DNA of 64,000 nt, from contig NZ_JAKLLH010000002.1 of the NCBI RefSeq assembly GCF_023150235.1, positions 124,001 to 188,000 of the forward strand. Reading direction: 5' to 3'. The position numbers and the translations under genes are program-made. The notes beneath the pieces were generated by a model, which was given only the letters and a program-made list of their open reading frames with translations, was not told where the DNA came from and made no database searches. Below, in pieces: positions 1-64,000 of this stretch. Each line of letters begins with the position of its first letter. Within the stretch, counting starts at the first letter, position 1. Source of the stretch: Azonexus sp. Its GTDB lineage: Bacteria; Pseudomonadota; Gammaproteobacteria; Burkholderiales; Rhodocyclaceae.

Positions 1-237
1 GGGTTGACCGTGACAGCGGCACAGGGGTATCCGGTTCTCGTTGGGGTTTCACGTAAAAGCATGCTCGGTGCGATTACCGGTCGTCCCATGGCGCAGCGGA
101 TGCCGGCGAGTGTCGCTGCTGCATTGCTGGCGGCGCAGAGTGGAGCAGCCGTCCTGCGAGTGCACGATGTGGCCGCAACTCGCGATGCATTGGCGGTTTG
201 GCGGGCCATCGGTTTTCAAGGGGAAGGCAATGTCTAG
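1..237 (+). CDS. folP: Dihydropteroate synthase, C-terminal part (5' end outside window)
   Basis: This is the last 78 codons of dihydropteroate synthase, which joins p-aminobenzoate to 6-hydroxymethyl-7,8-dihydropterin diphosphate in folate synthesis. The fragment shows the conserved [12 protein letters not shown] segment, whose Ser-Arg-Lys binds substrate phosphate and pABA in the family, and the C-terminal HDV motif (residues [12 protein letters not shown]) that closes the TIM barrel. The reading frame is open to the first base, so the start lies upstream of the window. The stop overlaps the start of glmM by 8 bases, the common folP-glmM coupling of proteobacteria. Family assignment is secure; only the gene's extent is unknown. 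Confidence 0.93.
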
Positions 238-1588
238 GAAGTATTTCGGTACCGATGGTGTGCGTGGTCGAGTTGGTCTGGCGCCGATTACGCCGGAATT
301 TGTCATGCGCCTCGGGTATGCCGCGGGGCAGGTGCTTCGTGAAAATTTTTCCGTTCATGGGGAAAGACCGACGGTGCTGATCGGCAAGGATACGAGACTT
401 TCCGGTTATATGCTGGAGTCGGCCCTGGAGGCGGGTTTTTCCGCTGCCGGGGTTGATGTCTGTCTGGTCGGGCCCTTGCCAACACCGGCGATTGCCTATT
501 TGACCAGGGCTCTGAGACTGCAGGCGGGGGTGGTTATTTCTGCCTCGCACAATCCTTATCCTGATAATGGAATCAAATTTTTTTCTGCCCAGGGAACAAA
601 GTTACCTGATGCGACTGAACTAGCTATCGAGGCGAGGTTGGAGGAGCCTCTGGGGTGTGTCGCATCTGCAGATCTCGGGCGTGCCAAGCGAATTGATGAT
701 GCCCGGGGACGTTATATCGAGTTCTGCAAGAGTACTTTCCCCGGTGAGCTCGATTTGCGGGGGATGAAAATTGTTGTTGATTGCGCACATGGTGCAGCCT
801 ATCAGACCGCTCCCAGTGTTTTTCATGAACTAGGGGCGGAGGTGATTTCCATAGGCGTTCAGCCGAATGGCTTGAACATCAATGCCGGATGCGGCGCTAC
901 GGCTCCGGCTGCCCTGATTGAGTCGGTGCGGGCTAATGGGGCGGATATGGGGCTTGCACTGGATGGCGACGCTGATCGTATTCAGATGGTTGATGCCGAG
1001 GGCGCTTTGTATGATGGAGATCAGTTGCTGTACGCAATTGTTCGGCAGCGCGCGCAATCGGGAAATGTGACGGGAGTGGTTGGAACCCTGATGTCCAACT
1101 TGGCATTGGAGCATGCGTTCGAGCGTATGAACATCCCTTTTGTCAGGGCTGCGGTGGGTGATCGTTATGTTCTCGAGATGTTGCATGCCCGGGGGTGGCT
1201 CTATGGCGGTGAGAACTCAGGGCATATCCTGACCCTGGATAGGCATAGCACCGGAGATGGAACGGTTGCTGCCTTGCAGGTGCTGGCAGCAATGCGGCAG
1301 CAGGAGAGGGGATTGTGTGAGCTCCTGTCGGATCTGCATCTGTATCCGCAGAACATGGTCAATGTGCCGGTGTCGGGTAATCGTCGCTGGCAGGATTCGC
1401 CGGTGGTAGTGGCTGCTCTGGCGGAGGTGGAGGCAAGAATGTCCGGGCGTGGCAGAGTGTTGCTGCGTGCTTCGGGTACGGAACCGGTTTTGAGGGTCAT
1501 GGTGGAAGGGGAGTCTGCGGAGGACGTGCGGAACGAAGCACAGGGATTGGCGGAGTTGGTTCGCAATGCTTTGGGCGGGGCTGTCTGA
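230..1588 (+). CDS. glmM: Phosphoglucosamine mutase GlmM
   Basis: GlmM converts glucosamine-6-phosphate to glucosamine-1-phosphate for UDP-GlcNAc, peptidoglycan and LPS synthesis in the cytoplasm. The 452-residue product has the usual family length. It begins [13 protein letters not shown], the typical GlmM N-terminus, and carries the active-site phosphoserine loop ISASHNPY with Ser106, the metal-binding loop DGDADR, the sugar-binding GGENSGH and the C-terminal phosphate-binding [15 protein letters not shown]. The ATG at 230 was chosen over longer in-frame starts because it matches the family N-terminus and overlaps the folP stop by 8 bases, which implies translational coupling. Confidence 0.97.
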
Positions 1589-1612
1589 TGTCCTTGATCA
1601 ACCGTGGTTTTC

Positions 1613-1642
1613 TTGACCGGCATTTTTCCGGCTCTGTATAAT
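1613..1642 (+). promoter_or_regulatory. Sigma-70 type promoter upstream of tpiA
   Basis: TTGACC at 1613-1618 and a consensus TATAAT at 1637-1642 are separated by 18 bases. They lie in the 87-base gap between glmM and tpiA. Transcription would start near 1649 and give a leader of about 27 bases before the tpiA ATG. It probably serves tpiA and secG and may read on into the tRNA and nuo genes. This is a sequence match only. Confidence 0.7.
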
Positions 1643-1675
1643 CAGCAGGTTTTTCCTGCGAAAAGAGTGCGGATG

Positions 1676-2431
1676 ATGCGTAAGAAGTTGGTGGCCGGTA
1701 ACTGGAAAATGAATGGCTCGCTCGCACAAAACCGGGCATTGCTAGCTTCTTTGTGCCAGCAGCTGCCTATTTTGTCTTGCGAAGTTGCTGTATTTCCACC
1801 TTTTCCCTACCTTTCCCAGGCTTCCGAGCTACTTCACGGTAGTTCGATCAGGCTCGGAGCGCAAACGCTTAGCGAGTATCGGGAGGGGGCTTATACCGGA
1901 GAGGTTGCGGCAGGCATGCTGCGGGAAGTGGGTTGTAGTTATGTGCTGGTCGGGCATTCGGAGCGGCGCTCGTTGTTTGCTGAGTCGGATCAGGCGATTG
2001 CCCGAAAATTTCTGGCCGCACTTGCTTCGGGCTTGAATCCAATTTTGTGCTTTGGTGAAACGCTTGAGGAGCGTCAGGCCGGGGTGACGCTGGATGTCAT
2101 CAAAAGGCAGGTCCTGGCCGTGCTGGCGTGTCTGGATGGTGGGAGTTGGCCGCAATCGGCGATTCTCGCCTATGAGCCGGTCTGGGCAATTGGTACAGGA
2201 TTGACGGCTACACCATTGCAGGCGCAGGAAGTTCACGCCTATGTGCGATCACTGCTGAATCAAGGGGGTGAGGAGGCTGGGGTAGCGGAAGTGCGAATTC
2301 TGTATGGCGGCAGTGTCAGGGCGAAAAATGCCCGAGAGCTGTTTTGCCAGCCTGATATCGACGGTGGCTTGATCGGTGGCGCCTCGCTCAATGTCGATGA
2401 GTTTTTGGAAATTTGCCGTGCGGCAACTTAG
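1676..2431 (+). CDS. tpiA: Triose-phosphate isomerase
   Basis: TpiA interconverts dihydroxyacetone phosphate and glyceraldehyde-3-phosphate in glycolysis and gluconeogenesis. The 251-residue product shows the family landmarks in order: the N-terminal AGNWKMNG with catalytic Asn and Lys, the catalytic His in VGHSERR, the catalytic Glu and flexible loop in AYEPVWAIGTG, and the phosphate-binding YGGSV and GGASL near the C-terminus. ATG 1676 was preferred to ATG 1673 because MRKKLVAGNWKMNG is the usual start. A consensus promoter lies just upstream, and secG follows after 12 bases, so the two are cotranscribed. Confidence 0.97.
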   Translation: MRKKLVAGNWKMNGSLAQNRALLASLCQQLPILSCEVAVFPPFPYLSQASELLHGSSIRLGAQTLSEYREGAYTGEVAAGMLREVGCSYVLVGHSERRSLFAESDQAIARKFLAALASGLNPILCFGETLEERQAGVTLDVIKRQVLAVLACLDGGSWPQSAILAYEPVWAIGTGLTATPLQAQEVHAYVRSLLNQGGEEAGVAEVRILYGGSVRAKNARELFCQPDIDGGLIGGASLNVDEFLEICRAAT

Positions 2432-2443
2432 AGGGTATATGGC

Positions 2444-2815
2444 ATGAACTGGTTTTTTTCTTTGGTATTGACAATTCATATTTTGGTTGCTCTGGCGATC
2501 ATTGGCCTCGTTCTGATGCAGCATGGCAAGGGGGCGGATATGGGAGCTGCGTTTGGTAGTGGGGCATCCGGGAGTCTGTTCGGTGCTACGGGGGCGGCAA
2601 ACTTTCTCAGTCGTGCTACTGCAGTACTTGCGACCGTGTTCTTTTTGACTAGCCTGACACTGGCTTATGTAGCTGCCGATAAGCCAAAAACGACTGGCAG
2701 TGTGATGCAGGACGCGGTACAATCGCAAGCTGTTCCGCAGGTGCAAGAACGTCCTGATGGAGCAGCTGTCGCGGGGGGCGAAGGGGCCTCCAGGGCAGTG
2801 GATGTTCCGAAGTAA
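2444..2815 (+). CDS. secG: Protein-export membrane protein SecG
   Basis: SecG is the small auxiliary subunit of the SecYEG translocon in the inner membrane. The 123-residue product has two hydrophobic segments (about residues 4-22 and 53-76) around the conserved cytoplasmic loop MQHGKGADMGAAFGSG, followed by the SLFGATGAANFLSR signature. The tail is rich in Ala, Gly and Pro, a variable feature in this family. It follows tpiA closely and precedes tRNA-Leu and the nuo operon, an arrangement shared by many beta- and gammaproteobacteria. Confidence 0.95.
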   Translation: MNWFFSLVLTIHILVALAIIGLVLMQHGKGADMGAAFGSGASGSLFGATGAANFLSRATAVLATVFFLTSLTLAYVAADKPKTTGSVMQDAVQSQAVPQVQERPDGAAVAGGEGASRAVDVPK

Positions 2816-2866
2816 TGCAGGCTTGTCTGCTCGGCAAGTACCATGCCGGGTAGATGGGAAGGCTTT

Positions 2867-2951
2867 GCCGACGTGGTGAAATTGGTAGACACGCTATCTT
2901 GAGGGGGTAGTGGCGCAAGCTGTGCGAGTTCGAGTCTCGCCGTCGGCACCA
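2867..2951 (+). tRNA. tRNA-Leu (anticodon GAG)
   Basis: The 85-base class II tRNA folds cleanly. The acceptor arms GCCGACG and CGTCGGC pair perfectly, followed by discriminator A and an encoded CCA (2949-2951). The D-loop is present, and the anticodon stem CTATC/GGTAG encloses the loop TTGAGGG with GAG at 2901-2903. A variable arm and the T-arm with GTTCGAGTC follow. GAG reads the leucine codons CTC and CTT. The gene lies between secG and nuoA and is probably processed from a longer transcript. Confidence 0.96.
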
Positions 2952-2959
2952 ATAATGAG

Positions 2960-2987
2960 TTGGGAGTTGCTCCCGGCTTTGTATAAG
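2960..2987 (+). promoter_or_regulatory. Possible promoter for the nuo operon
   Basis: TTGGGA at 2960-2965 and TATAAG at 2982-2987 are 16 bases apart, in the short gap between tRNA-Leu and nuoA. The match is fair, not strong. A small hairpin (GGGAG 2962-2966, CTCCC 2970-2974) overlaps the -35 region and could instead help tRNA 3'-end formation. Read-through from the tpiA promoter is an alternative source of nuo transcription. Confidence 0.35.
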
Positions 2988-3008
2988 AAACTGAACTAAT
3001 GGCGGCGG

Positions 3009-3383
3009 ATGATGGAAAACTACTTTCCTATCCTGATGTTCGTCTTGGTGGGGGTGGCGATTGGCGTATTGCCGATTGCCATGGGCTTCTTGCTCGCTCC
3101 CAGCAGGCCGGATCCTGAAAAGCTCTCTCCCTACGAGTGCGGTTTTGAGGCTTTTGAAGATGCGCGCATGAAATTCGATGTGCGTTATTACCTGATAGCC
3201 ATACTCTTCATTCTTTTTGATCTTGAAATCGCTTTCCTCTTTCCGTGGGCAACGATTTTCAAGGATATTGTCGCTACCGACTCAATCAAGCTTTTTGGTT
3301 TTGTCGAGATGATGGTGTTTGTTGCCATTCTGGTCGTCGGTTATGTTTATGCCTGGGCCAAGGGTGCGCTGGAATGGGAGTGA
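3009..3383 (+). CDS. nuoA: NADH-quinone oxidoreductase subunit A
   Basis: NuoA is a small membrane subunit at the junction of the hydrophilic and membrane arms of proton-pumping complex I. The 124-residue product has three hydrophobic helices (about 8-30, 63-85 and 95-117) and the conserved family segment [20 protein letters not shown] followed by [14 protein letters not shown], where the acidic residues lie near the quinone site. Two start codons are in tandem (3009 and 3012); the second gives the more usual MENYFPI start. It is the first gene of the complete nuoA-N operon. Confidence 0.96.
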
Positions 3384-3392
3384 GGCCTCGGT

Positions 3393-3869
3393 ATGGCAAT
3401 TGAAGGCATTCTGCAGGAAGGCTTTGTCACCACGACTGCTGACAAGCTGATCAACTACATGCGGACGGGCTCGTTGTGGCCGATGACCTTTGGTCTTGCG
3501 TGCTGTGCGGTTGAAATGATTCACGCTGGTTGCTCGCGCTACGATCTTGATCGCTTCGGTGTGGTGTTTCGTCCCAGTCCGCGGCAGTCAGACGTGATGA
3601 TCGTGGCGGGTACGCTGACCAACAAAATGGCTCCCGCCTTGCGTAAAGTTTACGATCAGATGGCGGAGCCGCGTTGGGTGATCTCAATGGGATCCTGCGC
3701 AAACGGCGGCGGCTATTACCACTATTCCTATTCGGTGGTGCGCGGTTGTGATCGCATCGTTCCGGTCGATATTTATGTTCCGGGCTGTCCTCCGACTGCA
3801 GAAGCCTTGTTGTACGGCATTATCCAGTTGCAGAACAAGATACGCCGTACCAATACCATTGCACGCTAA
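3393..3869 (+). CDS. nuoB: NADH-quinone oxidoreductase subunit B
   Basis: NuoB carries the terminal [4Fe-4S] cluster N2, which passes electrons to quinone. The 158-residue product has the full ligand set: adjacent Cys37-Cys38 in GLACCAVEM, Cys102 in MGSCANGGG and Cys132 in [12 protein letters not shown]. Length and motifs match the family. It lies 9 bases after nuoA and 18 before nuoC in the complex I operon. Nothing unusual is visible. Confidence 0.97.
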
Positions 3870-3887
3870 TTAACAGGGCTCATCGCT

Positions 3888-4493
3888 ATGTCTGCTAAGT
3901 TGGAAGCGCTCTGCCAAAGCCTTCAAGACCGTTTCGGAGGGCAGCTGAAATCCCTCAAGCTGGCCTTGGGAGAGGTGACTGTAGAAGTTGCGGCAGAGGA
4001 TTATTCGCAATTCATGCTCGCCTTGCGGGATGAGCAGGAGTTTTCTTTTGAAGAAGTGACCGATCTTTGTGGCGTCGACTACTCCACTTATGGCGATGGC
4101 TCGTGGCAGGGGCGGCGCTTTGCGGTTGTCGTTCATTTGCTTTCGATTCGCCATAACGTTCGTCTGCGGGTCAGGGTGTTTGCCGATGACGACGAGTTTC
4201 CATCCGTCGCCTCGATTACTGGTATCTGGAAGAGCGTGGACTGGTTTGAGCGTGAGGCCTTCGATTTGTTTGGCATCGCTTTCCCGGGGCACGAGGATCT
4301 GCGCAGAATCTTGACTGATTACGGATTTATCGGACATCCATTCCGTAAAGATTTCCCGATTTCCGGGCACGTCGAAATGCGTTACGACCCGGACCAGGGG
4401 CGCGTTGTCTATCAACCGGTTAGTATCGAACCGCGTGAAAACACACCGCGCATTGTGCGCGAGGACACCTACGGGGATGTAGCAAATGGCTGA
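3888..4493 (+). CDS. nuoC: NADH-quinone oxidoreductase subunit C
   Basis: NuoC is a peripheral-arm subunit that packs against NuoD near the quinone-binding cavity. The 201-residue product has the 30-kDa-subunit signature [15 protein letters not shown] around residues 119-133, followed by [20 protein letters not shown]. It is a stand-alone NuoC, not the NuoCD fusion of enterobacteria. Its stop overlaps the nuoD start by 8 bases, which points to translational coupling. Confidence 0.96.
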
Positions 4494-5739
4494 CATTCGC
4501 AACTTTACGCTTAATTTTGGCCCGCAGCATCCCGCAGCACACGGTGTGTTGCGCTTGGTTCTTGAGCTTGATGGCGAAGTTGTTCAGCGTGCTGACCCGC
4601 ATATCGGCTTATTGCACCGCGCGACCGAGAAATTGGCAGAAACGCGGACGTGGGTTCAGTCTGTGCCCTACATGGATCGACTCGATTATGTGTCGATGAT
4701 GTGTAATGAGCATGCATACTGCCTGGCTACAGAGAAACTCCTCGGAATCGAGGTTCCGGAGCGGGGTCGCTACATCCGGACCATGTTCGATGAAATTACC
4801 CGGATATTGAACCATCTGCTCTGGATTGGCTGTCACGCTTTGGATGTGGGTGCAATGACCATGGCGCTGTACACCTTCCGTGAGCGCGAAGACCTCATGG
4901 ATGCCTACGAGGCCGTTTCAGGTGCGCGCTTGCATGCGGCTTATTATCGTCCAGGAGGGGTTTATCGCGACCTGCCGGATCGTATGCCTCAGTACACCGA
5001 GTCAACTTGGACCAGCGCCCAGAAGGCTAAGGAATTAAACGAAAATCGTAGTGGTTCCCTCCTCGATTTTCTTGAAGATTTTACTCAGCGTTTCCCGAAG
5101 TACCACGCGGAGTATCACACCCTATTGACGGATAACCGTATCTGGAAGCAGCGTCTGGTTAACGTTGGTGTGGTGACGCCTGAGCGAGCCATGCAGATGG
5201 GCTTCTCCGGAGCAATGCTCAGAGGATCCGGCATTGCTTGGGATCTGCGGAAAAAGCAAGCTTACGCCGCGTATGACAGGGTTGAATTCGATGTGCCGGT
5301 TGGTGTTAATGGTGACAGCTATGACCGCTACCTTGTGCGCATGGAAGAGATGTTGCAGTCCAATCGCATCATCAAGCAGTGTATCGACTGGCTGCGCGTT
5401 AACCCGGGGCCGGTGATTACCGACAACCACAAGGTTGCCCCTCCCAAGCGGGAGGACATGAAGTCGAACATGGAGGAGTTGATCCACCATTTCAAATTGT
5501 TCACCGAAGGTATCCATGTTCCTCCGGGAGAGACTTATGCCGCAGTTGAGCATCCCAAAGGTGAATTTGGCATTTATTTTATCTCGGATGGAGCGAACAA
5601 GCCTTATCGCATGAAGATTCGCGCCCCCGGATATGTACATCTTGCCGGTATGGACGAGATGTCTCGCGGTCACATGATTGCAGACGTCGTTACCATCATC
5701 GGCTCCCAGGATATCGTTTTTGGCGAGATTGACCGCTGA
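4486..5739 (+). CDS. nuoD: NADH-quinone oxidoreductase subunit D
   Basis: NuoD is the 49-kDa subunit that forms the quinone-binding pocket with NuoB. The 417-residue product opens with [20 protein letters not shown], which contains the conserved His of the quinone site. It includes the [20 protein letters not shown] region with the conserved Tyr, and ends with the characteristic [12 protein letters not shown]. It overlaps nuoC by 8 bases and shares the last base of its stop with the nuoE start (TGATG). Intact and typical. Confidence 0.97.
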
Positions 5740-6212
5740 TGTTTTCCGCTGACACCCTGCAGAAATTCGCCCGCGAAGTTGGCAAGTACCCGGCCGACCA
5801 GAAACAGTCGGCCGTGATGGCCTGTCTTGCCCATGCTCAGGAAGAGCTCGGCTGGCTCCCTTCCGAGGCGATAGAGGCGGTTGCCTGTTATCTCGGCATC
5901 GCACCCATGGCTGCTTACGAAGTGGCTTCTTTTTACAATATGTATGACCTGAAACCTGTCGGGAAGTACAAAATCACGGTGTGCACCAATTTGCCATGTG
6001 CGCTCTCTGGCGGATATCACGCAGGTGAGTATTTGCAGAAGAAACTCGGGATTGGCTACAACGAAACTACTCCCGATGGCAAATTCACCTTGAAAGAAGG
6101 TGAGTGCATGGGTGCATGCGGTGATGCGCCGGTGTTTATTGTGAATAATCGAAGCATGTGTAGCCACATGCATCCAGAGCAGATCGACAAGCTGCTTGAG
6201 GAGTGCAAATAA
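5739..6212 (+). CDS. nuoE: NADH-quinone oxidoreductase subunit E
   Basis: NuoE is the 24-kDa subunit of the NADH-dehydrogenase module and carries [2Fe-2S] cluster N1a. The 157-residue product has the four thioredoxin-fold ligands Cys82 and Cys87 ([12 protein letters not shown]) and Cys123 and Cys127 ([13 protein letters not shown]). Its start overlaps nuoD and its TAA stop overlaps the nuoF ATG by one base, so D, E and F are tightly coupled. Confidence 0.97.
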
Positions 6213-7540
6213 TGGCGATGCTCGGTTCGATCAATGGTTTGCTGATGCAGGGTCTGGATGGCGACAATACGTGGCACTTAAAGGACTATGTGGCGCGTGG
6301 TGGCTATCAGCAGTTGCGTAAAATTCTTGAGAACAAGATTTCTCAGGAAGAAGTCATTAGTGAAGTGAAAAAGTCCGTCCTTCGTGGACGGGGTGGTGCG
6401 GGTTTCCCGACCGGACTCAAGTGGTCGTTCATGCCGCGTTCATTTCCTGGCGACAAATACGTCGTCTGTAATACCGATGAAGGTGAGCCAGGCACATTCA
6501 AGGACCGTGATCTCATGCGTTATAACCCGCATGCGGTCATTGAGGGCATGGCCATTGCTGCTTACGCGATGGGAGCGAACCGGGGCTACAACTATGTCCA
6601 TGGTGAGATTTGGGAAATTTACCGGCGCTTCGAGGAAGCCTTGGATGAGGCTCGCGCAGCAGGGTTTATCGGCCAGAATATTCTCGGCTCCGGATTCAAT
6701 TTCGAGTTGTTTGCCCATCACGGATATGGCGCGTACATCTGCGGTGAAGAAACCGCTCTGCTTGAATCGATCGAGGGCAAGAAGGGGCAACCTCGCTTCA
6801 AGCCGCCTTTCCCGGCATCCTTTGGCCTTTATGGCAAGCCGACGACCATTAACAACACCGAGACATTCGCAAGTATTCCCTTCATTCTCAAGACAGGAGG
6901 GGAGGAATATCTCAATCTCGGCAAGCCTAACAATGGCGGCACGAAGTTGTTTTCGGTTTCTGGTCACGTGAATCGCCCAGGTAATTATGAAATTCCCCTC
7001 GGTACACCCTTCTCCACGCTTCTTGAAATGTGCGGTGGCATGCGGGGAGGTCGCAAGCTCAAGGCGGTGATTCCTGGTGGCTCCTCGGCACCGGTGCTTC
7101 CGGGAAGTGTCATGATGGACTGCACCATGGATTACGATTCCATCAGCAAAGCTGGGTCAATGCTTGGTTCCGGAGCGGTGATCGTGATGGACGAAACAGT
7201 GTGCATGGTCAAGGCACTGGAACGGCTTTCGTTCTTCTATTACGAGGAATCGTGTGGACAATGCACACCCTGTCGTGAGGGTACGGCCTGGATGTACAAG
7301 GTCATTCACCGTATTGAGAACGGTCAAGGAAAGCCCGAGGATATTGATCTGCTGAACAGCGTGCTCGGAAATATTTCCGGGCGTACCGTGTGTGCGCTCG
7401 GAGATGCCGCTGCATTTCCTGTTCAAAGCTTCCTGAAGCATTTCCGTGGCGAGTTCGAGTATCACATCGAACACAAGACCTGCCTTGTGCCAAGAGAAAT
7501 TCAGTGGAGCGGTAGTGGCTTCCACAAGATTCCGGCCTGA
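6212..7540 (+). CDS. nuoF: NADH-quinone oxidoreductase subunit F
   Basis: NuoF binds NADH and FMN and carries [4Fe-4S] cluster N3, the electron entry point of complex I. The 442-residue product has the glycine-rich FMN loop [10 protein letters not shown] (residues 59-68), the conserved [13 protein letters not shown], the [16 protein letters not shown] loop and cluster ligands Cys348, Cys351, Cys354 ([12 protein letters not shown]) and Cys394 ([11 protein letters not shown]). The frame is open further upstream to a GTG at 6203, but ATG 6212 in the TAATG overlap with nuoE fits better; ATG 6218 is another option. Confidence 0.96.
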
Positions 7541-7589
7541 ACAGGCTTTTCGCAAGCGATAGATAACAAACTGGCTACAAGGTAGCGAC

Positions 7590-9929
7590 ATGCTAGAAAT
7601 CGAAATCGACGGCAAGAAGGCACAGGTGCCTGACGGCAGCACGGTAATGGATGCTGCGCAGCAGGTGGGGGTGTATATCCCGCATTTCTGCTACCACAAG
7701 AAGCTTTCGATCGCCGCTAATTGCCGGATGTGTCTGGTTCAGGTGGAAAAGGCTCCCAAGCCTTTGCCAGCCTGCGCCACCCCGGTGACCAACGGCATGA
7801 AGGTCTTCACTCACTCGGAACTCGCAGTCAAGGCCCAGAAGGGCGTGATGGAGTTCCTGCTGATCAATCACCCTCTTGATTGTCCGGTATGCGATCAAGG
7901 TGGCGAGTGTCAGCTGCAGGATATGGCGGTGGGCTATGGGCCAATGCAAAGCCGTTATACCGAAGAAAAGCGCGTGGTTTTTCACAAGAGTGTCGGACCG
8001 CTGATTTCGATGGAGGAAATGAGTCGTTGCATCCATTGCACGCGTTGCGTTCGTTTTGGTCAGGAGATTGCCGGTGTGATGGAACTCGGTATGGCCAATC
8101 GCAACATGCACTCGGAAATCAGTACATTTGTAGGGCGCACCGTGGATTCCGAATTGTCCGGAAACATGATTGATTTGTGCCCGGTGGGAGCATTGACCTC
8201 AAAGCCTTTCCGTTACACCGCACGAGCCTGGGAGCTCCAGCGTCGTAAGTCGGTAAGCCCTCACGATTCCGTAGGCGCCAATCTCGTCGTGCAAGTTAAG
8301 CACGATGCGGTTATGCGTGTGCTTCCTCGCGAAAATGAGGAAGTCAATGAATGCTGGATTTCGGATAAGGAGCGTTTTGCCTATCAAGCGCTGAATTCCG
8401 CCGAGCGCCTGCTCAAGCCGATGGTCAAGCAGGGGGGAGAGTGGCGTGAGGTCGAGTGGAACGTGGCTCTCGATTATGTTGCTCATGGTTTGAAGGATGT
8501 AGCCCGCGAGCATGGAGGGGATGCGCTGGCTGCGCTGGCCGCCCCGAATAGCACAACCGAGGAGTTGTTTCTTCTCCGCAAGCTGATGGCCGGCTTGGGG
8601 AGTGGTAACTTTGACTTCCGCCCCCGTCAGGCTGATTTTTCTGCCGATGGAAAACGCAAGGGAACGCCGTGGCTGGGGCTGCGCCTTGCCGAGATCCAGG
8701 ATTTGGATTCCGCATTGGTGGTTGGTTCGTTCCTGCGCAAGGATCACCCGCTTATTGCTCAGCGTTTGCGGCAAGCGGCGAAAAAATTTACCAAAGTCAG
8801 CCTTCTTTCCGTGGCGGGAGATGATCAGCTGATCAAGCTTCACGCCAGCAAAGTGGTGGCGCCGGCAGGACTTGCCGTCGCTCTGGCAGCAGTTGTCAAG
8901 GCAGTCGCGGAAACGAAGGGAGTTCCTGTTCCGCAGAATATTGCGTCAATTACGGTCGACACCGAGGTACGCAAGATTGCAGACAGCCTCGTCGAAGGCG
9001 AAAAAAAGGCCTTGTTCCTCGGGAATGTGGCCGAACAGGTCCAGGACGCTGCACTGATCCAGTCCCTGGCCACCTCGCTCGCCGAAATGACGGGTGCCAG
9101 TCTCGGTTATCTTGGTTCTGCCGCGAATGTGACCGGTGGCTACGCGGCTGGTGCGCTTCCGGGTAACGCCAACGCAAGAAAAATGTTCGAGCAAGCACGT
9201 AAGGCCTACGTGTTGATGGGTGTCGAACCGGAATTTGATTGTGCCAATCCACAGTTGGCGATGGCCGCCTTGAAGCAGGCTGCGCTAGTGATCTCCTTGT
9301 CGTCATTCAAGAGTCAGGCAGCACTGGAGTACGCAGATGCAATTCTGCCTCTGGCACCGTTTTCAGAGACATCAGGCACCTTCGTCAATATCGAGGGACG
9401 AGTTCAGAGCTTCAATGGCGTGGTTCGGGCACAGGGCGATGCGCGCCCAGGCTGGAAAATACTCAGGGTTCTGGGCAATGTGCTCAACCTCGATGGCTTC
9501 GCCTACAACACCAGTGAAGAAGTCCGCGATGATGCTCTGGGTGCTGGAACTGATTTTGTGACCAACCGTAATAGCGGGCTGACTGGTATCGAGTTCAATC
9601 CGGCATCTCCGCAATATGGCACCACGGGTTTGCAGCGGATTGCCGATGTTCCCATCCATTTTGCCGATTCGATTGCGCGTCGTGCCCCGGTATTGCAGCA
9701 GACTGTCGATGCGTCTTCCCCGGTCGCCCGCGCCAACGCTGCCACTTTGGCCTCAATCGGTGTCCAGTGCGGGGATCGGGTACGGGTTAAGCAAGGTGAT
9801 GCCATTGTTCTGATGAATGCCAGGCTGGATGCAGGGGTGCCTGACCATTGCGTGCGGGTTGCTGCGGCGCATGCCTCGACGACTCCGCTAGGGGCGATGT
9901 TTGGCGAAATTTTCATGGAGCGTGCGTAA
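7590..9929 (+). CDS. nuoG: NADH-quinone oxidoreductase subunit G
   Basis: NuoG is the largest peripheral subunit (779 residues) and wires electrons from NuoF toward NuoI. A plant-type [2Fe-2S] domain is at the N-terminus with Cys34, Cys45, Cys48 and Cys62. Then come the His/Cys-ligated cluster segment NHPLDCPVCDQGGECQLQD, a [4Fe-4S] motif RCIHCTRCVRFG with a later CPVGAL, and a long molybdopterin-oxidoreductase-like domain that has lost its cofactor role in this family. The 49-base gap after nuoF is the largest within the peripheral-arm genes. The nuoH ATG follows the stop directly. Confidence 0.96.
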   Translation: MLEIEIDGKKAQVPDGSTVMDAAQQVGVYIPHFCYHKKLSIAANCRMCLVQVEKAPKPLPACATPVTNGMKVFTHSELAVKAQKGVMEFLLINHPLDCPVCDQGGECQLQDMAVGYGPMQSRYTEEKRVVFHKSVGPLISMEEMSRCIHCTRCVRFGQEIAGVMELGMANRNMHSEISTFVGRTVDSELSGNMIDLCPVGALTSKPFRYTARAWELQRRKSVSPHDSVGANLVVQVKHDAVMRVLPRENEEVNECWISDKERFAYQALNSAERLLKPMVKQGGEWREVEWNVALDYVAHGLKDVAREHGGDALAALAAPNSTTEELFLLRKLMAGLGSGNFDFRPRQADFSADGKRKGTPWLGLRLAEIQDLDSALVVGSFLRKDHPLIAQRLRQAAKKFTKVSLLSVAGDDQLIKLHASKVVAPAGLAVALAAVVKAVAETKGVPVPQNIASITVDTEVRKIADSLVEGEKKALFLGNVAEQVQDAALIQSLATSLAEMTGASLGYLGSAANVTGGYAAGALPGNANARKMFEQARKAYVLMGVEPEFDCANPQLAMAALKQAALVISLSSFKSQAALEYADAILPLAPFSETSGTFVNIEGRVQSFNGVVRAQGDARPGWKILRVLGNVLNLDGFAYNTSEEVRDDALGAGTDFVTNRNSGLTGIEFNPASPQYGTTGLQRIADVPIHFADSIARRAPVLQQTVDASSPVARANAATLASIGVQCGDRVRVKQGDAIVLMNARLDAGVPDHCVRVAAAHASTTPLGAMFGEIFMERA

Positions 9930-10979
9930 ATGGATGCGGTAATGAATTTCGGCCAGGGAATATTTGGCGGGGCCTGGCAGGCTGTTTGGACCTTGCTGAA
10001 GATCGTTCTGATCGTTGCCCCGTTGATGTTGGGTGTTGCCTATCTGACATGGGCCGAGCGCAAGGTGATCGGCTATATGCAGGTTCGTATTGGTCCTAAC
10101 CGGGTTGGTCCTTGGGGCTTGATCCAGCCAATTGCGGATGGCTTGAAGTTGCTGCTCAAGGAAATTATCGTCCCAAGCGGTGCGAACAAGGCCATTTTCA
10201 TCATTGCTCCCATGCTCGCCATTGCACCGGCATTGGCTGCCTGGGCTGTGGTTCCTTTCAACGACACCCTGGTTCTCGCCAATATCGACGCCAGCCTTCT
10301 GTATATCATGGCCATCACCTCGATGGGGGTTTACGGGATCATCCTCTCGGGGTGGGCATCGAACTCAAAATATGCCTTCCTGGGAGCCATGCGTTCTGCA
10401 GCTCAGATGGTGTCCTACGAAATTTCGATGGGATTCTCTCTCATCTGTGTCTTGATGGTTTCCAACAGTCTTAACTTGGTGGATATCGTCAAGGCTCAGG
10501 ATCAGGGGGCTTTTGCGGCCTGGGGGCTGGGCTTCCTTTCCTGGAATTGGCTTCCGCTGCTACCGATGTTTTTGGTTTACCTGATTTCCGGTGTTGCCGA
10601 AACCAACCGTGCGCCGTTCGATCTTTCAGAAGGCGAATCCGAGATCGTCGCCGGCTTTCACGTTGAATACTCTGGCATGGCATTCGCGATTTTCTTCCTT
10701 GCCGAATACGCAAACATGATCCTGATTTCCGCACTGACGTCGATCATGTTCTTGGGCGGCTGGCTATCGCCTGTAGGCTTCCTGCCGGATGGAATTCTCT
10801 GGCTATTTGCCAAGATGGCATTCGTACTCTTCCTCTTCCTCTGGTTCCGTGCGACTTTCCCCCGTTATCGCTATGACCAGTTGATGCGTCTGGGCTGGAA
10901 GGTGTTTTTGCCAATCTGCTTGATCTGGCTACCTGTTGTCGGCATCTGGATGATGTCACCGCTGAATATCTGGAAGTGA
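9930..10979 (+). CDS. nuoH: NADH-quinone oxidoreductase subunit H
   Basis: NuoH is the membrane subunit that anchors the peripheral arm and builds part of the quinone tunnel. The 349-residue product is strongly hydrophobic, with about eight helices. It shows the conserved [21 protein letters not shown] near the first helix and the acidic loop [20 protein letters not shown], which are the two standard signatures of the family. The start codon directly follows the nuoG stop. Complete and typical. Confidence 0.97.
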
Positions 10980-10989
10980 GGAGAGACTA

Positions 10990-11478
10990 ATGGGTTCGAT
11001 GAAGGAAATCTTCAACAGCCTCTTCCTCAAGGAGCTGTTGAAGGGGATGTCGGTGACCGGGCGTTATTTTTTCGCCCGCAAGATTACCGTCCAGTATCCT
11101 GAGGAAAAGACGCCGCAGAGTTTTCGTTTTCGCGGTCTGCATGCATTGCGCCGCTATCCGAACGGGGAGGAGCGCTGTATTGCCTGTAAATTGTGCGAAG
11201 CCGTCTGCCCTGCCATGGCGATTACCATCGAGGCGGAACCTCGGGAGGATGGCTCCCGGCGCACCACCCGTTACGACATTGATCTGACCAAGTGCATCTT
11301 CTGCGGTTTTTGTGAGGAGGCCTGCCCGGTTGATGCCATCGTTGAAACACGTGTATTTGAATATCACGGCGAGAAGCGCGGTGATCTGCATTACACCAAG
11401 CAGATGTTGCTGGCCAACGGTGATCGCTATGAAGCGCAGATCGCCCAGGACCGCCAACTCGATGCGCCTTATCGCTGA
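10990..11478 (+). CDS. nuoI: NADH-quinone oxidoreductase subunit I
   Basis: NuoI is the ferredoxin-like subunit carrying clusters N6a and N6b, which relay electrons to N2 in NuoB. The 162-residue product has two perfect 4Fe-4S motifs, [11 protein letters not shown] (Cys63, 66, 69, 73) and [11 protein letters not shown] (Cys102, 105, 108, 112), each followed by Pro. Length is normal for the family. The gene follows nuoH by 10 bases. Confidence 0.97.
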
Positions 11479-11490
11479 CAGGTGCCCAAT

Positions 11491-12087
11491 ATGGATTTTC
11501 AGACTTTTGTATTCTTCGCGCTGTCGGCAATTCTCGTTTTTGCTGGTTTGCGTGTGATTACGGCTAGAAACCCTGTTCATGCCGCTCTGTATCTGATACT
11601 TGCCTTCTTTACCTGCGGTGGGGTTTGGGCTCTTTTGCAGGCGGAGTTTCTGGCTATTGCGATCATTCTCGTTTATGTCGGTGCGGTAATGGTCCTCTTC
11701 CTTTTCGTCGTGATGATGCTGGACATCAACATGGACAGGATACGCCAGGGTTTCTGGAATTATCTGCCTCTGGGAGCAGTGCTTGGCTTGCTGATGGTCA
11801 TGGAGATGGGGCTGGTGCTTGGAAGCAAGTATTTCCAGGTGCCTGCCGCCGATGCTCTCGTCCCGGCGGGTGTCTCGAATACCAAGGCAATTGGCGAGCT
11901 GATGTTCACGGATTATGTCTATCCATTTGAACTGGCCTCCATCGTTTTGCTGGTCGGCATGATTGCAGCCATCGTGTTGACCCATCGTGGTCCTAGGCCA
12001 TCTAAAAATACCAACCCGAATCAGCAGGTCTTCGTCAAGGCGAAGGATCGTATCCGCGTCCTGCAGATGCCGGTTGAAAAAGACTGA
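11491..12087 (+). CDS. nuoJ: NADH-quinone oxidoreductase subunit J
   Basis: NuoJ is a membrane-arm subunit with five predicted helices; its third helix includes a pi-bulge linked to coupling in known structures. The 198-residue product shows the family pattern [16 protein letters not shown] and [22 protein letters not shown] 11491 was chosen over the in-frame GTG at 11482 because AGGTG at 11480-11484 then sits at ribosome-binding distance and MDFQTFVFF is a natural start. It lies between nuoI and nuoK. Confidence 0.94.
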
Positions 12088-12101
12088 ACGACGGGGCGCC
12101 A

Positions 12102-12413
12102 ATGCTTACACTGACTCTTTCGCATTTCCTGATTCTGGGGGCAATCCTCTTTGCAATCAGTGTGGTCGGTATTTTCCTCAATCGGAAAAACCTACTGGTT
12201 CTGCTGATGGCCATCGAGTTGATGCTGCTTGCGGTCAACATGAATTTTGTGGCTTTTTCCCACTATCTGCAGGATTTGTCCGGCCAGGTTTTCGTTTTCT
12301 TCATCCTGACTGTAGCCGCAGCTGAATCGGCGATCGGTCTGGCCATCCTGATCGTGCTGTTCCGTAACCTCAAGAGCATCCATGTGGATGACCTGGGCGG
12401 CTTGAAGGGTTAA
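12102..12413 (+). CDS. nuoK: NADH-quinone oxidoreductase subunit K
   Basis: NuoK is a small three-helix antiporter-like membrane subunit (MrpC-related) in the proton-translocating arm. The 103-residue product has the conserved intramembrane glutamates in [17 protein letters not shown] (helix 2) and [17 protein letters not shown] (helix 3), both important for proton transfer in the family. It follows nuoJ by 14 bases and nuoL starts two bases after its stop. Confidence 0.97.
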
Positions 12414-12415
12414 CC

Positions 12416-14452
12416 ATGGAAATGCAAAAACTATATCTGCTTGTTCCCCTGGCACCACTTGTCGGTGCCATGATAGCCGGCCTTTTCTGCCGGGTTATTC
12501 CGCGCTGGCTTGGGCATACTGCCACCATCACGGGCGTAGCCGTTGCCTTCATCACCTCCCTGATCATTTTCAAGGATGTGCAGGCAGGAAATACTTTCAA
12601 CGGTGCGGTCTACACTTGGCTGACGAGCGGGGATTACAGCTTTGAAGTCGGTTTCATGATCGACACCCTGACGACGACCATGATGCTGGTGGTGACCTTT
12701 GTCTCCTTGATGGTGCACATCTACACCATGGGCTACATGAAGGAAGATCCGGGTTATAACCGCTTTTTTAGTTATATCTCCTTGTTTACCTTCTCCATGC
12801 TGATGCTGGTGATGAGTAACAACTTCATGCAGCTTTTCTTCGGCTGGGAGGCGGTCGGCCTGGTTTCGTACTTGTTGATCGGCTTCTGGTACACCCGCCC
12901 TACGGCGATTTTCGCCAACATGAAGGCTTTCCTGGTTAACCGTGTGGGTGACTTCGGATTCATCCTCGGTATCGGGTTGATCCTTGCCCATTTCGGTTCC
13001 CTTGACTACCTTACGGTCTTCAAGAAGGCGCCGGAACTGGCCGGTACCACCATCAATCTCTTTGCAGACCGCGAATGGGCGACTGTCTCGTTGATGACGA
13101 TCACCTGTATCTGCCTCTTCATCGGTGCCATGGGCAAGTCCGCACAGGTTCCCCTGCACGTCTGGTTGCCTGATTCGATGGAAGGCCCGACCCCGATTTC
13201 GGCACTGATCCATGCTGCGACCATGGTTACTGCCGGCATCTTCATGGTTTCGCGCATGTCGCCGCTGTTCGAGTTGTCAACTACGGCACTTTCCTTCGTG
13301 ATCGTCATCGGTGCGATTACTGCCCTCTTCATGGGTTTCCTCGGAATCATCCAGAACGACATCAAGCGTGTCGTTGCCTATTCCACCCTTTCACAGCTCG
13401 GATACATGACCGTGGCTTTGGGAGCCTCTGCCTACTCGGTGGCCATTTTCCACCTGATGACGCACGCTTTCTTCAAAGCCTTGCTTTTCCTTGCAGCGGG
13501 TTCGGTGATCATCGGCATGCATCACGATCAGGATATTCGTAACATGGGTGGCTTGCGCAAATACATGCCCATCACCTGGATTACCTCCTTGATCGGCTCC
13601 CTGGCACTGATCGGCACGCCTTTCCTTTCGGGTTTCTATTCCAAAGACTCGATTATCGAGGCTGTTGCACTTTCTCAAATACCCGGTTCCGGTTTTGCTT
13701 ACTTCTCAGTGATGGCAGGTGTTTTTGTTACCGCCTTCTACTCATTCCGAATGTATTTCCTGGTTTTCCACGGAGAAGAGCGCTTCGGTAAGAGCAGTCA
13801 CCATGACCATCATGGCGATCACGATGACGAGGAAGTGGCACATGATCATCACCATGGTCTCGCTCCCGGCCAGAAGCCGCATGAAACGCCGTGGGTGGTG
13901 ACCCTGCCTCTCGTCCTCCTGGCCATTCCCTCGCTGATCATTGGCTACATAGCCATCGAGCCGATGGTTTTCGGTGATTACTTCAGGGGAGTGATTCACA
14001 TCGACAACGCAGCCCATCCGGTCATGGCCCACCTGTCCGAACATTTCCATGGTGCTGCGGCAATGGGTATGCATGCCTTTACCACGCTGCCCTTCTTCCT
14101 TGCACTGGCCGGCGTAGTCGTTTCGTGGTTCTTCTACATGAAGCGGCCGGACATTCCTGCCGCCATTCAGCGCCGCTTCTCGATCATCAACACCATCTTC
14201 GAGAACAAGTATTACTTTGACAAAATCAATGAAACGGTGTTTGCCGGTGGCTCCCGTCTGCTTGGCAAGGCTTTGTGGCGCGGCGGCGACGTTGCAGTCA
14301 TTGACGGAATCATCGTCAATGGCTCGGCCAAGCTGGTCGGCTGGATTGCGGCGGTAACTCGCCTCTTCCAGACTGGCTATGTCTATCACTATGCATTCAC
14401 GATGATCATCGGTGTGTTCGTGCTGATGACCTTGTGGATCAACCGCGCCTAG
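12416..14452 (+). CDS. nuoL: NADH-quinone oxidoreductase subunit L
   Basis: NuoL is the distal antiporter-like subunit (678 residues), with about fourteen core helices and a C-terminal lateral helix. The family core is clear, including FFGWEAVGLVSYLLIGFW with the key Glu, GAMGKSAQVPLHVWLPDSM with the key Lys, and THAFFKALLFLAAGSVI. The odd point is a His/Asp-rich hydrophilic loop at about residues 460-485, read from 13795-13865, between two helices in the C-terminal half. Such insertions vary among NuoL proteins and its role is unknown. The gene is intact. Confidence 0.96.
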   Translation: MEMQKLYLLVPLAPLVGAMIAGLFCRVIPRWLGHTATITGVAVAFITSLIIFKDVQAGNTFNGAVYTWLTSGDYSFEVGFMIDTLTTTMMLVVTFVSLMVHIYTMGYMKEDPGYNRFFSYISLFTFSMLMLVMSNNFMQLFFGWEAVGLVSYLLIGFWYTRPTAIFANMKAFLVNRVGDFGFILGIGLILAHFGSLDYLTVFKKAPELAGTTINLFADREWATVSLMTITCICLFIGAMGKSAQVPLHVWLPDSMEGPTPISALIHAATMVTAGIFMVSRMSPLFELSTTALSFVIVIGAITALFMGFLGIIQNDIKRVVAYSTLSQLGYMTVALGASAYSVAIFHLMTHAFFKALLFLAAGSVIIGMHHDQDIRNMGGLRKYMPITWITSLIGSLALIGTPFLSGFYSKDSIIEAVALSQIPGSGFAYFSVMAGVFVTAFYSFRMYFLVFHGEERFGKSSHHDHHGDHDDEEVAHDHHHGLAPGQKPHETPWVVTLPLVLLAIPSLIIGYIAIEPMVFGDYFRGVIHIDNAAHPVMAHLSEHFHGAAAMGMHAFTTLPFFLALAGVVVSWFFYMKRPDIPAAIQRRFSIINTIFENKYYFDKINETVFAGGSRLLGKALWRGGDVAVIDGIIVNGSAKLVGWIAAVTRLFQTGYVYHYAFTMIIGVFVLMTLWINRA

Positions 14453-14484
14453 CGTGAATAGTTCGCAGAAAAGCAAGGAATAAA

Positions 14485-15969
14485 ATGTCGACTTACCCGC
14501 TGCTATCCCTCGCAATCTGGATTCCGATTGTCGCTGGTCTGGTGGTTCTCGCCACCGGCAATGATCGGAATGCTCCGCTGGCGCGGATGCTTGCCCTGAT
14601 TGGTGCAATCGCCGGATTTCTGGTAACCATTCCGTTGTGGACCGGTTTCGACCTTAACAATGGAGGTATGCAGTTTGTCGAACTGCAAACCTGGATACCT
14701 CGTTTCAACATCAACTATCATCTCGGTACTGACGGCATTTCGATGCTCTTCGTCGTACTCAACAGTTTCATCACCATCATCGTCGTGTCAGCTGGCTGGG
14801 AGGTAATCCGGGAGCGTGTTGCGCAGTATTTTGCGGCCTTCCTGATCATGTCCGGTCTGATGAACGGTATTTTCACAGCGCTCGACGGCGTGTTGTTTTA
14901 CGTCTTCTTTGAGGCATCCCTGATCCCGCTTTACCTGATCATCGGTGTCTGGGGCGGTCCGAACCGGGTTTATGCTGCCTTCAAGTTTTTCCTCTACACC
15001 TTGTTCGGTTCCCTGCTCTTCCTCCTGGCGTTGATGTATCTATTCATCCAGTCCGGCGGTAGTTTTTCGATCCTGGACTGGCATAAATTACCGATTGGTC
15101 TTGGACCCCAGATCTGGCTCTTCCTCGGCTTCCTGATTGCCTTTGCGGTCAAGGTGCCGATGTTCCCGGTTCATACCTGGTTGCCGGATGCTCACGTCGA
15201 GGCCCCGACCGGGGGTTCCATCGTGCTTGCGGCGATCGGCCTCAAACTGGGTGCCTACGGTTTCCTGCGTTTCTCCCTGCCGATCGCTCCCGATGCTTCG
15301 CATGAACTGGCCGGTCTGGTGATCGCTCTCTCGTTGATTGCTGTGGTTTATATCGGGTTTGTGGCACTGATTCAATCCGATATGAAGAAACTGGTTGCCT
15401 ATTCGTCGATTGCGCACATGGGTTTCGTCACCCTCGGATTTTTCCTGTTCAGTCCGATGGGTATCGAGGGGGCCTTGGTGCAGATGGTTTCGCACGGCTT
15501 TGTCTCCGGTGCCATGTTCTTCTGTATTGGTGTCATGTATGACCGCGTTCATAGTCGCCAGATTGCCGATTACGGCGGTGTCGTCAATACCATGCCCAAG
15601 TTTGCCGCGTTGTTCATGTTGTTCTCCATGGCTAACGCCGGATTGCCTGCCACTTCCGGTTTTGTCGGTGAGTTCATGGTCATCCTCGGGGCAGTGAAGT
15701 ACAACTTCTGGATTGCGCTGGCAGCCGCTACCTCGATGATCCTTGGCGCGGCTTACACCTTGTGGATGTACAAGCGCGTCATTTTCGGGGATATCGCCAA
15801 CGACCATGTGCGCGAACTCACCGATGTCAATTCCCGCGAATTCCTGATCCTCGCCGTGCTTGCAATCTGCACGTTGTGGATGGGGGTCTATCCGCAGCCC
15901 TTTACCGAAGTGATGCATTCTTCGGTCAACGACCTGCTGCGCCACGTCGCCATCAGCAAGATTCAATAA
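14485..15969 (+). CDS. nuoM: NADH-quinone oxidoreductase subunit M
   Basis: NuoM is the second antiporter-like proton-channel subunit. The 494-residue product is hydrophobic throughout and has the standard FYVFFEASLIPLYLIIGVWGG segment with the channel Glu, VKVPMFPVHTWLPDAHVEAPT with the conserved Lys and His, and QSDMKKLVAYSSIAHMGFV in the discontinuous helix region. A 32-base gap separates it from nuoL. Complete and typical. Confidence 0.97.
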   Translation: MSTYPLLSLAIWIPIVAGLVVLATGNDRNAPLARMLALIGAIAGFLVTIPLWTGFDLNNGGMQFVELQTWIPRFNINYHLGTDGISMLFVVLNSFITIIVVSAGWEVIRERVAQYFAAFLIMSGLMNGIFTALDGVLFYVFFEASLIPLYLIIGVWGGPNRVYAAFKFFLYTLFGSLLFLLALMYLFIQSGGSFSILDWHKLPIGLGPQIWLFLGFLIAFAVKVPMFPVHTWLPDAHVEAPTGGSIVLAAIGLKLGAYGFLRFSLPIAPDASHELAGLVIALSLIAVVYIGFVALIQSDMKKLVAYSSIAHMGFVTLGFFLFSPMGIEGALVQMVSHGFVSGAMFFCIGVMYDRVHSRQIADYGGVVNTMPKFAALFMLFSMANAGLPATSGFVGEFMVILGAVKYNFWIALAAATSMILGAAYTLWMYKRVIFGDIANDHVRELTDVNSREFLILAVLAICTLWMGVYPQPFTEVMHSSVNDLLRHVAISKIQ

Positions 15970-15981
15970 ACGGTAGCCGAC

Positions 15982-17460
15982 ATGTTCGAGAATTTCGTTG
16001 TTCCTGATCTGATGCCTGCTGCGCCAGAGCTTTTTCTGGCCTTCATGGCACTCGCCATCCTGCTGATTGACGTTTTCGTCAAGGATTCCCGTCGTACGCT
16101 GACTTTCGTGCTCAGCCAGCTCGCATTGATTGGCTGTGCCGCGATTCAGTTTGCAACCAGCACCGGCGAAATTACCTATACCTTCAGCAACATGTTTGTC
16201 GACGACTTGATGTCCGACCTGCTGAAGATATTCCTCTACATGACGGTCATCGTGGTGCTTTTCTATTCCCGTGCCTACATCTCCGACCGGGAGGCAATGA
16301 ACAAGGGCGAGTATTACGTGCTCGCGCTGTTTGCTACCTTGGGCATGATGGTGATGATTTCCGCCAATCATTTCCTGACCATTTACATTGGCTTGGAACT
16401 GCTGTCGCTTTCCCTGTATGCGATGGTGGCGATGAATCGCGATTCGGTAGTGTCGACCGAGGCAGCAATGAAGTACTTCGTCCTGGGGGCTCTGGCCTCT
16501 GGCCTGCTGCTCTATGGTATGTCCATGATCTACGGTGCTACCGGCACGCTTGAGATTACGGCTATTGCCGAGCAGCTTTATGGTGGTGGCGCCAACAAAA
16601 CCGTGCTGATTTTTGGTCTGGTTTTCCTGGTTGCCGGCCTTGCCTTCAAGCTTGGCGTCGTCCCCTTCCACATGTGGATTCCCGACGTTTATCACGGAGC
16701 TCCTACGTCGGTCACCCTGCTGATCGGCTCAGCTCCCAAGCTTGCTGCCTTCGCCATTACCATGCGCTTGCTGGTCAATGGGCTGATCACTCTGGCGCAG
16801 GATTGGCAGGCGATGCTGATCATCCTCTCCGTGCTCTCGATGGCGATCGGCAATCTGGCAGCCATTGCCCAGACCAATCTCAAGCGCATGCTGGCTTACT
16901 CGGCAATTTCCCATATGGGTTTCATGTTGCTGGGTATCGTCACCGGTGTGGTTGGCGGCGACGCCCGCTATGCCCTGAATGCTTACAGCTCGGCCATGTT
17001 CTATGTAGTGGCTTATGTCCTGACCAGCCTGGGGACTTTCGGCATCATCCTGCTCATGTCCCGAGCCGGATTCGAGGCCGACAGTCTTGATGACTACAAG
17101 GGTCTCAACAAGCGCAGTCCTTGGTTTGCAGGCGTAATGCTGATGTTGATGTTCTCGATGGCGGGGGTTCCCTTCTTCGTCGGCTTCTTCGCCAAGTTCT
17201 CGGTACTACAGGCGGTGGTTGCTGCTGGTTATATGTGGTTGGCCATCGTCGCCGTGCTCTTCTCCCTGATCGGTGCTTTCTATTACCTGCGCGTCGTCAA
17301 GATCATGTACTTCGATGCTCCGGTCGATGAAACGCCTCTCCAGGCTTGTGGCTCGATGAAGGCGGTCCTTTCGGTAAACGGCATTGCCGTTGCCCTTTTT
17401 GGCCTGATGCCACAGACCTTGATGTCTCTCTGTGCTTACGCACTGTTGCGCTCCCTCTGA
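15982..17460 (+). CDS. nuoN: NADH-quinone oxidoreductase subunit N
   Basis: NuoN is the third antiporter-like subunit, next to NuoK in the membrane arm. The 492-residue product shows [19 protein letters not shown], the [21 protein letters not shown] motif with its channel Lys, and [19 protein letters not shown]. It is the last gene of the operon and is followed 21 bases later by a strong hairpin. With it all fourteen complex I subunits are present as separate genes in the order A to N. Confidence 0.97.
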
Positions 17461-17481
17461 TTCGCAATTGTACGCACATCA

Positions 17482-17512
17482 GCAAAACGCCCCGGCTTAC
17501 GGGGCGTTTTGC
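17482..17512 (+). terminator. Intrinsic terminator after nuoN
   Basis: A perfect 12-bp stem (17482-17493 with 17501-17512) encloses a 7-base loop. The 3' arm ends GGGGCGTTTTGC and so includes the T run, while the 5' arm carries the matching A run. It could therefore act in both directions. It marks the end of the nuo operon. Confidence 0.85.
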
Positions 17513-17692
17513 ATGGCGTGCCCGCTACGTCCTCCCCTTGCTTCAAAGGGATAGGCAATCCGCTTGCCACATCCGGAAAACTCGTCCTCCTGTAAAAAAG
17601 CCAGCCAGGGTGGAATGCTAGAATGCCCGCCGTCTTCTACCTCTATTTGCAGGTAGTGCCCGTTTTCCAACGCCTTTTCAGATGATGCCCCG

Positions 17693-19189
17693 ATGATTTA
17701 CGAAACCGTTGCCGCGGTCGACATGGGTTCCAACAGCTTTCGCCTGCAAGTCGGTCGAGTGGTGGATGACCAGATTTACCCCCTGGATTCCTTGAAGGCT
17801 CCCGTGCGCCTGGCATCAGGTTTGACGCTGGATAAAATGCTCGACAGCGCCGCCCAGCAGCGAGCCCTGGATGCCCTGCGCCTGTTTGGCGAGCGATTGC
17901 GTGGTCTGGATCAAGGCGCGGTTCGGGCGGTGGCGACCAATGCCCTGCGTGTCGCGAAGAACACCACCGAATTTTTGCCACTTGCCGAAGCGGCACTCGG
18001 TTTTCCCATCGAGATCATTGCGGGGCGGGAGGAAGCCCGATTGATTTATATCGGTGCTTCGCACTCTCTGCCCTCGGCGGCGCACAAGCGCCTGGTGGTC
18101 GATATCGGTGGTGGTTCGACCGAGTTCATCATCGGCAAGCGTCACGAGCCGCTGATGATGGAATCCTTGTACATGGGCTGCGTCAGCTATTCGCTGCGTT
18201 TTTTTCCGGATCGAAAAATTGACAAGAAGCGCCTGCGCGAAGCACAGATTGCCGCAGCCAAGGAAATCGAGCTGATTGCTCACGATTATCGTAGTCTGGG
18301 CTGGAAGGAAGCAGTCGGCTCTTCCGGTTCGGCACGGGCGATTGCCGACGTTCTCGAACTCAATAGCCTTAACCCCAATGGTGAAAGTGGCATTACTCGA
18401 ATCGGTTTGGACAAGCTTTGTTCCTTGCTGGTCAAGGCCGGCTCGGCCGAAGCCCTTGACCTGCCGGGGGTCAAAAGCGATCGTCTACCGGTTCTGCCGG
18501 GGGGGGTGGCGATCATGTCGGCGATTTTCGAGGAACTCGATATCGAGCGCATGACTTATTCCGACGGTGCCTTGCGTCAGGGGGTGCTCTACGATCTGCT
18601 CGGCCGTTTTCACCATCACGACATGCGCGATGCCACGGTGGCGCATTTCCGCCGCCGCTATCAGGTCGAGCGCGATCAGGTCGAACGGGTCGAGACGGTT
18701 GCCCTCTCGGCGCTGAGGCAGCTATCAGGCGGCGAGGCGGGTGAGGATGATGTGCACTTCCTGACCTGGGCGGCGCGCCTGCACGAGATCGGGATTTCGA
18801 TCGCGCACAACGCCCACCACAAACACGGTGCCTACATCCTGACCTATGCCGACATGCCCGGTTTCTCGAAAAAGGACCAGGCGCGGCTGGCGATGCTGGT
18901 GCTCGGCCATCGCGGCAAGCTGGAAAAGCTGGGTAGCCTGCCGGCAAGCGATAGCGCCTGGAATCTGATTTTCTGCCTGCGGCTTGCGGTATTGCTTAGC
19001 CGTACTCGTGATGACCGCGACTTGCCGGCCTGGCAGGTGACCCCGCTGGGCAACGGCTTTGTTGTCGAGATCGATGCGGCCTGGCTTAAGGCTAATCCCT
19101 GGACTGCTGCGGCGCTGAACGAGGAAGGGGGTATCTGGAAGCAGATCGGCCGCTATTATCAGGTACGAGCTGTCGCTGCCGGAGACTGA
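17693..19189 (+). CDS. ppx: Exopolyphosphatase / Ppx-GppA family phosphatase
   Basis: The 498-residue protein belongs to the Ppx/GppA phosphatases of the actin-like ATPase fold, which release phosphate from polyphosphate or hydrolyse pppGpp. The phosphate-binding loops VDMGSNSFRLQV (residues 9-20) and VDIGGGSTEFII (near 140-151) are both intact, and GSSGSARA follows in the second lobe. A C-terminal HD-like helical domain fits the full-length Ppx form, so exopolyphosphatase is preferred over GppA. It stands alone after the nuo terminator, with mlaE-like starting two bases after its stop, so these may be cotranscribed. Confidence 0.88.
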   Translation: MIYETVAAVDMGSNSFRLQVGRVVDDQIYPLDSLKAPVRLASGLTLDKMLDSAAQQRALDALRLFGERLRGLDQGAVRAVATNALRVAKNTTEFLPLAEAALGFPIEIIAGREEARLIYIGASHSLPSAAHKRLVVDIGGGSTEFIIGKRHEPLMMESLYMGCVSYSLRFFPDRKIDKKRLREAQIAAAKEIELIAHDYRSLGWKEAVGSSGSARAIADVLELNSLNPNGESGITRIGLDKLCSLLVKAGSAEALDLPGVKSDRLPVLPGGVAIMSAIFEELDIERMTYSDGALRQGVLYDLLGRFHHHDMRDATVAHFRRRYQVERDQVERVETVALSALRQLSGGEAGEDDVHFLTWAARLHEIGISIAHNAHHKHGAYILTYADMPGFSKKDQARLAMLVLGHRGKLEKLGSLPASDSAWNLIFCLRLAVLLSRTRDDRDLPAWQVTPLGNGFVVEIDAAWLKANPWTAAALNEEGGIWKQIGRYYQVRAVAAGD

Positions 19190-19191
19190 GC

Positions 19192-20298
19192 ATGAATTCG
19201 CCGCCGTCGCTGATCATTCGTGCGACAAAGGTCCAGCTGAGCGGCATCTGGACCCTGGCGGCGATGTTACCCTTGCTGCCCGCTCTGCAGCAGCAACTCT
19301 CCGATGCGGCCAGTTTGGCCGACGCCTGGGACCTGACTGCGGTTGAGCGGATCGACAGTGCCGCTGCAGTGCTGTTGTGGCGCTGCTGGGGCGAACGCTG
19401 GCCGGACAGCCTGCTGCTCAGTCCCTTGCAACGCCAGGTCCTGGCACGGGCAGCGGCCTTGCCGCACGATCTGCCGCCGGTCGAGCCGGAAAAGCCGCAT
19501 CCGGTCGCGGTGCTCGGCGGGCAGTTGCTCAAGGCGAGCGAGAATTTTCACGGGCTGGTCACGCTGTTCGGACGCTTGCTGCTCGATTTGCAGCATTTGC
19601 TGCGCCATCCGGCCGATGCACCGTGGAAGGAATTCGCCGCCAATATCTACAAGGCCGGCGTGCTGGCGCTGCCGGTCACGGCCCTGGTCGGTTTCCTGAT
19701 CGGTGTCGCGATCAGCTATCTGTCGGCCTTGCAGCTGAAGAATCTCGGTGCCGACCTGTTCATCGTCAATATCCTGGGCATCGGCATCATCCGCGAACTC
19801 GGCCCGGTGCTGGTCGCGGTGCTGGTCGCCGGGCGTTCCGGTTCGGCGATGACGGCGCAGATCGGGGTGATGCGGGTGACCGAGGAGATCGACGCGCTGG
19901 CGACGATGGGCATTCCGCGCAGCGTGCGCGTGGTTTTGCCCAAAATTGCCGCGTTGACCGTGGTGATGCCCTTGCTGGTCTTCTGGACCTCGGCGGTGGC
20001 GCTGTTCGGTGGCATGCTCGCGGCCTGGCTGCAGCTCGACCTGTCGCTCGCTTATTTCATCGACAACCTGCCGCGCGCGGTGCCGGTCGCCAACCTGTGG
20101 ATCGGGCTGGCCAAGGGCGTCTGCTTCGGCTTCATCATCGCGCTGGTCGCCTGCCACTTCGGCCTGCGCGTCAAGCCCAACAGCGAAAGCCTGGCCAGCA
20201 GCACGACGCGGGCGGTGGTTACGGCGATCACCGCGGTGATCCTGATCGACGCGCTGTTCGCGATCTTCACCCGGCAAGTCGGGATTCCCCGTCTGTGA
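19192..20298 (+). CDS. MlaE-family ABC permease with N-terminal STAS domain
   Basis: The 368-residue membrane protein is the permease of a Mla-type phospholipid transporter. Residues about 1-90 resemble a STAS domain (MlaB-like: SGIWTLAAMLPLL, then WDLTAVERIDSAAAVLLW), fused in front of a typical MlaE domain. That domain shows IRELGPVLVAVLVAGRSGSAM and AQIGVMRVTEEIDALATMGI, the hallmark of the family, and about five helices. Fused STAS-MlaE proteins are known; the fusion replaces a separate mlaB gene. The ATPase gene overlaps its stop. The substrate is inferred to be phospholipid. Confidence 0.88.
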   Translation: MNSPPSLIIRATKVQLSGIWTLAAMLPLLPALQQQLSDAASLADAWDLTAVERIDSAAAVLLWRCWGERWPDSLLLSPLQRQVLARAAALPHDLPPVEPEKPHPVAVLGGQLLKASENFHGLVTLFGRLLLDLQHLLRHPADAPWKEFAANIYKAGVLALPVTALVGFLIGVAISYLSALQLKNLGADLFIVNILGIGIIRELGPVLVAVLVAGRSGSAMTAQIGVMRVTEEIDALATMGIPRSVRVVLPKIAALTVVMPLLVFWTSAVALFGGMLAAWLQLDLSLAYFIDNLPRAVPVANLWIGLAKGVCFGFIIALVACHFGLRVKPNSESLASSTTRAVVTAITAVILIDALFAIFTRQVGIPRL

Positions 20299-21083
20299 GC
20301 GCGCCGAACGGTCCGTCGATGAGCGAGCGCCGCCAACCGCCGGTGATCGAATTGTGCGGGGTGTACACCCGCTTCGCCGGACGCAGCATCCACCGCGACC
20401 TCAACCTGCGCATCGAGCCGGGACAGATCGTCGGCCTGCTCGGTGAGTCGGGCAGCGGCAAGACCACGCTGCTGCGCGAGATTCTCGGCCTGCACCGGCC
20501 CGACGAAGGCTCGGTGCGCCTGTTCGGCGTCGACCTGGCCGACCCCGATAGCGGCAAGCAGCGGGCGGTACGGCGGCGGTTGGGGATGCTGTTTCAGCAT
20601 GGCGCGCTGTTCTCGGCCTTGACCGCTTTCGAGAATATTGCCTTCCCGCTACGCGAGCTGAAATGTCTCGACGAGGACTGGATCCGCCGCCTGGTCCATC
20701 TCAAGCTGGCGATGGTCGGGCTGGAACCGCTGCATGGGCGGCTGATGCCGGCCGAACTGTCGGGTGGCATGGTCAAGCGCGTGGCATTGGCCCGGGCGCT
20801 GGCGCTGGAGCCGGAGCTGCTGCTGCTCGACGAGCCGACTGCCGGCCTCGACCCCGACCGCAGCCAAAATTTCGTCGAGCTGATTGCGGCGCTACAAAAG
20901 GAGCTCGGGTTGACCGTGCTGATGGTTACCCACGATCTCAATACCCTGGCCGGACTCGCCAGCCATGTCGCCGTACTGGCCGATCATCAGGTTGCGGCCT
21001 TCGGTCGGCAGGCGCAGGTGATGACTTCCGACCATCCTTTCGTTACCGGTTTCTTTGGCGGCGACCGGCGAAAACTGCTCTAA
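20295..21083 (+). CDS. MlaF-like ABC transporter ATPase
   Basis: The cytoplasmic ATPase of the lipid transporter (262 residues) has Walker A GESGSGKTT, Q-loop LGMLFQHGALFSALTAFENI, signature LSGGMVKRVALARAL, Walker B LLLLDEPTAGLDP and switch His in MVTHDL. The LFQHGALFSALTAFENIAFPLRE segment is typical of MlaF/Ttg2A. Start is uncertain: GTG 20295 overlaps the permease stop (GTGA) and is used here, while ATG 20319 gives a 254-residue protein with no clear ribosome-binding site. The MCE gene follows after 9 bases. Confidence 0.9.
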   Translation: MSAPNGPSMSERRQPPVIELCGVYTRFAGRSIHRDLNLRIEPGQIVGLLGESGSGKTTLLREILGLHRPDEGSVRLFGVDLADPDSGKQRAVRRRLGMLFQHGALFSALTAFENIAFPLRELKCLDEDWIRRLVHLKLAMVGLEPLHGRLMPAELSGGMVKRVALARALALEPELLLLDEPTAGLDPDRSQNFVELIAALQKELGLTVLMVTHDLNTLAGLASHVAVLADHQVAAFGRQAQVMTSDHPFVTGFFGGDRRKLL

Positions 21084-21092
21084 TCGCGGCTT

Positions 21093-22019
21093 ATGGAAAA
21101 CAAATCGCATGCCTTCGCCGCCGGCCTGTTCGCCCTGGCCTTCGTCGCCGCGGCGGTGCTCGCGCTGTATTGGCTGGGCGGCGGCAGCCAGGATACGCGC
21201 GAGTACGTAGTGGTCGCCAAGCAGAATGTCAGCGGCCTCAATCCGCAGGCGCAGGTGCGCTATCGCGGCATCCGCGTCGGCAAGGTCAACGACATCCGGC
21301 TCGATCCCGACGATTACAGCAACATCCTGATCTCGATCGAAATCAACGACGACGTGCCCCTGACCAAGGGTACGGTGGCCAAGCTCAATTACCAGGGGGT
21401 GACCGGGCTGGCGCACATCCTGCTGCTGGAAACCGGCAAGAACCCCGAACCGCTGCCGCCGAACGAAGCCGATCCGCCGAAAATCGCGATGATCCCGTCG
21501 CTGATGGAGGAGTTGAGCGAGTCGGGCATGGCGACGCTGAAGCAGGCCCGGCAACTCATGCACAACCTCGGCGATACGCTGGGGGATGCGAACCGCCAGC
21601 ATCTGGCGACGACGCTGCGCAACCTGGCGGCCGCTTCTGAACGCCTGACGCCGACGCTCGAACGGCTGGACGGGACGCTGGCGCGGGTTGCTCGCCTGGC
21701 CGACGAGCGGACCGTTGCCGGGCTCGCCGCGGCGGCGCAGGAGGCCGGGCCACTGCTGGCCGAAACGCGCGGCCTGGTCGGTCGGCTGCAGGCGAGCGGC
21801 GCCCGCTTTGACGCCCTGGTCGGCGAGGCCGACGGCGACGGGGCGGCGGCGCTGCTGCCGCGCCTCAACGAATTGAGCCGCGACGTGGCGCAGACTTCGC
21901 ACCAGTTGAACCGGGTCCTGCGGATCGTCGAAGAAACCCCGCAGGGGCTGATCTTCGGTCCGCCGGCGCTGCCGCCGGGGCCGGGCGAGGCGGGTTTTGT
22001 CGTACCGGGAGGGCGGTGA
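21093..22019 (+). CDS. MCE-domain (MlaD-like) substrate-binding protein
   Basis: The 308-residue protein has one N-terminal transmembrane helix (about residues 8-28) followed by an MCE domain (about 38-117: VSGLNPQAQVRYRGIRVGKV, then GVTGLAHILLLE). In Mla, Pqi and Yeb systems this domain forms periplasmic rings that carry lipid between the membranes. The remaining 190 residues are mostly alpha-helical with heptad-like Leu patterns, as in longer PqiB- or Mce-type proteins, and MlaD itself is shorter (about 180). The transporter is thus closer to the extended MCE type. The stop overlaps the following lipoprotein start. Confidence 0.87.
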   Translation: MENKSHAFAAGLFALAFVAAAVLALYWLGGGSQDTREYVVVAKQNVSGLNPQAQVRYRGIRVGKVNDIRLDPDDYSNILISIEINDDVPLTKGTVAKLNYQGVTGLAHILLLETGKNPEPLPPNEADPPKIAMIPSLMEELSESGMATLKQARQLMHNLGDTLGDANRQHLATTLRNLAAASERLTPTLERLDGTLARVARLADERTVAGLAAAAQEAGPLLAETRGLVGRLQASGARFDALVGEADGDGAAALLPRLNELSRDVAQTSHQLNRVLRIVEETPQGLIFGPPALPPGPGEAGFVVPGGR

Positions 22020-22624
22020 TGCGGATCCTTAAAACTCTCGGCGTCTTGCTGCTTGGCTTGTCTTTACTCGCTAGCTTGGCCGGCTGTCTGACCGGCGGGC
22101 GGCGCGGCGGCGATAGCGCGACGACGGCTTACGATCTCGGTTTGCCGCCGGCCGTTGCCGCCGGCGAAACCGCCTGGCAGCTCGAAGTCCGGGCGCCGGC
22201 CTGGCTCGACGGTAGCGCGATGATCTATCGCCTGGCCTACGCCGATGCCGCGCAGTGGCGTGAATTCAGTCAGGCGCGCTGGGTTGCGCCGCCGGCCGGG
22301 CTGCTCGAACGCCGCCTGCAGCGCCTGCTCGGCTACGGCGCCGCCGGCCAGCGCGGCGGCTGCCTGCTGCGGCTGGAGCTCGACGAGTTCAGCCAGGTGT
22401 TCACCGGTCCGCACCGTAGCCATGCCTTGCTGCAGGTCCGCGCCCGCTGGTTCGATGCCGGGCGCAAGCCGCTGCTGGTCAAAACCTTGCGGATCGAGCA
22501 GGCGGTGCCCGAAGACCGGGCGGCCGATGCCCAAAGCGGTGTCGCGGCGCTGGTCGAGGCGGTCGGCATGCTGGCCGAACAGATCGCAGCGCAGGAAAAA
22601 ACACTGCCGGCAGTCTGTCGCTGA
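22019..22624 (+). CDS. ABC-type transport auxiliary lipoprotein (PqiC-like)
   Basis: The 201-residue product starts with a lipoprotein signal: Lys/Arg n-region, Leu-rich core and lipobox LAGC with Cys23. The mature part resembles the PqiC/ABC_trans_aux family, with the segment WQLEVRAPAWLDGSAMIYRLAYADAAQ, conserved aromatic and RW residues, and QVFTGPHRSHALLQVRARWFD. PqiC-type proteins sit at the outer membrane and complete the lipid bridge. ATG 22019 (TGATG overlap with the MCE gene) was preferred to GTG 22016. It ends the operon; no mlaC or mlaA gene is present here. Confidence 0.8.
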   Translation: MRILKTLGVLLLGLSLLASLAGCLTGGRRGGDSATTAYDLGLPPAVAAGETAWQLEVRAPAWLDGSAMIYRLAYADAAQWREFSQARWVAPPAGLLERRLQRLLGYGAAGQRGGCLLRLELDEFSQVFTGPHRSHALLQVRARWFDAGRKPLLVKTLRIEQAVPEDRAADAQSGVAALVEAVGMLAEQIAAQEKTLPAVCR

Positions 22625-22625
22625 A

Positions 22626-22672
22626 TTTCACGGTCGACCGGCAAATCCGCCGATTTTCGCAGTCGACCGTGG
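22626..22672. repeat. Interspersed GTCGAC palindrome, split copy
   Basis: Two arms, CACGGTCGAC (22629-22638) and GTCGACCGTG (22662-22671), form an inverted repeat around a 23-base centre that contains its own small stem (CGGC with GCCG). Each arm is a partial copy of the palindrome family with core CACGGTCGACCGTG seen elsewhere in the window. It lies between the convergent lipoprotein and TetR genes, so it may serve as a bidirectional terminator. Confidence 0.7.
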
Positions 22673-22714
22673 TCGGTCTCTCTTGCGCTGATTTCGCCGG
22701 CGAGATGGCCAGCC

Positions 22715-23344
22715 TTAGTTGGCGACGATGCGTTGGGCGATTCGCCGTTTGAGTTCGGGCAGGTTGTTGTCGAAAGTGTCGTAGTGCATCAGCGACAAGC
22801 CGAACACGCAGGCGTAAAGCAGCAGGCTGCGGCTCTTGGCATCGGCGGCGCTCATCCCCTTGGCGATGAACAGGCGCTGGGTGCATTCGAGGCGGTAGAG
22901 GTCGACCGCTTCGACCACGGCGGCGGCTTGCGCGTCGTGCCGGGCCCAGTCGCGTACCGCCAGTTCGATCGCCATCCCCTTGCGGTTGGGGTTGGCGCCG
23001 TACACCTCGATCACGTGGTGCAGTTGTTCGACTTCGGCACCGGGCAGGCCGGCGGTGGTTTTTTCGATATCGCGGATGCGGCCTTCGCGCCAGCGTTCGA
23101 GCACTGCGTCGAGCAGGGCCTGGCGGTCGCGGAAATGCCAGTAGAAACTGCCCTTGGTGACGCCGCAGCGCTTGGCCAGCACCTCGATTCGCAGGCCGGC
23201 GATGCCCTCGCTGGCGAGTACGTCGATGGCCGCGTCGACCCAGCTCTCGGGGGCCAGTTGCACGCGCGGTTTGGCGCTGCGCCGGGAACGCACGGCGACA
23301 GAGGGAGATTTTGACGGCGAGACCTTGACAGCTTTCTTTTCCAT
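22715..23344 (-). CDS. TetR/AcrR-family transcriptional regulator
   Basis: This 209-residue regulator has a basic N-terminal tail (residues 1-27) and then a classic TetR helix-turn-helix region (about 34-80), including [20 protein letters not shown] with [16 protein letters not shown]. The C-terminal ligand domain is not diagnostic. It is divergent from etfB, and two tandem palindromes lie between them, the first overlapping its own start codon. This suggests autoregulation and control of the ETF genes. Regulators at such loci often sense acyl-CoA or fatty acids, but that is only inference here. Confidence 0.9.
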
Positions 23345-23380
23345 ACGCTACCGTATGCTTTTCCATACGACACAGTATGG
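23342..23380. promoter_or_regulatory. Two tandem palindromic operators between tetR-type gene and etfB
   Basis: Read on the minus strand, the unit CATAC-N6-GTATGGAAAAG occurs twice in direct tandem with a 22-base period. The palindromic halves are 23342-23357 (CATACG with CGTATG, 4-base centre) and 23363-23380 (CCATAC with GTATGG, 6-base centre). The first copy includes the regulator's ATGGAAAAG start. Position, symmetry and duplication fit a TetR-type operator pair; binding is inferred. Confidence 0.75.
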
Positions 23381-23482
23381 TCATTGTGCGGCCCGCCGGA
23401 AAGTCTGTCAAACCCCGGTGGCACGGTCGTTACAGGACTTGACCGGTCGTTCCAATACAACAAGGCTGGAAGGAGCAGGCTC

Positions 23483-24235
23483 ATGAAAATTCTCGTTCCC
23501 GTGAAGCGGGTGGTGGATTACAACGTCAAGGTTCGCGTCAAGGCGGACGGTTCGGGTGTGGATCTGGCGAACGTCAAGATGAGCATGAACCCGTTTGACG
23601 AAATCGCGGTGGAAGAGGCAGTGCGCCTCAAGGAAGCCGGCGTTGCCACCGAAGTGGTGGTGGTGTCCTGCGGCGTTGCCGCTTGCCAGGAAACCCTGCG
23701 CACGGCGATGGCGATCGGTGCCGACCGCGGCATTCTCGTCGATTGCGGCGATGTCGACCTGCAACCGCTGGCCGTGGCCAAGCTGCTCAAGGCCGTCTGC
23801 GCCAAGGAAGCACCGCAACTGGTGATCTGCGGCAAGCAGGCGATCGACGACGACGCCAACCAGGTCGGCCAGATGCTGGCCGCGTTGCAAGGCTGGCCGC
23901 AAGCCACCTTCGCCTCCAAGGTCGTGTTGAACGGCAATAGCGCCCAAGTCACCCGCGAAATCGACGGCGGCCTGGAAACCCTGGAAATCAGCCTGCCGGC
24001 CGTGGTCTCGACCGACCTGCGCCTCAACGAGCCGCGCTACGCGACCCTGCCCAACATCATGAAGGCCAAGAAAAAGCCGCTGGACACCGTCAAGCCCGCC
24101 GACCTCGGCGTTGACGTCGCGCCGCGCCTGACCACGCTGAAAGTCGCCGAGCCGGCCAAGCGCTCCGCTGGCGTCAAGGTGGCTGACGTTGCCGAACTCG
24201 TCAGCAAGCTCAAGAACGAAGCCAAAGTGATCTAA
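23483..24235 (+). CDS. etfB: Electron transfer flavoprotein beta subunit
   Basis: EtfB pairs with EtfA to form the soluble flavoprotein that accepts electrons from acyl-CoA and other dehydrogenases; the beta subunit binds AMP. The 250-residue product has the usual start [20 protein letters not shown] and the conserved [17 protein letters not shown]. The family signature [25 protein letters not shown] follows in two blocks. ATG 23483 has GGAAGGAG just upstream, and the longer open frame has no such site. It begins an etfB-etfA-ETF:QO operon controlled, by position, by the divergent TetR regulator. Confidence 0.97.
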
Positions 24236-24247
24236 GGGGACGCCACC

Positions 24248-25189
24248 ATGACCATTCTCGCTAAAGTATTAGTACTGGCCGAACACGACAACGCCAGCCT
24301 CAAGGCCGCGACCCTGAACACCGTTGCCGCCGCCCAGAAAATCGGTGGCGACATCCACGTGCTGGTTGCCGGTGCCAACTGCGCCGCCGCCGCCCAGCAA
24401 GCCGCCGCGCTCACCGGTGTCGCCGCCGTCAAGGTCGCCGATGCCGCGCAATACGCCGACCAGACCGCTGAAAACCTGACCGCGCTGGTCGTCGCCAACG
24501 CCGCCGGCTACAGCCACATCCTGGCCCCGGCCACCACCTTCGGCAAGAACGTCGCCCCGCGTATCGCCGCGCTGCTCGACGTCGCCCAGATCTCCGAAAT
24601 CGTCGGCGTCGAAGCCGCCGATACCTTCGTCCGCCCGATCTACGCCGGCAACGCGCTGGCCACGGTCAAGAGCGCCGACGCGGTCAAGGTGATCACCGTC
24701 CGTACCACCGCCTTCGACGCCGTTGCCAGCGGTGGCACTGCCGCCGTTGACGCCCTGGGCGCCGCCGCCGACACCGCGCAGAGCAAGCTGCTCGGCCGCG
24801 AACTGACCAAGTCCGAGCGTCCCGAACTGGGTGCCGCCAAGATCATCGTTTCCGGTGGTCGTGGTCTGGGCAGCGGCGAGAACTACCACAAGCTGCTCGA
24901 ACCGCTCGCCGACAAGCTCGGCGCCGCCCTCGGCGCCAGCCGTGCCGCCGTCGACGCCGGCTTCGTTCCGAACGACTACCAGGTCGGCCAGACCGGCAAG
25001 ATCGTCGCGCCGCAGGTCTATATCGCCGTCGGCATCTCCGGCGCAATCCAGCACCTGGCCGGGATGAAGGATTCCAAGGTGATCGTCGCGATCAACAAGG
25101 ACCCGGAAGCGCCGATCTTCCAGATCGCCGACTACGGTCTGGTCGCCGACCTGTTTGAAGCCGTGCCGCAACTGGCGGCGGCCGTTTAA
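24248..25189 (+). CDS. etfA: Electron transfer flavoprotein alpha subunit
   Basis: EtfA binds FAD and completes the ETF heterodimer. The 313-residue product has an N-terminal Ala-rich Rossmann-like domain and the C-terminal FAD domain with the signature [20 protein letters not shown] and [20 protein letters not shown]. Then come [20 protein letters not shown] and [20 protein letters not shown]. It starts 12 bases after etfB with GGGGACGCCACC upstream. GC content is notably high, and almost every third position is G or C. Confidence 0.97.
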
Positions 25190-25202
25190 GCCAGGAACCG
25201 CC

Positions 25203-26840
25203 ATGCGTACTGATCGCGATGCGATGGAATACGACGTCGTGATCGTCGGTGGCGGCCCTTCGGGGCTCGCCGCCGCGATCCGCGTCAAGCAGCTGGCTGC
25301 AGAGGCCGGCCGCGAAGTCTCGGTGTGTCTGCTGGAAAAGGGCTCCGAAGTCGGTGCCCACATCCTGTCCGGCGCCGTGCTCGAACCGCGTGCGCTGGCC
25401 GAGCTCTTCCCCGACTGGCAGGAACGCGGTGCGCCGCTGAACACGCCGGCCGGAGAAGACCGCCTGCTCTATCTCAGCGAAGGCGGCTCGTTCAAGCTGC
25501 CGACGCCGCCGCAGATGAGCAATCACGGTAACTACATCATCAGCCTCGGCAACCTCTGCCGTTGGTTGGGCGAGCAGGCCGAAGCCCTCGGCGTCGAAAT
25601 CTATCCTGGCTTCGCCGCCGCCGAAGTCCTCTACCACGAGGACGGTTCGGTCAAGGGCGTGGCCACCGGCGACATGGGCGTGGGCAAGGACGGGCAACCG
25701 TCGCACAGTTTCCAGCCGGGGATGGAGTTGCACGCCCGGCAGACGATTTTTGCCGAAGGCTGCCGTGGTTCGCTGACCAAGGAGCTGTGGGCCAAATTCA
25801 ATCTGCGCGAAGGCGTCGATCCGCAAACCTACGGCATCGGCATCAAGGAACTGTGGGAAATCGACCCGGCCAAGCATCAGCCCGGCCTGATCGTGCACAC
25901 CGTCGGCTGGCCGCTGCAAAGCGACACCTACGGCGGCTCCTTCCTCTATCACCTGGAAAACAACCTGGTCGCGGTCGGGATGGTGGTCGGTCTCGATTAC
26001 CAGAACCCCTGGCTGTCGCCCTACGAGGAATTCCAGCGTTACAAGACGCATCCGTCGATTCGCGGCTTTTTCGAAGGTGCACGCCGGATTTCCTACGGCG
26101 CCCGTGCGCTGTCCGAAGGCGGTTACCAGTCGATCCCCAAGCTGACCTTCCCGGGCGGCCTGCTGGTCGGCGACACCGCCGGCTTCCTCAACGTGCCCAA
26201 GATCAAGGGTACGCATATGGCGATGAAGTCGGGCATGGTCGCGGCCGAAGCCGTCTTTGCTCACCTGGCCGTCGACAATGCCGGCAGCGAAGCGACGGCC
26301 TACGGCGAGCAGATCAAGCAAAGCTGGCTGTGGGACGAGCTGTACCGCGTGCGCAACATCCGCCCGGCCTTCAAGTGGGGCTTGTGGGGGGCGCTGGCCT
26401 ACGGCGCGATCGATACCTACGTCTTTGGCGGCAAGGCACCGTGGACCCTGCATCATCACGAGGATCACACCCAGCTCGGCGACAAGAACAGTCATCCGAA
26501 GATCGACTACCCCAAGCCGGACGGCAAGCTGACCTTTGACCGCCTGTCGTCAGTGTTCCTGTCGGCGACCAACCACGAGGAAAACCAGCCCAGCCATTTG
26601 CGGCTCAAGGACGAGTCGGTGCCGATCAGCGTGAACTATGCTCGCTTCGGCGCACCGGAAACCCGTTATTGCCCGGCCGGGGTTTATGAAATCCTCGGCG
26701 AGGAAGAAGGCCAGCCGCGCTTGCAGATCAATGCCCAGAACTGCTTGCACTGCAAGACCTGCGACATCAAGGACCCGACCCAGAACATCATGTGGACGGT
26801 GCCTGAAGGTGGCGGCGGTCCGAACTATCCGAACATGTAA
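25203..26840 (+). CDS. Electron transfer flavoprotein-ubiquinone oxidoreductase
   Basis: ETF:QO moves electrons from reduced ETF to quinone at the membrane surface. The 545-residue product has an N-terminal FAD-binding motif [16 protein letters not shown] (about residues 12-27) and a middle domain with [22 protein letters not shown]. The C-terminal [4Fe-4S] ligands are Cys490, Cys514, Cys517 and Cys520 (CLHCKTC), with the family ending [13 protein letters not shown] 25203 is 13 bases after etfA and was chosen over a longer start inside etfA. It would feed fatty-acid and amino-acid oxidation electrons to the respiratory chain. Confidence 0.96.
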
Positions 26841-26852
26841 ACGAATAGCGCG

Positions 26853-27101
26853 ATGAAGCCAGCTCCTGCTCCGGTGGTCCGCCTGCTCCCGCGTCTGGCA
26901 TTGCGGCGCTCGCTCGTCGCCCTGCTGGCCGGCACGCTCCTGGCGGTACTGGCCCTGCTGCTCGGCGGGCTCGCCGACCTGTGGCAGATGTCGGTCCTGG
27001 GTCTTGGCGTGCGCTTGCAGGCACTAGCCTTCGTCGCGGCAATCTTTGTCATCCTGGTCGTGGTGCTCGGCAGCAATGCCGACGCTTCCTTGCAACGATG
27101 A
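26853..27101 (+). CDS. Small two-helix membrane protein, unknown function
   Basis: This 82-residue reading frame starts 12 bases after the ETF:QO stop and encodes a basic N-terminus followed by two hydrophobic segments (about residues 20-42 and 50-72) and a short polar tail. No family was recognised. Codon use is GC-rich like its neighbours, and its position as last gene before a terminator supports reality, but there is no strong ribosome-binding site. It could also be a chance frame in GC-rich sequence. Confidence 0.5.
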   Translation: MKPAPAPVVRLLPRLALRRSLVALLAGTLLAVLALLLGGLADLWQMSVLGLGVRLQALAFVAAIFVILVVVLGSNADASLQR

Positions 27102-27191
27102 GCGGCTTTGGCCTCCGGGCCGGGTTGTTTGTCGAAACGACCACTCTGCGGGAGAGATAACGGGAGAACAGCAACCGTCATCTCTTTTTTA

Positions 27192-27217
27192 CGGGGCCTT
27201 CGGGCCCCGCTTTTTTT
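27192..27217. terminator. Intrinsic terminator (probably bidirectional) after the etf operon
   Basis: CGGGGCC (27192-27198) pairs with GGCCCCG (27203-27209) around a 4-base loop and is followed by seven T. A run of T also precedes it on the plus strand without matching A runs, so the plus direction is favoured. It separates the etf operon from the diguanylate cyclase gene. Confidence 0.8.
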
Positions 27218-27327
27218 GTTTGTGATTTTTGCCACTTGCAATGGGCATGCTGCGTCTGGCATATTGCCGCCTTGTTCAATTTTGTCCGTAGCCTCTGGCG
27301 GCGGATTTCTTGCAGCGGAAATTCCTC

Positions 27328-28404
27328 ATGGAACATCAAACCAGTCGTTTGCCGGGCCTGTTGGGAAAACTCGGGCAGATGACGTCGATTCGCGATACCG
27401 AGTTGCTGGAGCAGAGTCTGCTGCGCACCCTGGGGCCGCTGCTGGGAGTGTTGGATACCTCGCTCTATCGCGTCGATGAACGCTATGGTTTTACCCGCGC
27501 CACTTATTGCCACCGCTCCAAGGTGCTTGAAGGCGCGGCCGTCGAGCGCGTGGTCGAGCGGATCGAGCAGGTGCTGAACCCCGGCCATATCGATGCTGAC
27601 GTCCTGGCCGTCACCGATAACGTCCGGCTGCTCGCCAAGCCCTGTACCAAGCGCCTGGCCAAAGGGGCGGCGAGTGAATTCCTGATCGCCTATCCTCTGT
27701 TCGCCGCCAACGAGATCGTCGGCTTCTTCGTCTTCCTGCGCGACCGCGAGGTCTCCCCCAGCGAAGACACCATGATTCGCGGCGTGCTCGAGGTGTTCTC
27801 GAACTACTATGCCCTGCTCGATGTCAGCCAGCGTGATCGCCTGACCGGCTTGCTCAACCGCCAGGCGCTGGAATCGAGTTTCGAGCGCATCTGGGCCGCT
27901 CTCGAGCGCCACGGAATCCATCTGCCCGACGATGGCGAGCGTCGCACGCCGCCATCCAACAATTACTGGCTGGCGGTGATCGATATCGACCGCTTCAAGA
28001 GTATCAACGATACCTATGGCCACATGGTCGGCGACGAAATCCTGCTGCTGGCATCGCGCCTGATGGAAAACACCTTTCGTTCCAACGACCTGCTTTACCG
28101 TTATGGCGGCGAGGAATTCGTGGCGATCATCACCGCCGAGAACGATGCGATTGCACACAATGTCTTCGAGCGCGTGCGGCTTGCCGTCGAAGCGCACTCC
28201 TTTCCCCGGGTCGAGACCCTGACCATCAGCATCGGCTATGCCCAGGTATCGGCCGAGGTGCTGCCGGTGGAGGTCTTGAGCCGGGCCGACCGCTGTCTTT
28301 ACCAGGCCAAGCAGGACGGACGCAACCGTATCTACGAATACGGTCAACTGCTGCGGGCGGGCATTTTCCAGGAAGTCGTCTGCGCCGAGCCCGAGTTCTT
28401 CTGA
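27328..28404 (+). CDS. Diguanylate cyclase (GGDEF domain) with GAF-like N-terminus
   Basis: The 358-residue soluble protein makes cyclic di-GMP from two GTP. Residues about 15-165 look like a GAF-type sensory domain, with no membrane helices. The GGDEF domain (about 180-345) shows DRLTGLLNRQAL, the metal-binding IDIDRFKSINDTYGH and the active-site GGEEF at 260-264. The inhibitory RxxD motif is present (Arg251-Asp254), so feedback inhibition is expected. ATG 27328 was preferred to TTG 27310. The ligand of the N-terminal domain is unknown. No partner gene is adjacent. Confidence 0.92.
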   Translation: MEHQTSRLPGLLGKLGQMTSIRDTELLEQSLLRTLGPLLGVLDTSLYRVDERYGFTRATYCHRSKVLEGAAVERVVERIEQVLNPGHIDADVLAVTDNVRLLAKPCTKRLAKGAASEFLIAYPLFAANEIVGFFVFLRDREVSPSEDTMIRGVLEVFSNYYALLDVSQRDRLTGLLNRQALESSFERIWAALERHGIHLPDDGERRTPPSNNYWLAVIDIDRFKSINDTYGHMVGDEILLLASRLMENTFRSNDLLYRYGGEEFVAIITAENDAIAHNVFERVRLAVEAHSFPRVETLTISIGYAQVSAEVLPVEVLSRADRCLYQAKQDGRNRIYEYGQLLRAGIFQEVVCAEPEFF

Positions 28405-28440
28405 GCGCCGCCCGGCGGCACTCAGAAGAAGGGACTCGTC

Positions 28441-28695
28441 TCAGTCCTTTTCCGGCAGGACGATATTGACTTCCAGGACCTCGTAACGGTCCTGTTTTTC
28501 CAGCGATACGCGGATGTCGTTCTGGTCGATCTTGACGTATTTCGAGATGACCGCGATCAGTTCGCGCTGCAATTGCGGCAGAAAGGTTGCGCTGCCGCCG
28601 CCGTCACGCTCGTGCGCGATGATCAGTTGCAGGCGCTCCTTCGCCACCTGGGCGGATTTCGGCTTGTTGCCGAAGAGCAGGGAGAGCAGGGACAT
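28441..28695 (-). CDS. minE: Cell division topological specificity factor MinE
   Basis: MinE drives the pole-to-pole oscillation of MinCD by stimulating MinD ATPase, so that the Z-ring forms at midcell. The 84-residue product has the N-terminal membrane-targeting [11 protein letters not shown], the MinD-contact segment [15 protein letters not shown] and the dimerising topological-specificity domain. It ends the minC-minD-minE operon, one base after minD. The next gene on the other side is convergent (diguanylate cyclase). Confidence 0.96.
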
Positions 28696-28696
28696 C

Positions 28697-29512
28697 TTAC
28701 TTGCCTCCGAACAGGCGCTTCAGCAGACCCGGCTTGACGTAGTCGACAAAGCGCAGCGGTCGGCTCTCGCCGAGGAAGCGGGCGATCACGTCCTGATAGG
28801 CGTCGGCGGCTTCGCTTTCCTTCTGGTGGATGACCGGGGTGCCCTGGTTCGAGGCTTGCAACACTTCCTCGGACTCGGGGATGACGCCGATGATCTCGAC
28901 CCGCAGGATTTCCTGGATGTCCTTGTACGACAGCATTTCGCCGGCTTCGACGCGGCCCGGGTTGTAGCGGGTGATCAGCAGGTGTTCCTTGACCGGTTCG
29001 CGGCCTTCGAGGGCGCGCCGCGACTTGGCCTGGAGGATGCCGAGGATGCGGTCGGAGTCGCGTACCGACGAGACCTCCGGATTGGTCACGACAATCGCTT
29101 CGTCGGCGAAGGTCAGCGCCATCACCGCGCCGTGCTCGATGCCGGCCGGCGAGTCGCAGATCACGTAGTCGAAGGCCATGTGTTCGAGTTCCTTGAGGAC
29201 TTTCTCGACCCCGGCTTCGGTCAGCGCATCCTTGTCGCGGGTTTGCGAGGCCGGCAGCACGAACAGGTTGTCGCAGTGCTTGTCCTTGATCATCGCCTGG
29301 GTCAGCGTCGCTTCGCCGTTGATCACGTTGATCAGGTCATAGACCACGCGGCGTTCACAGCCCATGATCAGGTCGAGGTTGCGCAGGCCGACGTCGAAGT
29401 CGATCACGGCCGTCTTGAAACCGCGCAGGGCGAGGCCGGAAGAGAAGCTGGCGCTGGTGGTGGTCTTGCCGACGCCACCCTTGCCGGAGGTCACGGTAAT
29501 GATGCGGGTCAC
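28697..29512 (-). CDS. minD: Septum site-determining ATPase MinD
   Basis: MinD is a membrane-associated ATPase that recruits MinC and is displaced by MinE. The 271-residue product carries the deviant Walker A motif GKGGVGKTT (residues 10-18) and the switch segment [26 protein letters not shown] follows, and the C-terminal amphipathic membrane helix reads [17 protein letters not shown]. It lies 36 bases after minC and one base before minE in the standard order. Confidence 0.97.
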
Positions 29513-29548
29513 TTTAAGTTCTCGCTGGGATATGTGAATAGAGGGAGT

Positions 29549-30379
29549 TTATCTGAGCGCCAGCGCGGCGACGGCCAGGCGCATGGCATCGCCCTCCTGC
29601 CGCAGGCTGATCACGGCGGGCTGGCGGGCGAGGTCGGCGGGAACGCCGGCCTCGAAGGTACGGTACATGCCGGCGATCGAGACCAGTTCGGCTTCGAGGC
29701 TGGTGGTGAAGATGCGGGCATCGGCGTTGCCGTTGGCACCGGCCAGGGCGCGGCCGCGCAAGGGGGCGTAAACGTGGATGCTGCCGTCGGCGATCACCTC
29801 GGCGCCGGCGCTGACCATGGCGGTGACGATCAGGTCGCCGCCGCGGGCATAGACGCGTTGTCCCGAGCGCAAGGGCTTGTCGACGATCAGCGTGGCGGCC
29901 GGGAGCGCTGCCGGCGGCGGGACCGGTGCCGCGCTCGGCGTCGGTGCTGCGGTCGGCGTCGGTGCTGCGGTCGGCGTCGGTGCTGCGGTCGGCGCCGGCG
30001 GTACGCTGGCGGCCGGGGCCGGGGGTTCGCTGGACGGGCGGGGCGGCGGGCTGCGACGGGCCAGGGCGTCGCCGCTGGCTTGCGGCAGACCGGCGGCGGC
30101 GGCATCGGCAGCGAGTCCGTCGCCCAGACCGTGGACGGCAATGGCGTGCAGGCCGGATTCGCCGAGCAATTGGCGGATCGCGCCCCAGTCGGCGGTCTCC
30201 GGCAGTCCGGCAGCATCGCTGAAGTCGAGCAAGGCCAGCTCGTCGCCGAAGAAATCAGGGGAGTTGCCGGTCAGTTCCTGCAACGCCAGGCGCAACGCCG
30301 ATACATCCACGGTCGACAGCTGGATCAGGATGATTTTCAGGGTCGTGCCCTTGAACTGGATCGGTGCTTCTTTCGACAT
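29549..30379 (-). CDS. minC: Septum formation inhibitor MinC
   Basis: MinC blocks FtsZ assembly away from midcell. The 276-residue product has an N-terminal FtsZ-binding domain (about 1-105) and a C-terminal beta-helix domain that binds MinD (about 170-276, with [34 protein letters not shown]). The two are joined by an unusually long Pro/Ala/Thr linker made of 18-base tandem repeats. The start [11 protein letters not shown] at 30379 was chosen because the frame upstream is only the antisense of gpmI. Linker length is the only odd feature. Confidence 0.93.
29934..29987 (-). repeat. 18-bp tandem repeat inside minC linker
   Basis: Three consecutive copies of an 18-base unit (GTCGGCGTCGGTGCTGCG on the plus strand; the first copy differs at its first base) are followed by a diverged fourth. 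On the minus strand each copy encodes a six-residue block made of Thr, Ala and Pro. The period is a multiple of three, so copy-number change would lengthen or shorten the MinC linker without a frameshift. Confidence 0.9.
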
Positions 30380-30490
30380 GCTGGTGACGATCTGGCGGCG
30401 AACGGAGATTAACAAAGCGGCAATTATCCCATAGGCCGCGGCGGTGAACGGTAAAATCGCCCCTTTCATCCTCCCTTCCGGGTCTTCTCC

Positions 30491-32143
<1,653 letters not shown>

Positions 32144-32315
32144 CCCAGGGCCAGTGCTTTGCCCGTGTCGGCCGATGGTGAATTGCCACGAGGACAAGCC
32201 GGCGCCGGGCAAAGCAATAGACGTTGTTTGCCATAAATCTGTAACGATTCGGTCATCGGAGAGCGATAATCGCGGGTTGAGCAATTACTTGTGGTCATTC
32301 GTCCGGGGGGGATCG

Positions 32316-33437
32316 ATGTTCTGGGGTAAAACAAGGGAGCTGACCGAGCTTCAGGCGCAATTTTCACGGTCGACGCAGGAAAACGCACAATTACGCAGCG
32401 ACAACGACTTGCTGCGTACCCAGTTGGAAGCGCAGGCGGCTGCCTGGAAAATGAAGGAGTTCGAGTGCGACACCTTGCGCCAGATACTCGGACATCTTGC
32501 CGCCTTCAGCGATACCCTGGGCGGTTCGCAACAAAGCCTCGGCGCGATGGCGATGCAATTGCGCGAGGAACGGGCTCAAGCGGTACGGGCGGCGACGGTA
32601 TCGGTGGAGAGCGGTCGGGTAACGACCGAGATCGCCTCCAGCCTCAACCAGCTGGCCAGCGATTCCTCCTCGGCGGCGGGCGCCGTCGCCAGCCTGGCTG
32701 ACCAGGCCGAGCAGATCGATGCAATTGTCCAGTTGATCCACGACATCGCCGATCAGACCAACCTGCTGGCACTCAATGCCGCAATCGAAGCTGCCCGCGC
32801 CGGCGAGTCGGGACGCGGCTTCGCGGTTGTTGCCGACGAGGTGCGTAAATTGGCCGAGCGCACTTCCAAGGCGACGCGCGATATTTCCGAACTGGTGGCC
32901 GGCGTGCGCCACAACTCGGTGGCGGCCAAATCGGCAATGGACGGTCTGTCCCTGGCGGCCGGCAATTTCAGCCAGCGTGGCACGCAGGCTACCGAGCGCA
33001 TGGCGCAGGTGGTGGTTTTGGCGCAGCGCATGGAGGGCGTCATTGCCGGCGGCGCCTTGAACAGTTTCGTCGAGCTGGCCAAGGTTGACCATCTGGTCTT
33101 CAAATTCCGCATCTACATGGGTCTTTTCGGCTTGATCACACTCGCAAGTTGCGATGTTGCTTCACATACCGGCTGTCGCCTCGGCAAGTGGTACTACGAA
33201 GGCGAGGGGCGAGAATGCTTCAGCCGTCTTGCCGGTTATCGCGAACTCGAGGCGCCGCATATCGAGGTGCACGCAGAGGGGATTGCCGCGCTGGCAGCGC
33301 GCGATCGCGGCGAGGTCGACAAAATGCTGTACCACGTGGAAAAGATGGAAAGTGCAAGCGGCAAGGTCGTGGCTTGTCTGGATCGAATGGCGGAAGCGGC
33401 GAAGAACGACCCGGCGCTGCTCTGCCACAGCGATTAG
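32316..33437 (+). CDS. Soluble chemoreceptor with C-terminal CZB (zinc-binding) domain
   Basis: The 373-residue protein has no membrane helix. Residues 1-60 are a coiled coil, then a methyl-accepting signalling region with the hairpin tip [20 protein letters not shown] (residues 144-163) and [22 protein letters not shown] domain follows (about 255-365) with His259, [15 protein letters not shown] (His284, Cys287) and HIEVH (His315, His319), the usual zinc-ligand pattern. CZB receptors sense zinc or oxidants such as HOCl. Its N-terminal codons 15-22 lie on a partial copy (32361-32383) of the interspersed palindrome. No che genes are nearby. Confidence 0.9.
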
Positions 33438-33531
33438 GCTAAGGGTTTTCCCTGATGTCGCGGACTGGTCTTAGGCGGACAATCCCGCCCTTTGCGCAGG
33501 CCTCGCTGCGTCTTTACGGATTCTTCTCCAG

Positions 33532-34323
33532 ATGAAAAAAATGTTCTCCCTGCTGGCGCTGGCCCTGGTCGCCGGCTTGTCCCTGACCGCCTGCGGCAAG
33601 AAGGAAGCGGCGCCGGCGGCCGCCACGCCGGCACCGGCGGCCAAGATCGTGGTCGGCCTCGACGACAATTTTCCACCGATGGGCTTCCGCGACGCCAAGG
33701 GTAATCTGGTCGGCTTCGACATCGATCTCGCCCGCGAAGCCGCCAAGCGTCTTGGCGCCGAAGTCGAGTTCAAGCCGATCGACTGGAACGCCAAGGAAGC
33801 CGAACTCGGCGGCAAGCGCGTCGACGTGCTGTGGAATGGCCTGACCATCACCGAGCCGCGCAAGGAAAAGATCGCCTTCACCGCGCCGTACCTGGAAAAC
33901 CGCCAGATCGTGATCGTTGCCGCCAACTCGCCGCTGAAGACCAAGGCCGATCTGGCCGGCAAGGTGATCGGCGTGCAGGAAGGTTCTAGCGCGGTCGAAG
34001 CCATCGACAAGGACGCCGCCGGCAAGACGCTCAAGGAATTGAAGAAGTTCGGCGACAACGTCACCGCGCTGATGGACCTGTCTACCGGCCGTCTCGATGC
34101 ACTGGTGGTCGACGAAGTGGTCGGCCGCTACTACACCGCCAAGAAGCCGGGCGAATACACCATCCTCGACGAACATTTCGGTACCGAGGAATACGGTGTC
34201 GGTGTGCGCAAGGACGACGCCGAGCTGCTCGGCAAGCTGCAGCAGGCGATGGATGCGATGAAGCAGGACGGCGCCGCCGCCCGCATCTCGACCGAGTGGT
34301 TCGGCAAGAACATCGTCAAGTAA
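33532..34323 (+). CDS. Polar amino-acid ABC transporter, substrate-binding lipoprotein
   Basis: This 263-residue protein has a lipoprotein signal (lipobox LTAC, Cys21), an Ala/Pro spacer and a family 3 solute-binding domain. That domain contains GLDDNFPPMGFRDAKGNLVGFDIDLAREAAKR and DVLWNGLTITEPRKEKIAFTAPYLENRQ. Such proteins capture polar or acidic amino acids (cystine, glutamine, glutamate or arginine types). The exact ligand cannot be read from the sequence. It is the first gene of a three-gene importer; an attenuator-like hairpin separates it from the permease. Confidence 0.9.
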   Translation: MKKMFSLLALALVAGLSLTACGKKEAAPAAATPAPAAKIVVGLDDNFPPMGFRDAKGNLVGFDIDLAREAAKRLGAEVEFKPIDWNAKEAELGGKRVDVLWNGLTITEPRKEKIAFTAPYLENRQIVIVAANSPLKTKADLAGKVIGVQEGSSAVEAIDKDAAGKTLKELKKFGDNVTALMDLSTGRLDALVVDEVVGRYYTAKKPGEYTILDEHFGTEEYGVGVRKDDAELLGKLQQAMDAMKQDGAAARISTEWFGKNIVK

Positions 34324-34328
34324 GGATC

Positions 34329-34354
34329 AGGCCTCGCGTACTGCGGGGCCTTTC
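34329..34354 (+). terminator. Partial terminator / attenuator between binding-protein and permease genes
   Basis: AGGCCTCGC (34329-34337) pairs with GCGGGGCCT (34343-34351) with one G-T pair and a 5-base loop, followed by a short T-rich tail (TTC). The weak tail suggests partial termination, which would give more binding protein than permease, as in many ABC importers. Confidence 0.55.
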
Positions 34355-34380
34355 TCCCGTCCCTCGGGCGGGGAGCACGC

Positions 34381-35034
34381 ATGGATTACCTCTTTCAGAT
34401 ACTCGGGCCCTTGCTCGCCGGCACTGGCGTCACGCTGCAGGTCTTTGCCCTGACGCTGTTGCTGGCGGTGCCGCTGGGCCTGGGGCTGGCCTTGCTGCGG
34501 CTGTCGCACTGGCCGCTGGCGCGGACGCTGGTCGGCGGCTATGTATGGTTGATGCGCGGCACGCCGCTGATGCTGCAGATGCTGTTCATCTACTTCGCGC
34601 TGCCCTTCGTGCCGGTGATCGGCATCCGCCTGCCCGATTTTCCGGCGGCGATTCTCGCCTTCGTGCTCAATTACGCGGCCTACTTTGCCGAAATCTTCCG
34701 TGCCGGCATCCAGTCGGTCGGCAAGGGGCAATACGAAGCGGCGCAAGTGCTCGGCATGAGCCGGGCGCAGACGATGCGGCGGATCATCCTGCCGCAGATG
34801 GTCAAGCGCATCCTGCCGCCGCTGAGCAACGAGACGATCACGCTGGTCAAGGACACCTCGCTGATCTACGTGCTGGCCATGAACGACCTGTTGCGCGCCG
34901 CGCGTGGCCTGGTCCAGCGCGATTTCACGACCATGCCCTTTGTCGTCGCCGCCGCCTTTTACCTGGTGATGACGTTGTTGCTGACCTGGGGCTTCGCCCG
35001 CCTGGAGAAAAAATATGCCGTCTACGACGACTGA
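34381..35034 (+). CDS. Polar amino-acid ABC transporter permease
   Basis: The 217-residue inner-membrane protein has about five helices and the His/Glu/Gln-type permease pattern. [20 protein letters not shown] is at the start, then [17 protein letters not shown], and the EAA loop [22 protein letters not shown] contacts the ATPase. It probably forms a homodimer, since no second permease gene is present. Its end overlaps the ATPase gene by 20 bases. Confidence 0.93.
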
Positions 35035-35791
35035 GCCGATGCTGGTCGCCCGCGACCTGCACAAGCGCTTCGGCGAACACGAGGTGCTGCGCGGCGTCTC
35101 GCTGACGGTCGGCAAGGGCGAAGTGATCGCGGTGATCGGGCCGTCCGGCTCGGGCAAGAGCACCTTTCTGCGCTGTCTCAACCACCTGGAAAATATCGAC
35201 CGGGGCGAGGTCCGCATCGCCGGCGAAGCCCTGGTCACGACCACGGCCGACGGGCTCTGCCGCTATGCGCCGGAAGCCGAGGCGCGGCGGATCTGCCAGC
35301 GGATGGGGATGGTCTTCCAGCACTTCAACCTGTTTCCGCACCTGACCGTGCTGCAGAACCTGATCGAGGCGCCGCTGACGGTCAAGGGGCTGAGCCGCGC
35401 CGAGATCGAGCCGCTGGCCGACGAACTGCTGCGCAAGGTCGGGCTGTTCGCCAAGCGCGACGCCTATCCGTCGCGGCTGTCCGGTGGCCAGAAGCAGCGG
35501 GTGGCGATTGCCCGCGCGCTGGCAATGGCACCCGACATCATGCTCTTCGACGAACCGACCTCGGCGCTCGACCCCGAACTCACCGGCGAAGTCCTGCGCA
35601 GCATGCGCCAGCTCGCCGACGAGCACATGACCATGCTCGTCGTCACTCACGAAATGAGCTTCGCCCGCGACGTGTCGACGCGGACCATCTTCATGGACGG
35701 CGGCGAAATCGTCGAAGCCGGTGCGCCGCAGGAATTGTTCGGCCGACCGCAACAGGCCCGCACCCAAGCCTTCCTGCGCCACATGCTGTAA
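35015..35791 (+). CDS. Polar amino-acid ABC transporter ATPase
   Basis: The 258-residue ATPase carries Walker [11 protein letters not shown]-loop [17 protein letters not shown], signature [17 protein letters not shown], Walker [16 protein letters not shown] and switch His in [12 protein letters not shown], the GlnQ/HisP pattern. ATG 35015, inside the permease gene, has GGAG 9 bases upstream, whereas ATG 35039 after the permease stop has no clear site, so the overlapping start is preferred. It ends the importer operon and is followed by the best copy of the interspersed palindrome. Confidence 0.94.
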
Positions 35792-35802
35792 ACCGCCGGG
35801 CC

Positions 35803-35848
35803 GGTTTTTGCCGATTTTCACGGTCGACCGTGAAAACCGGCAAAAACC
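35803..35848. repeat. Interspersed GTCGAC palindrome, full-length 46-bp copy
   Basis: The inner 22 bases (35815-35836) are a perfect palindrome: TTTT, core CACGGTCGACCGTG, AAAA. Outer arms GGTTTTTGCCG (35803-35813) and CGGCAAAAACC (35838-35848) extend it to 46 bp with one mismatch (35814 with 35837). It sits in the 75-base gap between two convergent genes. As RNA it would form a long hairpin with U and A runs, so it may terminate both transcripts. Confidence 0.9.
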
Positions 35849-35866
35849 CGGGGGCGCGGCCAAGGC

Positions 35867-38800
35867 TCAAGCCGGGCCTGGCTTTGCCAACGTCGCGCGC
35901 AGCCTTGTGCGTAGCGGGTAGGCCTGGGTGGCGGCCTTGGCCCGCAAGAGGCCGAAACCACGGACCTCGGCGGGCCAGGCGGCGAGCTGGTGGGCTTCGC
36001 TGTCGGGGCCGTGTTGCAGGATCAAGTCGAGGTCGGCCTCGTAGGCGGTGAGCAGTTCGCGGTCGAGGGCTCGTTCGCTGCTCAAGCGGAGGGGATCGAA
36101 CCAGCGCCCGCGCCAGTGCCGGCCGGCGGCCAGTACGCGCAGCCAAGGCAGTAGCCAGGGACCGAAAGCCTGCTTGCGCGGCCGTCCGTCGGCGGCCTCG
36201 CGGCGCCCCCAGGGCGGCACCAGGTGGAAGCTGGGACGCAAGGCCCGACCGGGCACCAGCGACTCGAATTGTTCGGAGAGCCGGGTAAGAAAATCGCTTT
36301 CGACGAACAGGCGAGCGACCTCGTACTCGTCCTTGGGCGCCAGCAGCCGCGCGTACTGCACGGCCACCAAACGGGTCAGCGCATCGTCGCCGAGTGCTCG
36401 CAAGGCCGCGATGCGGCGCTGGTAGCGGGCCGCCAGTTCGCTGTCCTGATAGGCGGTGAGGCGCTGTGCCCGATGTTCGATCAGCGCGTCGAGGGGGATT
36501 TCGCCCGCCGGTAGCGGCTGCAGCGGGCCGGCCAAAGCGGCGACCCGTTCGGGGAAGACGGCAGCCCGCCGCCCCCAGTTGAACGCTTCGAGATTGGCCG
36601 CGACCGCCGTGCCGTTGAGTTCGATTGCGCGCTCCAGTGCCGCCAGGCTCACCGGGACCAAGCCCTGCTGCCAGGCATGGCCGAGCAGCAGCAGGTTGGT
36701 GTAGATGGCATCGCCCATCAAGCGCAGCGCCAGCCCCTGGGCGTCGATGAAGCGCACCGCAGCGGTGCCGACGGTATCGACCAGGCGTTGCTGCAAGGCC
36801 GCCCCCGGCAGTTTCCAGTCGCGCTGGCGGGTGAAGTCGGCGGTCGGCGTTTCGGCGCTATTGACCAGCACCCGGCTTTGCCCGGCGAGCAGTTTGGACA
36901 GCGCCTCACTGCCGGCGCTGACCACCAGGTCGCCGCCGATCAGCGCGTGCGCCTCGCCGGTCGCGATCCGCACCGCGTGGATGTCCTCCGCCCGGTCGGC
37001 GATGCGCAGGTGCGAGAAGACCGCCCCGTACTTCTGCGCCAGCCCGGTCATGTCGAGCACCGAGACGCCCTTGCCGTCGAGGTGCGCGGCCATCCCGAGC
37101 AAAGCCCCGACGGTGATCACGCCCATGCCGCCGACCCCGGTGAGCAGCAGGTTGTAGGGCGCGGCGGTCGCCGGCAAGGCCGGCAGCGGCAAAATTCCCC
37201 AATTTTCACGGTCGACCGTGGAAACCGAGTCTTTTCCGGCATCAGGCGGCGCCAGTCCTGCGCCTTTCTTCAAGCGCACGCCGTCGAGGGTGACGAAGCT
37301 CGGGCAGAAGCCCTTGAGGCAGGAGAAATCCTGGTTGCAGGCCGACTGGTCGATTGCCCGCTTGGTCCCGAACGGGGTTTCCAGCGGCACCACCGACAGG
37401 CAGTTGGATTGCCGCGAGCAATCGCCGCAGCCCTCACAAATCTCGGGATGGATCACCACCCGCCGCGCCACCGGCGGCAGCTTGCCGCGCTTGCGCCGCC
37501 GCCGCGCCTCAGTGGCACACATCTGGTCGTAGATCAGCACCGAGACGCCGGGGTACTCGCGCAGTTCGCGCTGGACCCGGTCAAGTTCGTCGCGATGGAC
37601 AATCGGCAAGGTCTGCCCGCCCGGCGTGGCGAGGTCAGTGATTTCGGCGTATTTATCGGGATCGTTGCTGACGATCACCATTTTCTCGACGCCTTCCGCC
37701 GCCAGCTGCCGGGTCAGGCGCGGGATGCTCAGCTGGCCATCGACCGGCTGGCCACCGGTCATCGCCACCGCGTCGTTGTAGAGAATCTTGTAGGTGATCG
37801 CGACCTTGGCCGCCAGCGCCTGGCGGATGGCCAGGATGCCGGAGTGGAAGTAGGTGCCGTCGCCGAGGTTGGCGAAGATGTGCTTTTCCTCGGTAAACGG
37901 TGCCTGGCCGACCCAGGGCACGCCCTCGCCGCCCATGTGGGTATAGGTCGCGGTGCTGCGCCCCATCCAGGTCACCATGTAGTGACAACCGATCCCGGCC
38001 ACCGCCCGTGAACCTTCCGGGACCTGGGTCGAGGTGTTGTGCGGGCAGCCCGAGCAGAAGTGCGGCTTGCGCTCGGCGAGCACCAGTGGTGTCTGGCTGG
38101 CCTTCTGCTTCTGTGCGATCAAATCGAGCCGGGCATGGATCGCCGGCGAGGTGAAGAAGCGGCCGATACGCCCGGCGATCACCTTGGCAATCGTCGCCAC
38201 CGGCAGCTCGCCGGTCGCCGGCAGCAGCCAATCGGCGTGCGCCAGATAGCCGCCCTCGCCTTCCACGGTCCACTCGCCTTTTTCGTCGAATTTGCCGATC
38301 ACTCGCGGGCGCACGTCGCGATTTTGTGCGTCTGTCCAGTTATAGAGCTCCTCCTTGAGCTGGTATTCGAGCAGCTGCCGCTTTTCCTCGACCACCAGGA
38401 TTTCCTCCAGCCCTGCGGCGAAACGACGGACGCCTTCCGGCTCCAGCGGCCAGACCATCCCGACCTTGTACAAGCGGATGCCGATCTGTGCCGCCAGCGC
38501 CTCGTCGATACCCAGTTCGTCGAGCGCCTGGCGCACGTCGAGATAGCTTTTGCCGGCGGTGAGGATGCCGAGCCGGGGCTGTGGCGAGTCGATCACCAGG
38601 CGGTCGAGGCGATTGGCCCGGCAATAGGCCAGCGCGGCGTAGAGCTTGAGGTTGAGCAGGCGCTTCTCCTGCTCCAGCGGCGGGTCCGGCCAGCGGATGT
38701 TGAGGCCGTCCGGCGGCAGCGCGAAATCCTGCGGCAGCACGATATCGACCGCCGCCGGATCGACATTGACCGAGGCCGAAGTCTCGACCGTATCGGCCAG

Positions 38801-39430
38801 CGCCTTGAACGCCACCCAGCAACCGGAATAGCGACTGAGCGCCCAGCCGTGCAGGCCGTATTCGATGTATTCCTGGATGTTCGCCGGGTAGAGCACCGGC
38901 ATCAGCACCGCCTTGAAGATGTGCTCGGTCTGGTGCGGCAGGGTCGAGGACTTGGCCGCATGATCGTCGCCGGCGACCACCAGCACCCCGCCGTGACGCG
39001 CCGAGCCGGCGGCGTTGGCGTGGCGGAAGACATCGCCGCAGCGGTCGACGCCCGGCCCCTTGCCGTACCACAGGCCGAACACTCCGTCGTAACGGGCGCC
39101 GGGAAACAGCCCGACCTGCTGGCTGCCCCACACCGCAGTCGCCGCCAGGTCCTCGTTGAGCCCCGGCTGGAAGGTGATGTGGTGTTCGGCAAGATGCTGT
39201 TGGGCTTTCCACAGGCCCTGGTCGAGCGGCCCGAGCGGGCTGCCGCGATAGCCGGAAATGAAGCCGGCGGTATTCAGGCCGGCGGCCAGGTCGCGCTCGC
39301 GCTGCAGCATGGGCAGGCGGATCAGCGCCTGGGTTCCGGTCAGGTAGACGCGGCCGGTCCGGGTATAACGATCATCGAGGCGGGCCTCGGGCTCCGGTTT
39401 GGCATGGACTGCGGAATCGGCGGGGTTCAT
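35867..39430 (-). CDS. Fused indolepyruvate:ferredoxin oxidoreductase (alpha-beta fusion)
   Basis: This 1187-residue enzyme oxidatively decarboxylates aryl or branched 2-oxo acids to acyl-CoA with ferredoxin. The N-terminal part has pyrimidine-type TPP domain features (SGYRGSPLGPLD, then QTEHIFKAV). The middle has CSGCPHNTSTQVPEG and the TPP/metal site GDGTYFHSG with NDAVAMTGGQP. Fe-S motifs CEGCGDCSRQSNC and CNQDFSCLKGFCP follow, and a C-terminal gamma-type domain begins LLLTGVGGMGVITVGALL. ATG 39430 (MNPADSA) has GGAGGAG upstream and was preferred to ATG 39451. A palindrome copy lies in frame in the linker before the gamma domain. Confidence 0.9.
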   Translation of the reverse strand: MNPADSAVHAKPEPEARLDDRYTRTGRVYLTGTQALIRLPMLQRERDLAAGLNTAGFISGYRGSPLGPLDQGLWKAQQHLAEHHITFQPGLNEDLAATAVWGSQQVGLFPGARYDGVFGLWYGKGPGVDRCGDVFRHANAAGSARHGGVLVVAGDDHAAKSSTLPHQTEHIFKAVLMPVLYPANIQEYIEYGLHGWALSRYSGCWVAFKALADTVETSASVNVDPAAVDIVLPQDFALPPDGLNIRWPDPPLEQEKRLLNLKLYAALAYCRANRLDRLVIDSPQPRLGILTAGKSYLDVRQALDELGIDEALAAQIGIRLYKVGMVWPLEPEGVRRFAAGLEEILVVEEKRQLLEYQLKEELYNWTDAQNRDVRPRVIGKFDEKGEWTVEGEGGYLAHADWLLPATGELPVATIAKVIAGRIGRFFTSPAIHARLDLIAQKQKASQTPLVLAERKPHFCSGCPHNTSTQVPEGSRAVAGIGCHYMVTWMGRSTATYTHMGGEGVPWVGQAPFTEEKHIFANLGDGTYFHSGILAIRQALAAKVAITYKILYNDAVAMTGGQPVDGQLSIPRLTRQLAAEGVEKMVIVSNDPDKYAEITDLATPGGQTLPIVHRDELDRVQRELREYPGVSVLIYDQMCATEARRRRKRGKLPPVARRVVIHPEICEGCGDCSRQSNCLSVVPLETPFGTKRAIDQSACNQDFSCLKGFCPSFVTLDGVRLKKGAGLAPPDAGKDSVSTVDRENWGILPLPALPATAAPYNLLLTGVGGMGVITVGALLGMAAHLDGKGVSVLDMTGLAQKYGAVFSHLRIADRAEDIHAVRIATGEAHALIGGDLVVSAGSEALSKLLAGQSRVLVNSAETPTADFTRQRDWKLPGAALQQRLVDTVGTAAVRFIDAQGLALRLMGDAIYTNLLLLGHAWQQGLVPVSLAALERAIELNGTAVAANLEAFNWGRRAAVFPERVAALAGPLQPLPAGEIPLDALIEHRAQRLTAYQDSELAARYQRRIAALRALGDDALTRLVAVQYARLLAPKDEYEVARLFVESDFLTRLSEQFESLVPGRALRPSFHLVPPWGRREAADGRPRKQAFGPWLLPWLRVLAAGRHWRGRWFDPLRLSSERALDRELLTAYEADLDLILQHGPDSEAHQLAAWPAEVRGFGLLRAKAATQAYPLRTRLRATLAKPGPA
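37203..37224. repeat. Interspersed GTCGAC palindrome inside the indolepyruvate oxidoreductase gene
   Basis: The 22-base element TTTT-CACGGTCGACCGTG-GAAA differs from the perfect palindrome by one base. It is in frame on the minus strand and encodes VSTVDREN within a low-complexity linker between the iron-sulfur and gamma-type domains. Two of the three frames through the palindrome are free of stops, which lets it sit in coding DNA. Confidence 0.85.
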
Positions 39431-39559
39431 CGCGGTCTCCTCCCTGTGCATCGGCCCTGGCAGCCGGTCGGTGTGGCGCCGTGGGCGACGCTACGCACCC
39501 GTGAGCGTTTGAACCCCGCCGCCGGCAGGAGGTTCCATCTGGAATCCCGGGCCGGTCGC

Positions 39560-39650
39560 GAGTCAGGCCGCTGAGTCAGGCCGCTGAGTCAGGCCGCTGA
39601 GTCAGGCCGCTGAGTCAGGCCGCTGAGTCAGGCCGCTGAGTCAGGCCGGT
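39560..39650. repeat. 13-bp tandem repeat, seven copies
   Basis: Seven head-to-tail copies of GAGTCAGGCCGCT run from 39560 to 39650; six are identical and the last ends GGT. The array begins 130 bases upstream of the indolepyruvate oxidoreductase start. The last copy overlaps the final four bases and stop codon of the sensor-kinase gene (stop at 39641-39643). On the minus strand each unit contains TGACTC. There are no spacers, so this is not a CRISPR array. Confidence 0.95.
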
Positions 39651-41524
39651 GCGCGTGAGGCGATGGGGAGGGTGAAGCCGAGGTGTACCGTGAAGACGCT
39701 GCCTTCGCCTTCGCGGCTTTCAACGGTCAGGCGTCCGCCCATCCGCTCGACGAGCTGCCGCGAAATCGCCAGTCCCAGGCCGGCGCCGCCGTAGGCCCGG
39801 GTCAGCGAGCCATCGGCCTGGGTGAAAGGCTGGAAGATCTGCTCCACCTGGTCGGCCGGAATGCCGACGCCGGTATCGCTGACGACGATGGCCGTTTCCA
39901 GCTGGCCGGGGGTTTTTGCCTCGATGCGCAGGTCGACCGTGATCATGCCCTGAGCGGTGAATTTGATGGCATTGCCGATCAGGTTGAGCAAGACCTGACG
40001 GATGCGCAGGGCATCGCCGAGCACATCCTGCGGCAGGTCGGCGGGCAAGCCCAGGCGCAGTTCCAGCCCCTTGCGCTGGCATTGCGGAATCATCAGGCGC
40101 ACCACGTCGCCGATGACCGCGCCGAGTGCCATGGGCTGCTGGCGGATGAGCAGCTTGCCGGCGTCGAGGCGCGACATTTCGAGGATGTCGCTCAGTATTC
40201 CGAGCAGGGAACGCGCCGAATCCAGCGAAATCTGGATGGCACGCCGGGTCTCCTCATCCTCCGTCGTCATCAGCGCGATTTCACCCATGCCGATGATGCC
40301 GTTCATCGGCGTGCGCAGCTCGTGGCTCATGTTGGCGAGAAATTCGCTCTTGGCGCGGTTTGCTCCCTCGGCGGCCTCCTTGGCCTGCTCCAGGCTGAGC
40401 ATGATCCGGTTGCGTTCGGCCTCGCTGGCGGCCAGCGCCTCCTCGGCCTGGTTGCGGGCGGCGAGAAAACCGTTGAAGGCGGTGGCCACGGTCTGGATTT
40501 CGGCGCTCCCGCTCACCGTTACCGGGGCGGATGCCTCGCCGGGACGCATGCCGTGCGCCCGTTCGTCCATGGCGTCGGCCAGCGTGGCCAGGGGGGCGAA
40601 CAGGCGGCGAGCCAGCCACCAGACCATCGGCATGGCGAGCAGGATGATCAGCAGCGTCACCAGCGCCATGTCGCGCTGAATCTTGGCCACCGGCTGCAGC
40701 GCCTGTTCCGCCGGAATCACCGAGGCCAGTATCCAGCCGGTACTGACCAGCCGCTTGAAGGTGTAGAAACCGTGCAGCCCCCGGTGATTGACCCCTTCCA
40801 GCGTGCCTTCGTAGCCGGCCAGGGCGCGGGCAAGGACCGGGTTTTCCTGCTCGCCGGGGATTTTCTGCAGGATCAGCGTCCGGTCCGGGTGGGCGATGAA
40901 GTGATGGTCGGAAGAAACAAGGTAGAAATAGCCGCGTTCTCCGAGCTTGCGATTGTTCAATTCGCCGATCAGGTTGGGTTTGTGCAGATTGAGCACGCCG
41001 CCGACGATGGCGGCAAGCTCGCCGCGCGCATCGAGAACCGGCGCGGCGATGACAATGATCGGCTGGCGTGTGGCCTTGCCGAGAATGGGCTGGGAGGTGA
41101 AGGGCTGGCGCGTGGTCTGCACGGCCTGGATGTAATCGCGGGCCGACATGTCCAGCCCGCGCCGCCCGGCTTTTTGCGGCCAGTCCACCAGGAGCACGCC
41201 GCGTGCGTCGAAAATGTAGAGGTCATCGAACAGCGCCAGCAATTCGTTCTTGCCCTGGAGGTGGCGCTCGAGGGCCGCCAGGTCGCCCAGGTGCTCGGCG
41301 GGCAGGGTGCGTGCCGAGTGCAGCAGAACGTTCTGGCGCTCCTCGATCTTGTCGTCCAGGTGTTCGGCCAGGGCGCTGAGAAGCGCGAACTGCTCCTTCT
41401 CGATCCCGGCCTGAAGGTCGGAGCGCAGGGAATGGAATTGTGCGAACGACTGCGCGATCAGGAGCAGGATGGCGATGGCAGCGGCGCCGAGCGTCAGTTT
41501 GAGCTTGAGGCTGAACGAGGACAT
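39641..41524 (-). CDS. Membrane sensor histidine kinase (dCache-HAMP-HisKA-HATPase)
   Basis: The 627-residue kinase has an N-terminal helix (about 8-28), a periplasmic double-Cache-like domain (about 35-280, with [17 protein letters not shown] and [17 protein letters not shown]) and a second helix (about 288-308). A HAMP segment, a coiled coil, a HisKA domain with phospho-acceptor His401 in [12 protein letters not shown], and an ATPase domain with N, G1 and G2 boxes ([28 protein letters not shown]) follow. No receiver domain or adjacent response regulator is present, so its partner is unknown. Small organic ligands are typical for dCache but unproven here. Confidence 0.91.
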
Positions 41525-41540
41525 GATGATCGGGAGAAAA

Positions 41541-43010
41541 TCAGTCGGTCATTCTATTACGGGCTGGCGACGATTCCCCCGGGATTTGCGGGGTTTTTGC
41601 AAAAAGTATCTTCTCCGGGTTGAGCAGGCCGCGTGGATCGAGTGCGTCCTTCAGCGCCTGCATCACCGCCACCGCCACCTCGCCATGCTCGCGCTGCAGG
41701 TACTTGCGCTTGCCCAGGCCGATCCCGTGTTCGCCGGTGCACGTGCCTTCCATCGCAATCGCCCGTTCGACGACACGCGCACTGATCCACGCCGCTTCTT
41801 CCATCTCTTTCGGATTGTCCGGATCGACCAGTACCACCAGGTGGAAGTTGCCATCGCCGACGTGCCCGAACAAGGCAATCGGGATCGACACCTGCGCGAT
41901 GTCGGTCTGCGTTTCGGCAATGCATTCGGCCAGCCGCGAAATCGGCACGCAGACGTCGGTCGGGAAACAGCGGCAACCCGGCTTCAGTTGCAGACAGGCG
42001 AAATAGGCATCGTGGCGCGCCTGCCACAGCCGCGAGCGCTCCTCGGGCCGCGTCGCCCAGGCGAAATCGGTACCGCCCAGCTCGCTAGCCAGCGCCTGCA
42101 CCGTCTCGGCCTGTTCGGCAACACCGGCCGGCGAACCGTGGAATTCGAAAAACAGCGTCGGCGCCTCGGCCAGCGTCGTCTTGCTGAAGCGGTTGATCGC
42201 CGCCAGCGCCAATTGATCGAGCAATTCGATGCGCGCCACCGGCACGCCGAGCTGGATGGTCTGGATCACCGCCTGCACCGCCGCCGCGATGCTCGGAAAA
42301 GTGCACACCGCCGCCGAAATCGCTTCGGGAATCGGGTAGAGCTTGACCGTCAGCTCGGTCATGATCCCCAGCGTGCCCTCCGAGCCGACCAGCAGGCGGG
42401 TCAGGTCATAGCCGGCCGACGACTTGCGGGCCCGGCCGCCGGTCTGCAGCACGCGGCCGTCGGCGAGTACCGTAGTGGTCGCCAGCACGTTGTCCTTCAT
42501 CGTGCCGTAGCGCACGGCATTGGTCCCGGAAGCCCGGGTCGCGGCCATCCCGCCCAGGGTCGCATCGGCGCCCGGATCGATCGGGAAAAACAGGCCGGTA
42601 CCTTTCAGGGCCTCGTTCAACTGCATCCGCGTCACCCCGGCCTGGACCGTCGCGTCGCCGTCCTCGGCATGGATCGCGACGATCTTGTTCATCCCCGAAA
42701 GATCCAGCGAAATCCCGCCCTGCGGCGCCAGCACATGCCCCTCGACCGAGGAGCCGACGCCGTAGGGAATCAGCGGCACGCCGTATTCGCTGCACAGGCG
42801 GGCGACTTCGACCGCTTCCTCGGTGCTGCCGATTTGGACCACAGCATCCGGTAGCATGGGCGGATGGACCGATTCGTCGCGGCCGTGCTGCAAACGCTGC
42901 GATTCGCCGGTGCTGAAAGCCCGGCCGAAGCGTTGACTGAGGATTTCCTTGAGCGGTAGAGGTAAAGCGGACACGAATTTCTCCGGAAAAAACGGCAACT
43001 CTGCAAACAT
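41541..43010 (-). CDS. FAD-linked oxidase, D-lactate dehydrogenase (cytochrome) type
   Basis: The 489-residue flavoprotein has an N-terminal PCMH FAD-binding domain (about 45-225, with [40 protein letters not shown] and [20 protein letters not shown]) and a C-terminal FAD-oxidase domain with [10 protein letters not shown] and [15 protein letters not shown]. This is the DLD1/GlcD branch, which oxidises D-lactate or related 2-hydroxy acids and reduces a cytochrome or quinone. Glycolate or D-2-hydroxyglutarate are possible alternatives. ATG 43010 is preferred to TTG 43019. It lies 16 bases before the kinase gene on the same strand. Confidence 0.87.
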
Positions 43011-43145
43011 TTCCGGCAAATTACCACAGTGACCGATACGTATTGACGGCGAAGGCCGGCACCGCGAGAATCGGGACCATTTTTCAAGCCCTTTTCATTT
43101 CATCGATCTGCAATTCGTTCATTTACCGGAAACCAGGAGCCTCGC

Positions 43146-44411
43146 ATGCAACCGAAGATTTCAGCCCTAGCCCTTTCCGTCGTCGCGGCCTTCACGCTCT
43201 CCGCCTGCGGCCAGAAGGAGGAGGTCAAACCCGCCGCTGCTCCGGCGCCGGGGGCAGCGCAAAAGAGTGAAACCCTGATCAGGATCGGCCACGTTGCCCC
43301 GATGACCGGCCCGCAGGCACACTTGGGCAAGGACAACGAGAACGGCGCCCGCCTGGCCATCGAGGAACTGAATGCCCTGGGGCTGGAAATCGGCGGTGCC
43401 AAGGCGAGGTTTGAATTGCTTGGCGAAGACGACCAGGCCGACCCCAAGCAAGGCACCACCGTTGCCCAGAAACTGGTCGATGCCAAGGTTAACGGCGTCA
43501 TCGGTCATCTCAACTCCGGGACGACGATTCCAGCTTCCAAACTCTATTTCGATGCCGGCATCCCGCAGGTTTCGGGGTCGGCAACCAATCCGACCTATAC
43601 CCGCCAGGGCTTCAAGACGGCCTTCCGGGTGATGGCCAACGATGTACAGCAGGGCAAGGTGCTCGGCGAATTTGCCGTCAAACAGGGCGCCAGGAGCGTT
43701 GCCGTGGTCGATGACCGCACTGCTTACGGTCAGGGCTTGGCCGACGAGTTCCGCAAGGCCGCCGAAGCCGCCGGCCTCAAGGTCGTCGCCAGTGAATACA
43801 CCAACGACAAGGCCACCGATTTCAAGGCGATCCTGACCAAGATCAAGTCCAAGGCACCGGACCTGATCTTCTTCGGCGGCATGGACGCCCAGGGGGGGCC
43901 GATGGTCAAGCAGATGGCCGAACTCGGGATCAAGGCCCGGTTTCTTGGTGGCGACGGCGTATGTACGCCGGAGTTCATGAAACTCGGTGGCGAGGCGGCC
44001 GAAGGCCAGTACTGCTCGCTGCCCGGCCAGCCGCTGGAAAAGCTGGCCAAGGGCCCGGAATTCAAGGACAAGTTCGCCAAGAAATTCAATACAGGCATCC
44101 AGCTCTATGCCCCCTACGTCTACGACGCGGTGATGGTGATGGCCGACGCGATGAAGCGCGCCGGTTCGGCCGACCCGGCCAAATACCTGCCGGAACTGGG
44201 CAAGACCCGGTACGACGGCGTTACCGCGCTAGTCGAATTCGATGAATTCGGCGACCTCAAGGGAGGGGCCATTTCCCTCTACCAGTACAAGGGCGGCAAG
44301 CTGGAGTACGTCGAGACCCTGGGTGGCGCAGCCGCGCCAGCCACCGAAGCGGCCAAGGCGGAGACCGCGCCGGCACCGGCCGTGACGCCGGCACCCGCCG
44401 ACAAGAAATAA
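43146..44411 (+). CDS. Branched-chain amino-acid ABC transporter, substrate-binding lipoprotein
   Basis: The 421-residue type 1 periplasmic binding protein belongs to the LivJ/LivK family. It has a lipobox LSAC (Cys21), followed by IRIGHVAPMTGPQAHLGKDN and NGVIGHLNSGTTIPASKLY, the ligand-pocket loop typical of leucine/isoleucine/valine binders. Unusual features are the lipid anchor instead of a free periplasmic form and a C-terminal Ala/Pro/Glu tail of about 30 residues. It heads the liv operon; a strong hairpin separates it from livH. Confidence 0.9.
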   Translation: MQPKISALALSVVAAFTLSACGQKEEVKPAAAPAPGAAQKSETLIRIGHVAPMTGPQAHLGKDNENGARLAIEELNALGLEIGGAKARFELLGEDDQADPKQGTTVAQKLVDAKVNGVIGHLNSGTTIPASKLYFDAGIPQVSGSATNPTYTRQGFKTAFRVMANDVQQGKVLGEFAVKQGARSVAVVDDRTAYGQGLADEFRKAAEAAGLKVVASEYTNDKATDFKAILTKIKSKAPDLIFFGGMDAQGGPMVKQMAELGIKARFLGGDGVCTPEFMKLGGEAAEGQYCSLPGQPLEKLAKGPEFKDKFAKKFNTGIQLYAPYVYDAVMVMADAMKRAGSADPAKYLPELGKTRYDGVTALVEFDEFGDLKGGAISLYQYKGGKLEYVETLGGAAAPATEAAKAETAPAPAVTPAPADKK

Positions 44412-44428
44412 GCCGCTCCGGGCTTCCG

Positions 44429-44462
44429 CAAACGGCGCCGCGAGGCGCCGTTTGCTCTTTTT
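44429..44462 (+). terminator. Terminator/attenuator between the binding-protein gene and livH
   Basis: A perfect 11-bp stem (CAAACGGCGCC 44429-44439 with GGCGCCGTTTG 44444-44454) has a GCGA loop and is followed by CTCTTTTT. It lies 17 bases after the binding-protein stop. It is expected to end most transcripts there, so that binding protein exceeds the membrane components. Confidence 0.75.
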
Positions 44463-44480
44463 GCGGACCTGAAAGTCAAT

Positions 44481-45404
44481 ATGGATATCTTCCTGCAGCA
44501 AATCGTCAACGGTCTGGTCCAGGGCAGCATTTATGCCCTGGTCGCACTGGGCTACACGATGGTGTACGGGATCATGGGCCTGATCAACTTCGCGCACGGC
44601 GAAGTCGTCATGATCGGCACCCTGACCGCAATCACCGTCGCTGGCTCGCTGCTCGCCGCCGGCATGCCGCCGGCGCTGGCCGGCCTCGCCGCGCTGATCG
44701 TCGCCACCCTGCTGTGCATGGCGCTCGGCTGGGGCCTCGAACGGATCGCCTACCGCCCGCTGCGCAACGCGCCGCGCCTGACGCCGCTGATCACCGCGAT
44801 CGGCATGTCGATCATCCTGCAAAACCTGGCAATGATTCTTTGGGGCCGTAACTACCAGACCTTCCCGCCACTCTTCCCGAAAGTCAATTTCGAGCTGGCC
44901 GGCGTTCATTTCACCGCCGTCCAGGTGATCATCGTTCTCCTCTCGGCCGCGACCATGCTCAGCCTGACGCTACTGGTCTACCGCACCAAGCTCGGCATGG
45001 CGATGCGCGCCACCGCCCAGAACCCGGCCGTCGCCGGGCTGATGGGGGTGAATAGCAATCGCGTGATTTCCGCCGCCTTCGTGATCGGCTCGGCGCTCGC
45101 CGCGCTGGCCGGAATCATGGTCGGCGCCTATTACGAGATCGCGCATTACCAGATGGGCTTCATGCTCGGCCTCAAGGCCTTCACCGCCGCCGTGCTCGGC
45201 GGCATCGGCAACCTGCTCGGGGCGATGGCCGGCGGCATCCTGCTCGGGCTCATCGAAGCGCTCGGTGCCGGCTATATCGGCGACCTCACCGGCGGCTTCC
45301 TCGGCAGCCACTACCAGGACATCTTCGCCTTCATGGTCCTGATCGTGGTGCTGATGTTCCGCCCCAGCGGCTTGTTTGGCGAAAAGACGGGAGACCGCGC
45401 ATGA
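44481..45404 (+). CDS. livH: Branched-chain amino-acid ABC permease LivH
   Basis: LivH is one of the two inner-membrane subunits of the Liv importer. The 307-residue product has eight or so helices and the family signatures GSIYALVALGYTMVYGIMGLINFAHGEV near the N-terminus (given here as two overlapping stretches, GSIYALVALGYTMVYGI and GLINFAHGEV), MRATAQNPAVAGLMGVN and AFTAAVLGGIGNLLGAMAGG. The start of livM overlaps its stop (ATGA). Complete and typical. Confidence 0.94.
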   Translation: MDIFLQQIVNGLVQGSIYALVALGYTMVYGIMGLINFAHGEVVMIGTLTAITVAGSLLAAGMPPALAGLAALIVATLLCMALGWGLERIAYRPLRNAPRLTPLITAIGMSIILQNLAMILWGRNYQTFPPLFPKVNFELAGVHFTAVQVIIVLLSAATMLSLTLLVYRTKLGMAMRATAQNPAVAGLMGVNSNRVISAAFVIGSALAALAGIMVGAYYEIAHYQMGFMLGLKAFTAAVLGGIGNLLGAMAGGILLGLIEALGAGYIGDLTGGFLGSHYQDIFAFMVLIVVLMFRPSGLFGEKTGDRA

Positions 45405-46480
45405 GTATCAAAAACTGGCTTTTGCCACGGTCGACCGTGGGAATCGGCTTAATTGCCATCGCGCTGATCGCGCTGCCCTTCGCCCTCGCCACCGGCGGCC
45501 AGGCCTGGGTGCGGATCGCCAATTTCGCGATCCTCTACGTCTTCCTCGCCCTCGGCCTGAACATCGTGGTCGGTCTCGCCGGCCTGCTCGACCTCGGCTA
45601 TATCGCGTTCTACGCGGTCGGTGCCTACACCTGGGCGCTGCTCGCCAGTCCGCACTTCGGGCTGCACCTGCCGGTCTGGGCGATCCTGCCGATCGGCGCC
45701 GCCTGCGCCTGCGTTGCCGGCGTGCTGCTCGGCTCGCCGACATTGAAACTGCGCGGCGACTACCTGGCCATCGTCACCCTCGGCTTCGGCGAGATCGTGC
45801 GCATCTTCATGAACAACCTGAATGCCCCGATCAACATCACCAACGGCGCCCAGGGCATCACCCTGATCGACCCGGTCAAGATCGGCGACTTCAGCTTTGC
45901 CGGCAACAGCACCATTTTCGGCCTGACGCTGAGTGGACCGCAGAAATACTATTTCCTGCTGGTCGCGCTGGCCTTGCTGGTGATCGTGGTCAACCTGCGC
46001 CTGCAAAATTCGCGGATCGGCCGCGCCTGGCAGGCAATCCGCGAGGATGAAATCGCCGCCAAGGCGGTCGGGATCAACACCCGCAACGTCAAGCTGCTCG
46101 CCTTCGCGATGGGCGCTTCGTTCGGCGGCATTGCCGGCGGCGTCTTCGCCGCGATGCAGGGCTTCGTCTCGCCGGAAAGCTTCTCGTTGATCGAGTCGGT
46201 GATGATCCTGGCGATGGTGGTGCTCGGCGGCATGGGCCACATCCCCGGCGTGATCCTCGGTGCAGTGCTGCTGGCGATCCTGCCGGAAGCCTTGCGCTAC
46301 GGCGTCGCGCCGCTGCAGCAACTACTCTTCGGCAAGGTGCTGGTCGACCCGGAAAGCCTGCGCATGCTGATCTTCGGCCTGGCGCTGGTGCTGGTGATGC
46401 GCTTCAAGCCGGCTGGTCTGTGGCCGGCGCCCGAGCGCAAGGCTCACGGCAACCCAAACCCGGAGGAGGGACGCGCATGA
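45401..46480 (+). CDS. livM: Branched-chain amino-acid ABC permease LivM
   Basis: LivM pairs with LivH in the Liv importer. The 359-residue product shows GLNIVVGLAGLLDLGYIAFYAVGAY and the EAA-like loop WQAIREDEIAAKAVGINTRN, with VLGGMGHIPGVILGAVLL near the end (quoted segments are separate). Codons 9-14 (PRSTVG) lie on a copy of the interspersed palindrome, so the N-terminus before the first helix appears to have been built or altered by that element. It overlaps livH by 4 bases and livG by 4 bases. Confidence 0.93.
   Translation: MSIKNWLLPRSTVGIGLIAIALIALPFALATGGQAWVRIANFAILYVFLALGLNIVVGLAGLLDLGYIAFYAVGAYTWALLASPHFGLHLPVWAILPIGAACACVAGVLLGSPTLKLRGDYLAIVTLGFGEIVRIFMNNLNAPINITNGAQGITLIDPVKIGDFSFAGNSTIFGLTLSGPQKYYFLLVALALLVIVVNLRLQNSRIGRAWQAIREDEIAAKAVGINTRNVKLLAFAMGASFGGIAGGVFAAMQGFVSPESFSLIESVMILAMVVLGGMGHIPGVILGAVLLAILPEALRYGVAPLQQLLFGKVLVDPESLRMLIFGLALVLVMRFKPAGLWPAPERKAHGNPNPEEGRA
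45425..45440. repeat. Interspersed GTCGAC palindrome within livM N-terminus
   Basis: CCACGGTCGACCGTGG is a perfect 16-base palindrome located 24 bases after the livM start. It is read as PRSTVG in the cytoplasmic N-terminal tail. The T and A runs seen in the longest copies are missing. Confidence 0.85.
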
Positions 46481-47254
46481 GCGACAACACCAATCCGACG
46501 CACAAGCCGGTGCTGCTGGCCGCCAAGCAGGTGGCCAAGCACTTCGGCGGAGTCAAGGCACTGCGCGATGTCTCGCTGACCATCCGCCAGGGCGAAATCT
46601 ACGGCCTGATCGGTCCCAACGGGGCCGGCAAGACCACTTTCTTCAACTGCATGACCGGGCTCTACATTCCCGACGGCGGCGGTTTCGACTTCACCGGCAC
46701 GCCGCTGGTCGCCGATGCGCCCGACCAGGCGGCGGCGCGCGGCATCGCCCGCACCTTCCAGAACATCCGCCTGTTCGGCAACATGAGCGCGCTCGAAAAC
46801 GTGATGGTCGGTCGCCACGTGCGCACCCGCGCCGGCGTCATCGGCGCGATGTTCAACAGCGCTGCGACCCGTGCCGAAGAAGCGGCGATCCGCGAGCGGG
46901 CGATGGCGCTGCTGCACTACGTCGACATCGCCGAGCGCGCCGACGACCTGGCCAAGAACCTCTCCTACGGCGAGCAACGCCGGCTGGAGATCGCCCGCGC
47001 GCTGGCCACCGAACCCAAGCTGCTCTGTCTCGACGAACCGGCGGCGGGCATGAACGCCACCGAAACCGGCGAACTGCGCGAGCTGATCGAGGGCATCCGC
47101 GGCGACGGCACGACAGTCCTGCTGATCGAGCACGACGTCAAGCTGGTGATGGGTTTGTGCGACCGCGTCGCCGTGCTCGACTACGGCGCGCTGGTTATCG
47201 AGGATGTACCCGCCGTGGTGCAGAATGATCAACGTGTGATTGAGGCATACCTAG

Positions 47255-47262
<8 letters not shown>
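46477..47262 (+). CDS. livG: Branched-chain amino-acid ABC ATPase LivG
   Basis: The 261-residue ATPase has Walker A GPNGAGKTTFFNC, Q-loop ARTFQNIRLFGNMSALENVM, signature LSYGEQRRLEIARAL, Walker B LLCLDEPAAGMN and the switch His in LIEHDVKLVMGLCDRV, all typical of LivG. ATG 46477 overlaps the livM stop and has GGAGGAGGG upstream; the longer frame lies within livM and was rejected. Its end overlaps livF by 8 bases. Confidence 0.95.
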
Positions 47263-47956
<694 letters not shown>

Positions 47957-47957
47957 T

Positions 47958-47969
47958 ACGGTCGACCGT
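47958..47969. repeat. Interspersed GTCGAC palindrome after livF
   Basis: The 12-base core ACGGTCGACCGT begins two bases after the livF stop codon. Flanking T and A runs are not conserved, although a T7 run follows 14 bases later (GGCGGCGTTTTTTT), so it may still contribute to termination of the liv operon. Confidence 0.75.
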
Positions 47970-48147
47970 GCCGGCGGCGTTTTTTTAAAATTATCAAACC
48001 GCCGGGCTCCAGTCTGGGAGACAATCCAGGCCGAGCCGCAGCGTCGATCCCAACGGAATGGCGCCTTGCGGCGTCCGTGTTGATCGGGCGTCGAAAGCGA
48101 CGAAACAGACCGGCAACGAACAAACGAATATCAAGAATCGACCAAGC

Positions 48148-48792
48148 ATGTACCTACGCCACCTCGCCCTCCTGCTGAGCACCCTGCCGCTGCTCGCCTC
48201 CGCCACCACCTCGGTGGAAAAACCCGCCGATCCGCCACCCGCTACCCCCAAGCTCGCCTACGGGCTGCTGATGAAGCAGGGCGACAAGATCGTTTTTTCT
48301 CCCTGCCGCGACCGCAGCTACGCGCTGGTCGACGATATTTCGCCGGATCAGACCGTCACTCGCGGCCTCAATCTGGTTGGGCTCGATCAGGGTAAAAAGC
48401 TCTACGTCGAACTGGTCGGCAGTGTCGAGGGAATTGCCCTCAAGGCCAGCGGCCTGAACATGGCGCGTACCGACGGTCGTTGCCAGCAACCCGGCGGTCA
48501 GGACGAGAACTGGCGGGCGGCGGGACACGAGCCCGGCTGGCTGCTCGCCGCCGGTGGCGAGCGCGTGACGCTCAAGCGCCAGGGAAGCAACGATCCGGTC
48601 TGGTGGCCCTACCAGGAATTCAAGCGCAACGGTCGTTCGGCCAGCTTCAGCGCCCGCAGTGGTGGCGAGACGCTGGAACTCCAGTTCGAGCAGCAACTCT
48701 GCCGCGATACCACCGCCGACGCCGTTTTTGGCTGGAGCGCGACCTTGACGCATAACGGCAAGACCCTCAAGGGCTGTGCCTGGCAGCGCTGA
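48148..48792 (+). CDS. Secreted hypothetical protein (COG3650-like)
   Basis: The 214-residue product has a signal peptide (MYLRHLALLLSTLPLLASA, cleavage near residue 19-21), a Pro-rich spacer and then a beta-rich periplasmic domain with three to four Cys (FSPC, GRC, QLC, KGC). Motifs such as HEPGWLLAAGGERVTLKR and a C-terminal LTHNGKTLKGCAWQR recall COG3650/HslJ-neighbour proteins of unknown function. ATG 48148 was chosen because it starts the signal peptide; the longer frame is not. It stands alone, convergent with terC. No function is assigned. Confidence 0.72.
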   Translation: MYLRHLALLLSTLPLLASATTSVEKPADPPPATPKLAYGLLMKQGDKIVFSPCRDRSYALVDDISPDQTVTRGLNLVGLDQGKKLYVELVGSVEGIALKASGLNMARTDGRCQQPGGQDENWRAAGHEPGWLLAAGGERVTLKRQGSNDPVWWPYQEFKRNGRSASFSARSGGETLELQFEQQLCRDTTADAVFGWSATLTHNGKTLKGCAWQR

Positions 48793-48841
48793 AACCGCCG
48801 GGCGCCGCTCGTCCGGCGCCCGCTTCGCCCCTGTCCGCCGT

Positions 48842-49597
48842 CTAACCCTCGCTTTCCCGCGTATAGGGCTCGCGTAGTTCGACCGGCTTGCCTTCCTTCC
48901 TGCGCATGCGGATGTTGAGCATTTCGACGCCAACCGAGAAAGCCATCGCGAAGTAGATGTAGCCCTTGGGCACGTGGTGGCCGAAACCGTCGGCGATGAG
49001 CACGACGCCGACGACGACCAGGAAGGATAGCGCCAGCATCTTGATGGTCGGGTGGCTGGAGACGAATTCGCCGATGTGGCGGGCGAAGAGCATCATCAGG
49101 CCAACCGAGGCGACCACCGCCGCAATCATCACGCCGACCTGGCTGACCATGCCGACCGCGGTGATGATCGAGTCGAGCGAGAAGACCAGGTCGATCACCA
49201 TGATCTGGGCAATCACGCCGGCAAAGGTCGAGGCCACCTTGCGCGATTCCTCGCCTTCCTCGCCTTCGAGCAACTGGTGCACTTCGCCGGTGCTTTTCCA
49301 GATCAGGAACAGACCGCCGCCGATGAGGATCAGGTCGCGCCCGGAGATGTCGTGGCCGAGCAGGGTCAGCACCGGCTCGGTCAGGCCGACGATCCACGAG
49401 AGCAGCAGCAACAGGCCGATACGCATGAACATCGCCAGGAAGAGGCCGATCCGGCGTGCGAATTCGCGCTGTTCCGGCGGCAACTTGTCGACCAGGATGG
49501 AGATGAAGATGATGTTGTCGATTCCGAGCACCAGTTCCAGCGCGGTGAGCGTGAAAAAGGCAATCCAGATTTCCGGCGAGGTCAGCAGTTCAAGCAT
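48842..49597 (-). CDS. TerC-family integral membrane protein
   Basis: The 251-residue protein has about seven helices with the TerC signature ALELVLGIDNIIFISILVDK (Asp within the membrane) and a second acidic helix IMVIDLVFSLDSIITAVGMV. A cytoplasmic loop EGEEGEESRK lies between them. TerC proteins are linked to tellurite resistance and to manganese export during membrane protein metalation. Which applies here is unknown. It is monocistronic on the minus strand, and the large open frame upstream is only the antisense of the methyltransferase gene. Confidence 0.9.
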   Translation of the reverse strand: MLELLTSPEIWIAFFTLTALELVLGIDNIIFISILVDKLPPEQREFARRIGLFLAMFMRIGLLLLLSWIVGLTEPVLTLLGHDISGRDLILIGGGLFLIWKSTGEVHQLLEGEEGEESRKVASTFAGVIAQIMVIDLVFSLDSIITAVGMVSQVGVMIAAVVASVGLMMLFARHIGEFVSSHPTIKMLALSFLVVVGVVLIADGFGHHVPKGYIYFAMAFSVGVEMLNIRMRRKEGKPVELREPYTRESEG

Positions 49598-49759
49598 GGC
49601 GGGTATCCGCAAGAGAAGTAAGTCGCGGATTGTAGGGGCATCGCCCCGGACCTCGCCAGCGTGAGGCGGGGAAAGATGCTTCGGAAAAACAGAAGCGGCG
49701 GGCCGGGGGCGGGCGAACGGAGGTCCGCTCGGCTTGCGACGGCAAATTCGGCCAGGATG

Positions 49760-49776
49760 ACGGTCGACCGTGAAAA
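49760..49776. repeat. Interspersed GTCGAC palindrome between terC and the methyltransferase gene
   Basis: ACGGTCGACCGTGAAAA (49760-49776) keeps the core and the right-hand A run, followed by TGCGGAAAAAGGC, which resembles the outer arm of the full-length copy. The left arm is diverged. It lies between two divergent genes, so a pure terminator role for the family is unlikely. Confidence 0.8.
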
Positions 49777-49846
49777 TGCGGAAAAAGGCGCTTGTATCGA
49801 GCTTGGCAGGCAGCGGAGGCCCGTCGATCTGGCATAGAATCGCCGC

Positions 49847-50629
49847 ATGCCGAAATCCTCTTCCCTGTCGCCCTCGGCCCGCCAGTTTGCCTTGCAGGCT
49901 GCGGCTGCGATCCTCGTCCTGTCGCTGGCCTGGCCCTATTACGGCTGGCAACTCGCGGCACTGCCGTGGGCTGAAACCAGCTATGCCATCGGTTGCGTTG
50001 CCTTCGCCCTGGCCACGCTTTCCCGCCAGCCCTGGTGGTGGCGCCTGATGCACTTGCTCTTCCTGCCGGCGGTGTGGTTTACGCATCGCCTGCAGATCGA
50101 TCCCGCCTGGTTCCTGGCAGCTTTCATCTTCCTGCTCCTGGTCTACCGTGGCGCTCTTTCCGGGCAGGTGCCGCTCTATTTTTCCAATCGCGAAACGGTG
50201 GCCTCCCTGGCCGAACTGGTCGAACGACGGGCGGCGGGGCGGGCCTGCCGCTTCGCCGATCTCGGGGCCGGTATCGGCAGCACCGTCATCGCCTTGGCGG
50301 ATCGCGTGCCGCAGCTTTTCTGCACCGGGGTCGAGAATGCACCGCTGACCTGGCTGGCCGGGCGGCTGCTGGCCGTCGGTCGCGGCAATCTGTGCTGGCA
50401 GTGGGAGGATCTCTGGCAACTCGATCTCGGCGAACACGATGTCGTCTATGCCTTTCTCTCGCCGGCGCCGATGCCCGCGTTATGGGAAAAAGTGCAGCGC
50501 GAGATGCGGCCGGGCAGTCTTTTCGTCAGCAACAGCTTTCCCGTTCCCGGCGTTGTCCCGGATGCCGTGATCGAAGTGCCTTGCCGCCCCGCCCGCCCGC
50601 TCTATTGTTATGAAATCGCCAGCCGCTGA
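49847..50629 (+). CDS. Membrane-anchored class I SAM-dependent methyltransferase
   Basis: The 260-residue protein has about four hydrophobic segments in its first 100 residues, then YFSNRETVASLAELV and a Rossmann methyltransferase motif I FADLGAGIGSTVIALADR (about residues 136-153). Motif post-I FCTGVENAP follows, and LSPAPMPALWEKVQREMRPG lies near the C-terminus. The membrane helix plus short methyltransferase layout, with that last segment, recalls the FAM173/ATPSCKMT lysine methyltransferases; this is a resemblance only. It overlaps the following kinase gene by 20 bases, so both are cotranscribed. The substrate is unknown. Confidence 0.75.
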   Translation: MPKSSSLSPSARQFALQAAAAILVLSLAWPYYGWQLAALPWAETSYAIGCVAFALATLSRQPWWWRLMHLLFLPAVWFTHRLQIDPAWFLAAFIFLLLVYRGALSGQVPLYFSNRETVASLAELVERRAAGRACRFADLGAGIGSTVIALADRVPQLFCTGVENAPLTWLAGRLLAVGRGNLCWQWEDLWQLDLGEHDVVYAFLSPAPMPALWEKVQREMRPGSLFVSNSFPVPGVVPDAVIEVPCRPARPLYCYEIASR

Positions 50630-52739
50630 ACCGCCTCCCGGGCCGTTGGGCAAGCCGCGGGCCAGGGCCGCGATGCCGGGCAACAAGCCGGTATCCCTGG
50701 TGCCGCTGATCGCCTTGCTCGGTTCGCTGGCAGTTTTCGTGGCCCTGGTCGCCAATCTCTATCTTTCGCGGCAGCGCGAGATCGAGGGTGGCGAGCGCCG
50801 CCTGCAGCATTTCAGCATCATGATGGCCGAGCACACGGCGCGTTCCTTCGAGGCGGTCGATATTCTCCTGCGCGAAATCGCGACCGACCTGTCGCAGAAC
50901 CGCGGCGACTGGGAGCGCTGGGACGTGGCGCACGGCTGGGAATACCTGGCACAGCGGCATTCGCGGGCCATGCCGCAGTTGCGCGACCTGATCGTTTTCG
51001 ACCGTCAGGGCAACCAGCGTTTCATCTCGACCTACTTTCCGCCACCGCACATCAATGTCCGCGACCGACCCTATTTTGCCCGCCTGGAAGAGGGGGCGAA
51101 TATCGCGACCTATGGCCCCTACATCGGCCGCAATTCCGGGCGCTATACCTATGCGCTGGCCCGTCGTCTGCTGGCGTCGGGCGGCCAATTCGCCGGGGCT
51201 GCCTTTGCCGCCATCGAGCCCAGTTATCTGCAGGATTTCTGCTGGTACAACCGCTTGTCCGACGATTTCGAGGCCCTGCTGGTCAATGCCAAGGGCGAGG
51301 TGGTTGCTTCCTGCCGGCCTACCGACATGAGCCGACAATCGCCGATGCTGGGAACGCGGGCGGAAGAAAGCCTGTTTGACGGACAGCTGATCGGCCAGCT
51401 CGGCGGCAGCGGCATCGTCAATCATGAAGGAATCATGGCATCGGTGTCGCCTGTACCGAGCTTCCCCGATCTGCGCATCGTCGCCGCGATCCCGGAAAAA
51501 ACCCTCCTGCTCAACTGGCAAAGCCGGATGCTGGAGCTGACGACCCTGGGCCTCCTTCTCAGCGCCTTGCTGCTGGTTATTTCCATCCTCGTCAAGCGGC
51601 AGTTCCGGGCCATGCTGCGCATGACGAACGAACTGCAGGCGAGCCGGCAACTCCTGGAGGAAAGAGTGCGCGAGGCGACACAGAAACTGGAGGCGCAAAA
51701 GAACGAAGCCGAGCGCGCCAACAAGGCCAAGAGTCGTTTCTTGGCTGCCGCCAGCCACGATTTGCGGCAGCCGCTGCATGCCTTGTCGCTCTTTTCCGCC
51801 GATTTGCTGCGCCAGGTCGGCAACGGCGTGACGCACACGCTGCCGCGTCTTTCCGAGCAGATTGCACAGTCCACCTCGGTGCTCGGCGAATTGCTCGATT
51901 CGCTGCTCGACATTTCCCGTCTCGATGTCGCCGGAATCAAACCGGAAATCCACCCCTCGGCCCTCAACCCCGTGTTCGAGCGTCTTGCCTCATCGTTCCG
52001 GCGCACCGCCGTCGAGCGCGGCCTGCGCCTGCGGGTTCGCCCGACCCGGCTATGGGTCGAAACCGATCCGCTCATGCTCGAGCGCATTCTCGTCAACCTC
52101 CTGGCGAACGCCCTGCGCTACACGCCGCGAGGCGGCACCGTGCTGCTGGCGGCGCGGCGAAGGGGGGGGCAGGTCGCAGTCGAGGTGCGCGACAGCGGCA
52201 TCGGCATCGCCACCGAACACCAGGCGGCGATCTTCGCCGAGTTCTACCAGGTCGGAAATAGCGCGCGCGAACAGAACAAGGGCCTGGGTCTCGGTCTCTC
52301 CATCGTCGACCGCCTGGTTCGCGCACTCGACATCCGCATCGAACTGAAATCGCGTCCTGGAGAAGGAACGCGCTTCGGGCTGCTGCTGCCCGCGTCGAGG
52401 GAAGTCCGCAGCCCGCCAGCGGAGACCGTTGCCGCAGCGGGCGATGTCTGCCTCATCGGTCGCGGCGCACATTTTGACCTGATCGAAAACCTGCTGCGTT
52501 CCTGGGAATACCGGCTTAGTCGCCACGCCGACATCGATGCCGTCGCCCTGCTGCCCGAAGGAATCGTGATCCTCGACGCGGCGTCACTGGCACGGTTGGG
52601 CGGCGGGGCCTGCGGTCTCTCCCTGATCTGCCTCGTCTCCGAAGGCGAGGCACCACCGCCGGCCGGCATTCATCCTCTTCCCCTGCCGGTCAGGCCGGCA
52701 AGGCTGCGCGCCCTGCTGCGCGCCTGCGGCAAGCAGTAA
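50610..52739 (+). CDS. Membrane sensor histidine kinase with degenerate C-terminal receiver-like region
   Basis: The 709-residue kinase has two membrane helices (about 28-52 and 308-330) flanking a periplasmic Cache-like domain (with LIVFDRQGNQRFISTYFP and INVRDRPYFARL). Then come a coiled coil, a HisKA domain with His383 in AAASHDLRQPLHALSLF and an ATPase domain (NLLANALRYTPRGG, VRDSGIGI, GLGLGLSIVDRL). The last 100 residues have a receiver-like hydrophobic pattern but no phospho-acceptor Asp pair, so they look like a pseudo-receiver. The convergent LuxR-type regulator at 52821-53492 is the likely partner. Confidence 0.88.
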   Translation: MKSPAAEPPPGPLGKPRARAAMPGNKPVSLVPLIALLGSLAVFVALVANLYLSRQREIEGGERRLQHFSIMMAEHTARSFEAVDILLREIATDLSQNRGDWERWDVAHGWEYLAQRHSRAMPQLRDLIVFDRQGNQRFISTYFPPPHINVRDRPYFARLEEGANIATYGPYIGRNSGRYTYALARRLLASGGQFAGAAFAAIEPSYLQDFCWYNRLSDDFEALLVNAKGEVVASCRPTDMSRQSPMLGTRAEESLFDGQLIGQLGGSGIVNHEGIMASVSPVPSFPDLRIVAAIPEKTLLLNWQSRMLELTTLGLLLSALLLVISILVKRQFRAMLRMTNELQASRQLLEERVREATQKLEAQKNEAERANKAKSRFLAAASHDLRQPLHALSLFSADLLRQVGNGVTHTLPRLSEQIAQSTSVLGELLDSLLDISRLDVAGIKPEIHPSALNPVFERLASSFRRTAVERGLRLRVRPTRLWVETDPLMLERILVNLLANALRYTPRGGTVLLAARRRGGQVAVEVRDSGIGIATEHQAAIFAEFYQVGNSAREQNKGLGLGLSIVDRLVRALDIRIELKSRPGEGTRFGLLLPASREVRSPPAETVAAAGDVCLIGRGAHFDLIENLLRSWEYRLSRHADIDAVALLPEGIVILDAASLARLGGGACGLSLICLVSEGEAPPPAGIHPLPLPVRPARLRALLRACGKQ

Positions 52740-52820
52740 GCGGCAGACCTCGTGACACAAGATCGCTGCTCCTGCTTGCTTCGGGGCCGCCGTTCCCGCC
52801 GCTGGGCGGGGTGGGAATGC

Positions 52821-53492
52821 TCAGAAAATATCCTCGAAATCGATGCCGTAACGGGCAACGGCCACCAGGGCCTGTGTCCGGCTACTGACGTCGAGGGTGC
52901 GGAAAATCGCCGATGCGTGGATTTTGACCGTGCCTTCGGAGAGGCTCAGCTGCTCGGCGATGTCCCGGTTGGAGAAACCGCGCACCATCAACCCCAGCAC
53001 CTGTGCCTGCCGCTCGGTGAGGCCGATTTCACAGGGTTTGACGCTGATCGGAAAGCGGTTGGTTTCGCGTAGTTCGTTCTCGTCGGTAATGCGGTTGCTC
53101 GGTTGCCCGGAGGGGCGGAAGATGTTGCCATCGAGCACGCTGCGCGCGGCGGCGAGCAAGGCTTCGCCCGAGCAGGCCTTGGGGATGAAGCCGGAGGCAC
53201 CCAGGCTGAGAACACGATTGACCGTCGGCGTGTCGTCGTAGGCGGAAACCACCACCACCGGCATCGCCGGGTAGCGGCGACGTAGCACGTCGAGACCGGA
53301 AAAGCCGTCGATGCCGGGCAGGGCAAGGTCGAGAAAGACGAGGTCGTACTCGCCGTTGTCGTCGAGCAGGGTCAGGGCCATCTCGAAATCGGCGGCCTCG
53401 GCAAGTTCCACTTCCTCGTCGACCTGCGCCAGCAGACGCACCAGCCCCTCCCGGACCAAGGCATGATCTTCGACTACCAGTAGTTTCAGCAT
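52821..53492 (-). CDS. NarL/LuxR-family response regulator
   Basis: The 223-residue regulator has an N-terminal receiver domain with acidic pocket Glu8-Asp9, phospho-acceptor Asp55 in VFLDLALPG, conserved Ser84 in VVVVSAYDD and Lys in SGFIPKA. Its C-terminal LuxR-type helix-turn-helix (about 157-212) includes LTERQAQVLGLMVRGFSNRD and LSEGTVKIHASAIFRTL. It converges on the adjacent HisKA kinase of the HDLRQPLHAL type, which often pairs with such regulators. Target genes are unknown. Confidence 0.93.
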   Translation of the reverse strand: MLKLLVVEDHALVREGLVRLLAQVDEEVELAEAADFEMALTLLDDNGEYDLVFLDLALPGIDGFSGLDVLRRRYPAMPVVVVSAYDDTPTVNRVLSLGASGFIPKACSGEALLAAARSVLDGNIFRPSGQPSNRITDENELRETNRFPISVKPCEIGLTERQAQVLGLMVRGFSNRDIAEQLSLSEGTVKIHASAIFRTLDVSSRTQALVAVARYGIDFEDIF

Positions 53493-53594
53493 TTATTATT
53501 TCCCTTCCGTTCTCCCTGGGTCGGACTGCTAATTTACCATTCCGGGCCACAAAAGTGGTTTAACATGAGGTCATCAAAGCGGAGGAGAACGGAA

Positions 53595-54074
53595 ATGTCG
53601 GACGATCAGACTCACGACCCACTCAATTTCATGCGCAACCTCTGGGGCAACATGGGCTTTTCGCTCCCCGGCATGGTGACGCCGACTTTCGACGTCGAGG
53701 AACTCGACAAGCGCATCAAGGACATGAAAGCCGTCGAAGGCTGGCTGCGGATGAACCTCTCGATGCTGCAGATGACCATCCAGAGCCTGGAAATGCAACG
53801 CACGACGGTGTCGACCGTGCAGGCGATGGGACGCATGGCATCCGACGCCGCACGTTCGGCCACGGAAGAGCGCAATACCGACGAAACCACGGTCGACGCC
53901 CAGAAAAGCGCATTTTCCGAAGCAGCAATGTGGCCTTGGCAGATGATGCAGCAAATGCGCGAGCAAATGCAGCAGCACGCCGAAACCGCCGCCCAGACCG
54001 CCCAGGCGGAGACCACCCCGGAAACCGAATCCCCCACCGGCAAATCGCCGCGACGCGGCAGGAAGACCGACTGA
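53595..54074 (+). CDS. PhaM-like polyhydroxybutyrate granule-associated protein
   Basis: The 159-residue protein resembles PhaM of Cupriavidus necator, which activates PHB synthase and tethers granules to the nucleoid. The evidence is FMRNLWGNMGFSLPGMVTPT, FDVEELDKRIKDMKAVEGWL and MNLSMLQMTIQSLEMQRTTV, all close to the family pattern. A Gln/Ala-rich middle and a basic tail (GKSPRRGRKTD) resemble PhaM's DNA-binding end, though the tail is short. ATG 53595 has GGAGGAGAACGG upstream. A phasin gene at the window end supports PHB metabolism in this organism. Confidence 0.8.
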   Translation: MSDDQTHDPLNFMRNLWGNMGFSLPGMVTPTFDVEELDKRIKDMKAVEGWLRMNLSMLQMTIQSLEMQRTTVSTVQAMGRMASDAARSATEERNTDETTVDAQKSAFSEAAMWPWQMMQQMREQMQQHAETAAQTAQAETTPETESPTGKSPRRGRKTD

Positions 54075-54221
54075 CGGCGCGCTCTGGCTGGCCGAACGCT
54101 AGCGCCTGCTGCACATGCTGTTCGTCGCCACCGCCGTCTGGCTGCTTGCCGCCGGCCTCCTGCTCCGGGCCTGGAGCCCGCCTGCACCCGGCTTGAAATC
54201 GCGCCAGCCAGCCGCGCGCGC

Positions 54222-54434
54222 TTACTGGCCGAGCGGTGCCGCCGAAGGATCATTGTCGTCCGGCTCGATTCCCCAGTCGCCCCACAGATACCAGTCGTTA
54301 CCCAGCATCTCGGCCGGATGCTGGGTCCGCCCCGAACCATTGCCGCACATCAATGCATCCTTGGCGCAATAACGGTCGCAGCCCCAGCAAATGCGCTCGG
54401 GGTGCTTCGGGTGGAGGGGGAATTTCTTGGCCAT
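54222..54434 (-). CDS. DUF3079-family small protein
   Basis: The 70-residue product MAKKFPLHPKHPERICWGCD..., continuing with DALMCGNGSGRTQHPAEML and NDWYLWGDWG, matches the DUF3079 family from memory. These are short conserved proteobacterial proteins of unknown function. Conserved Cys residues (Cys16, Cys19, Cys23, Cys30) suggest a metal-binding site. It is monocistronic on the minus strand, and the accessory island begins about 135 bases upstream of its start. No function is assigned. Confidence 0.85.
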   Translation of the reverse strand: MAKKFPLHPKHPERICWGCDRYCAKDALMCGNGSGRTQHPAEMLGNDWYLWGDWGIEPDDNDPSAAPLGQ

Positions 54435-54569
54435 GCGTGGCAGTTTAAGCGGGCCGGGTGCAGCCGGCCTTGACCTTACGCAAGCGGGCTGGGGTGGGCT
54501 GTGACCGGATCAGCCTGGCCGGGGGTGGAAGCGCTCCTGAACGGTCTGTGACCGTGATTAAAAGCTGGG

Positions 54570-54636
54570 GCTCAACGTTTGAATTCACCGGCCTACTCAG
54601 CGTTTCGCGCAGGTCCGCCCGACTGCCGGGTTAGCC
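54570..54636 (-). repeat. attC-like site following the nuclease-like gene
   Basis: On the minus strand this 67-base segment starts GGCTAAC (54636-54630), which contains the TAA stop of the nuclease-like gene. It ends with CCGGTGAATTCAAAC then GTTGAGC (54576-54570), close to the attC right-end consensus GTTRRRY preceded by a TCAARC-type box. GGCTAAC is the exact reverse complement of GTTAGCC at the start of the same putative cassette (55190-55184), the pairing expected in an excised cassette. The internal stem pairing is poor, so this remains a candidate. Confidence 0.5.
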
Positions 54637-55173
54637 ATTGGTGCCACGAAGAAGCAACTTTGCAACGACGGACGGAACATCATTTTCGTAGGAGCCTTCG
54701 GACAATTGTTGAAGTTGCTCGCGAATCCAGTTTGCGTCGAAGAGCACCCAGCCATTTCTTTGGAATAGATCTGCGACGGCAGAATGCTCATTGGGTTTGA
54801 TCTTTGCAGCCATCAATGCGAGGTGAACCGTTGGGTTCTCGATGACTGCACCCGATTCAACAAGCTGTTGCGTAAGCCGAGAGAATACGACCTCTCTCAA
54901 CTTCGGTTCGTTGAACAACTTGTAACGATCCGTCTTCGGCTTCTGAAAACTCGCGAGTTGCACTCCGGTGGAATCGAGATATGCCTTGCACTCAACCACT
55001 AACAATTCGTTGTCTTTTGGTTTGTATGCGATGAGGTCAATTTCCCAACGCGGACTGGAATGCCGCCCAATGGCTATTTTCTCCTCCTTTGTGAGTGCAA
55101 CCTTGAAGCTTGGATAGACCCAATAGCCAGCCCGAGTGAGCAAGGAAGCTGCGAGTTGTTCGAAGGCGTTCAT
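54631..55173 (-). CDS. PD-(D/E)XK nuclease-like protein of the accessory island
   Basis: The 180-residue protein has a restriction-endonuclease-like core: Glu5, then Asp46 in PRWEIDLIAYKP and Glu61/Lys63 in ELLVVECKAYLD. This is the D-X14-E-X-K spacing of the PD-(D/E)XK superfamily. The C-terminal 110 residues are unrecognised. There is no transposase or methylase nearby. It is the third gene of a minus-strand series in lower-GC DNA and is flanked on both sides by attC-like ends, so it reads as one gene cassette. A defence or DNA-processing role is possible but unproven. Confidence 0.75.
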   Translation of the reverse strand: MNAFEQLAASLLTRAGYWVYPSFKVALTKEEKIAIGRHSSPRWEIDLIAYKPKDNELLVVECKAYLDSTGVQLASFQKPKTDRYKLFNEPKLREVVFSRLTQQLVESGAVIENPTVHLALMAAKIKPNEHSAVADLFQRNGWVLFDANWIREQLQQLSEGSYENDVPSVVAKLLLRGTNG

Positions 55174-55183
55174 ATGTGTAAAT

Positions 55184-55255
55184 GGCTAACGTTAAAAATC
55201 ACCGGACGTAGGCAAGCACACCTTGCCGGAGATCCGGTGAATTGTGATGTTTTCC
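55184..55255 (-). repeat. attC-like site between the proline-rich ORF and the nuclease-like gene
   Basis: An 8-bp stem, TCACCGGA (55199-55206) with TCCGGTGA (55233-55240), encloses a second 6-bp stem (GGCAAG 55211-55216 with CTTGCC 55222-55227). On the minus strand the site ends CCGGTGATTTTTAAC then GTTAGCC, an attC-like right end. On that strand AATTCACCGGA against TCCGGTGATT pairs with one extra T, as with attC extrahelical bases. The left box is not a good match, so a simple hairpin remains possible. AACGTT-N5-TCACCGG (55188-55205) is shared with the other site at 54574-54591. Confidence 0.5.
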
Positions 55256-55257
55256 AA

Positions 55258-55404
55258 CTACTTCTTCGGCTGCGGCGGAGGCGTAAGTGGCGCCATTGGC
55301 CTGACCCCGCTTGGTGGTGGATTAACGTTTGCTTGCTCCCTACGCCCCGGAGCAGTTGGGAAAATTTTCGGTTGCGGTGGCTGAAATTTTGGAGGGTTCG
55401 CCAT
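55258..55404 (-). CDS. 48-residue proline-rich small protein
   Basis: ATG at 55404 follows GGAG at ribosome-binding distance; that GGAG is part of the last codons of the preceding DUF6338-like gene. The frame encodes 48 residues, about one third of them Pro, starting MANPPKFQPPQPK and ending LTPPPQPKK, with no Cys and no hydrophobic stretch. A second frame of the same strand (79 codons) overlaps it but has no ribosome-binding site. Tight coupling to the upstream membrane-protein gene suggests a joint role, perhaps as an SH3-like or membrane-partner ligand. No family was recognised. Confidence 0.6.
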   Translation of the reverse strand: MANPPKFQPPQPKIFPTAPGRREQANVNPPPSGVRPMAPLTPPPQPKK

Positions 55405-55408
55405 GTCA

Positions 55409-56008
55409 TTACTCCTTCGATTGGTCAATAAACTCTACCCACTTAACATCCTTTGTATTGATAAGCAGACCTTCAATGCCGCTTAAGAGCTGGTGTTCAC
55501 CCGACTCGGACAGCCAACCAGGCTGAACGATAAAGAAGTGGCCCTTCTCTGGCTCCGATGGCCAAACCTGCGGGTAGCCGGAAAGGCGACGCTCGTCGGC
55601 AAGATGAAGAACGACGTGACCTTGGCGTTCAGAAAGTACGCCATGCCATTCAGATGGATGCGACGCCCTAGTTGTAAAACCTTTTGCTCGTATCCACCTG
55701 TGAAACGAATCCTTGTTCGTTAGGTATGCCAAAGAGGTGCCAACAAAAACAGCAATAAACGCCAATGCAATAGTTTCCGCTCCACTGTCCCACGGACGGA
55801 TAGGAATCCGCGTTCCGATCAGCTCAAGCGACCAACGGGCAATGGGAAGAACCGCCTGTACCAAGAACGTAAAGATCAGTGCCTGAATCACTCGCTCAAA
55901 TTGTGACGGCTTCACATGCGAAGTAAGGCCATAAAACACCCATGCCGCTAGCAAGCCCGGCAGCAAATACTGCAAGAGAGCGGTTGTTTCCTTGGATAGT
56001 TCGGGCAT
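55409..56008 (-). CDS. DUF6338-like membrane protein
   Basis: The 199-residue protein has three N-terminal hydrophobic segments (about 8-30, 40-64 and 77-97) and a soluble domain of about 100 residues with the pattern HPSEWHGVLSERQGHVVLHL, ADERRLSGYPQVWPSEPEKG and HFFIVQPGWL. This fits my recollection of DUF6338 proteins, whose function is unknown. Base composition is clearly less GC-rich than the flanks. It is the first gene of the island's minus-strand operon. A perfect 6-bp hairpin with a 4-base loop lies just before its start codon and no ribosome-binding site is visible. Confidence 0.72.
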   Translation of the reverse strand: MPELSKETTALLQYLLPGLLAAWVFYGLTSHVKPSQFERVIQALIFTFLVQAVLPIARWSLELIGTRIPIRPWDSGAETIALAFIAVFVGTSLAYLTNKDSFHRWIRAKGFTTRASHPSEWHGVLSERQGHVVLHLADERRLSGYPQVWPSEPEKGHFFIVQPGWLSESGEHQLLSGIEGLLINTKDVKWVEFIDQSKE

Positions 56009-56010
56009 AG

Positions 56011-56026
56011 CTGTAGTTCGCTACAG
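56011..56026 (-). promoter_or_regulatory. Hairpin or palindromic operator at the start of the DUF6338-like gene
   Basis: CTGTAG (56011-56016) and CTACAG (56021-56026) form a perfect inverted repeat around TTCG on the plus strand, CGAA on the minus strand. It ends two bases before the start codon at 56008. In RNA it would cover the ribosome-binding region; in DNA it could be an operator. Function is inferred from position only. Confidence 0.5.
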
Positions 56027-56063
56027 TGAAGTAGGCGTCAATCTTGCAGGGGTTTTCGCCTGC

Positions 56064-56221
56064 GTGAAATTCATATTGCTGCGTTGCATACCTGTAATCC
56101 CCCTTGCCATCTTGCTCTTCGTGATTGCGCTGTACGGATGAACAACACTAAATATTCGGCCAAACCCTACAAGCCAAAAAACGTGCCAATGGAATTATAC
56201 AGATGTCTTCAGGTGCCTTGA
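56064..56221 (+). other. Gene-poor stretch with two overlapping micro-ORFs and a -10-like box
   Basis: The 375 bases between the DUF6338-like gene and the ABC-F gene hold no clear gene. On the plus strand a GTG at 56064 opens a 25-codon hydrophobic frame (MKFILLRCIPVIPLAILLF...) whose TGA overlaps the ATG (56138) of a 27-codon frame rich in Lys and Tyr. There is no good ribosome-binding site for either, so they may be chance frames. On the minus strand TATAAT at 56199-56194 could be the -10 box of the island operon, but its -35 region is weak and the leader would be about 180 bases. Confidence 0.25.
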
Positions 56222-56313
56222 GCAGCGGCCACTTCAGGACAATTCCTGCCGACAAGCCACAGTCAGGCAGCCCCTAGCCGCAGGCCCAAGCACCACCCCA
56301 CCAAAGCACAGGC

Positions 56314-56351
56314 GTGAAAAAGCCGAAAGCTTTCGCCTTCGGCTTTTTCAC
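56314..56351 (-). terminator. Intrinsic terminator after the ABC-F gene
   Basis: A perfect 14-bp stem (56314-56327 with 56338-56351) has a 10-base loop; its arms hold the runs GTGAAAAAGCC and GGCTTTTTCAC. It lies 32 bases downstream of the ABC-F stop on the minus strand. Directly beside it TTTTTCACGGTCAACGC (56345-56361) resembles half of the interspersed palindrome, which may have contributed to it. Confidence 0.8.
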
Positions 56352-56383
56352 GGTCAACGCCCGGAAACGGGCAAAAACCAGTT

Positions 56384-58006
56384 TTACTCGACGCCTTGCG
56401 AGGCGAGGTAGTCTTCGTAGCCGCCGAGGTAGTCGACGATGCTGCCGTCGCCGCGTACTTCGAGGACGCGGGTCGCCAGCGAGGAGACGAATTCGCGGTC
56501 GTGCGAGACGAAGATCAGGGTGCCGGGGAATTTTTCCAGGCCGCTGTTGAGGGCTTCGATCGATTCCATGTCGAGGTGGTTGGTCGGTTCGTCCATCACC
56601 AGCACGTTCGGCTTTTGTAGCATCAGCTTGCCGAAGAGCATGCGGCCTTGTTCGCCGCCGGAGATGACGTTGACCGGCTTTTTCTGTTCGTCGCCGGAGA
56701 AGAGCAGGCGGCCGAGGGTGCCACGGATCAGGGTTTCCAGGTCGCCGCCTTCTTCGACCGAGGCGCGGGCGTAGCCGATGATCCAGTCGGTGAGGCTTTC
56801 GCCGTTGGCGAATTCGGCGCTGTGGTCCTGCGCGTAGTAGCCGGGCTTGGCCTTTTCGGCCCATTTGAGGCTGCCGAACTGCGGCTGCAGTTCGCCCATC
56901 AGCAGCTTGAGGAAGGTGGTTTTACCGACGCCGTTTTCACCGATCACGGCGATGCGCTCGCCGCCGTTGATGGTCAGGGTCAGGTTGTTGAAGATCTTGC
57001 GCTCGCTGCCTTCGTAGGCGAAGGAGAGGTTTTCGATCTCGACCGCCTGGCGGTGCAGCTTCTGCTTGTCGTCGTGCTCGAAGCGGATCCACGGGTACTG
57101 GCGCGACGAGGGTTTGACGTCTTCCGGCTTGAGTTTGTCGATCAGCTTGAGACGGCTGGTCGCCTGCTTGGCCTTGGAGGCGTTGGCCGAGAAGCGGCGG
57201 ACGAAGGTCTGCAGTTCGGCGATCCGTTCCTTGGCCTTGGCGTTGGCGTTCTGCTGGCGCTCGCGGGCCTGCTGCGCGGCTTCCATGAAGTCGTCGTAGT
57301 TGCCGGCGTAGGTGGTGATCTTGCCGTAGTCCAGGTCGGCCATGTGGGTGCACACCTGGTTCAGGAAGTGGCGGTCGTGCGAGATGATGATCATCGTCGA
57401 GTCACGGCCGTTCAACACGTCTTCCAGCCAGCGGATGGTGTTGATGTCGAGGTTGTTGGTCGGTTCGTCGAGGAGCAGGATGTCCGGGTTGGCGAACAGC
57501 GCCTGGCAGAGCAGCACGCGCAGCTTCCAGCCGGGGGCGACTTCGCTCATCGGGCCGTTGTGCTGCGAGGTCGGGATGCCGACGCCGAGCAGCAGTTCGC
57601 CGGCGCGCGATTCGGCGGTGTAGCCGTCGTATTCGCCGACCTTGCCTTCGAGTTCGGCGGCGCGCATGTAGTCGTCTTCGCTCGCTTCCGGGTTGGCGTA
57701 GATCGCGTCGCGTTCCTGGATCGCCGCCCACAGTTCCTCGTGGCCCATCATCACCACGTCGAGCACGCGCATGTCTTCGTAGGCGAACTGGTCCTGCTTG
57801 AGGTAGGCCATGCGCTCATGGACGTCCTTGGAAACGTTGCCGGCCGACGGTTCGAGCGCGCCGCAGAGGATCTTCATGAAGGTGGATTTGCCGGCGCCGT
57901 TGGCCCCGATCAGGCCGTAGCGATAGCCTTCGCCGAACTTGACGTTGACGTTCTCGAACAGGGGCTTGACCCCGAATTGCATGGTAATGTTGGCGGCGAC
58001 GAGCAC
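56384..58006 (-). CDS. ABC-F family ATPase (YbiT type)
   Basis: The 540-residue soluble protein has two ABC domains and no membrane helix, as in ABC-F translation factors that act on the ribosome E site. Domain 1 has Walker A GANGAGKS and [11 protein letters not shown]. The linker PtIM-like region is about residues 230-310, rich in Ala, Lys and Arg. Domain 2 has Walker A GENGVGKT, signature [14 protein letters not shown] and [10 protein letters not shown]. It matches YbiT in start ([20 protein letters not shown]). The likely start is GTG at 58006, since no ATG lies at that site. It is divergent from gshA. Confidence 0.93.
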
Positions 58007-58063
58007 GGTGTTTCCGATCTCTGAAATAAACGCAAAATAGTCGGCAATTTTACCTGCTTTCGC

Positions 58064-58076
58064 CGGTCGACCGTGG
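58064..58076. repeat. Interspersed GTCGAC palindrome between ABC-F and gshA genes
   Basis: CGGTCGACCGTGG (58064-58076) keeps the 10-base palindromic centre and the right half of the core. It lies in the 159-base gap between two divergent genes, next to CGGCAATTTT, a possible remnant of the outer arm. This is one of the more diverged copies. Confidence 0.7.
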
Positions 58077-58165
58077 GCATTGAAGCTGGCGCTTTCATCC
58101 CCATATAAGAAAGCCCGCTGTAAGATGCTTTCCGACTTCTTTCCGCCGCAAGGCAAGGCTGATTC

Positions 58166-59452
58166 ATGGTTCCACATCTCACCACCGCGCTGAGCGGTCC
58201 CCTGCTCGAACTCGAACGCCGTTTTCTCGCGGCCAGCCCGCAGATCGAGCACTGGTTGCGCGGCCAGTGGCTGGAACACACGCCCCCCTTCTACTCCTCG
58301 GTCGATCTGCGCAATTCCGGCTTCAAGCTGGCGCCGGTCGATACCAACCTGTTTCCTGGCGGCTTCAACAACCTGAATCCGGCCTTCCTGCCCTTGTGCG
58401 TGCAGGCGGCGATGAGCGCGATTGAAAAATTCTGCCCGGAAGCGCGCAGCCTGCTGCTGATCCCGGAAAACCACACGCGTAACGCCTTTTACCTGCAAAA
58501 CGTTGCCCAGATCGCCGCCATCCTGACCCAGACCGGGCTCAACGTGCGCATCGGTAGCCTGATCCCCGACCTGCAGGCGCCGCTCACGGTCGACCTGCCG
58601 AATGGCCAGAATTTGTTGCTCGAACCGCTGGTGCGCAAGGGCAACCGGATCGGCGTCGCCGGCTTCGAGCCCTGCGCGATCCTGCTCAACAACGACTTGT
58701 CGGCCGGCATCCCGGCCATCCTGCAGGGGCTGGACGAACAGTTCGTGCTGCCGCCGGTGCATGCTGGCTGGGCGGTGCGCCGCAAGTCCAACCACTTCGC
58801 CGCCTACGACGAGGTCGCCAACACCTTTGCCAAGGAGATCGGGATTGATCCGTGGCGGATCAATCCGGCCTTCTCGGTCTGCCGCTCGATCAATTTCCAC
58901 GAGCGCCAGGGCGAGGAATGCCTGGCCGCCAACGTCGCCGCCGTGCTCGACATCGTGCGCGAGAAGTACAAGGAATACGGCATCAACGAGACGCCCTACG
59001 TGGTGGTCAAGGCCGATGCCGGCACCTACGGCATGGGGGTGATGACGGTGCGCGACGCCGACGAGGTGATCGCCTTGAACCGCAAGCAGCGCAACAAGAT
59101 GAGCGTGGTCAAGGAAGGCCTGGAAGTCTCCGAGGTGATCATCCAGGAAGGCGTACATTCCTTCGAAACGGTCAATGAAGGCGTCGCCGAGCCGGTGGTG
59201 TACATGATCGACCGCTACGTCGTCGGCGGTTTCTACCGCGTGCATAGCGGCCGGGGCAAGGACGAAAACCTCAACGCGCCGGGGATGCACTTCGAGCCGC
59301 TGGCCTTCGAAACCGGCTGCAACCTGCCCGACTACCGCTGCGGCAACCCCGATTCGCCGCCCAACCGCTTCTATGCCTACGGCGTCGTCGGCCGCCTGGC
59401 CTGCCTCGCCGCCGCGCTGGAGCTGGAACGGACGGCGCCGGACGCAGTCTGA
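58166..59452 (+). CDS. gshA: Glutamate-cysteine ligase (proteobacterial TIGR02049 type)
   Basis: The 428-residue enzyme makes gamma-glutamylcysteine, the first step of glutathione synthesis. It is of the proteobacterial type unrelated in sequence to E. coli GshA. Supporting features are [20 protein letters not shown] with [30 protein letters not shown] (ATP-grasp-like nucleotide site), and [20 protein letters not shown]. It starts the gshA-gshB-apbE operon, with gshB only 6 bases downstream. The assignment agrees with the next gene. Confidence 0.92.
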
Positions 59453-59458
59453 GCGGGC

Positions 59459-60478
59459 ATGGGACAACAGCTACATTTCGAGAAACACCTGCTCGGCGGA
59501 CGCAGCCAGACCCTCAAGTTCGCCTTCGTGATCGACCCCCTGCACAGCCTCAAGCCGTGGAAGGATTCGACCATTGCGATGATGCGCGCGACCGAGAAGC
59601 ACGGCCACGAGGTCTTCGCCATCGAGGCCCACACCCTCGGCTGGCGGCGCCCCGAGCCTGGCCAGAGCGGCGGCGTGTTCGGCCTGGCGATGCATCTGCA
59701 CCCGCGCCCTGACGATCACGACTGGTATCGCGAAACCGGCCGCGACTGGCTGCTGCTGAATTCCTTCGACGTCGTGATCATGCGCAAGGACCCGCCCTTC
59801 GACGCCGAATACCTGGCCGCGACCTGGCTGCTCGAACGCGCCGAAGCCGAAGGCGTGCGCGTCTTCAACCGACCGCGGGCGCTGCGCGAGCATTCGGAAA
59901 AACTGGCGATCATGGAGTTCGCCGACTTCATCCCACCCACCCTGGTCGCCCGCGACATCGCCCAGTTGCAGCACTTCATTGACGAAGAACACGACGTGAT
60001 CGTCAAGCCGCTCGACGGGATGGGCGGCAGCCAGATTTTTCGCATCCAGAAAAATGACCCGAACCGCAACGTGATCCTCGAAACGATGACCCGCCTGGGC
60101 CGCCGCACGATCATGGCGCAACGCTACCTGCCCGAGATCGCGCAGGGCGACAAACGCATCCTGCTGATCGGCGGCAAACCGGTGCCGTATTGCCTGGCGC
60201 GCATTCCCAAGGTCGGCGAGACGCGCGGCAACCTCGCCGTCGGCGGTGTCGGCGTTGCCCAGGACCTGTCGCCCAACGACCGCCAGATCGCCGAACACCT
60301 CGGCCCGATCCTGGCCAAGCGCGGGCTGCTGCTGGTCGGGCTCGACGTGATCGGCAATCAGCTCACCGAAATCAACGTCACCAGCCCGACCTGCATGGTC
60401 GAGATCAAGCAGCAAACCGCCTTCGACGCCGCCGGCGCCTTCATCACCACCATCGAACACCTATGCGGCGTTTATTGA
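59459..60478 (+). CDS. gshB: Glutathione synthase
   Basis: GshB adds glycine to gamma-glutamylcysteine. The 339-residue ATP-grasp enzyme has [20 protein letters not shown] at the N-terminus, the conserved [20 protein letters not shown], the ATP-binding [17 protein letters not shown] and the metal site [14 protein letters not shown]. The N-terminal 18 residues ([13 protein letters not shown]) extend beyond the usual start, and a shorter start would lack a ribosome-binding site. It overlaps apbE by 16 bases. Confidence 0.95.
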
Positions 60479-61518
60479 GTGCCGGGCTGCTGCTCGGCAC
60501 GCTATTGCTCACCGCCTGCCATCCGACGCCGCTGCAGGAACAGCAGGCCTATGTTTTCGGCACCCGCGTCGAAGTCGTCGTGGTCGGCAGCGAAGCCGAG
60601 CGTGCGCGCAGCGCCATCGCCGCCGTGCTCCGCGAATTCGACCGCCTGCACCAGAACTACCATGCCTGGCAGCCATCGCAGCTGAGCGCACTGAATTCGG
60701 CACTGGCGGCCGGTCGATCGTGGCCAGTCGAGCCCGAGCTGGCAGCGCTGATCCGCGACGCGCAGCAACTCACCGCCCAGGGCGAAGGCCTGTTCGACCC
60801 CGGGATCGGCCGGCTGATTGCGCTGTGGGGCTTCCAGTCCGAGGAATTCAAGGCGCAGCTGCCCGACCCCGCCGCGCTCGCCGCCTGGCAGCGCGAACGG
60901 CCGGGGATCGCCGACCTCCAGCTCGGCCCCGATGGCCGGGCGAGCAGCCGCAAGCGTCTGCTCGCGCTCGACTTCGGCGGCTACCTGAAGGGTGTCGCCC
61001 TCGACCGCGCCGCCGCAATCCTGCGCGAACAAGGGATCAAGGACGCGCTGATCAACATCGGCGGCAATGTCATCGCGCTCGGCAGCAAGGACGGCCGCCC
61101 CTGGCGCGTCGGCATCCAGCACCCGCGCCAGCCGGGACCACTGGCGACGCTGGAACTGCATGACGGCGAAGCGATCGGCACCTCGGGCGACTACCAGCGC
61201 TTCTTCGAACTCGCCGGCAAGCGCTACTCGCACCTGCTCGACCCGCGCAGCGGCCAGCCGGTCGAGCACACCCAGGCGGTGACCGTGGTGATTCCCGGCG
61301 GGCAGGGCGGGCGCGGCGCTGGCACGCTGTCGGACGCAAGCTCGAAGCCGATTTTCGTCGCCGGCCCTGAACGCTGGCGCGAACTCGCCGGCAAGCTGGG
61401 AATTTCGCTGGTTTTGCGCGTCGATCGTGACAACGGCATCGAATTGACGCGAGAATTGCAGCAACGCCTGCACTTCGTCGGCGATATCAAGGACTTGTCG
61501 ATCAAGGTCGTGCCATGA
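60463..61518 (+). CDS. apbE: FAD:protein FMN transferase (ApbE family lipoprotein)
   Basis: ApbE transfers FMN from FAD to a Thr/Ser of target proteins such as NqrB, NqrC and RnfG in the periplasm. The 351-residue product has a lipoprotein signal (lipobox LTAC, Cys19). It shows FGTRVEVVVVGSEAERA, FDPGIGRLIALWGF, DFGGYLKGVALDRAA, LINIGGNVIALG and SHLLDPRSGQPVEHTQAV with the metal-binding Asp. The start at 60463 overlaps gshB by 16 bases. No nqr or rnf genes are in the window, so its target is not clear. Confidence 0.92.
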   Translation: MRRLLSAGLLLGTLLLTACHPTPLQEQQAYVFGTRVEVVVVGSEAERARSAIAAVLREFDRLHQNYHAWQPSQLSALNSALAAGRSWPVEPELAALIRDAQQLTAQGEGLFDPGIGRLIALWGFQSEEFKAQLPDPAALAAWQRERPGIADLQLGPDGRASSRKRLLALDFGGYLKGVALDRAAAILREQGIKDALINIGGNVIALGSKDGRPWRVGIQHPRQPGPLATLELHDGEAIGTSGDYQRFFELAGKRYSHLLDPRSGQPVEHTQAVTVVIPGGQGGRGAGTLSDASSKPIFVAGPERWRELAGKLGISLVLRVDRDNGIELTRELQQRLHFVGDIKDLSIKVVP

Positions 61519-61682
61519 GCCCACTCGAACACAGCCAGACTTTCCAGCGCCTGCGCCAGCTGGTCGCCGCCGACCTCGCCGACGAACGCTGGAAAGCCCG
61601 CCAGGCAAGGCGTTTCGGCCTGGCCTTTACCTTGCTGGGCTTGCTTCTGCTGCTGGCGCTTGCCTGGCGACTCCAGACCTGA
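61515..61682 (+). CDS. 55-residue single-helix membrane protein
   Basis: The ATG at 61515 overlaps the apbE stop (ATGA), a common sign of translational coupling. The 55-residue product has a polar, charged N-terminal half (EHSQTFQRLRQLVAADLADE, then Trp/Lys/Arg-rich WKARQARR) and a C-terminal Leu-rich membrane helix (about residues 34-51). No family was recognised. Its position as last gene of the gshA-gshB-apbE operon suggests a small accessory protein, perhaps for ApbE or its target. It is shorter than many gene finders report. Confidence 0.6.
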   Translation: MSPLEHSQTFQRLRQLVAADLADERWKARQARRFGLAFTLLGLLLLLALAWRLQT

Positions 61683-61724
61683 ATTTGCTGGCGCCATCCT
61701 TCTCGTCCGTCGGCCGTGAGGGCC

Positions 61725-62177
61725 TTATTCCGGTTGGCGCGAATCGATGCTCAGGGTGACCGGCCCGTCGTTGACCAGCGCCACCTGCATGTCGGCGCCA
61801 AAAATCCCCGTGGCTACGGGCCGGCCGAGGCCGCTTTCGAGCCGGCTGACAAAACGCTCGAACAGAGGCTGGGAAATGTCGCCGCGAGCAGCTCGATTCC
61901 AGGACGGACGGTTGCCTTTCCTGATTGAGGCGTAGAGGGTGAATTGCGATACCGCGAGAATTTCACCGCCCACTTCCTGCACACTGCGGTTCATGATGCC
62001 TTCGGCATCGCAAAACAGGCGCAGGCGCAGGAGTTTGCCCGCCATCCACTCGAGATCGGCTTCCTCGTCGTCGGCCTCGAACCCGGCGAGCAGGAGCAGC
62101 CCGGCAGCGATTTTTCCGCAAATCCGTCCGTCGACCGTGACGGACGCCGCCGTCACCCTTTGTACAATGACCCGCAT
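61725..62177 (-). CDS. dtd: D-aminoacyl-tRNA deacylase
   Basis: Dtd hydrolyses D-amino acids wrongly attached to tRNA (notably D-Tyr) and thus protects translation. The 150-residue product has the family length and the signatures [17 protein letters not shown], then [19 protein letters not shown] with the catalytic-site SQFTL, and [11 protein letters not shown] near the C-terminus with the Gly-Pro cis motif. It is convergent with the gshA operon end, 42 bases away. Complete and typical. Confidence 0.96.
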
Positions 62178-62351
62178 TGATCCCCATACCTCAGTTCAGG
62201 TGCAGTTTTTGCTGGTGAGCGCAGATTTGCCAATGCCCTGGCGGAGTGTTGCCGAAGGGGCTGTCGGGCGAGTATCGGCATCGGTGCCAAAAGCCGAAAA
62301 TCCGTACCATCCGCGCATTTTTCCGCCTCATCGTAAGACTAACTCCGGTTT

Positions 62352-62479
62352 GAAACCCCGCCCTTCAGGGCGGTGGGAGCCGACCCCGGCCTGAAGGCCG
62401 GGGTTTCAGGCGACCGTTTTGGGAGGGGATGCAAACCCCTTCCCAAACATGTTTGACCGACAGGCATGAATGCCTGTCG
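62352..62479. repeat. Cluster of four hairpins, possible insertion-element remnant
   Basis: The 348 bases between dtd and the PilZ-STAS gene hold no gene. They contain CCGCCCT-TC-AGGGCGG (62358-62373), CCCCGGCCT-GA-AGGCCGGGG (62384-62403), TTTGGGAGGGG (62418-62428) with CCCCTTCCCAAA (62436-62447), and CGACAGGCAT-GA-ATGCCTGTCG (62458-62479). GAAACCCCG (62352-62360) and CGGGGTTTC (62399-62407) also pair around the first two. Such subterminal hairpins recall IS200/IS605-type ends or a MITE, but no transposase is present. Confidence 0.75.
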
Positions 62480-62525
62480 CTAATTTCTTGCTGACTACTC
62501 CGTGTCGTGAATTCTACTGCCCTGC

Positions 62526-63200
62526 TCAGGGTGCGGCCGTCGCCAGTTCCCGATTCAGTTTGTCGCAGCGACCGCAAATCCCGGCGACCGTGAGCAGGGC
62601 GCGCACATCGCCGGAGCAGCCGGTCAGGGCCACGCCCCGCGAGACGGCAAGGTCGATGACGCCGATACCGGCACCGTCGATGCCGTTGCAGCGGCTCAGG
62701 TCGATTTTTTTCACCCGGCGTGTCAGGTGCACCAACTGGCGTGCCGTGTCGAAATGCAGCCGCCCATGCACCTGTGCCTGGCCGTGTTGATCCAGGGAGA
62801 TGCAGCCGAGATTCCAGTGCGAGCGTAGATGGTCAACCAGCGGCTTGAGGACTGGCGTGCCGCTATCGACGTGCAAGCCGAGCAGCAGATCGTCGCCATG
62901 ATAGTGCCGTCGCCGGATGCTGGCCTGCCCGGAGGCAAGGCCAAGTGGCGAGTGAATTTCCCAGGCGATCTCGACTTCGTCGTGCAGCGGCAGCTTGGGC
63001 GCTTCGCCCAGCAGGCGGGTGCAGAATCCCGACTCGGAAATGTCGAGCAGGACGCCAGCCAGATCGTGGCGGCGGGCGTTATGGACAACGCTGATGCCGA
63101 CCTTGAGGCTATCCGGCGGCACCGAGGTGCCGGGAATGCGGTAGCGTGCCTGCTGGCGACGCTCCATGGCCCTTGTTTCTGCTTCCTGCGTCTTGTACAT
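62526..63200 (-). CDS. PilZ-STAS domain protein
   Basis: The 224-residue soluble protein has an N-terminal PilZ-type c-di-GMP-binding region (about 10-130), with ERRQQARYRIPG as the R-x3-R motif and LAGVLLDISESGFCTRL as the D/N-x-S-x-x-G motif. The C-terminal STAS-like region (about 140-220) reads VKKIDLSRCNGIDGAGIGVI and VALTGCSGDVRALLTVAGI, as in anti-sigma-factor antagonists. The start at 63200 has GGAGACGAATC before it. The fusion suggests that c-di-GMP modulates a protein-protein switch. The diguanylate cyclase at 27.3 kb is one possible c-di-GMP source. Confidence 0.8.
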   Translation of the reverse strand: MYKTQEAETRAMERRQQARYRIPGTSVPPDSLKVGISVVHNARRHDLAGVLLDISESGFCTRLLGEAPKLPLHDEVEIAWEIHSPLGLASGQASIRRRHYHGDDLLLGLHVDSGTPVLKPLVDHLRSHWNLGCISLDQHGQAQVHGRLHFDTARQLVHLTRRVKKIDLSRCNGIDGAGIGVIDLAVSRGVALTGCSGDVRALLTVAGICGRCDKLNRELATAAP

Positions 63201-63371
63201 GATTCGTCTCCGGCACGGGCAATACATAACATCCTGCAGCAACCGGCCTCAATGGCCGGAAAAGATTCACCGATAATAAACTAAATGAGTAAATTCGGCA
63301 TGCCGTCGAGGTCGGAGCCGTGTATTTTCCATCGTGGTGTCGGGCGAAGGGTGGGGCGCGCGCGGACAAAA
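63201..63371. other. Intergenic region upstream of PilZ-STAS gene
   Basis: No gene is seen here. A hairpin, CCGGCC (63243-63248) with GGCCGG (63254-63259), lies 43 bases upstream of the PilZ-STAS start, in its likely leader. AT-rich sequence at 63263-63290 (AATAAACTAAATGAG) may hold the promoter, but no clear -35/-10 pair was found. Confidence 0.5.
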
Positions 63372-63392
63372 AAATGCCCGCACAAGGCGGGC
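63372..63392 (-). terminator. Intrinsic terminator after the phasin gene
   Basis: ATGCCCGC (63372-63379) pairs with GCGGGCAT (63385-63392) around a 5-base loop. On the minus strand it is followed by seven T, so it acts in that direction. It lies about 150 bases beyond the phasin stop; that 156-base stretch (63393-63548) contains no gene. Confidence 0.8.
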
Positions 63393-63548
63393 ATAAATCC
63401 ATTCTTGGAAATGGAGGAGACAGAGCGCATTATGCAGCAGGCTCTTGTGCGATGCAGCAATTATTTTGTTGCAGTCTGTAACGGTCAGTAATCATTGTTG
63501 TTGCTGTGCACAATTTTCCTCCGGGGCGGCCGGGGGGCGTGGCGAAAC

Positions 63549-64000
63549 TTATTTACGCACACCCTTGGTCATCGCTTCCGCCGCTTGTGTCACGGCAGAA
63601 AAATTGGCCTGCGCCAGTTCGGCAAACTGCCGGCTCATTTCGTTCATTCGGGAAAATGAAGAGTTCATGTTGTCGACCGCGGACTGAATTCCGCCGAAGC
63701 CACCCACGGTGCCCTGCGGCAGCGAGCGGGCGGATTGCTGGACGGCTTCGGCCAGGGACTTCTGGAAACCAGCGAACTGTGCCTCCATCAGCTTGGTCAA
63801 TTCGCCCTGACCCTGGGTGGCAATCTCGTAAATCGAGCGCGAATAGCCGACGGCCTTTTCCAGTGCCGGCTGCGCCAGCGATGACTGGATATCGACGGCT
63901 TCCTTGGCGTTTTTGGCGGCCAGCACGGCCTTGGCGCCGGAAGCGGAATCCTCGATGGCGGCACGCGCCGTGCTCAGGTTCAGTGCGGCGATGCGTTCGG
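63549..64000 (-). CDS. Phasin family protein (5' end outside window)
   Basis: This 150-codon fragment is the C-terminal part of a phasin, an amphipathic protein that coats polyhydroxyalkanoate granules. It shows the helical, Ala/Gln-rich phasin pattern: STARAAIEDSASGAKAVLAA, QPALEKAVGYSRSIYEIATQ, GELTKLMEAQFAGFQKSLAE and a C-terminal SAVTQAAEAMTKGVRK. The frame is open to the last base of the window, so the start lies beyond. With the PhaM-like protein at 53.6 kb it points to PHB storage. Confidence 0.9.
   Translation of the reverse strand, partial: ERIAALNLSTARAAIEDSASGAKAVLAAKNAKEAVDIQSSLAQPALEKAVGYSRSIYEIATQGQGELTKLMEAQFAGFQKSLAEAVQQSARSLPQGTVGGFGGIQSAVDNMNSSFSRMNEMSRQFAELAQANFSAVTQAAEAMTKGVRK

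What the first reader, a model, noticed from the sequence alone, without database searches (positions are those of the whole stretch)
22626..58076. A short palindrome (core CACGGTCGACCGTG) recurs between and inside genes
At least seven clear sites carry the same core: 22629-22671 (split), 35815-35836, 37203-37224, 45425-45440, 47958-47969, 49760-49776 and 58064-58076. Degenerate ones lie at 32361-32383 and 56345-56361. Chance cannot explain this many 12-16 base matches in 64 kb. Sites lie between convergent genes, between divergent genes, just after a stop codon and in frame inside genes, so no single known role (terminator, operator) fits all. None was found in the first 22 kb, which has lower GC. 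It may be a REP/MITE-like element, a genome-wide protein-binding site or a self-inserting palindrome.
Basis: partly seen in the sequence, partly recalled or inferred. Interest (0 to 1): 0.7.

Follow-up and report, generated by a model that had tools for sequence, protein, structure and literature searches.

The report
A likely new DNA uptake signal
The recurring palindrome is the most visible form of a one-directional tag of about 30 bases, scattered hundreds to more than a thousand times through many genomes of the bacterial genus Azonexus and built like the tags by which Haemophilus and Neisseria recognise their own DNA for uptake; if it works that way, it is such a system in a third bacterial family.

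Summary
The palindrome is real: 187 exact CACGGTCGACCGTG in the 3.42 Mb genome, reversed control 0. It is not the unit. The unit is directional: an A/T tract at -19..-15, then GTYGACCG plus a variable tail (TG in this genome), with further A/T tracts about one helical turn apart. Of 190 GTYGACCGTG in 464 kb, 142 stand outside exact palindromes and 118 of these carry the tract; background is about 4%. The exact palindrome is two overlapping inverted units. Most solo units lie inside genes, on either strand, and the tract shows in the codon choice. The unit is abundant in 40 of 76 Azonexus genomes, in species dialects, and near background in 285 other genomes of the family and 368 of the class. 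It is absent from one 33.7 kb mobile element in a unit-rich genome. REP/MITE and Chi/KOPS readings do not fit. Best reading: a DNA uptake sequence, a kind that the papers seen report only from Neisseriaceae and Pasteurellaceae. Uptake is untested, no receptor was found, comEC and ComEA do not separate rich from empty species, and two intragenic biases reported for known uptake sequences were not seen.

The parts
19935..19962 (+). first strict unit of the window (GTTGACCGTG with tract), inside an mlaE-like gene
22629..22656 (-). directional unit, left half of the 'split' site (core and tract)
   Evidence: offset +24 to the next unit, a class seen
22644..22671 (+). directional unit, right half of the 'split' site
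30308..30335 (-). unit inside a minC-like gene (rough gene call)
35805..35846 (.). exact palindrome with tracts on both sides = two inverted units, between convergent genes; strong predicted hairpin
37193..37234 (.). exact palindrome = two units, in a linker of the coding sequence 35867-39451
39914..39941 (+). unit inside a histidine-kinase gene
45412..45453 (.). exact palindrome = two units, inside an ABC-permease gene
47957..47984 (-). unit with variant tail just after the stop of gene 47255-47956
49745..49772 (+). unit inside a TerC-family gene
53792..53819 (+). unit inside gene 53595-54074
53888..53915 (-). unit inside the same gene, other strand
56349..56376 (-).
58585..58612 (-). unit inside the same gene
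62112..62139 (+). unit near the start of the minus-strand gene 61725-62177

Best explanation
The motif is a DNA uptake sequence of Azonexus, working like the USS of Pasteurellaceae and the DUS of Neisseriaceae. The unit is [A/T tract, mostly without TpA]-N15-GTYGACCG-[dialect tail], with weaker A/T tracts one helical turn apart. Proposed mechanism: a surface DNA receptor of the competence type IV pilus reads the G+C core, the stiff phased A-tracts help to present or kink the double strand at the secretin, and the retracting pilus pulls the DNA in; ComEA and ComEC then take it across the periplasm and the inner membrane. Because fragments that carry the unit are taken up more often and recombine back, units build up by point mutation and biased gene conversion in bearable places inside and between genes. 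In this dialect GTCGAC is self-complementary, so one 14-base palindrome is two units back to back, and some are probably co-used as hairpin terminators between convergent genes. Shown here: the unit, its phasing, counts, dialects, genus limits, genic location, lack of polarity, the codon-level making of one site, absence from one mobile element. Inferred: receptor binding, uptake, drive, terminator use.
For: Directional unit: 93 solo GTCGACCGTG in 464 kb have A/T at -18 and at -17 in 97%; the tract accompanies 121 of 141 exact cores, 83 of 174 with one mismatch, 44 of 968 with two, 143 of 6086 with three, so core and tract go together. Tract peaks at -19/-18, -9/-8, +10/+11 and +20; 128 of 133 tracts lack TpA against 65.5% of random A/T 4-mers. 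PMC7811141 (passages) reports a crucial GCGG core plus rigid, slightly bent AT-tracts for the Haemophilus USS. Abundance: 1148 tract-plus-GTYGACCG in this genome, control 23. In genes: 94 of 118 solo tract-bearing units; third codon positions at -18..-16 are A/T in 103 of 110 (genome 20.8%; 13 of 110 at -25..-23). Orthologues at one linker site: a four-base tract in 14 of 14 unit-rich species, 1 of 4 weak, 0 of 12 without; core plus tract at the right distance in 12 of 14, 1 of 4 and 0 of 12. Dialects differ between species beyond GTYGACCG. Lineage-limited: 40 of 76 Azonexus rich, 8 weak, 28 near background; none of 285 other family genomes and none of 368 other class genomes comes near (maxima 27 and 55 hits). 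Foreign DNA: 0 units in a 33.7 kb element in comEC of G002 against 11 in 43.3 kb of flanks. Palindromes between convergent genes: 8 of 24 against 1.9% of random positions. comEC in 71 of 76 and all 51 good genomes, a ComEA-model match in 75 of 76; 12 to 19 prepilin-type matches in each of six genomes.
Against: No uptake or binding experiment exists. No gene tested separates unit-rich from unit-free genomes: comEC and ComEA are near-universal, a variable major pilin (25 of 76) and a FimT/FimU-like minor pilin (67 of 76) do not track it. Five of 40 unit-rich genomes (G062, G014, G003, G078 and single-contig G089) have no ComEA match over the family's cut-off, and comEC is interrupted or in pieces in unit-rich G002, G008 and G018. 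PMC2346458 (abstract) reports that in all known cases one orientation is commoner in reading frames and that in Pasteurellaceae the motifs lean to gene ends; here 56 sense against 59 antisense, thirds of genes 18/19/19 and 21/19/19, so neither is seen. In the 77 kb of G002 the 11 units run 8 one way then 3 the other (runs z -2.78; the other ten relatives lie between -0.91 and +1.47). The nuo operon lacks strict units too, so absence alone does not mark foreign DNA, and the element test rests on one element. Fairly even spacing and absence from foreign DNA would also fit a chromosome-structuring protein.
Confidence: 0.75

Rival explanations
1. Binding site of an abundant chromosome-structuring protein (MatP/SlmA/Noc-like or architectural) that reads a core plus phased A-tracts.
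For: Fairly even spacing (coefficient of variation 0.61-0.94 in four stretches), long bipartite motif, tracts in helical phase.
Against: Absent or scarce in 36 of 76 species of one genus; the tail changes between species; in the sampled 464 kb no domain pattern was evident, but the whole chromosome was not mapped; orientations random. Known proteins of this kind have tens to hundreds of sites rather than a thousand (recalled).
Confidence: 0.13
2. Self mark or tolerated site of a restriction, methylation or other defence system (HIP1-like iterated palindrome with an orphan methyltransferase).
For: GTCGAC is palindromic; HIP1 of cyanobacteria is linked to orphan methyltransferases (PMC4390886, start of abstract in the listing).
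Against: The unit is directional and goes with a tract 15 bases away; Y breaks the symmetry in 44 of 164 units. Methyltransferase genes were not searched.
Confidence: 0.05
3. REP/MITE-like or self-inserting mobile palindrome.
For: Palindrome, many copies, some intergenic.
Against: No conserved flank beyond the tracts, tracts of varied A/T make-up, most solo units in genes, codon-level origin at the one site examined. The AAACATGTTT repeat of the same genome shows what a repeat with conserved flanks looks like here.
Confidence: 0.02
4. Polar recombination or segregation signal (Chi- or KOPS-like).
For: Short, frequent, directional.
Against: Solo units show no runs of one strand in four stretches of G000 (z -0.72 to +1.10) nor in ten of eleven relatives.
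Confidence: 0.03
5. Transcription terminators only.
For: Strong predicted hairpins at some palindromes; 8 of 24 lie between convergent genes.
Against: 10 of 24 palindromes and 94 of 118 solo tract-bearing units are inside coding sequence.
Confidence: 0.02

Closest known systems
USS of Pasteurellaceae (Haemophilus AAGTGCGGT and Actinobacillus ACAAGCGGT types)
   Same: G+C core plus rigid A/T tracts (PMC7811141, passages); hundreds to thousands of copies (PMC2346458 abstract); inverted pairs in terminators (PMC1852404, passages); dialects (PMC12616744, passages). Tracts on one side of the core, one turn apart, and a likeness of ACCGC on the other strand: recalled, not tested.
   Different: Different words: Hin-USS 1 and Apl-USS 2 copies in 464 kb, reversed controls 3 and 13. 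The half-core GTCGAC is self-complementary; no orientation or gene-end bias; another family of bacteria. The strongest tract here lies 15 bases from the core, farther than in the USS (recalled).
DUS of Neisseriaceae (GCCGTCTGAA), receptor ComP
   Same: Species dialects around an invariant part; absent in some relatives (PMC3630211, abstract and passages).
   Different: No sequence likeness (0 copies, reversed control 1); DUS has no tract at a fixed distance (recalled); no ComP counterpart identified here.
HIP1 of cyanobacteria
   Same: Highly iterated palindrome (PMC4390886, start of abstract).
   Different: HIP1 is a symmetric octamer; this unit is directional and bipartite.
REP/BIME and MITE repeats
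   Same: Palindromic, some intergenic copies.
   Different: No conserved flank; solo units mostly in genes; codon-level origin at the site examined.

Membership tests
DNA uptake sequence (USS/DUS kind) | short motif over-represented hundreds to thousands of times genome-wide | tested here: met
   943 GTCGACCGTG against 20 reversed; 1148 tract-plus-core against 23
DNA uptake sequence (USS/DUS kind) | in coding and intergenic DNA, either strand, no polarity | tested here: met
   (one of eleven relatives, with 11 units, deviates)
DNA uptake sequence (USS/DUS kind) | dialects among related species | tested here: met
   small samples, weak tails in G044 and G045
DNA uptake sequence (USS/DUS kind) | scarce in recently acquired DNA | tested here: met
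   one element only: 0 in 33.7 kb against 11 in 43.3 kb
DNA uptake sequence (USS/DUS kind) | one orientation commoner in reading frames; in Pasteurellaceae bias to gene ends (PMC2346458, abstract) | tested here: not met
   56 sense, 59 antisense; thirds of genes 18/19/19 and 21/19/19; a reported tendency, not a definition
DNA uptake sequence (USS/DUS kind) | inverted pairs as terminators | tested here: inconclusive
   8 of 24 palindromes between convergent genes, hairpin energies -38.3 to -9.3; no transcript data
DNA uptake sequence (USS/DUS kind) | host has competence machinery | tested here: met
   comEC 71 of 76; ComEA model 75 of 76, 67 over the cut-off, five unit-rich genomes among the other nine; PilQ, PilT, DprA not searched
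DNA uptake sequence (USS/DUS kind) | promotes uptake or transformation | not testable with these tools
   needs experiment
DNA uptake sequence (USS/DUS kind) | cognate receptor | tested here: inconclusive
   two pilins tested do not track the motif
Pasteurellaceae USS by sequence | AAGTGCGGT or ACAAGCGGT enriched | tested here: not met
   1 and 2 copies in 464 kb, reversed controls 3 and 13
Neisseriaceae DUS by sequence | GCCGTCTGAA enriched | tested here: not met
   0 copies in 464 kb, reversed control 1
REP/MITE element | copies share sequence as units and sit between genes | tested here: not met
REP/MITE element | empty sites or target duplications | tested here: inconclusive
   the one intergenic region compared had diverged
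Chi/KOPS polar motif | strand polarity over long stretches | tested here: not met
   whole-chromosome polarity not tested
HIP-type methyltransferase motif | symmetric motif | tested here: not met
HIP-type methyltransferase motif | cognate methyltransferase | not tested
   no search made

The most novel reading that the evidence does not exclude
A third, independently evolved DNA-uptake-sequence system, in Azonexus (Rhodocyclaceae), with an A-tract-plus-GTYGACCG unit, species dialects, and one dialect in which the unit fuses with its own mirror image into a 14-base palindrome that offers the receptor a site in both directions. Within one genus it is abundant, thin or missing, a natural series for how such systems arise and die.
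Probability: 0.7. Interest if true: 0.88.

Novelty: new variant of a known kind. Interest (0 to 1): 0.82.

Why it matters
The papers seen name uptake sequences in two bacterial families only. A further case in Azonexus, with its own core but the same design of G+C core plus phased stiff A-tracts, would make open questions testable: why uptake sequences evolve, whether biased uptake drives their spread, what the A-tracts do, and which pilin reads the core. One genus holding rich, thin and empty species side by side allows receptors to be compared. It could also make Azonexus species easier to transform in the laboratory, by adding the tag to donor DNA.

Tried and rejected
Rejected: the palindrome as the unit (solo half-sites with tract). 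Rejected: a foreign island at the window start (ten proteins scanned are nuo, ppx and mla). Rejected as receptor: the short major pilin near comEC (C-terminal profile, 25 of 76 genomes, rich and empty mixed) and a FimT/FimU-like pilin (67 of 76, very variable). comEC and ComEA as discriminators failed. Target-duplication test at the intergenic palindrome 35819: the region differs even in the nearest relative G042, so no conclusion. Tree of one protein from 30 of the 66 genomes with a match: rich against not-rich needs at least 5 changes, a number that none of 500 shuffles reached. Rfam gave two hits in the window, neither at a palindrome. Literature: six full-text searches listed no paper joining uptake sequences with Azonexus, Dechloromonas or Rhodocyclaceae; listings showed 20 of 41, 25 of 39, 20 of 981, 15 of 139, 6 of 6 and 20 of 45 papers, and no preprints are held. 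Gene calls are a rough dicodon model of my own.
Full report
WHERE. The window is contig C40:124001-188000 of a 3.42 Mb, 50-contig genome. A genus-mate (G049) has a contig of 572,009 bases, the length of NZ_RBXP01000011.1 of Azonexus fungiphilus DSM 23841, so the genus is Azonexus (Rhodocyclaceae; inference from contig length and from the other titles).

With up to 3 mismatches the window has 20 matches to CACGGTCGACCGTG against 5.1 expected. The genome has 187 exact copies and 0 of the reversed pattern. In 464 kb (window plus 400 kb taken as twenty 20 kb stretches) there are 24 exact copies; Markov models of order 2, 4 and 5 gave 0, 0 and 0.5 on average over two runs each.

THE UNIT IS DIRECTIONAL. 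The 10-mer GTCGACCGTG occurs 141 times in the 464 kb: 48 in palindromes and 93 alone. In the 93 solo copies, positions -18 and -17 are A or T in 97% each, -13 and -12 are G or C in 85% and 91%, and weaker A/T stretches stand at -9..-7 and +11..+13. A four-base A/T tract at the right distance accompanies 121 of 141 exact cores, 83 of 174 with one mismatch, 44 of 968 with two and 143 of 6086 with three; random positions give 3.5-4.4%. Over 189 GTYGACCGTG cores, four-base tracts peak at -19/-18 (0.70, 0.64), -9/-8 (0.30, 0.31), +10/+11 (0.28, 0.30) and +20 (0.31), steps of about one helical turn on each side of the core (the right-hand peaks include palindromes). Of 133 tracts 128 contain no TpA step, against 65.5% of 10,688 random A/T 4-mers, as expected of stiff A-tracts. 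Single changes that mostly keep the tract are C2 to T (43 of 48) or G (7 of 9) and G9 to A (19 of 23); T8 to C keeps it in 7 of 19; the first, second, fourth and fifth bases hardly vary among tract-bearing copies.

THE PALINDROME EXPLAINED. Among 236 units found with a looser pattern (two A/T bases plus GTYGACCG), inverted neighbours within 80 bases have an offset of -5 in 38 cases (two units sharing one GTCGAC, tracts outside; the 24 exact 14-mers are the fullest form) and of +24 or +25 in 4 (tracts inside the spacer); two other offsets occur once each. GTCGAC is self-complementary, so two units can share it.

WHERE THE UNITS LIE. With gene calls of my own, 94 of 118 solo tract-bearing units are in coding sequence, 46 in sense and 48 in antisense; random positions are 89.6% coding. 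The 24 palindromes divide into 10 coding, 8 between convergent genes, 5 tandem and 1 divergent; random positions are 1.9% convergent. Hairpin energies run from -38.3 to -9.3 kcal/mol (random 58-mers -17.4, sd 5.7), so some palindromes could serve as terminators and others hardly. The first 19.9 kb lacks strict units; ten proteins scanned there are seven NADH dehydrogenase subunits, a Ppx/GppA and two Mla proteins. Over 92 bins of 5 kb, unit number rises weakly with GC (rho 0.31). Within genes, solo GTYGACCG units with a tract number 56 sense and 59 antisense and spread evenly over thirds of the gene (18/19/19 and 21/19/19). This is unlike the orientation preference and, in Pasteurellaceae, the gene-end bias reported for known uptake sequences (PMC2346458, abstract), and counts against the reading.

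WRITTEN INTO CODONS. In coding solo units, third codon positions falling at -18..-16 are A/T in 103 of 110, against 20.8% genome-wide and 13 of 110 at -25..-23. The palindrome at 37207 lies in a linker of a protein with a pyruvate-ferredoxin-oxidoreductase domain. In 30 Azonexus orthologues, own genome included (the 30 of 66 matching genomes for which loci were given), a Trp and, in most rows, Pro-Ile-Leu or a similar triplet follow the linker. Unit-rich species write it with a four-base A/T tract (for example CCG ATT TTG) in 14 of 14, weak species in 1 of 4 and unit-free species (CCC ATC CTG and the like) in 0 of 12; the core is present in 12 of 14, 1 of 4 and 1 of 12, and core plus a tract at the right distance in 12 of 14, 1 of 4 and 0 of 12. 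The difference is largely synonymous (ATT for ATC, TTG for CTG); some rich species have Val, Leu or Lys instead of Ile. Between core and Trp 28 of 30 rows align without a gap; G054 and G020 carry six more codons there, which bring a tract of their own; before the core the linker varies in length. Units in the whole gene: 1-3 in 13 of 14 rich, 1 in three of four weak, 0 in 12 of 12 unit-free. One site is one example.

DISTRIBUTION AND DIALECTS. WWWW-N15-GTYGACCG over 76 Azonexus genomes gives 40 with 391 to 1785 hits, 8 with 88 to 159 and 28 with 9 to 60 (classes set by me); the reversed control never exceeds 31. Of 297 family genomes, 12 are Azonexus (10 rich); the other 285 have at most 27 hits. 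Of 368 other genomes of the class the highest has 55 (control 20). On a tree of one protein from 30 species, rich against not-rich needs at least 5 changes and is clustered (shuffled mean 10.3, 0 of 500 as low), with one unit-free group of eight. Counts in 60-464 kb samples show dialect tails: TG(AA) in G000 and G042, T[CG]A in G049, C[GA] in G018, CT weakly in G044 and G045, C[AG] in G048, CAGC in G077, and [CT]AGCAA after GGTYGACCG (mostly T) with a strong second T-tract in G053, G074 and G089; outside G000 these rest on 13-50 units each. G041 and G015 had 0 units in 100 kb and G047 had 3.

FOREIGN DNA. In unit-rich G002 a 33.7 kb element (GC 51.5% against 61.5%) lies between two parts of comEC. 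It contains 0 units; 43.3 kb of flanks contain 11. At the flank density 8.6 would be expected, P(0) about 2e-4 (Poisson arithmetic). This is one element only.

NO POLARITY. Solo units of four G000 stretches give runs-test z of +1.10, +0.59, +0.79 and -0.72; with palindromes left in, z is +1.49 to +2.80, towards alternation, as inverted pairs must. Ten of eleven relatives lie between -0.91 and +1.47; the G002 stretch, with 11 units, deviates (z -2.78).

COMPETENCE GENES. comEC is matched in 71 of 76 genomes and all 51 good ones, though in pieces in some, unit-rich G002, G008 and G018 included; the ComEA model matches in 75 of 76, 67 over its cut-off. Five of the 40 rich genomes are among the nine without an over-cut-off ComEA, single-contig G089 included; this is unexplained. 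Six genomes scanned have 12 to 19 prepilin-type matches each. Neither these genes nor a short major pilin nor a FimT/FimU-like minor pilin separates rich from empty species, so the reader of the motif is not identified.

HOW IT MOST LIKELY WORKS. Shown: the unit, phasing, abundance, dialects, genic location, codon-level making of one site, absence from one element. Inferred: a surface receptor binds the core, the A-tracts set DNA shape, the pilus pulls the DNA in, and biased uptake plus recombination makes units spread. For the Haemophilus USS a crucial GCGG core, rigid and slightly bent AT-tracts, and uptake by pilus retraction and ComEA are described (PMC7811141, passages); inverted uptake sequences in terminators for Neisseria and Pasteurellaceae (PMC1852404, PMC13020248, passages); dialects in Neisseriaceae (PMC3630211, abstract and passages); a minor pilin is predicted as the USS receptor (PMC12616744, passages).

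WHAT IS KNOWN AND WHAT IS NEW. Hin-USS, Apl-USS and DUS words are not enriched (1, 2 and 0 copies in 464 kb; reversed controls 3, 13 and 1), so by sequence this belongs to neither family. The papers seen speak of Neisseriaceae and Pasteurellaceae only; six full-text searches listed nothing on uptake sequences in Azonexus or Rhodocyclaceae, within open-licence papers, with cut listings and without preprints. I call it a new variant of a known kind, with function untested.

Noticed in passing
window 62445-62454 and 8 further places in the C6, C13 and C5 stretches (L016-L035): A dispersed repeat with conserved flanks around AAACATGTTT (9 copies in 464 kb, all intergenic by my gene calls): a REP/MITE-like element, unlike the uptake-type unit.
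   Followed up: partly
G002 contig C33 109608-143311 (L239, L240); G079 contig C1 about 2218700-2251150 (L242, L243): An element of about 33 kb sits between two parts of comEC at the same place in two species, the copies partly alike (about 80-92% over 11 kb in seven pieces); comEC matches in G017 and G018 also begin at position 26 or 27 of the model.
   Followed up: partly
window 63368-63422, minus strand: Match to Rfam RF02278, Betaproteobacteria toxic small RNA, 51.1 bits against a gathering score of 50.
   Followed up: no
L034, contig C5 about 62172-62651: A tandem repeat, mostly of 18-base period (AGATTCAACCCG 24 times), inside a gene.
   Followed up: no
L110 1105-1536: A short, variable major type IV pilin about 4 kb from comEC; its C-terminal half is matched in 25 of 76 Azonexus genomes.
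   Followed up: partly
family genomes G122, G169, G366 (genera g48, g35): A few isolated matches outside Azonexus that look like good units with two tracts, at near-background counts; remnants or chance.
   Followed up: no
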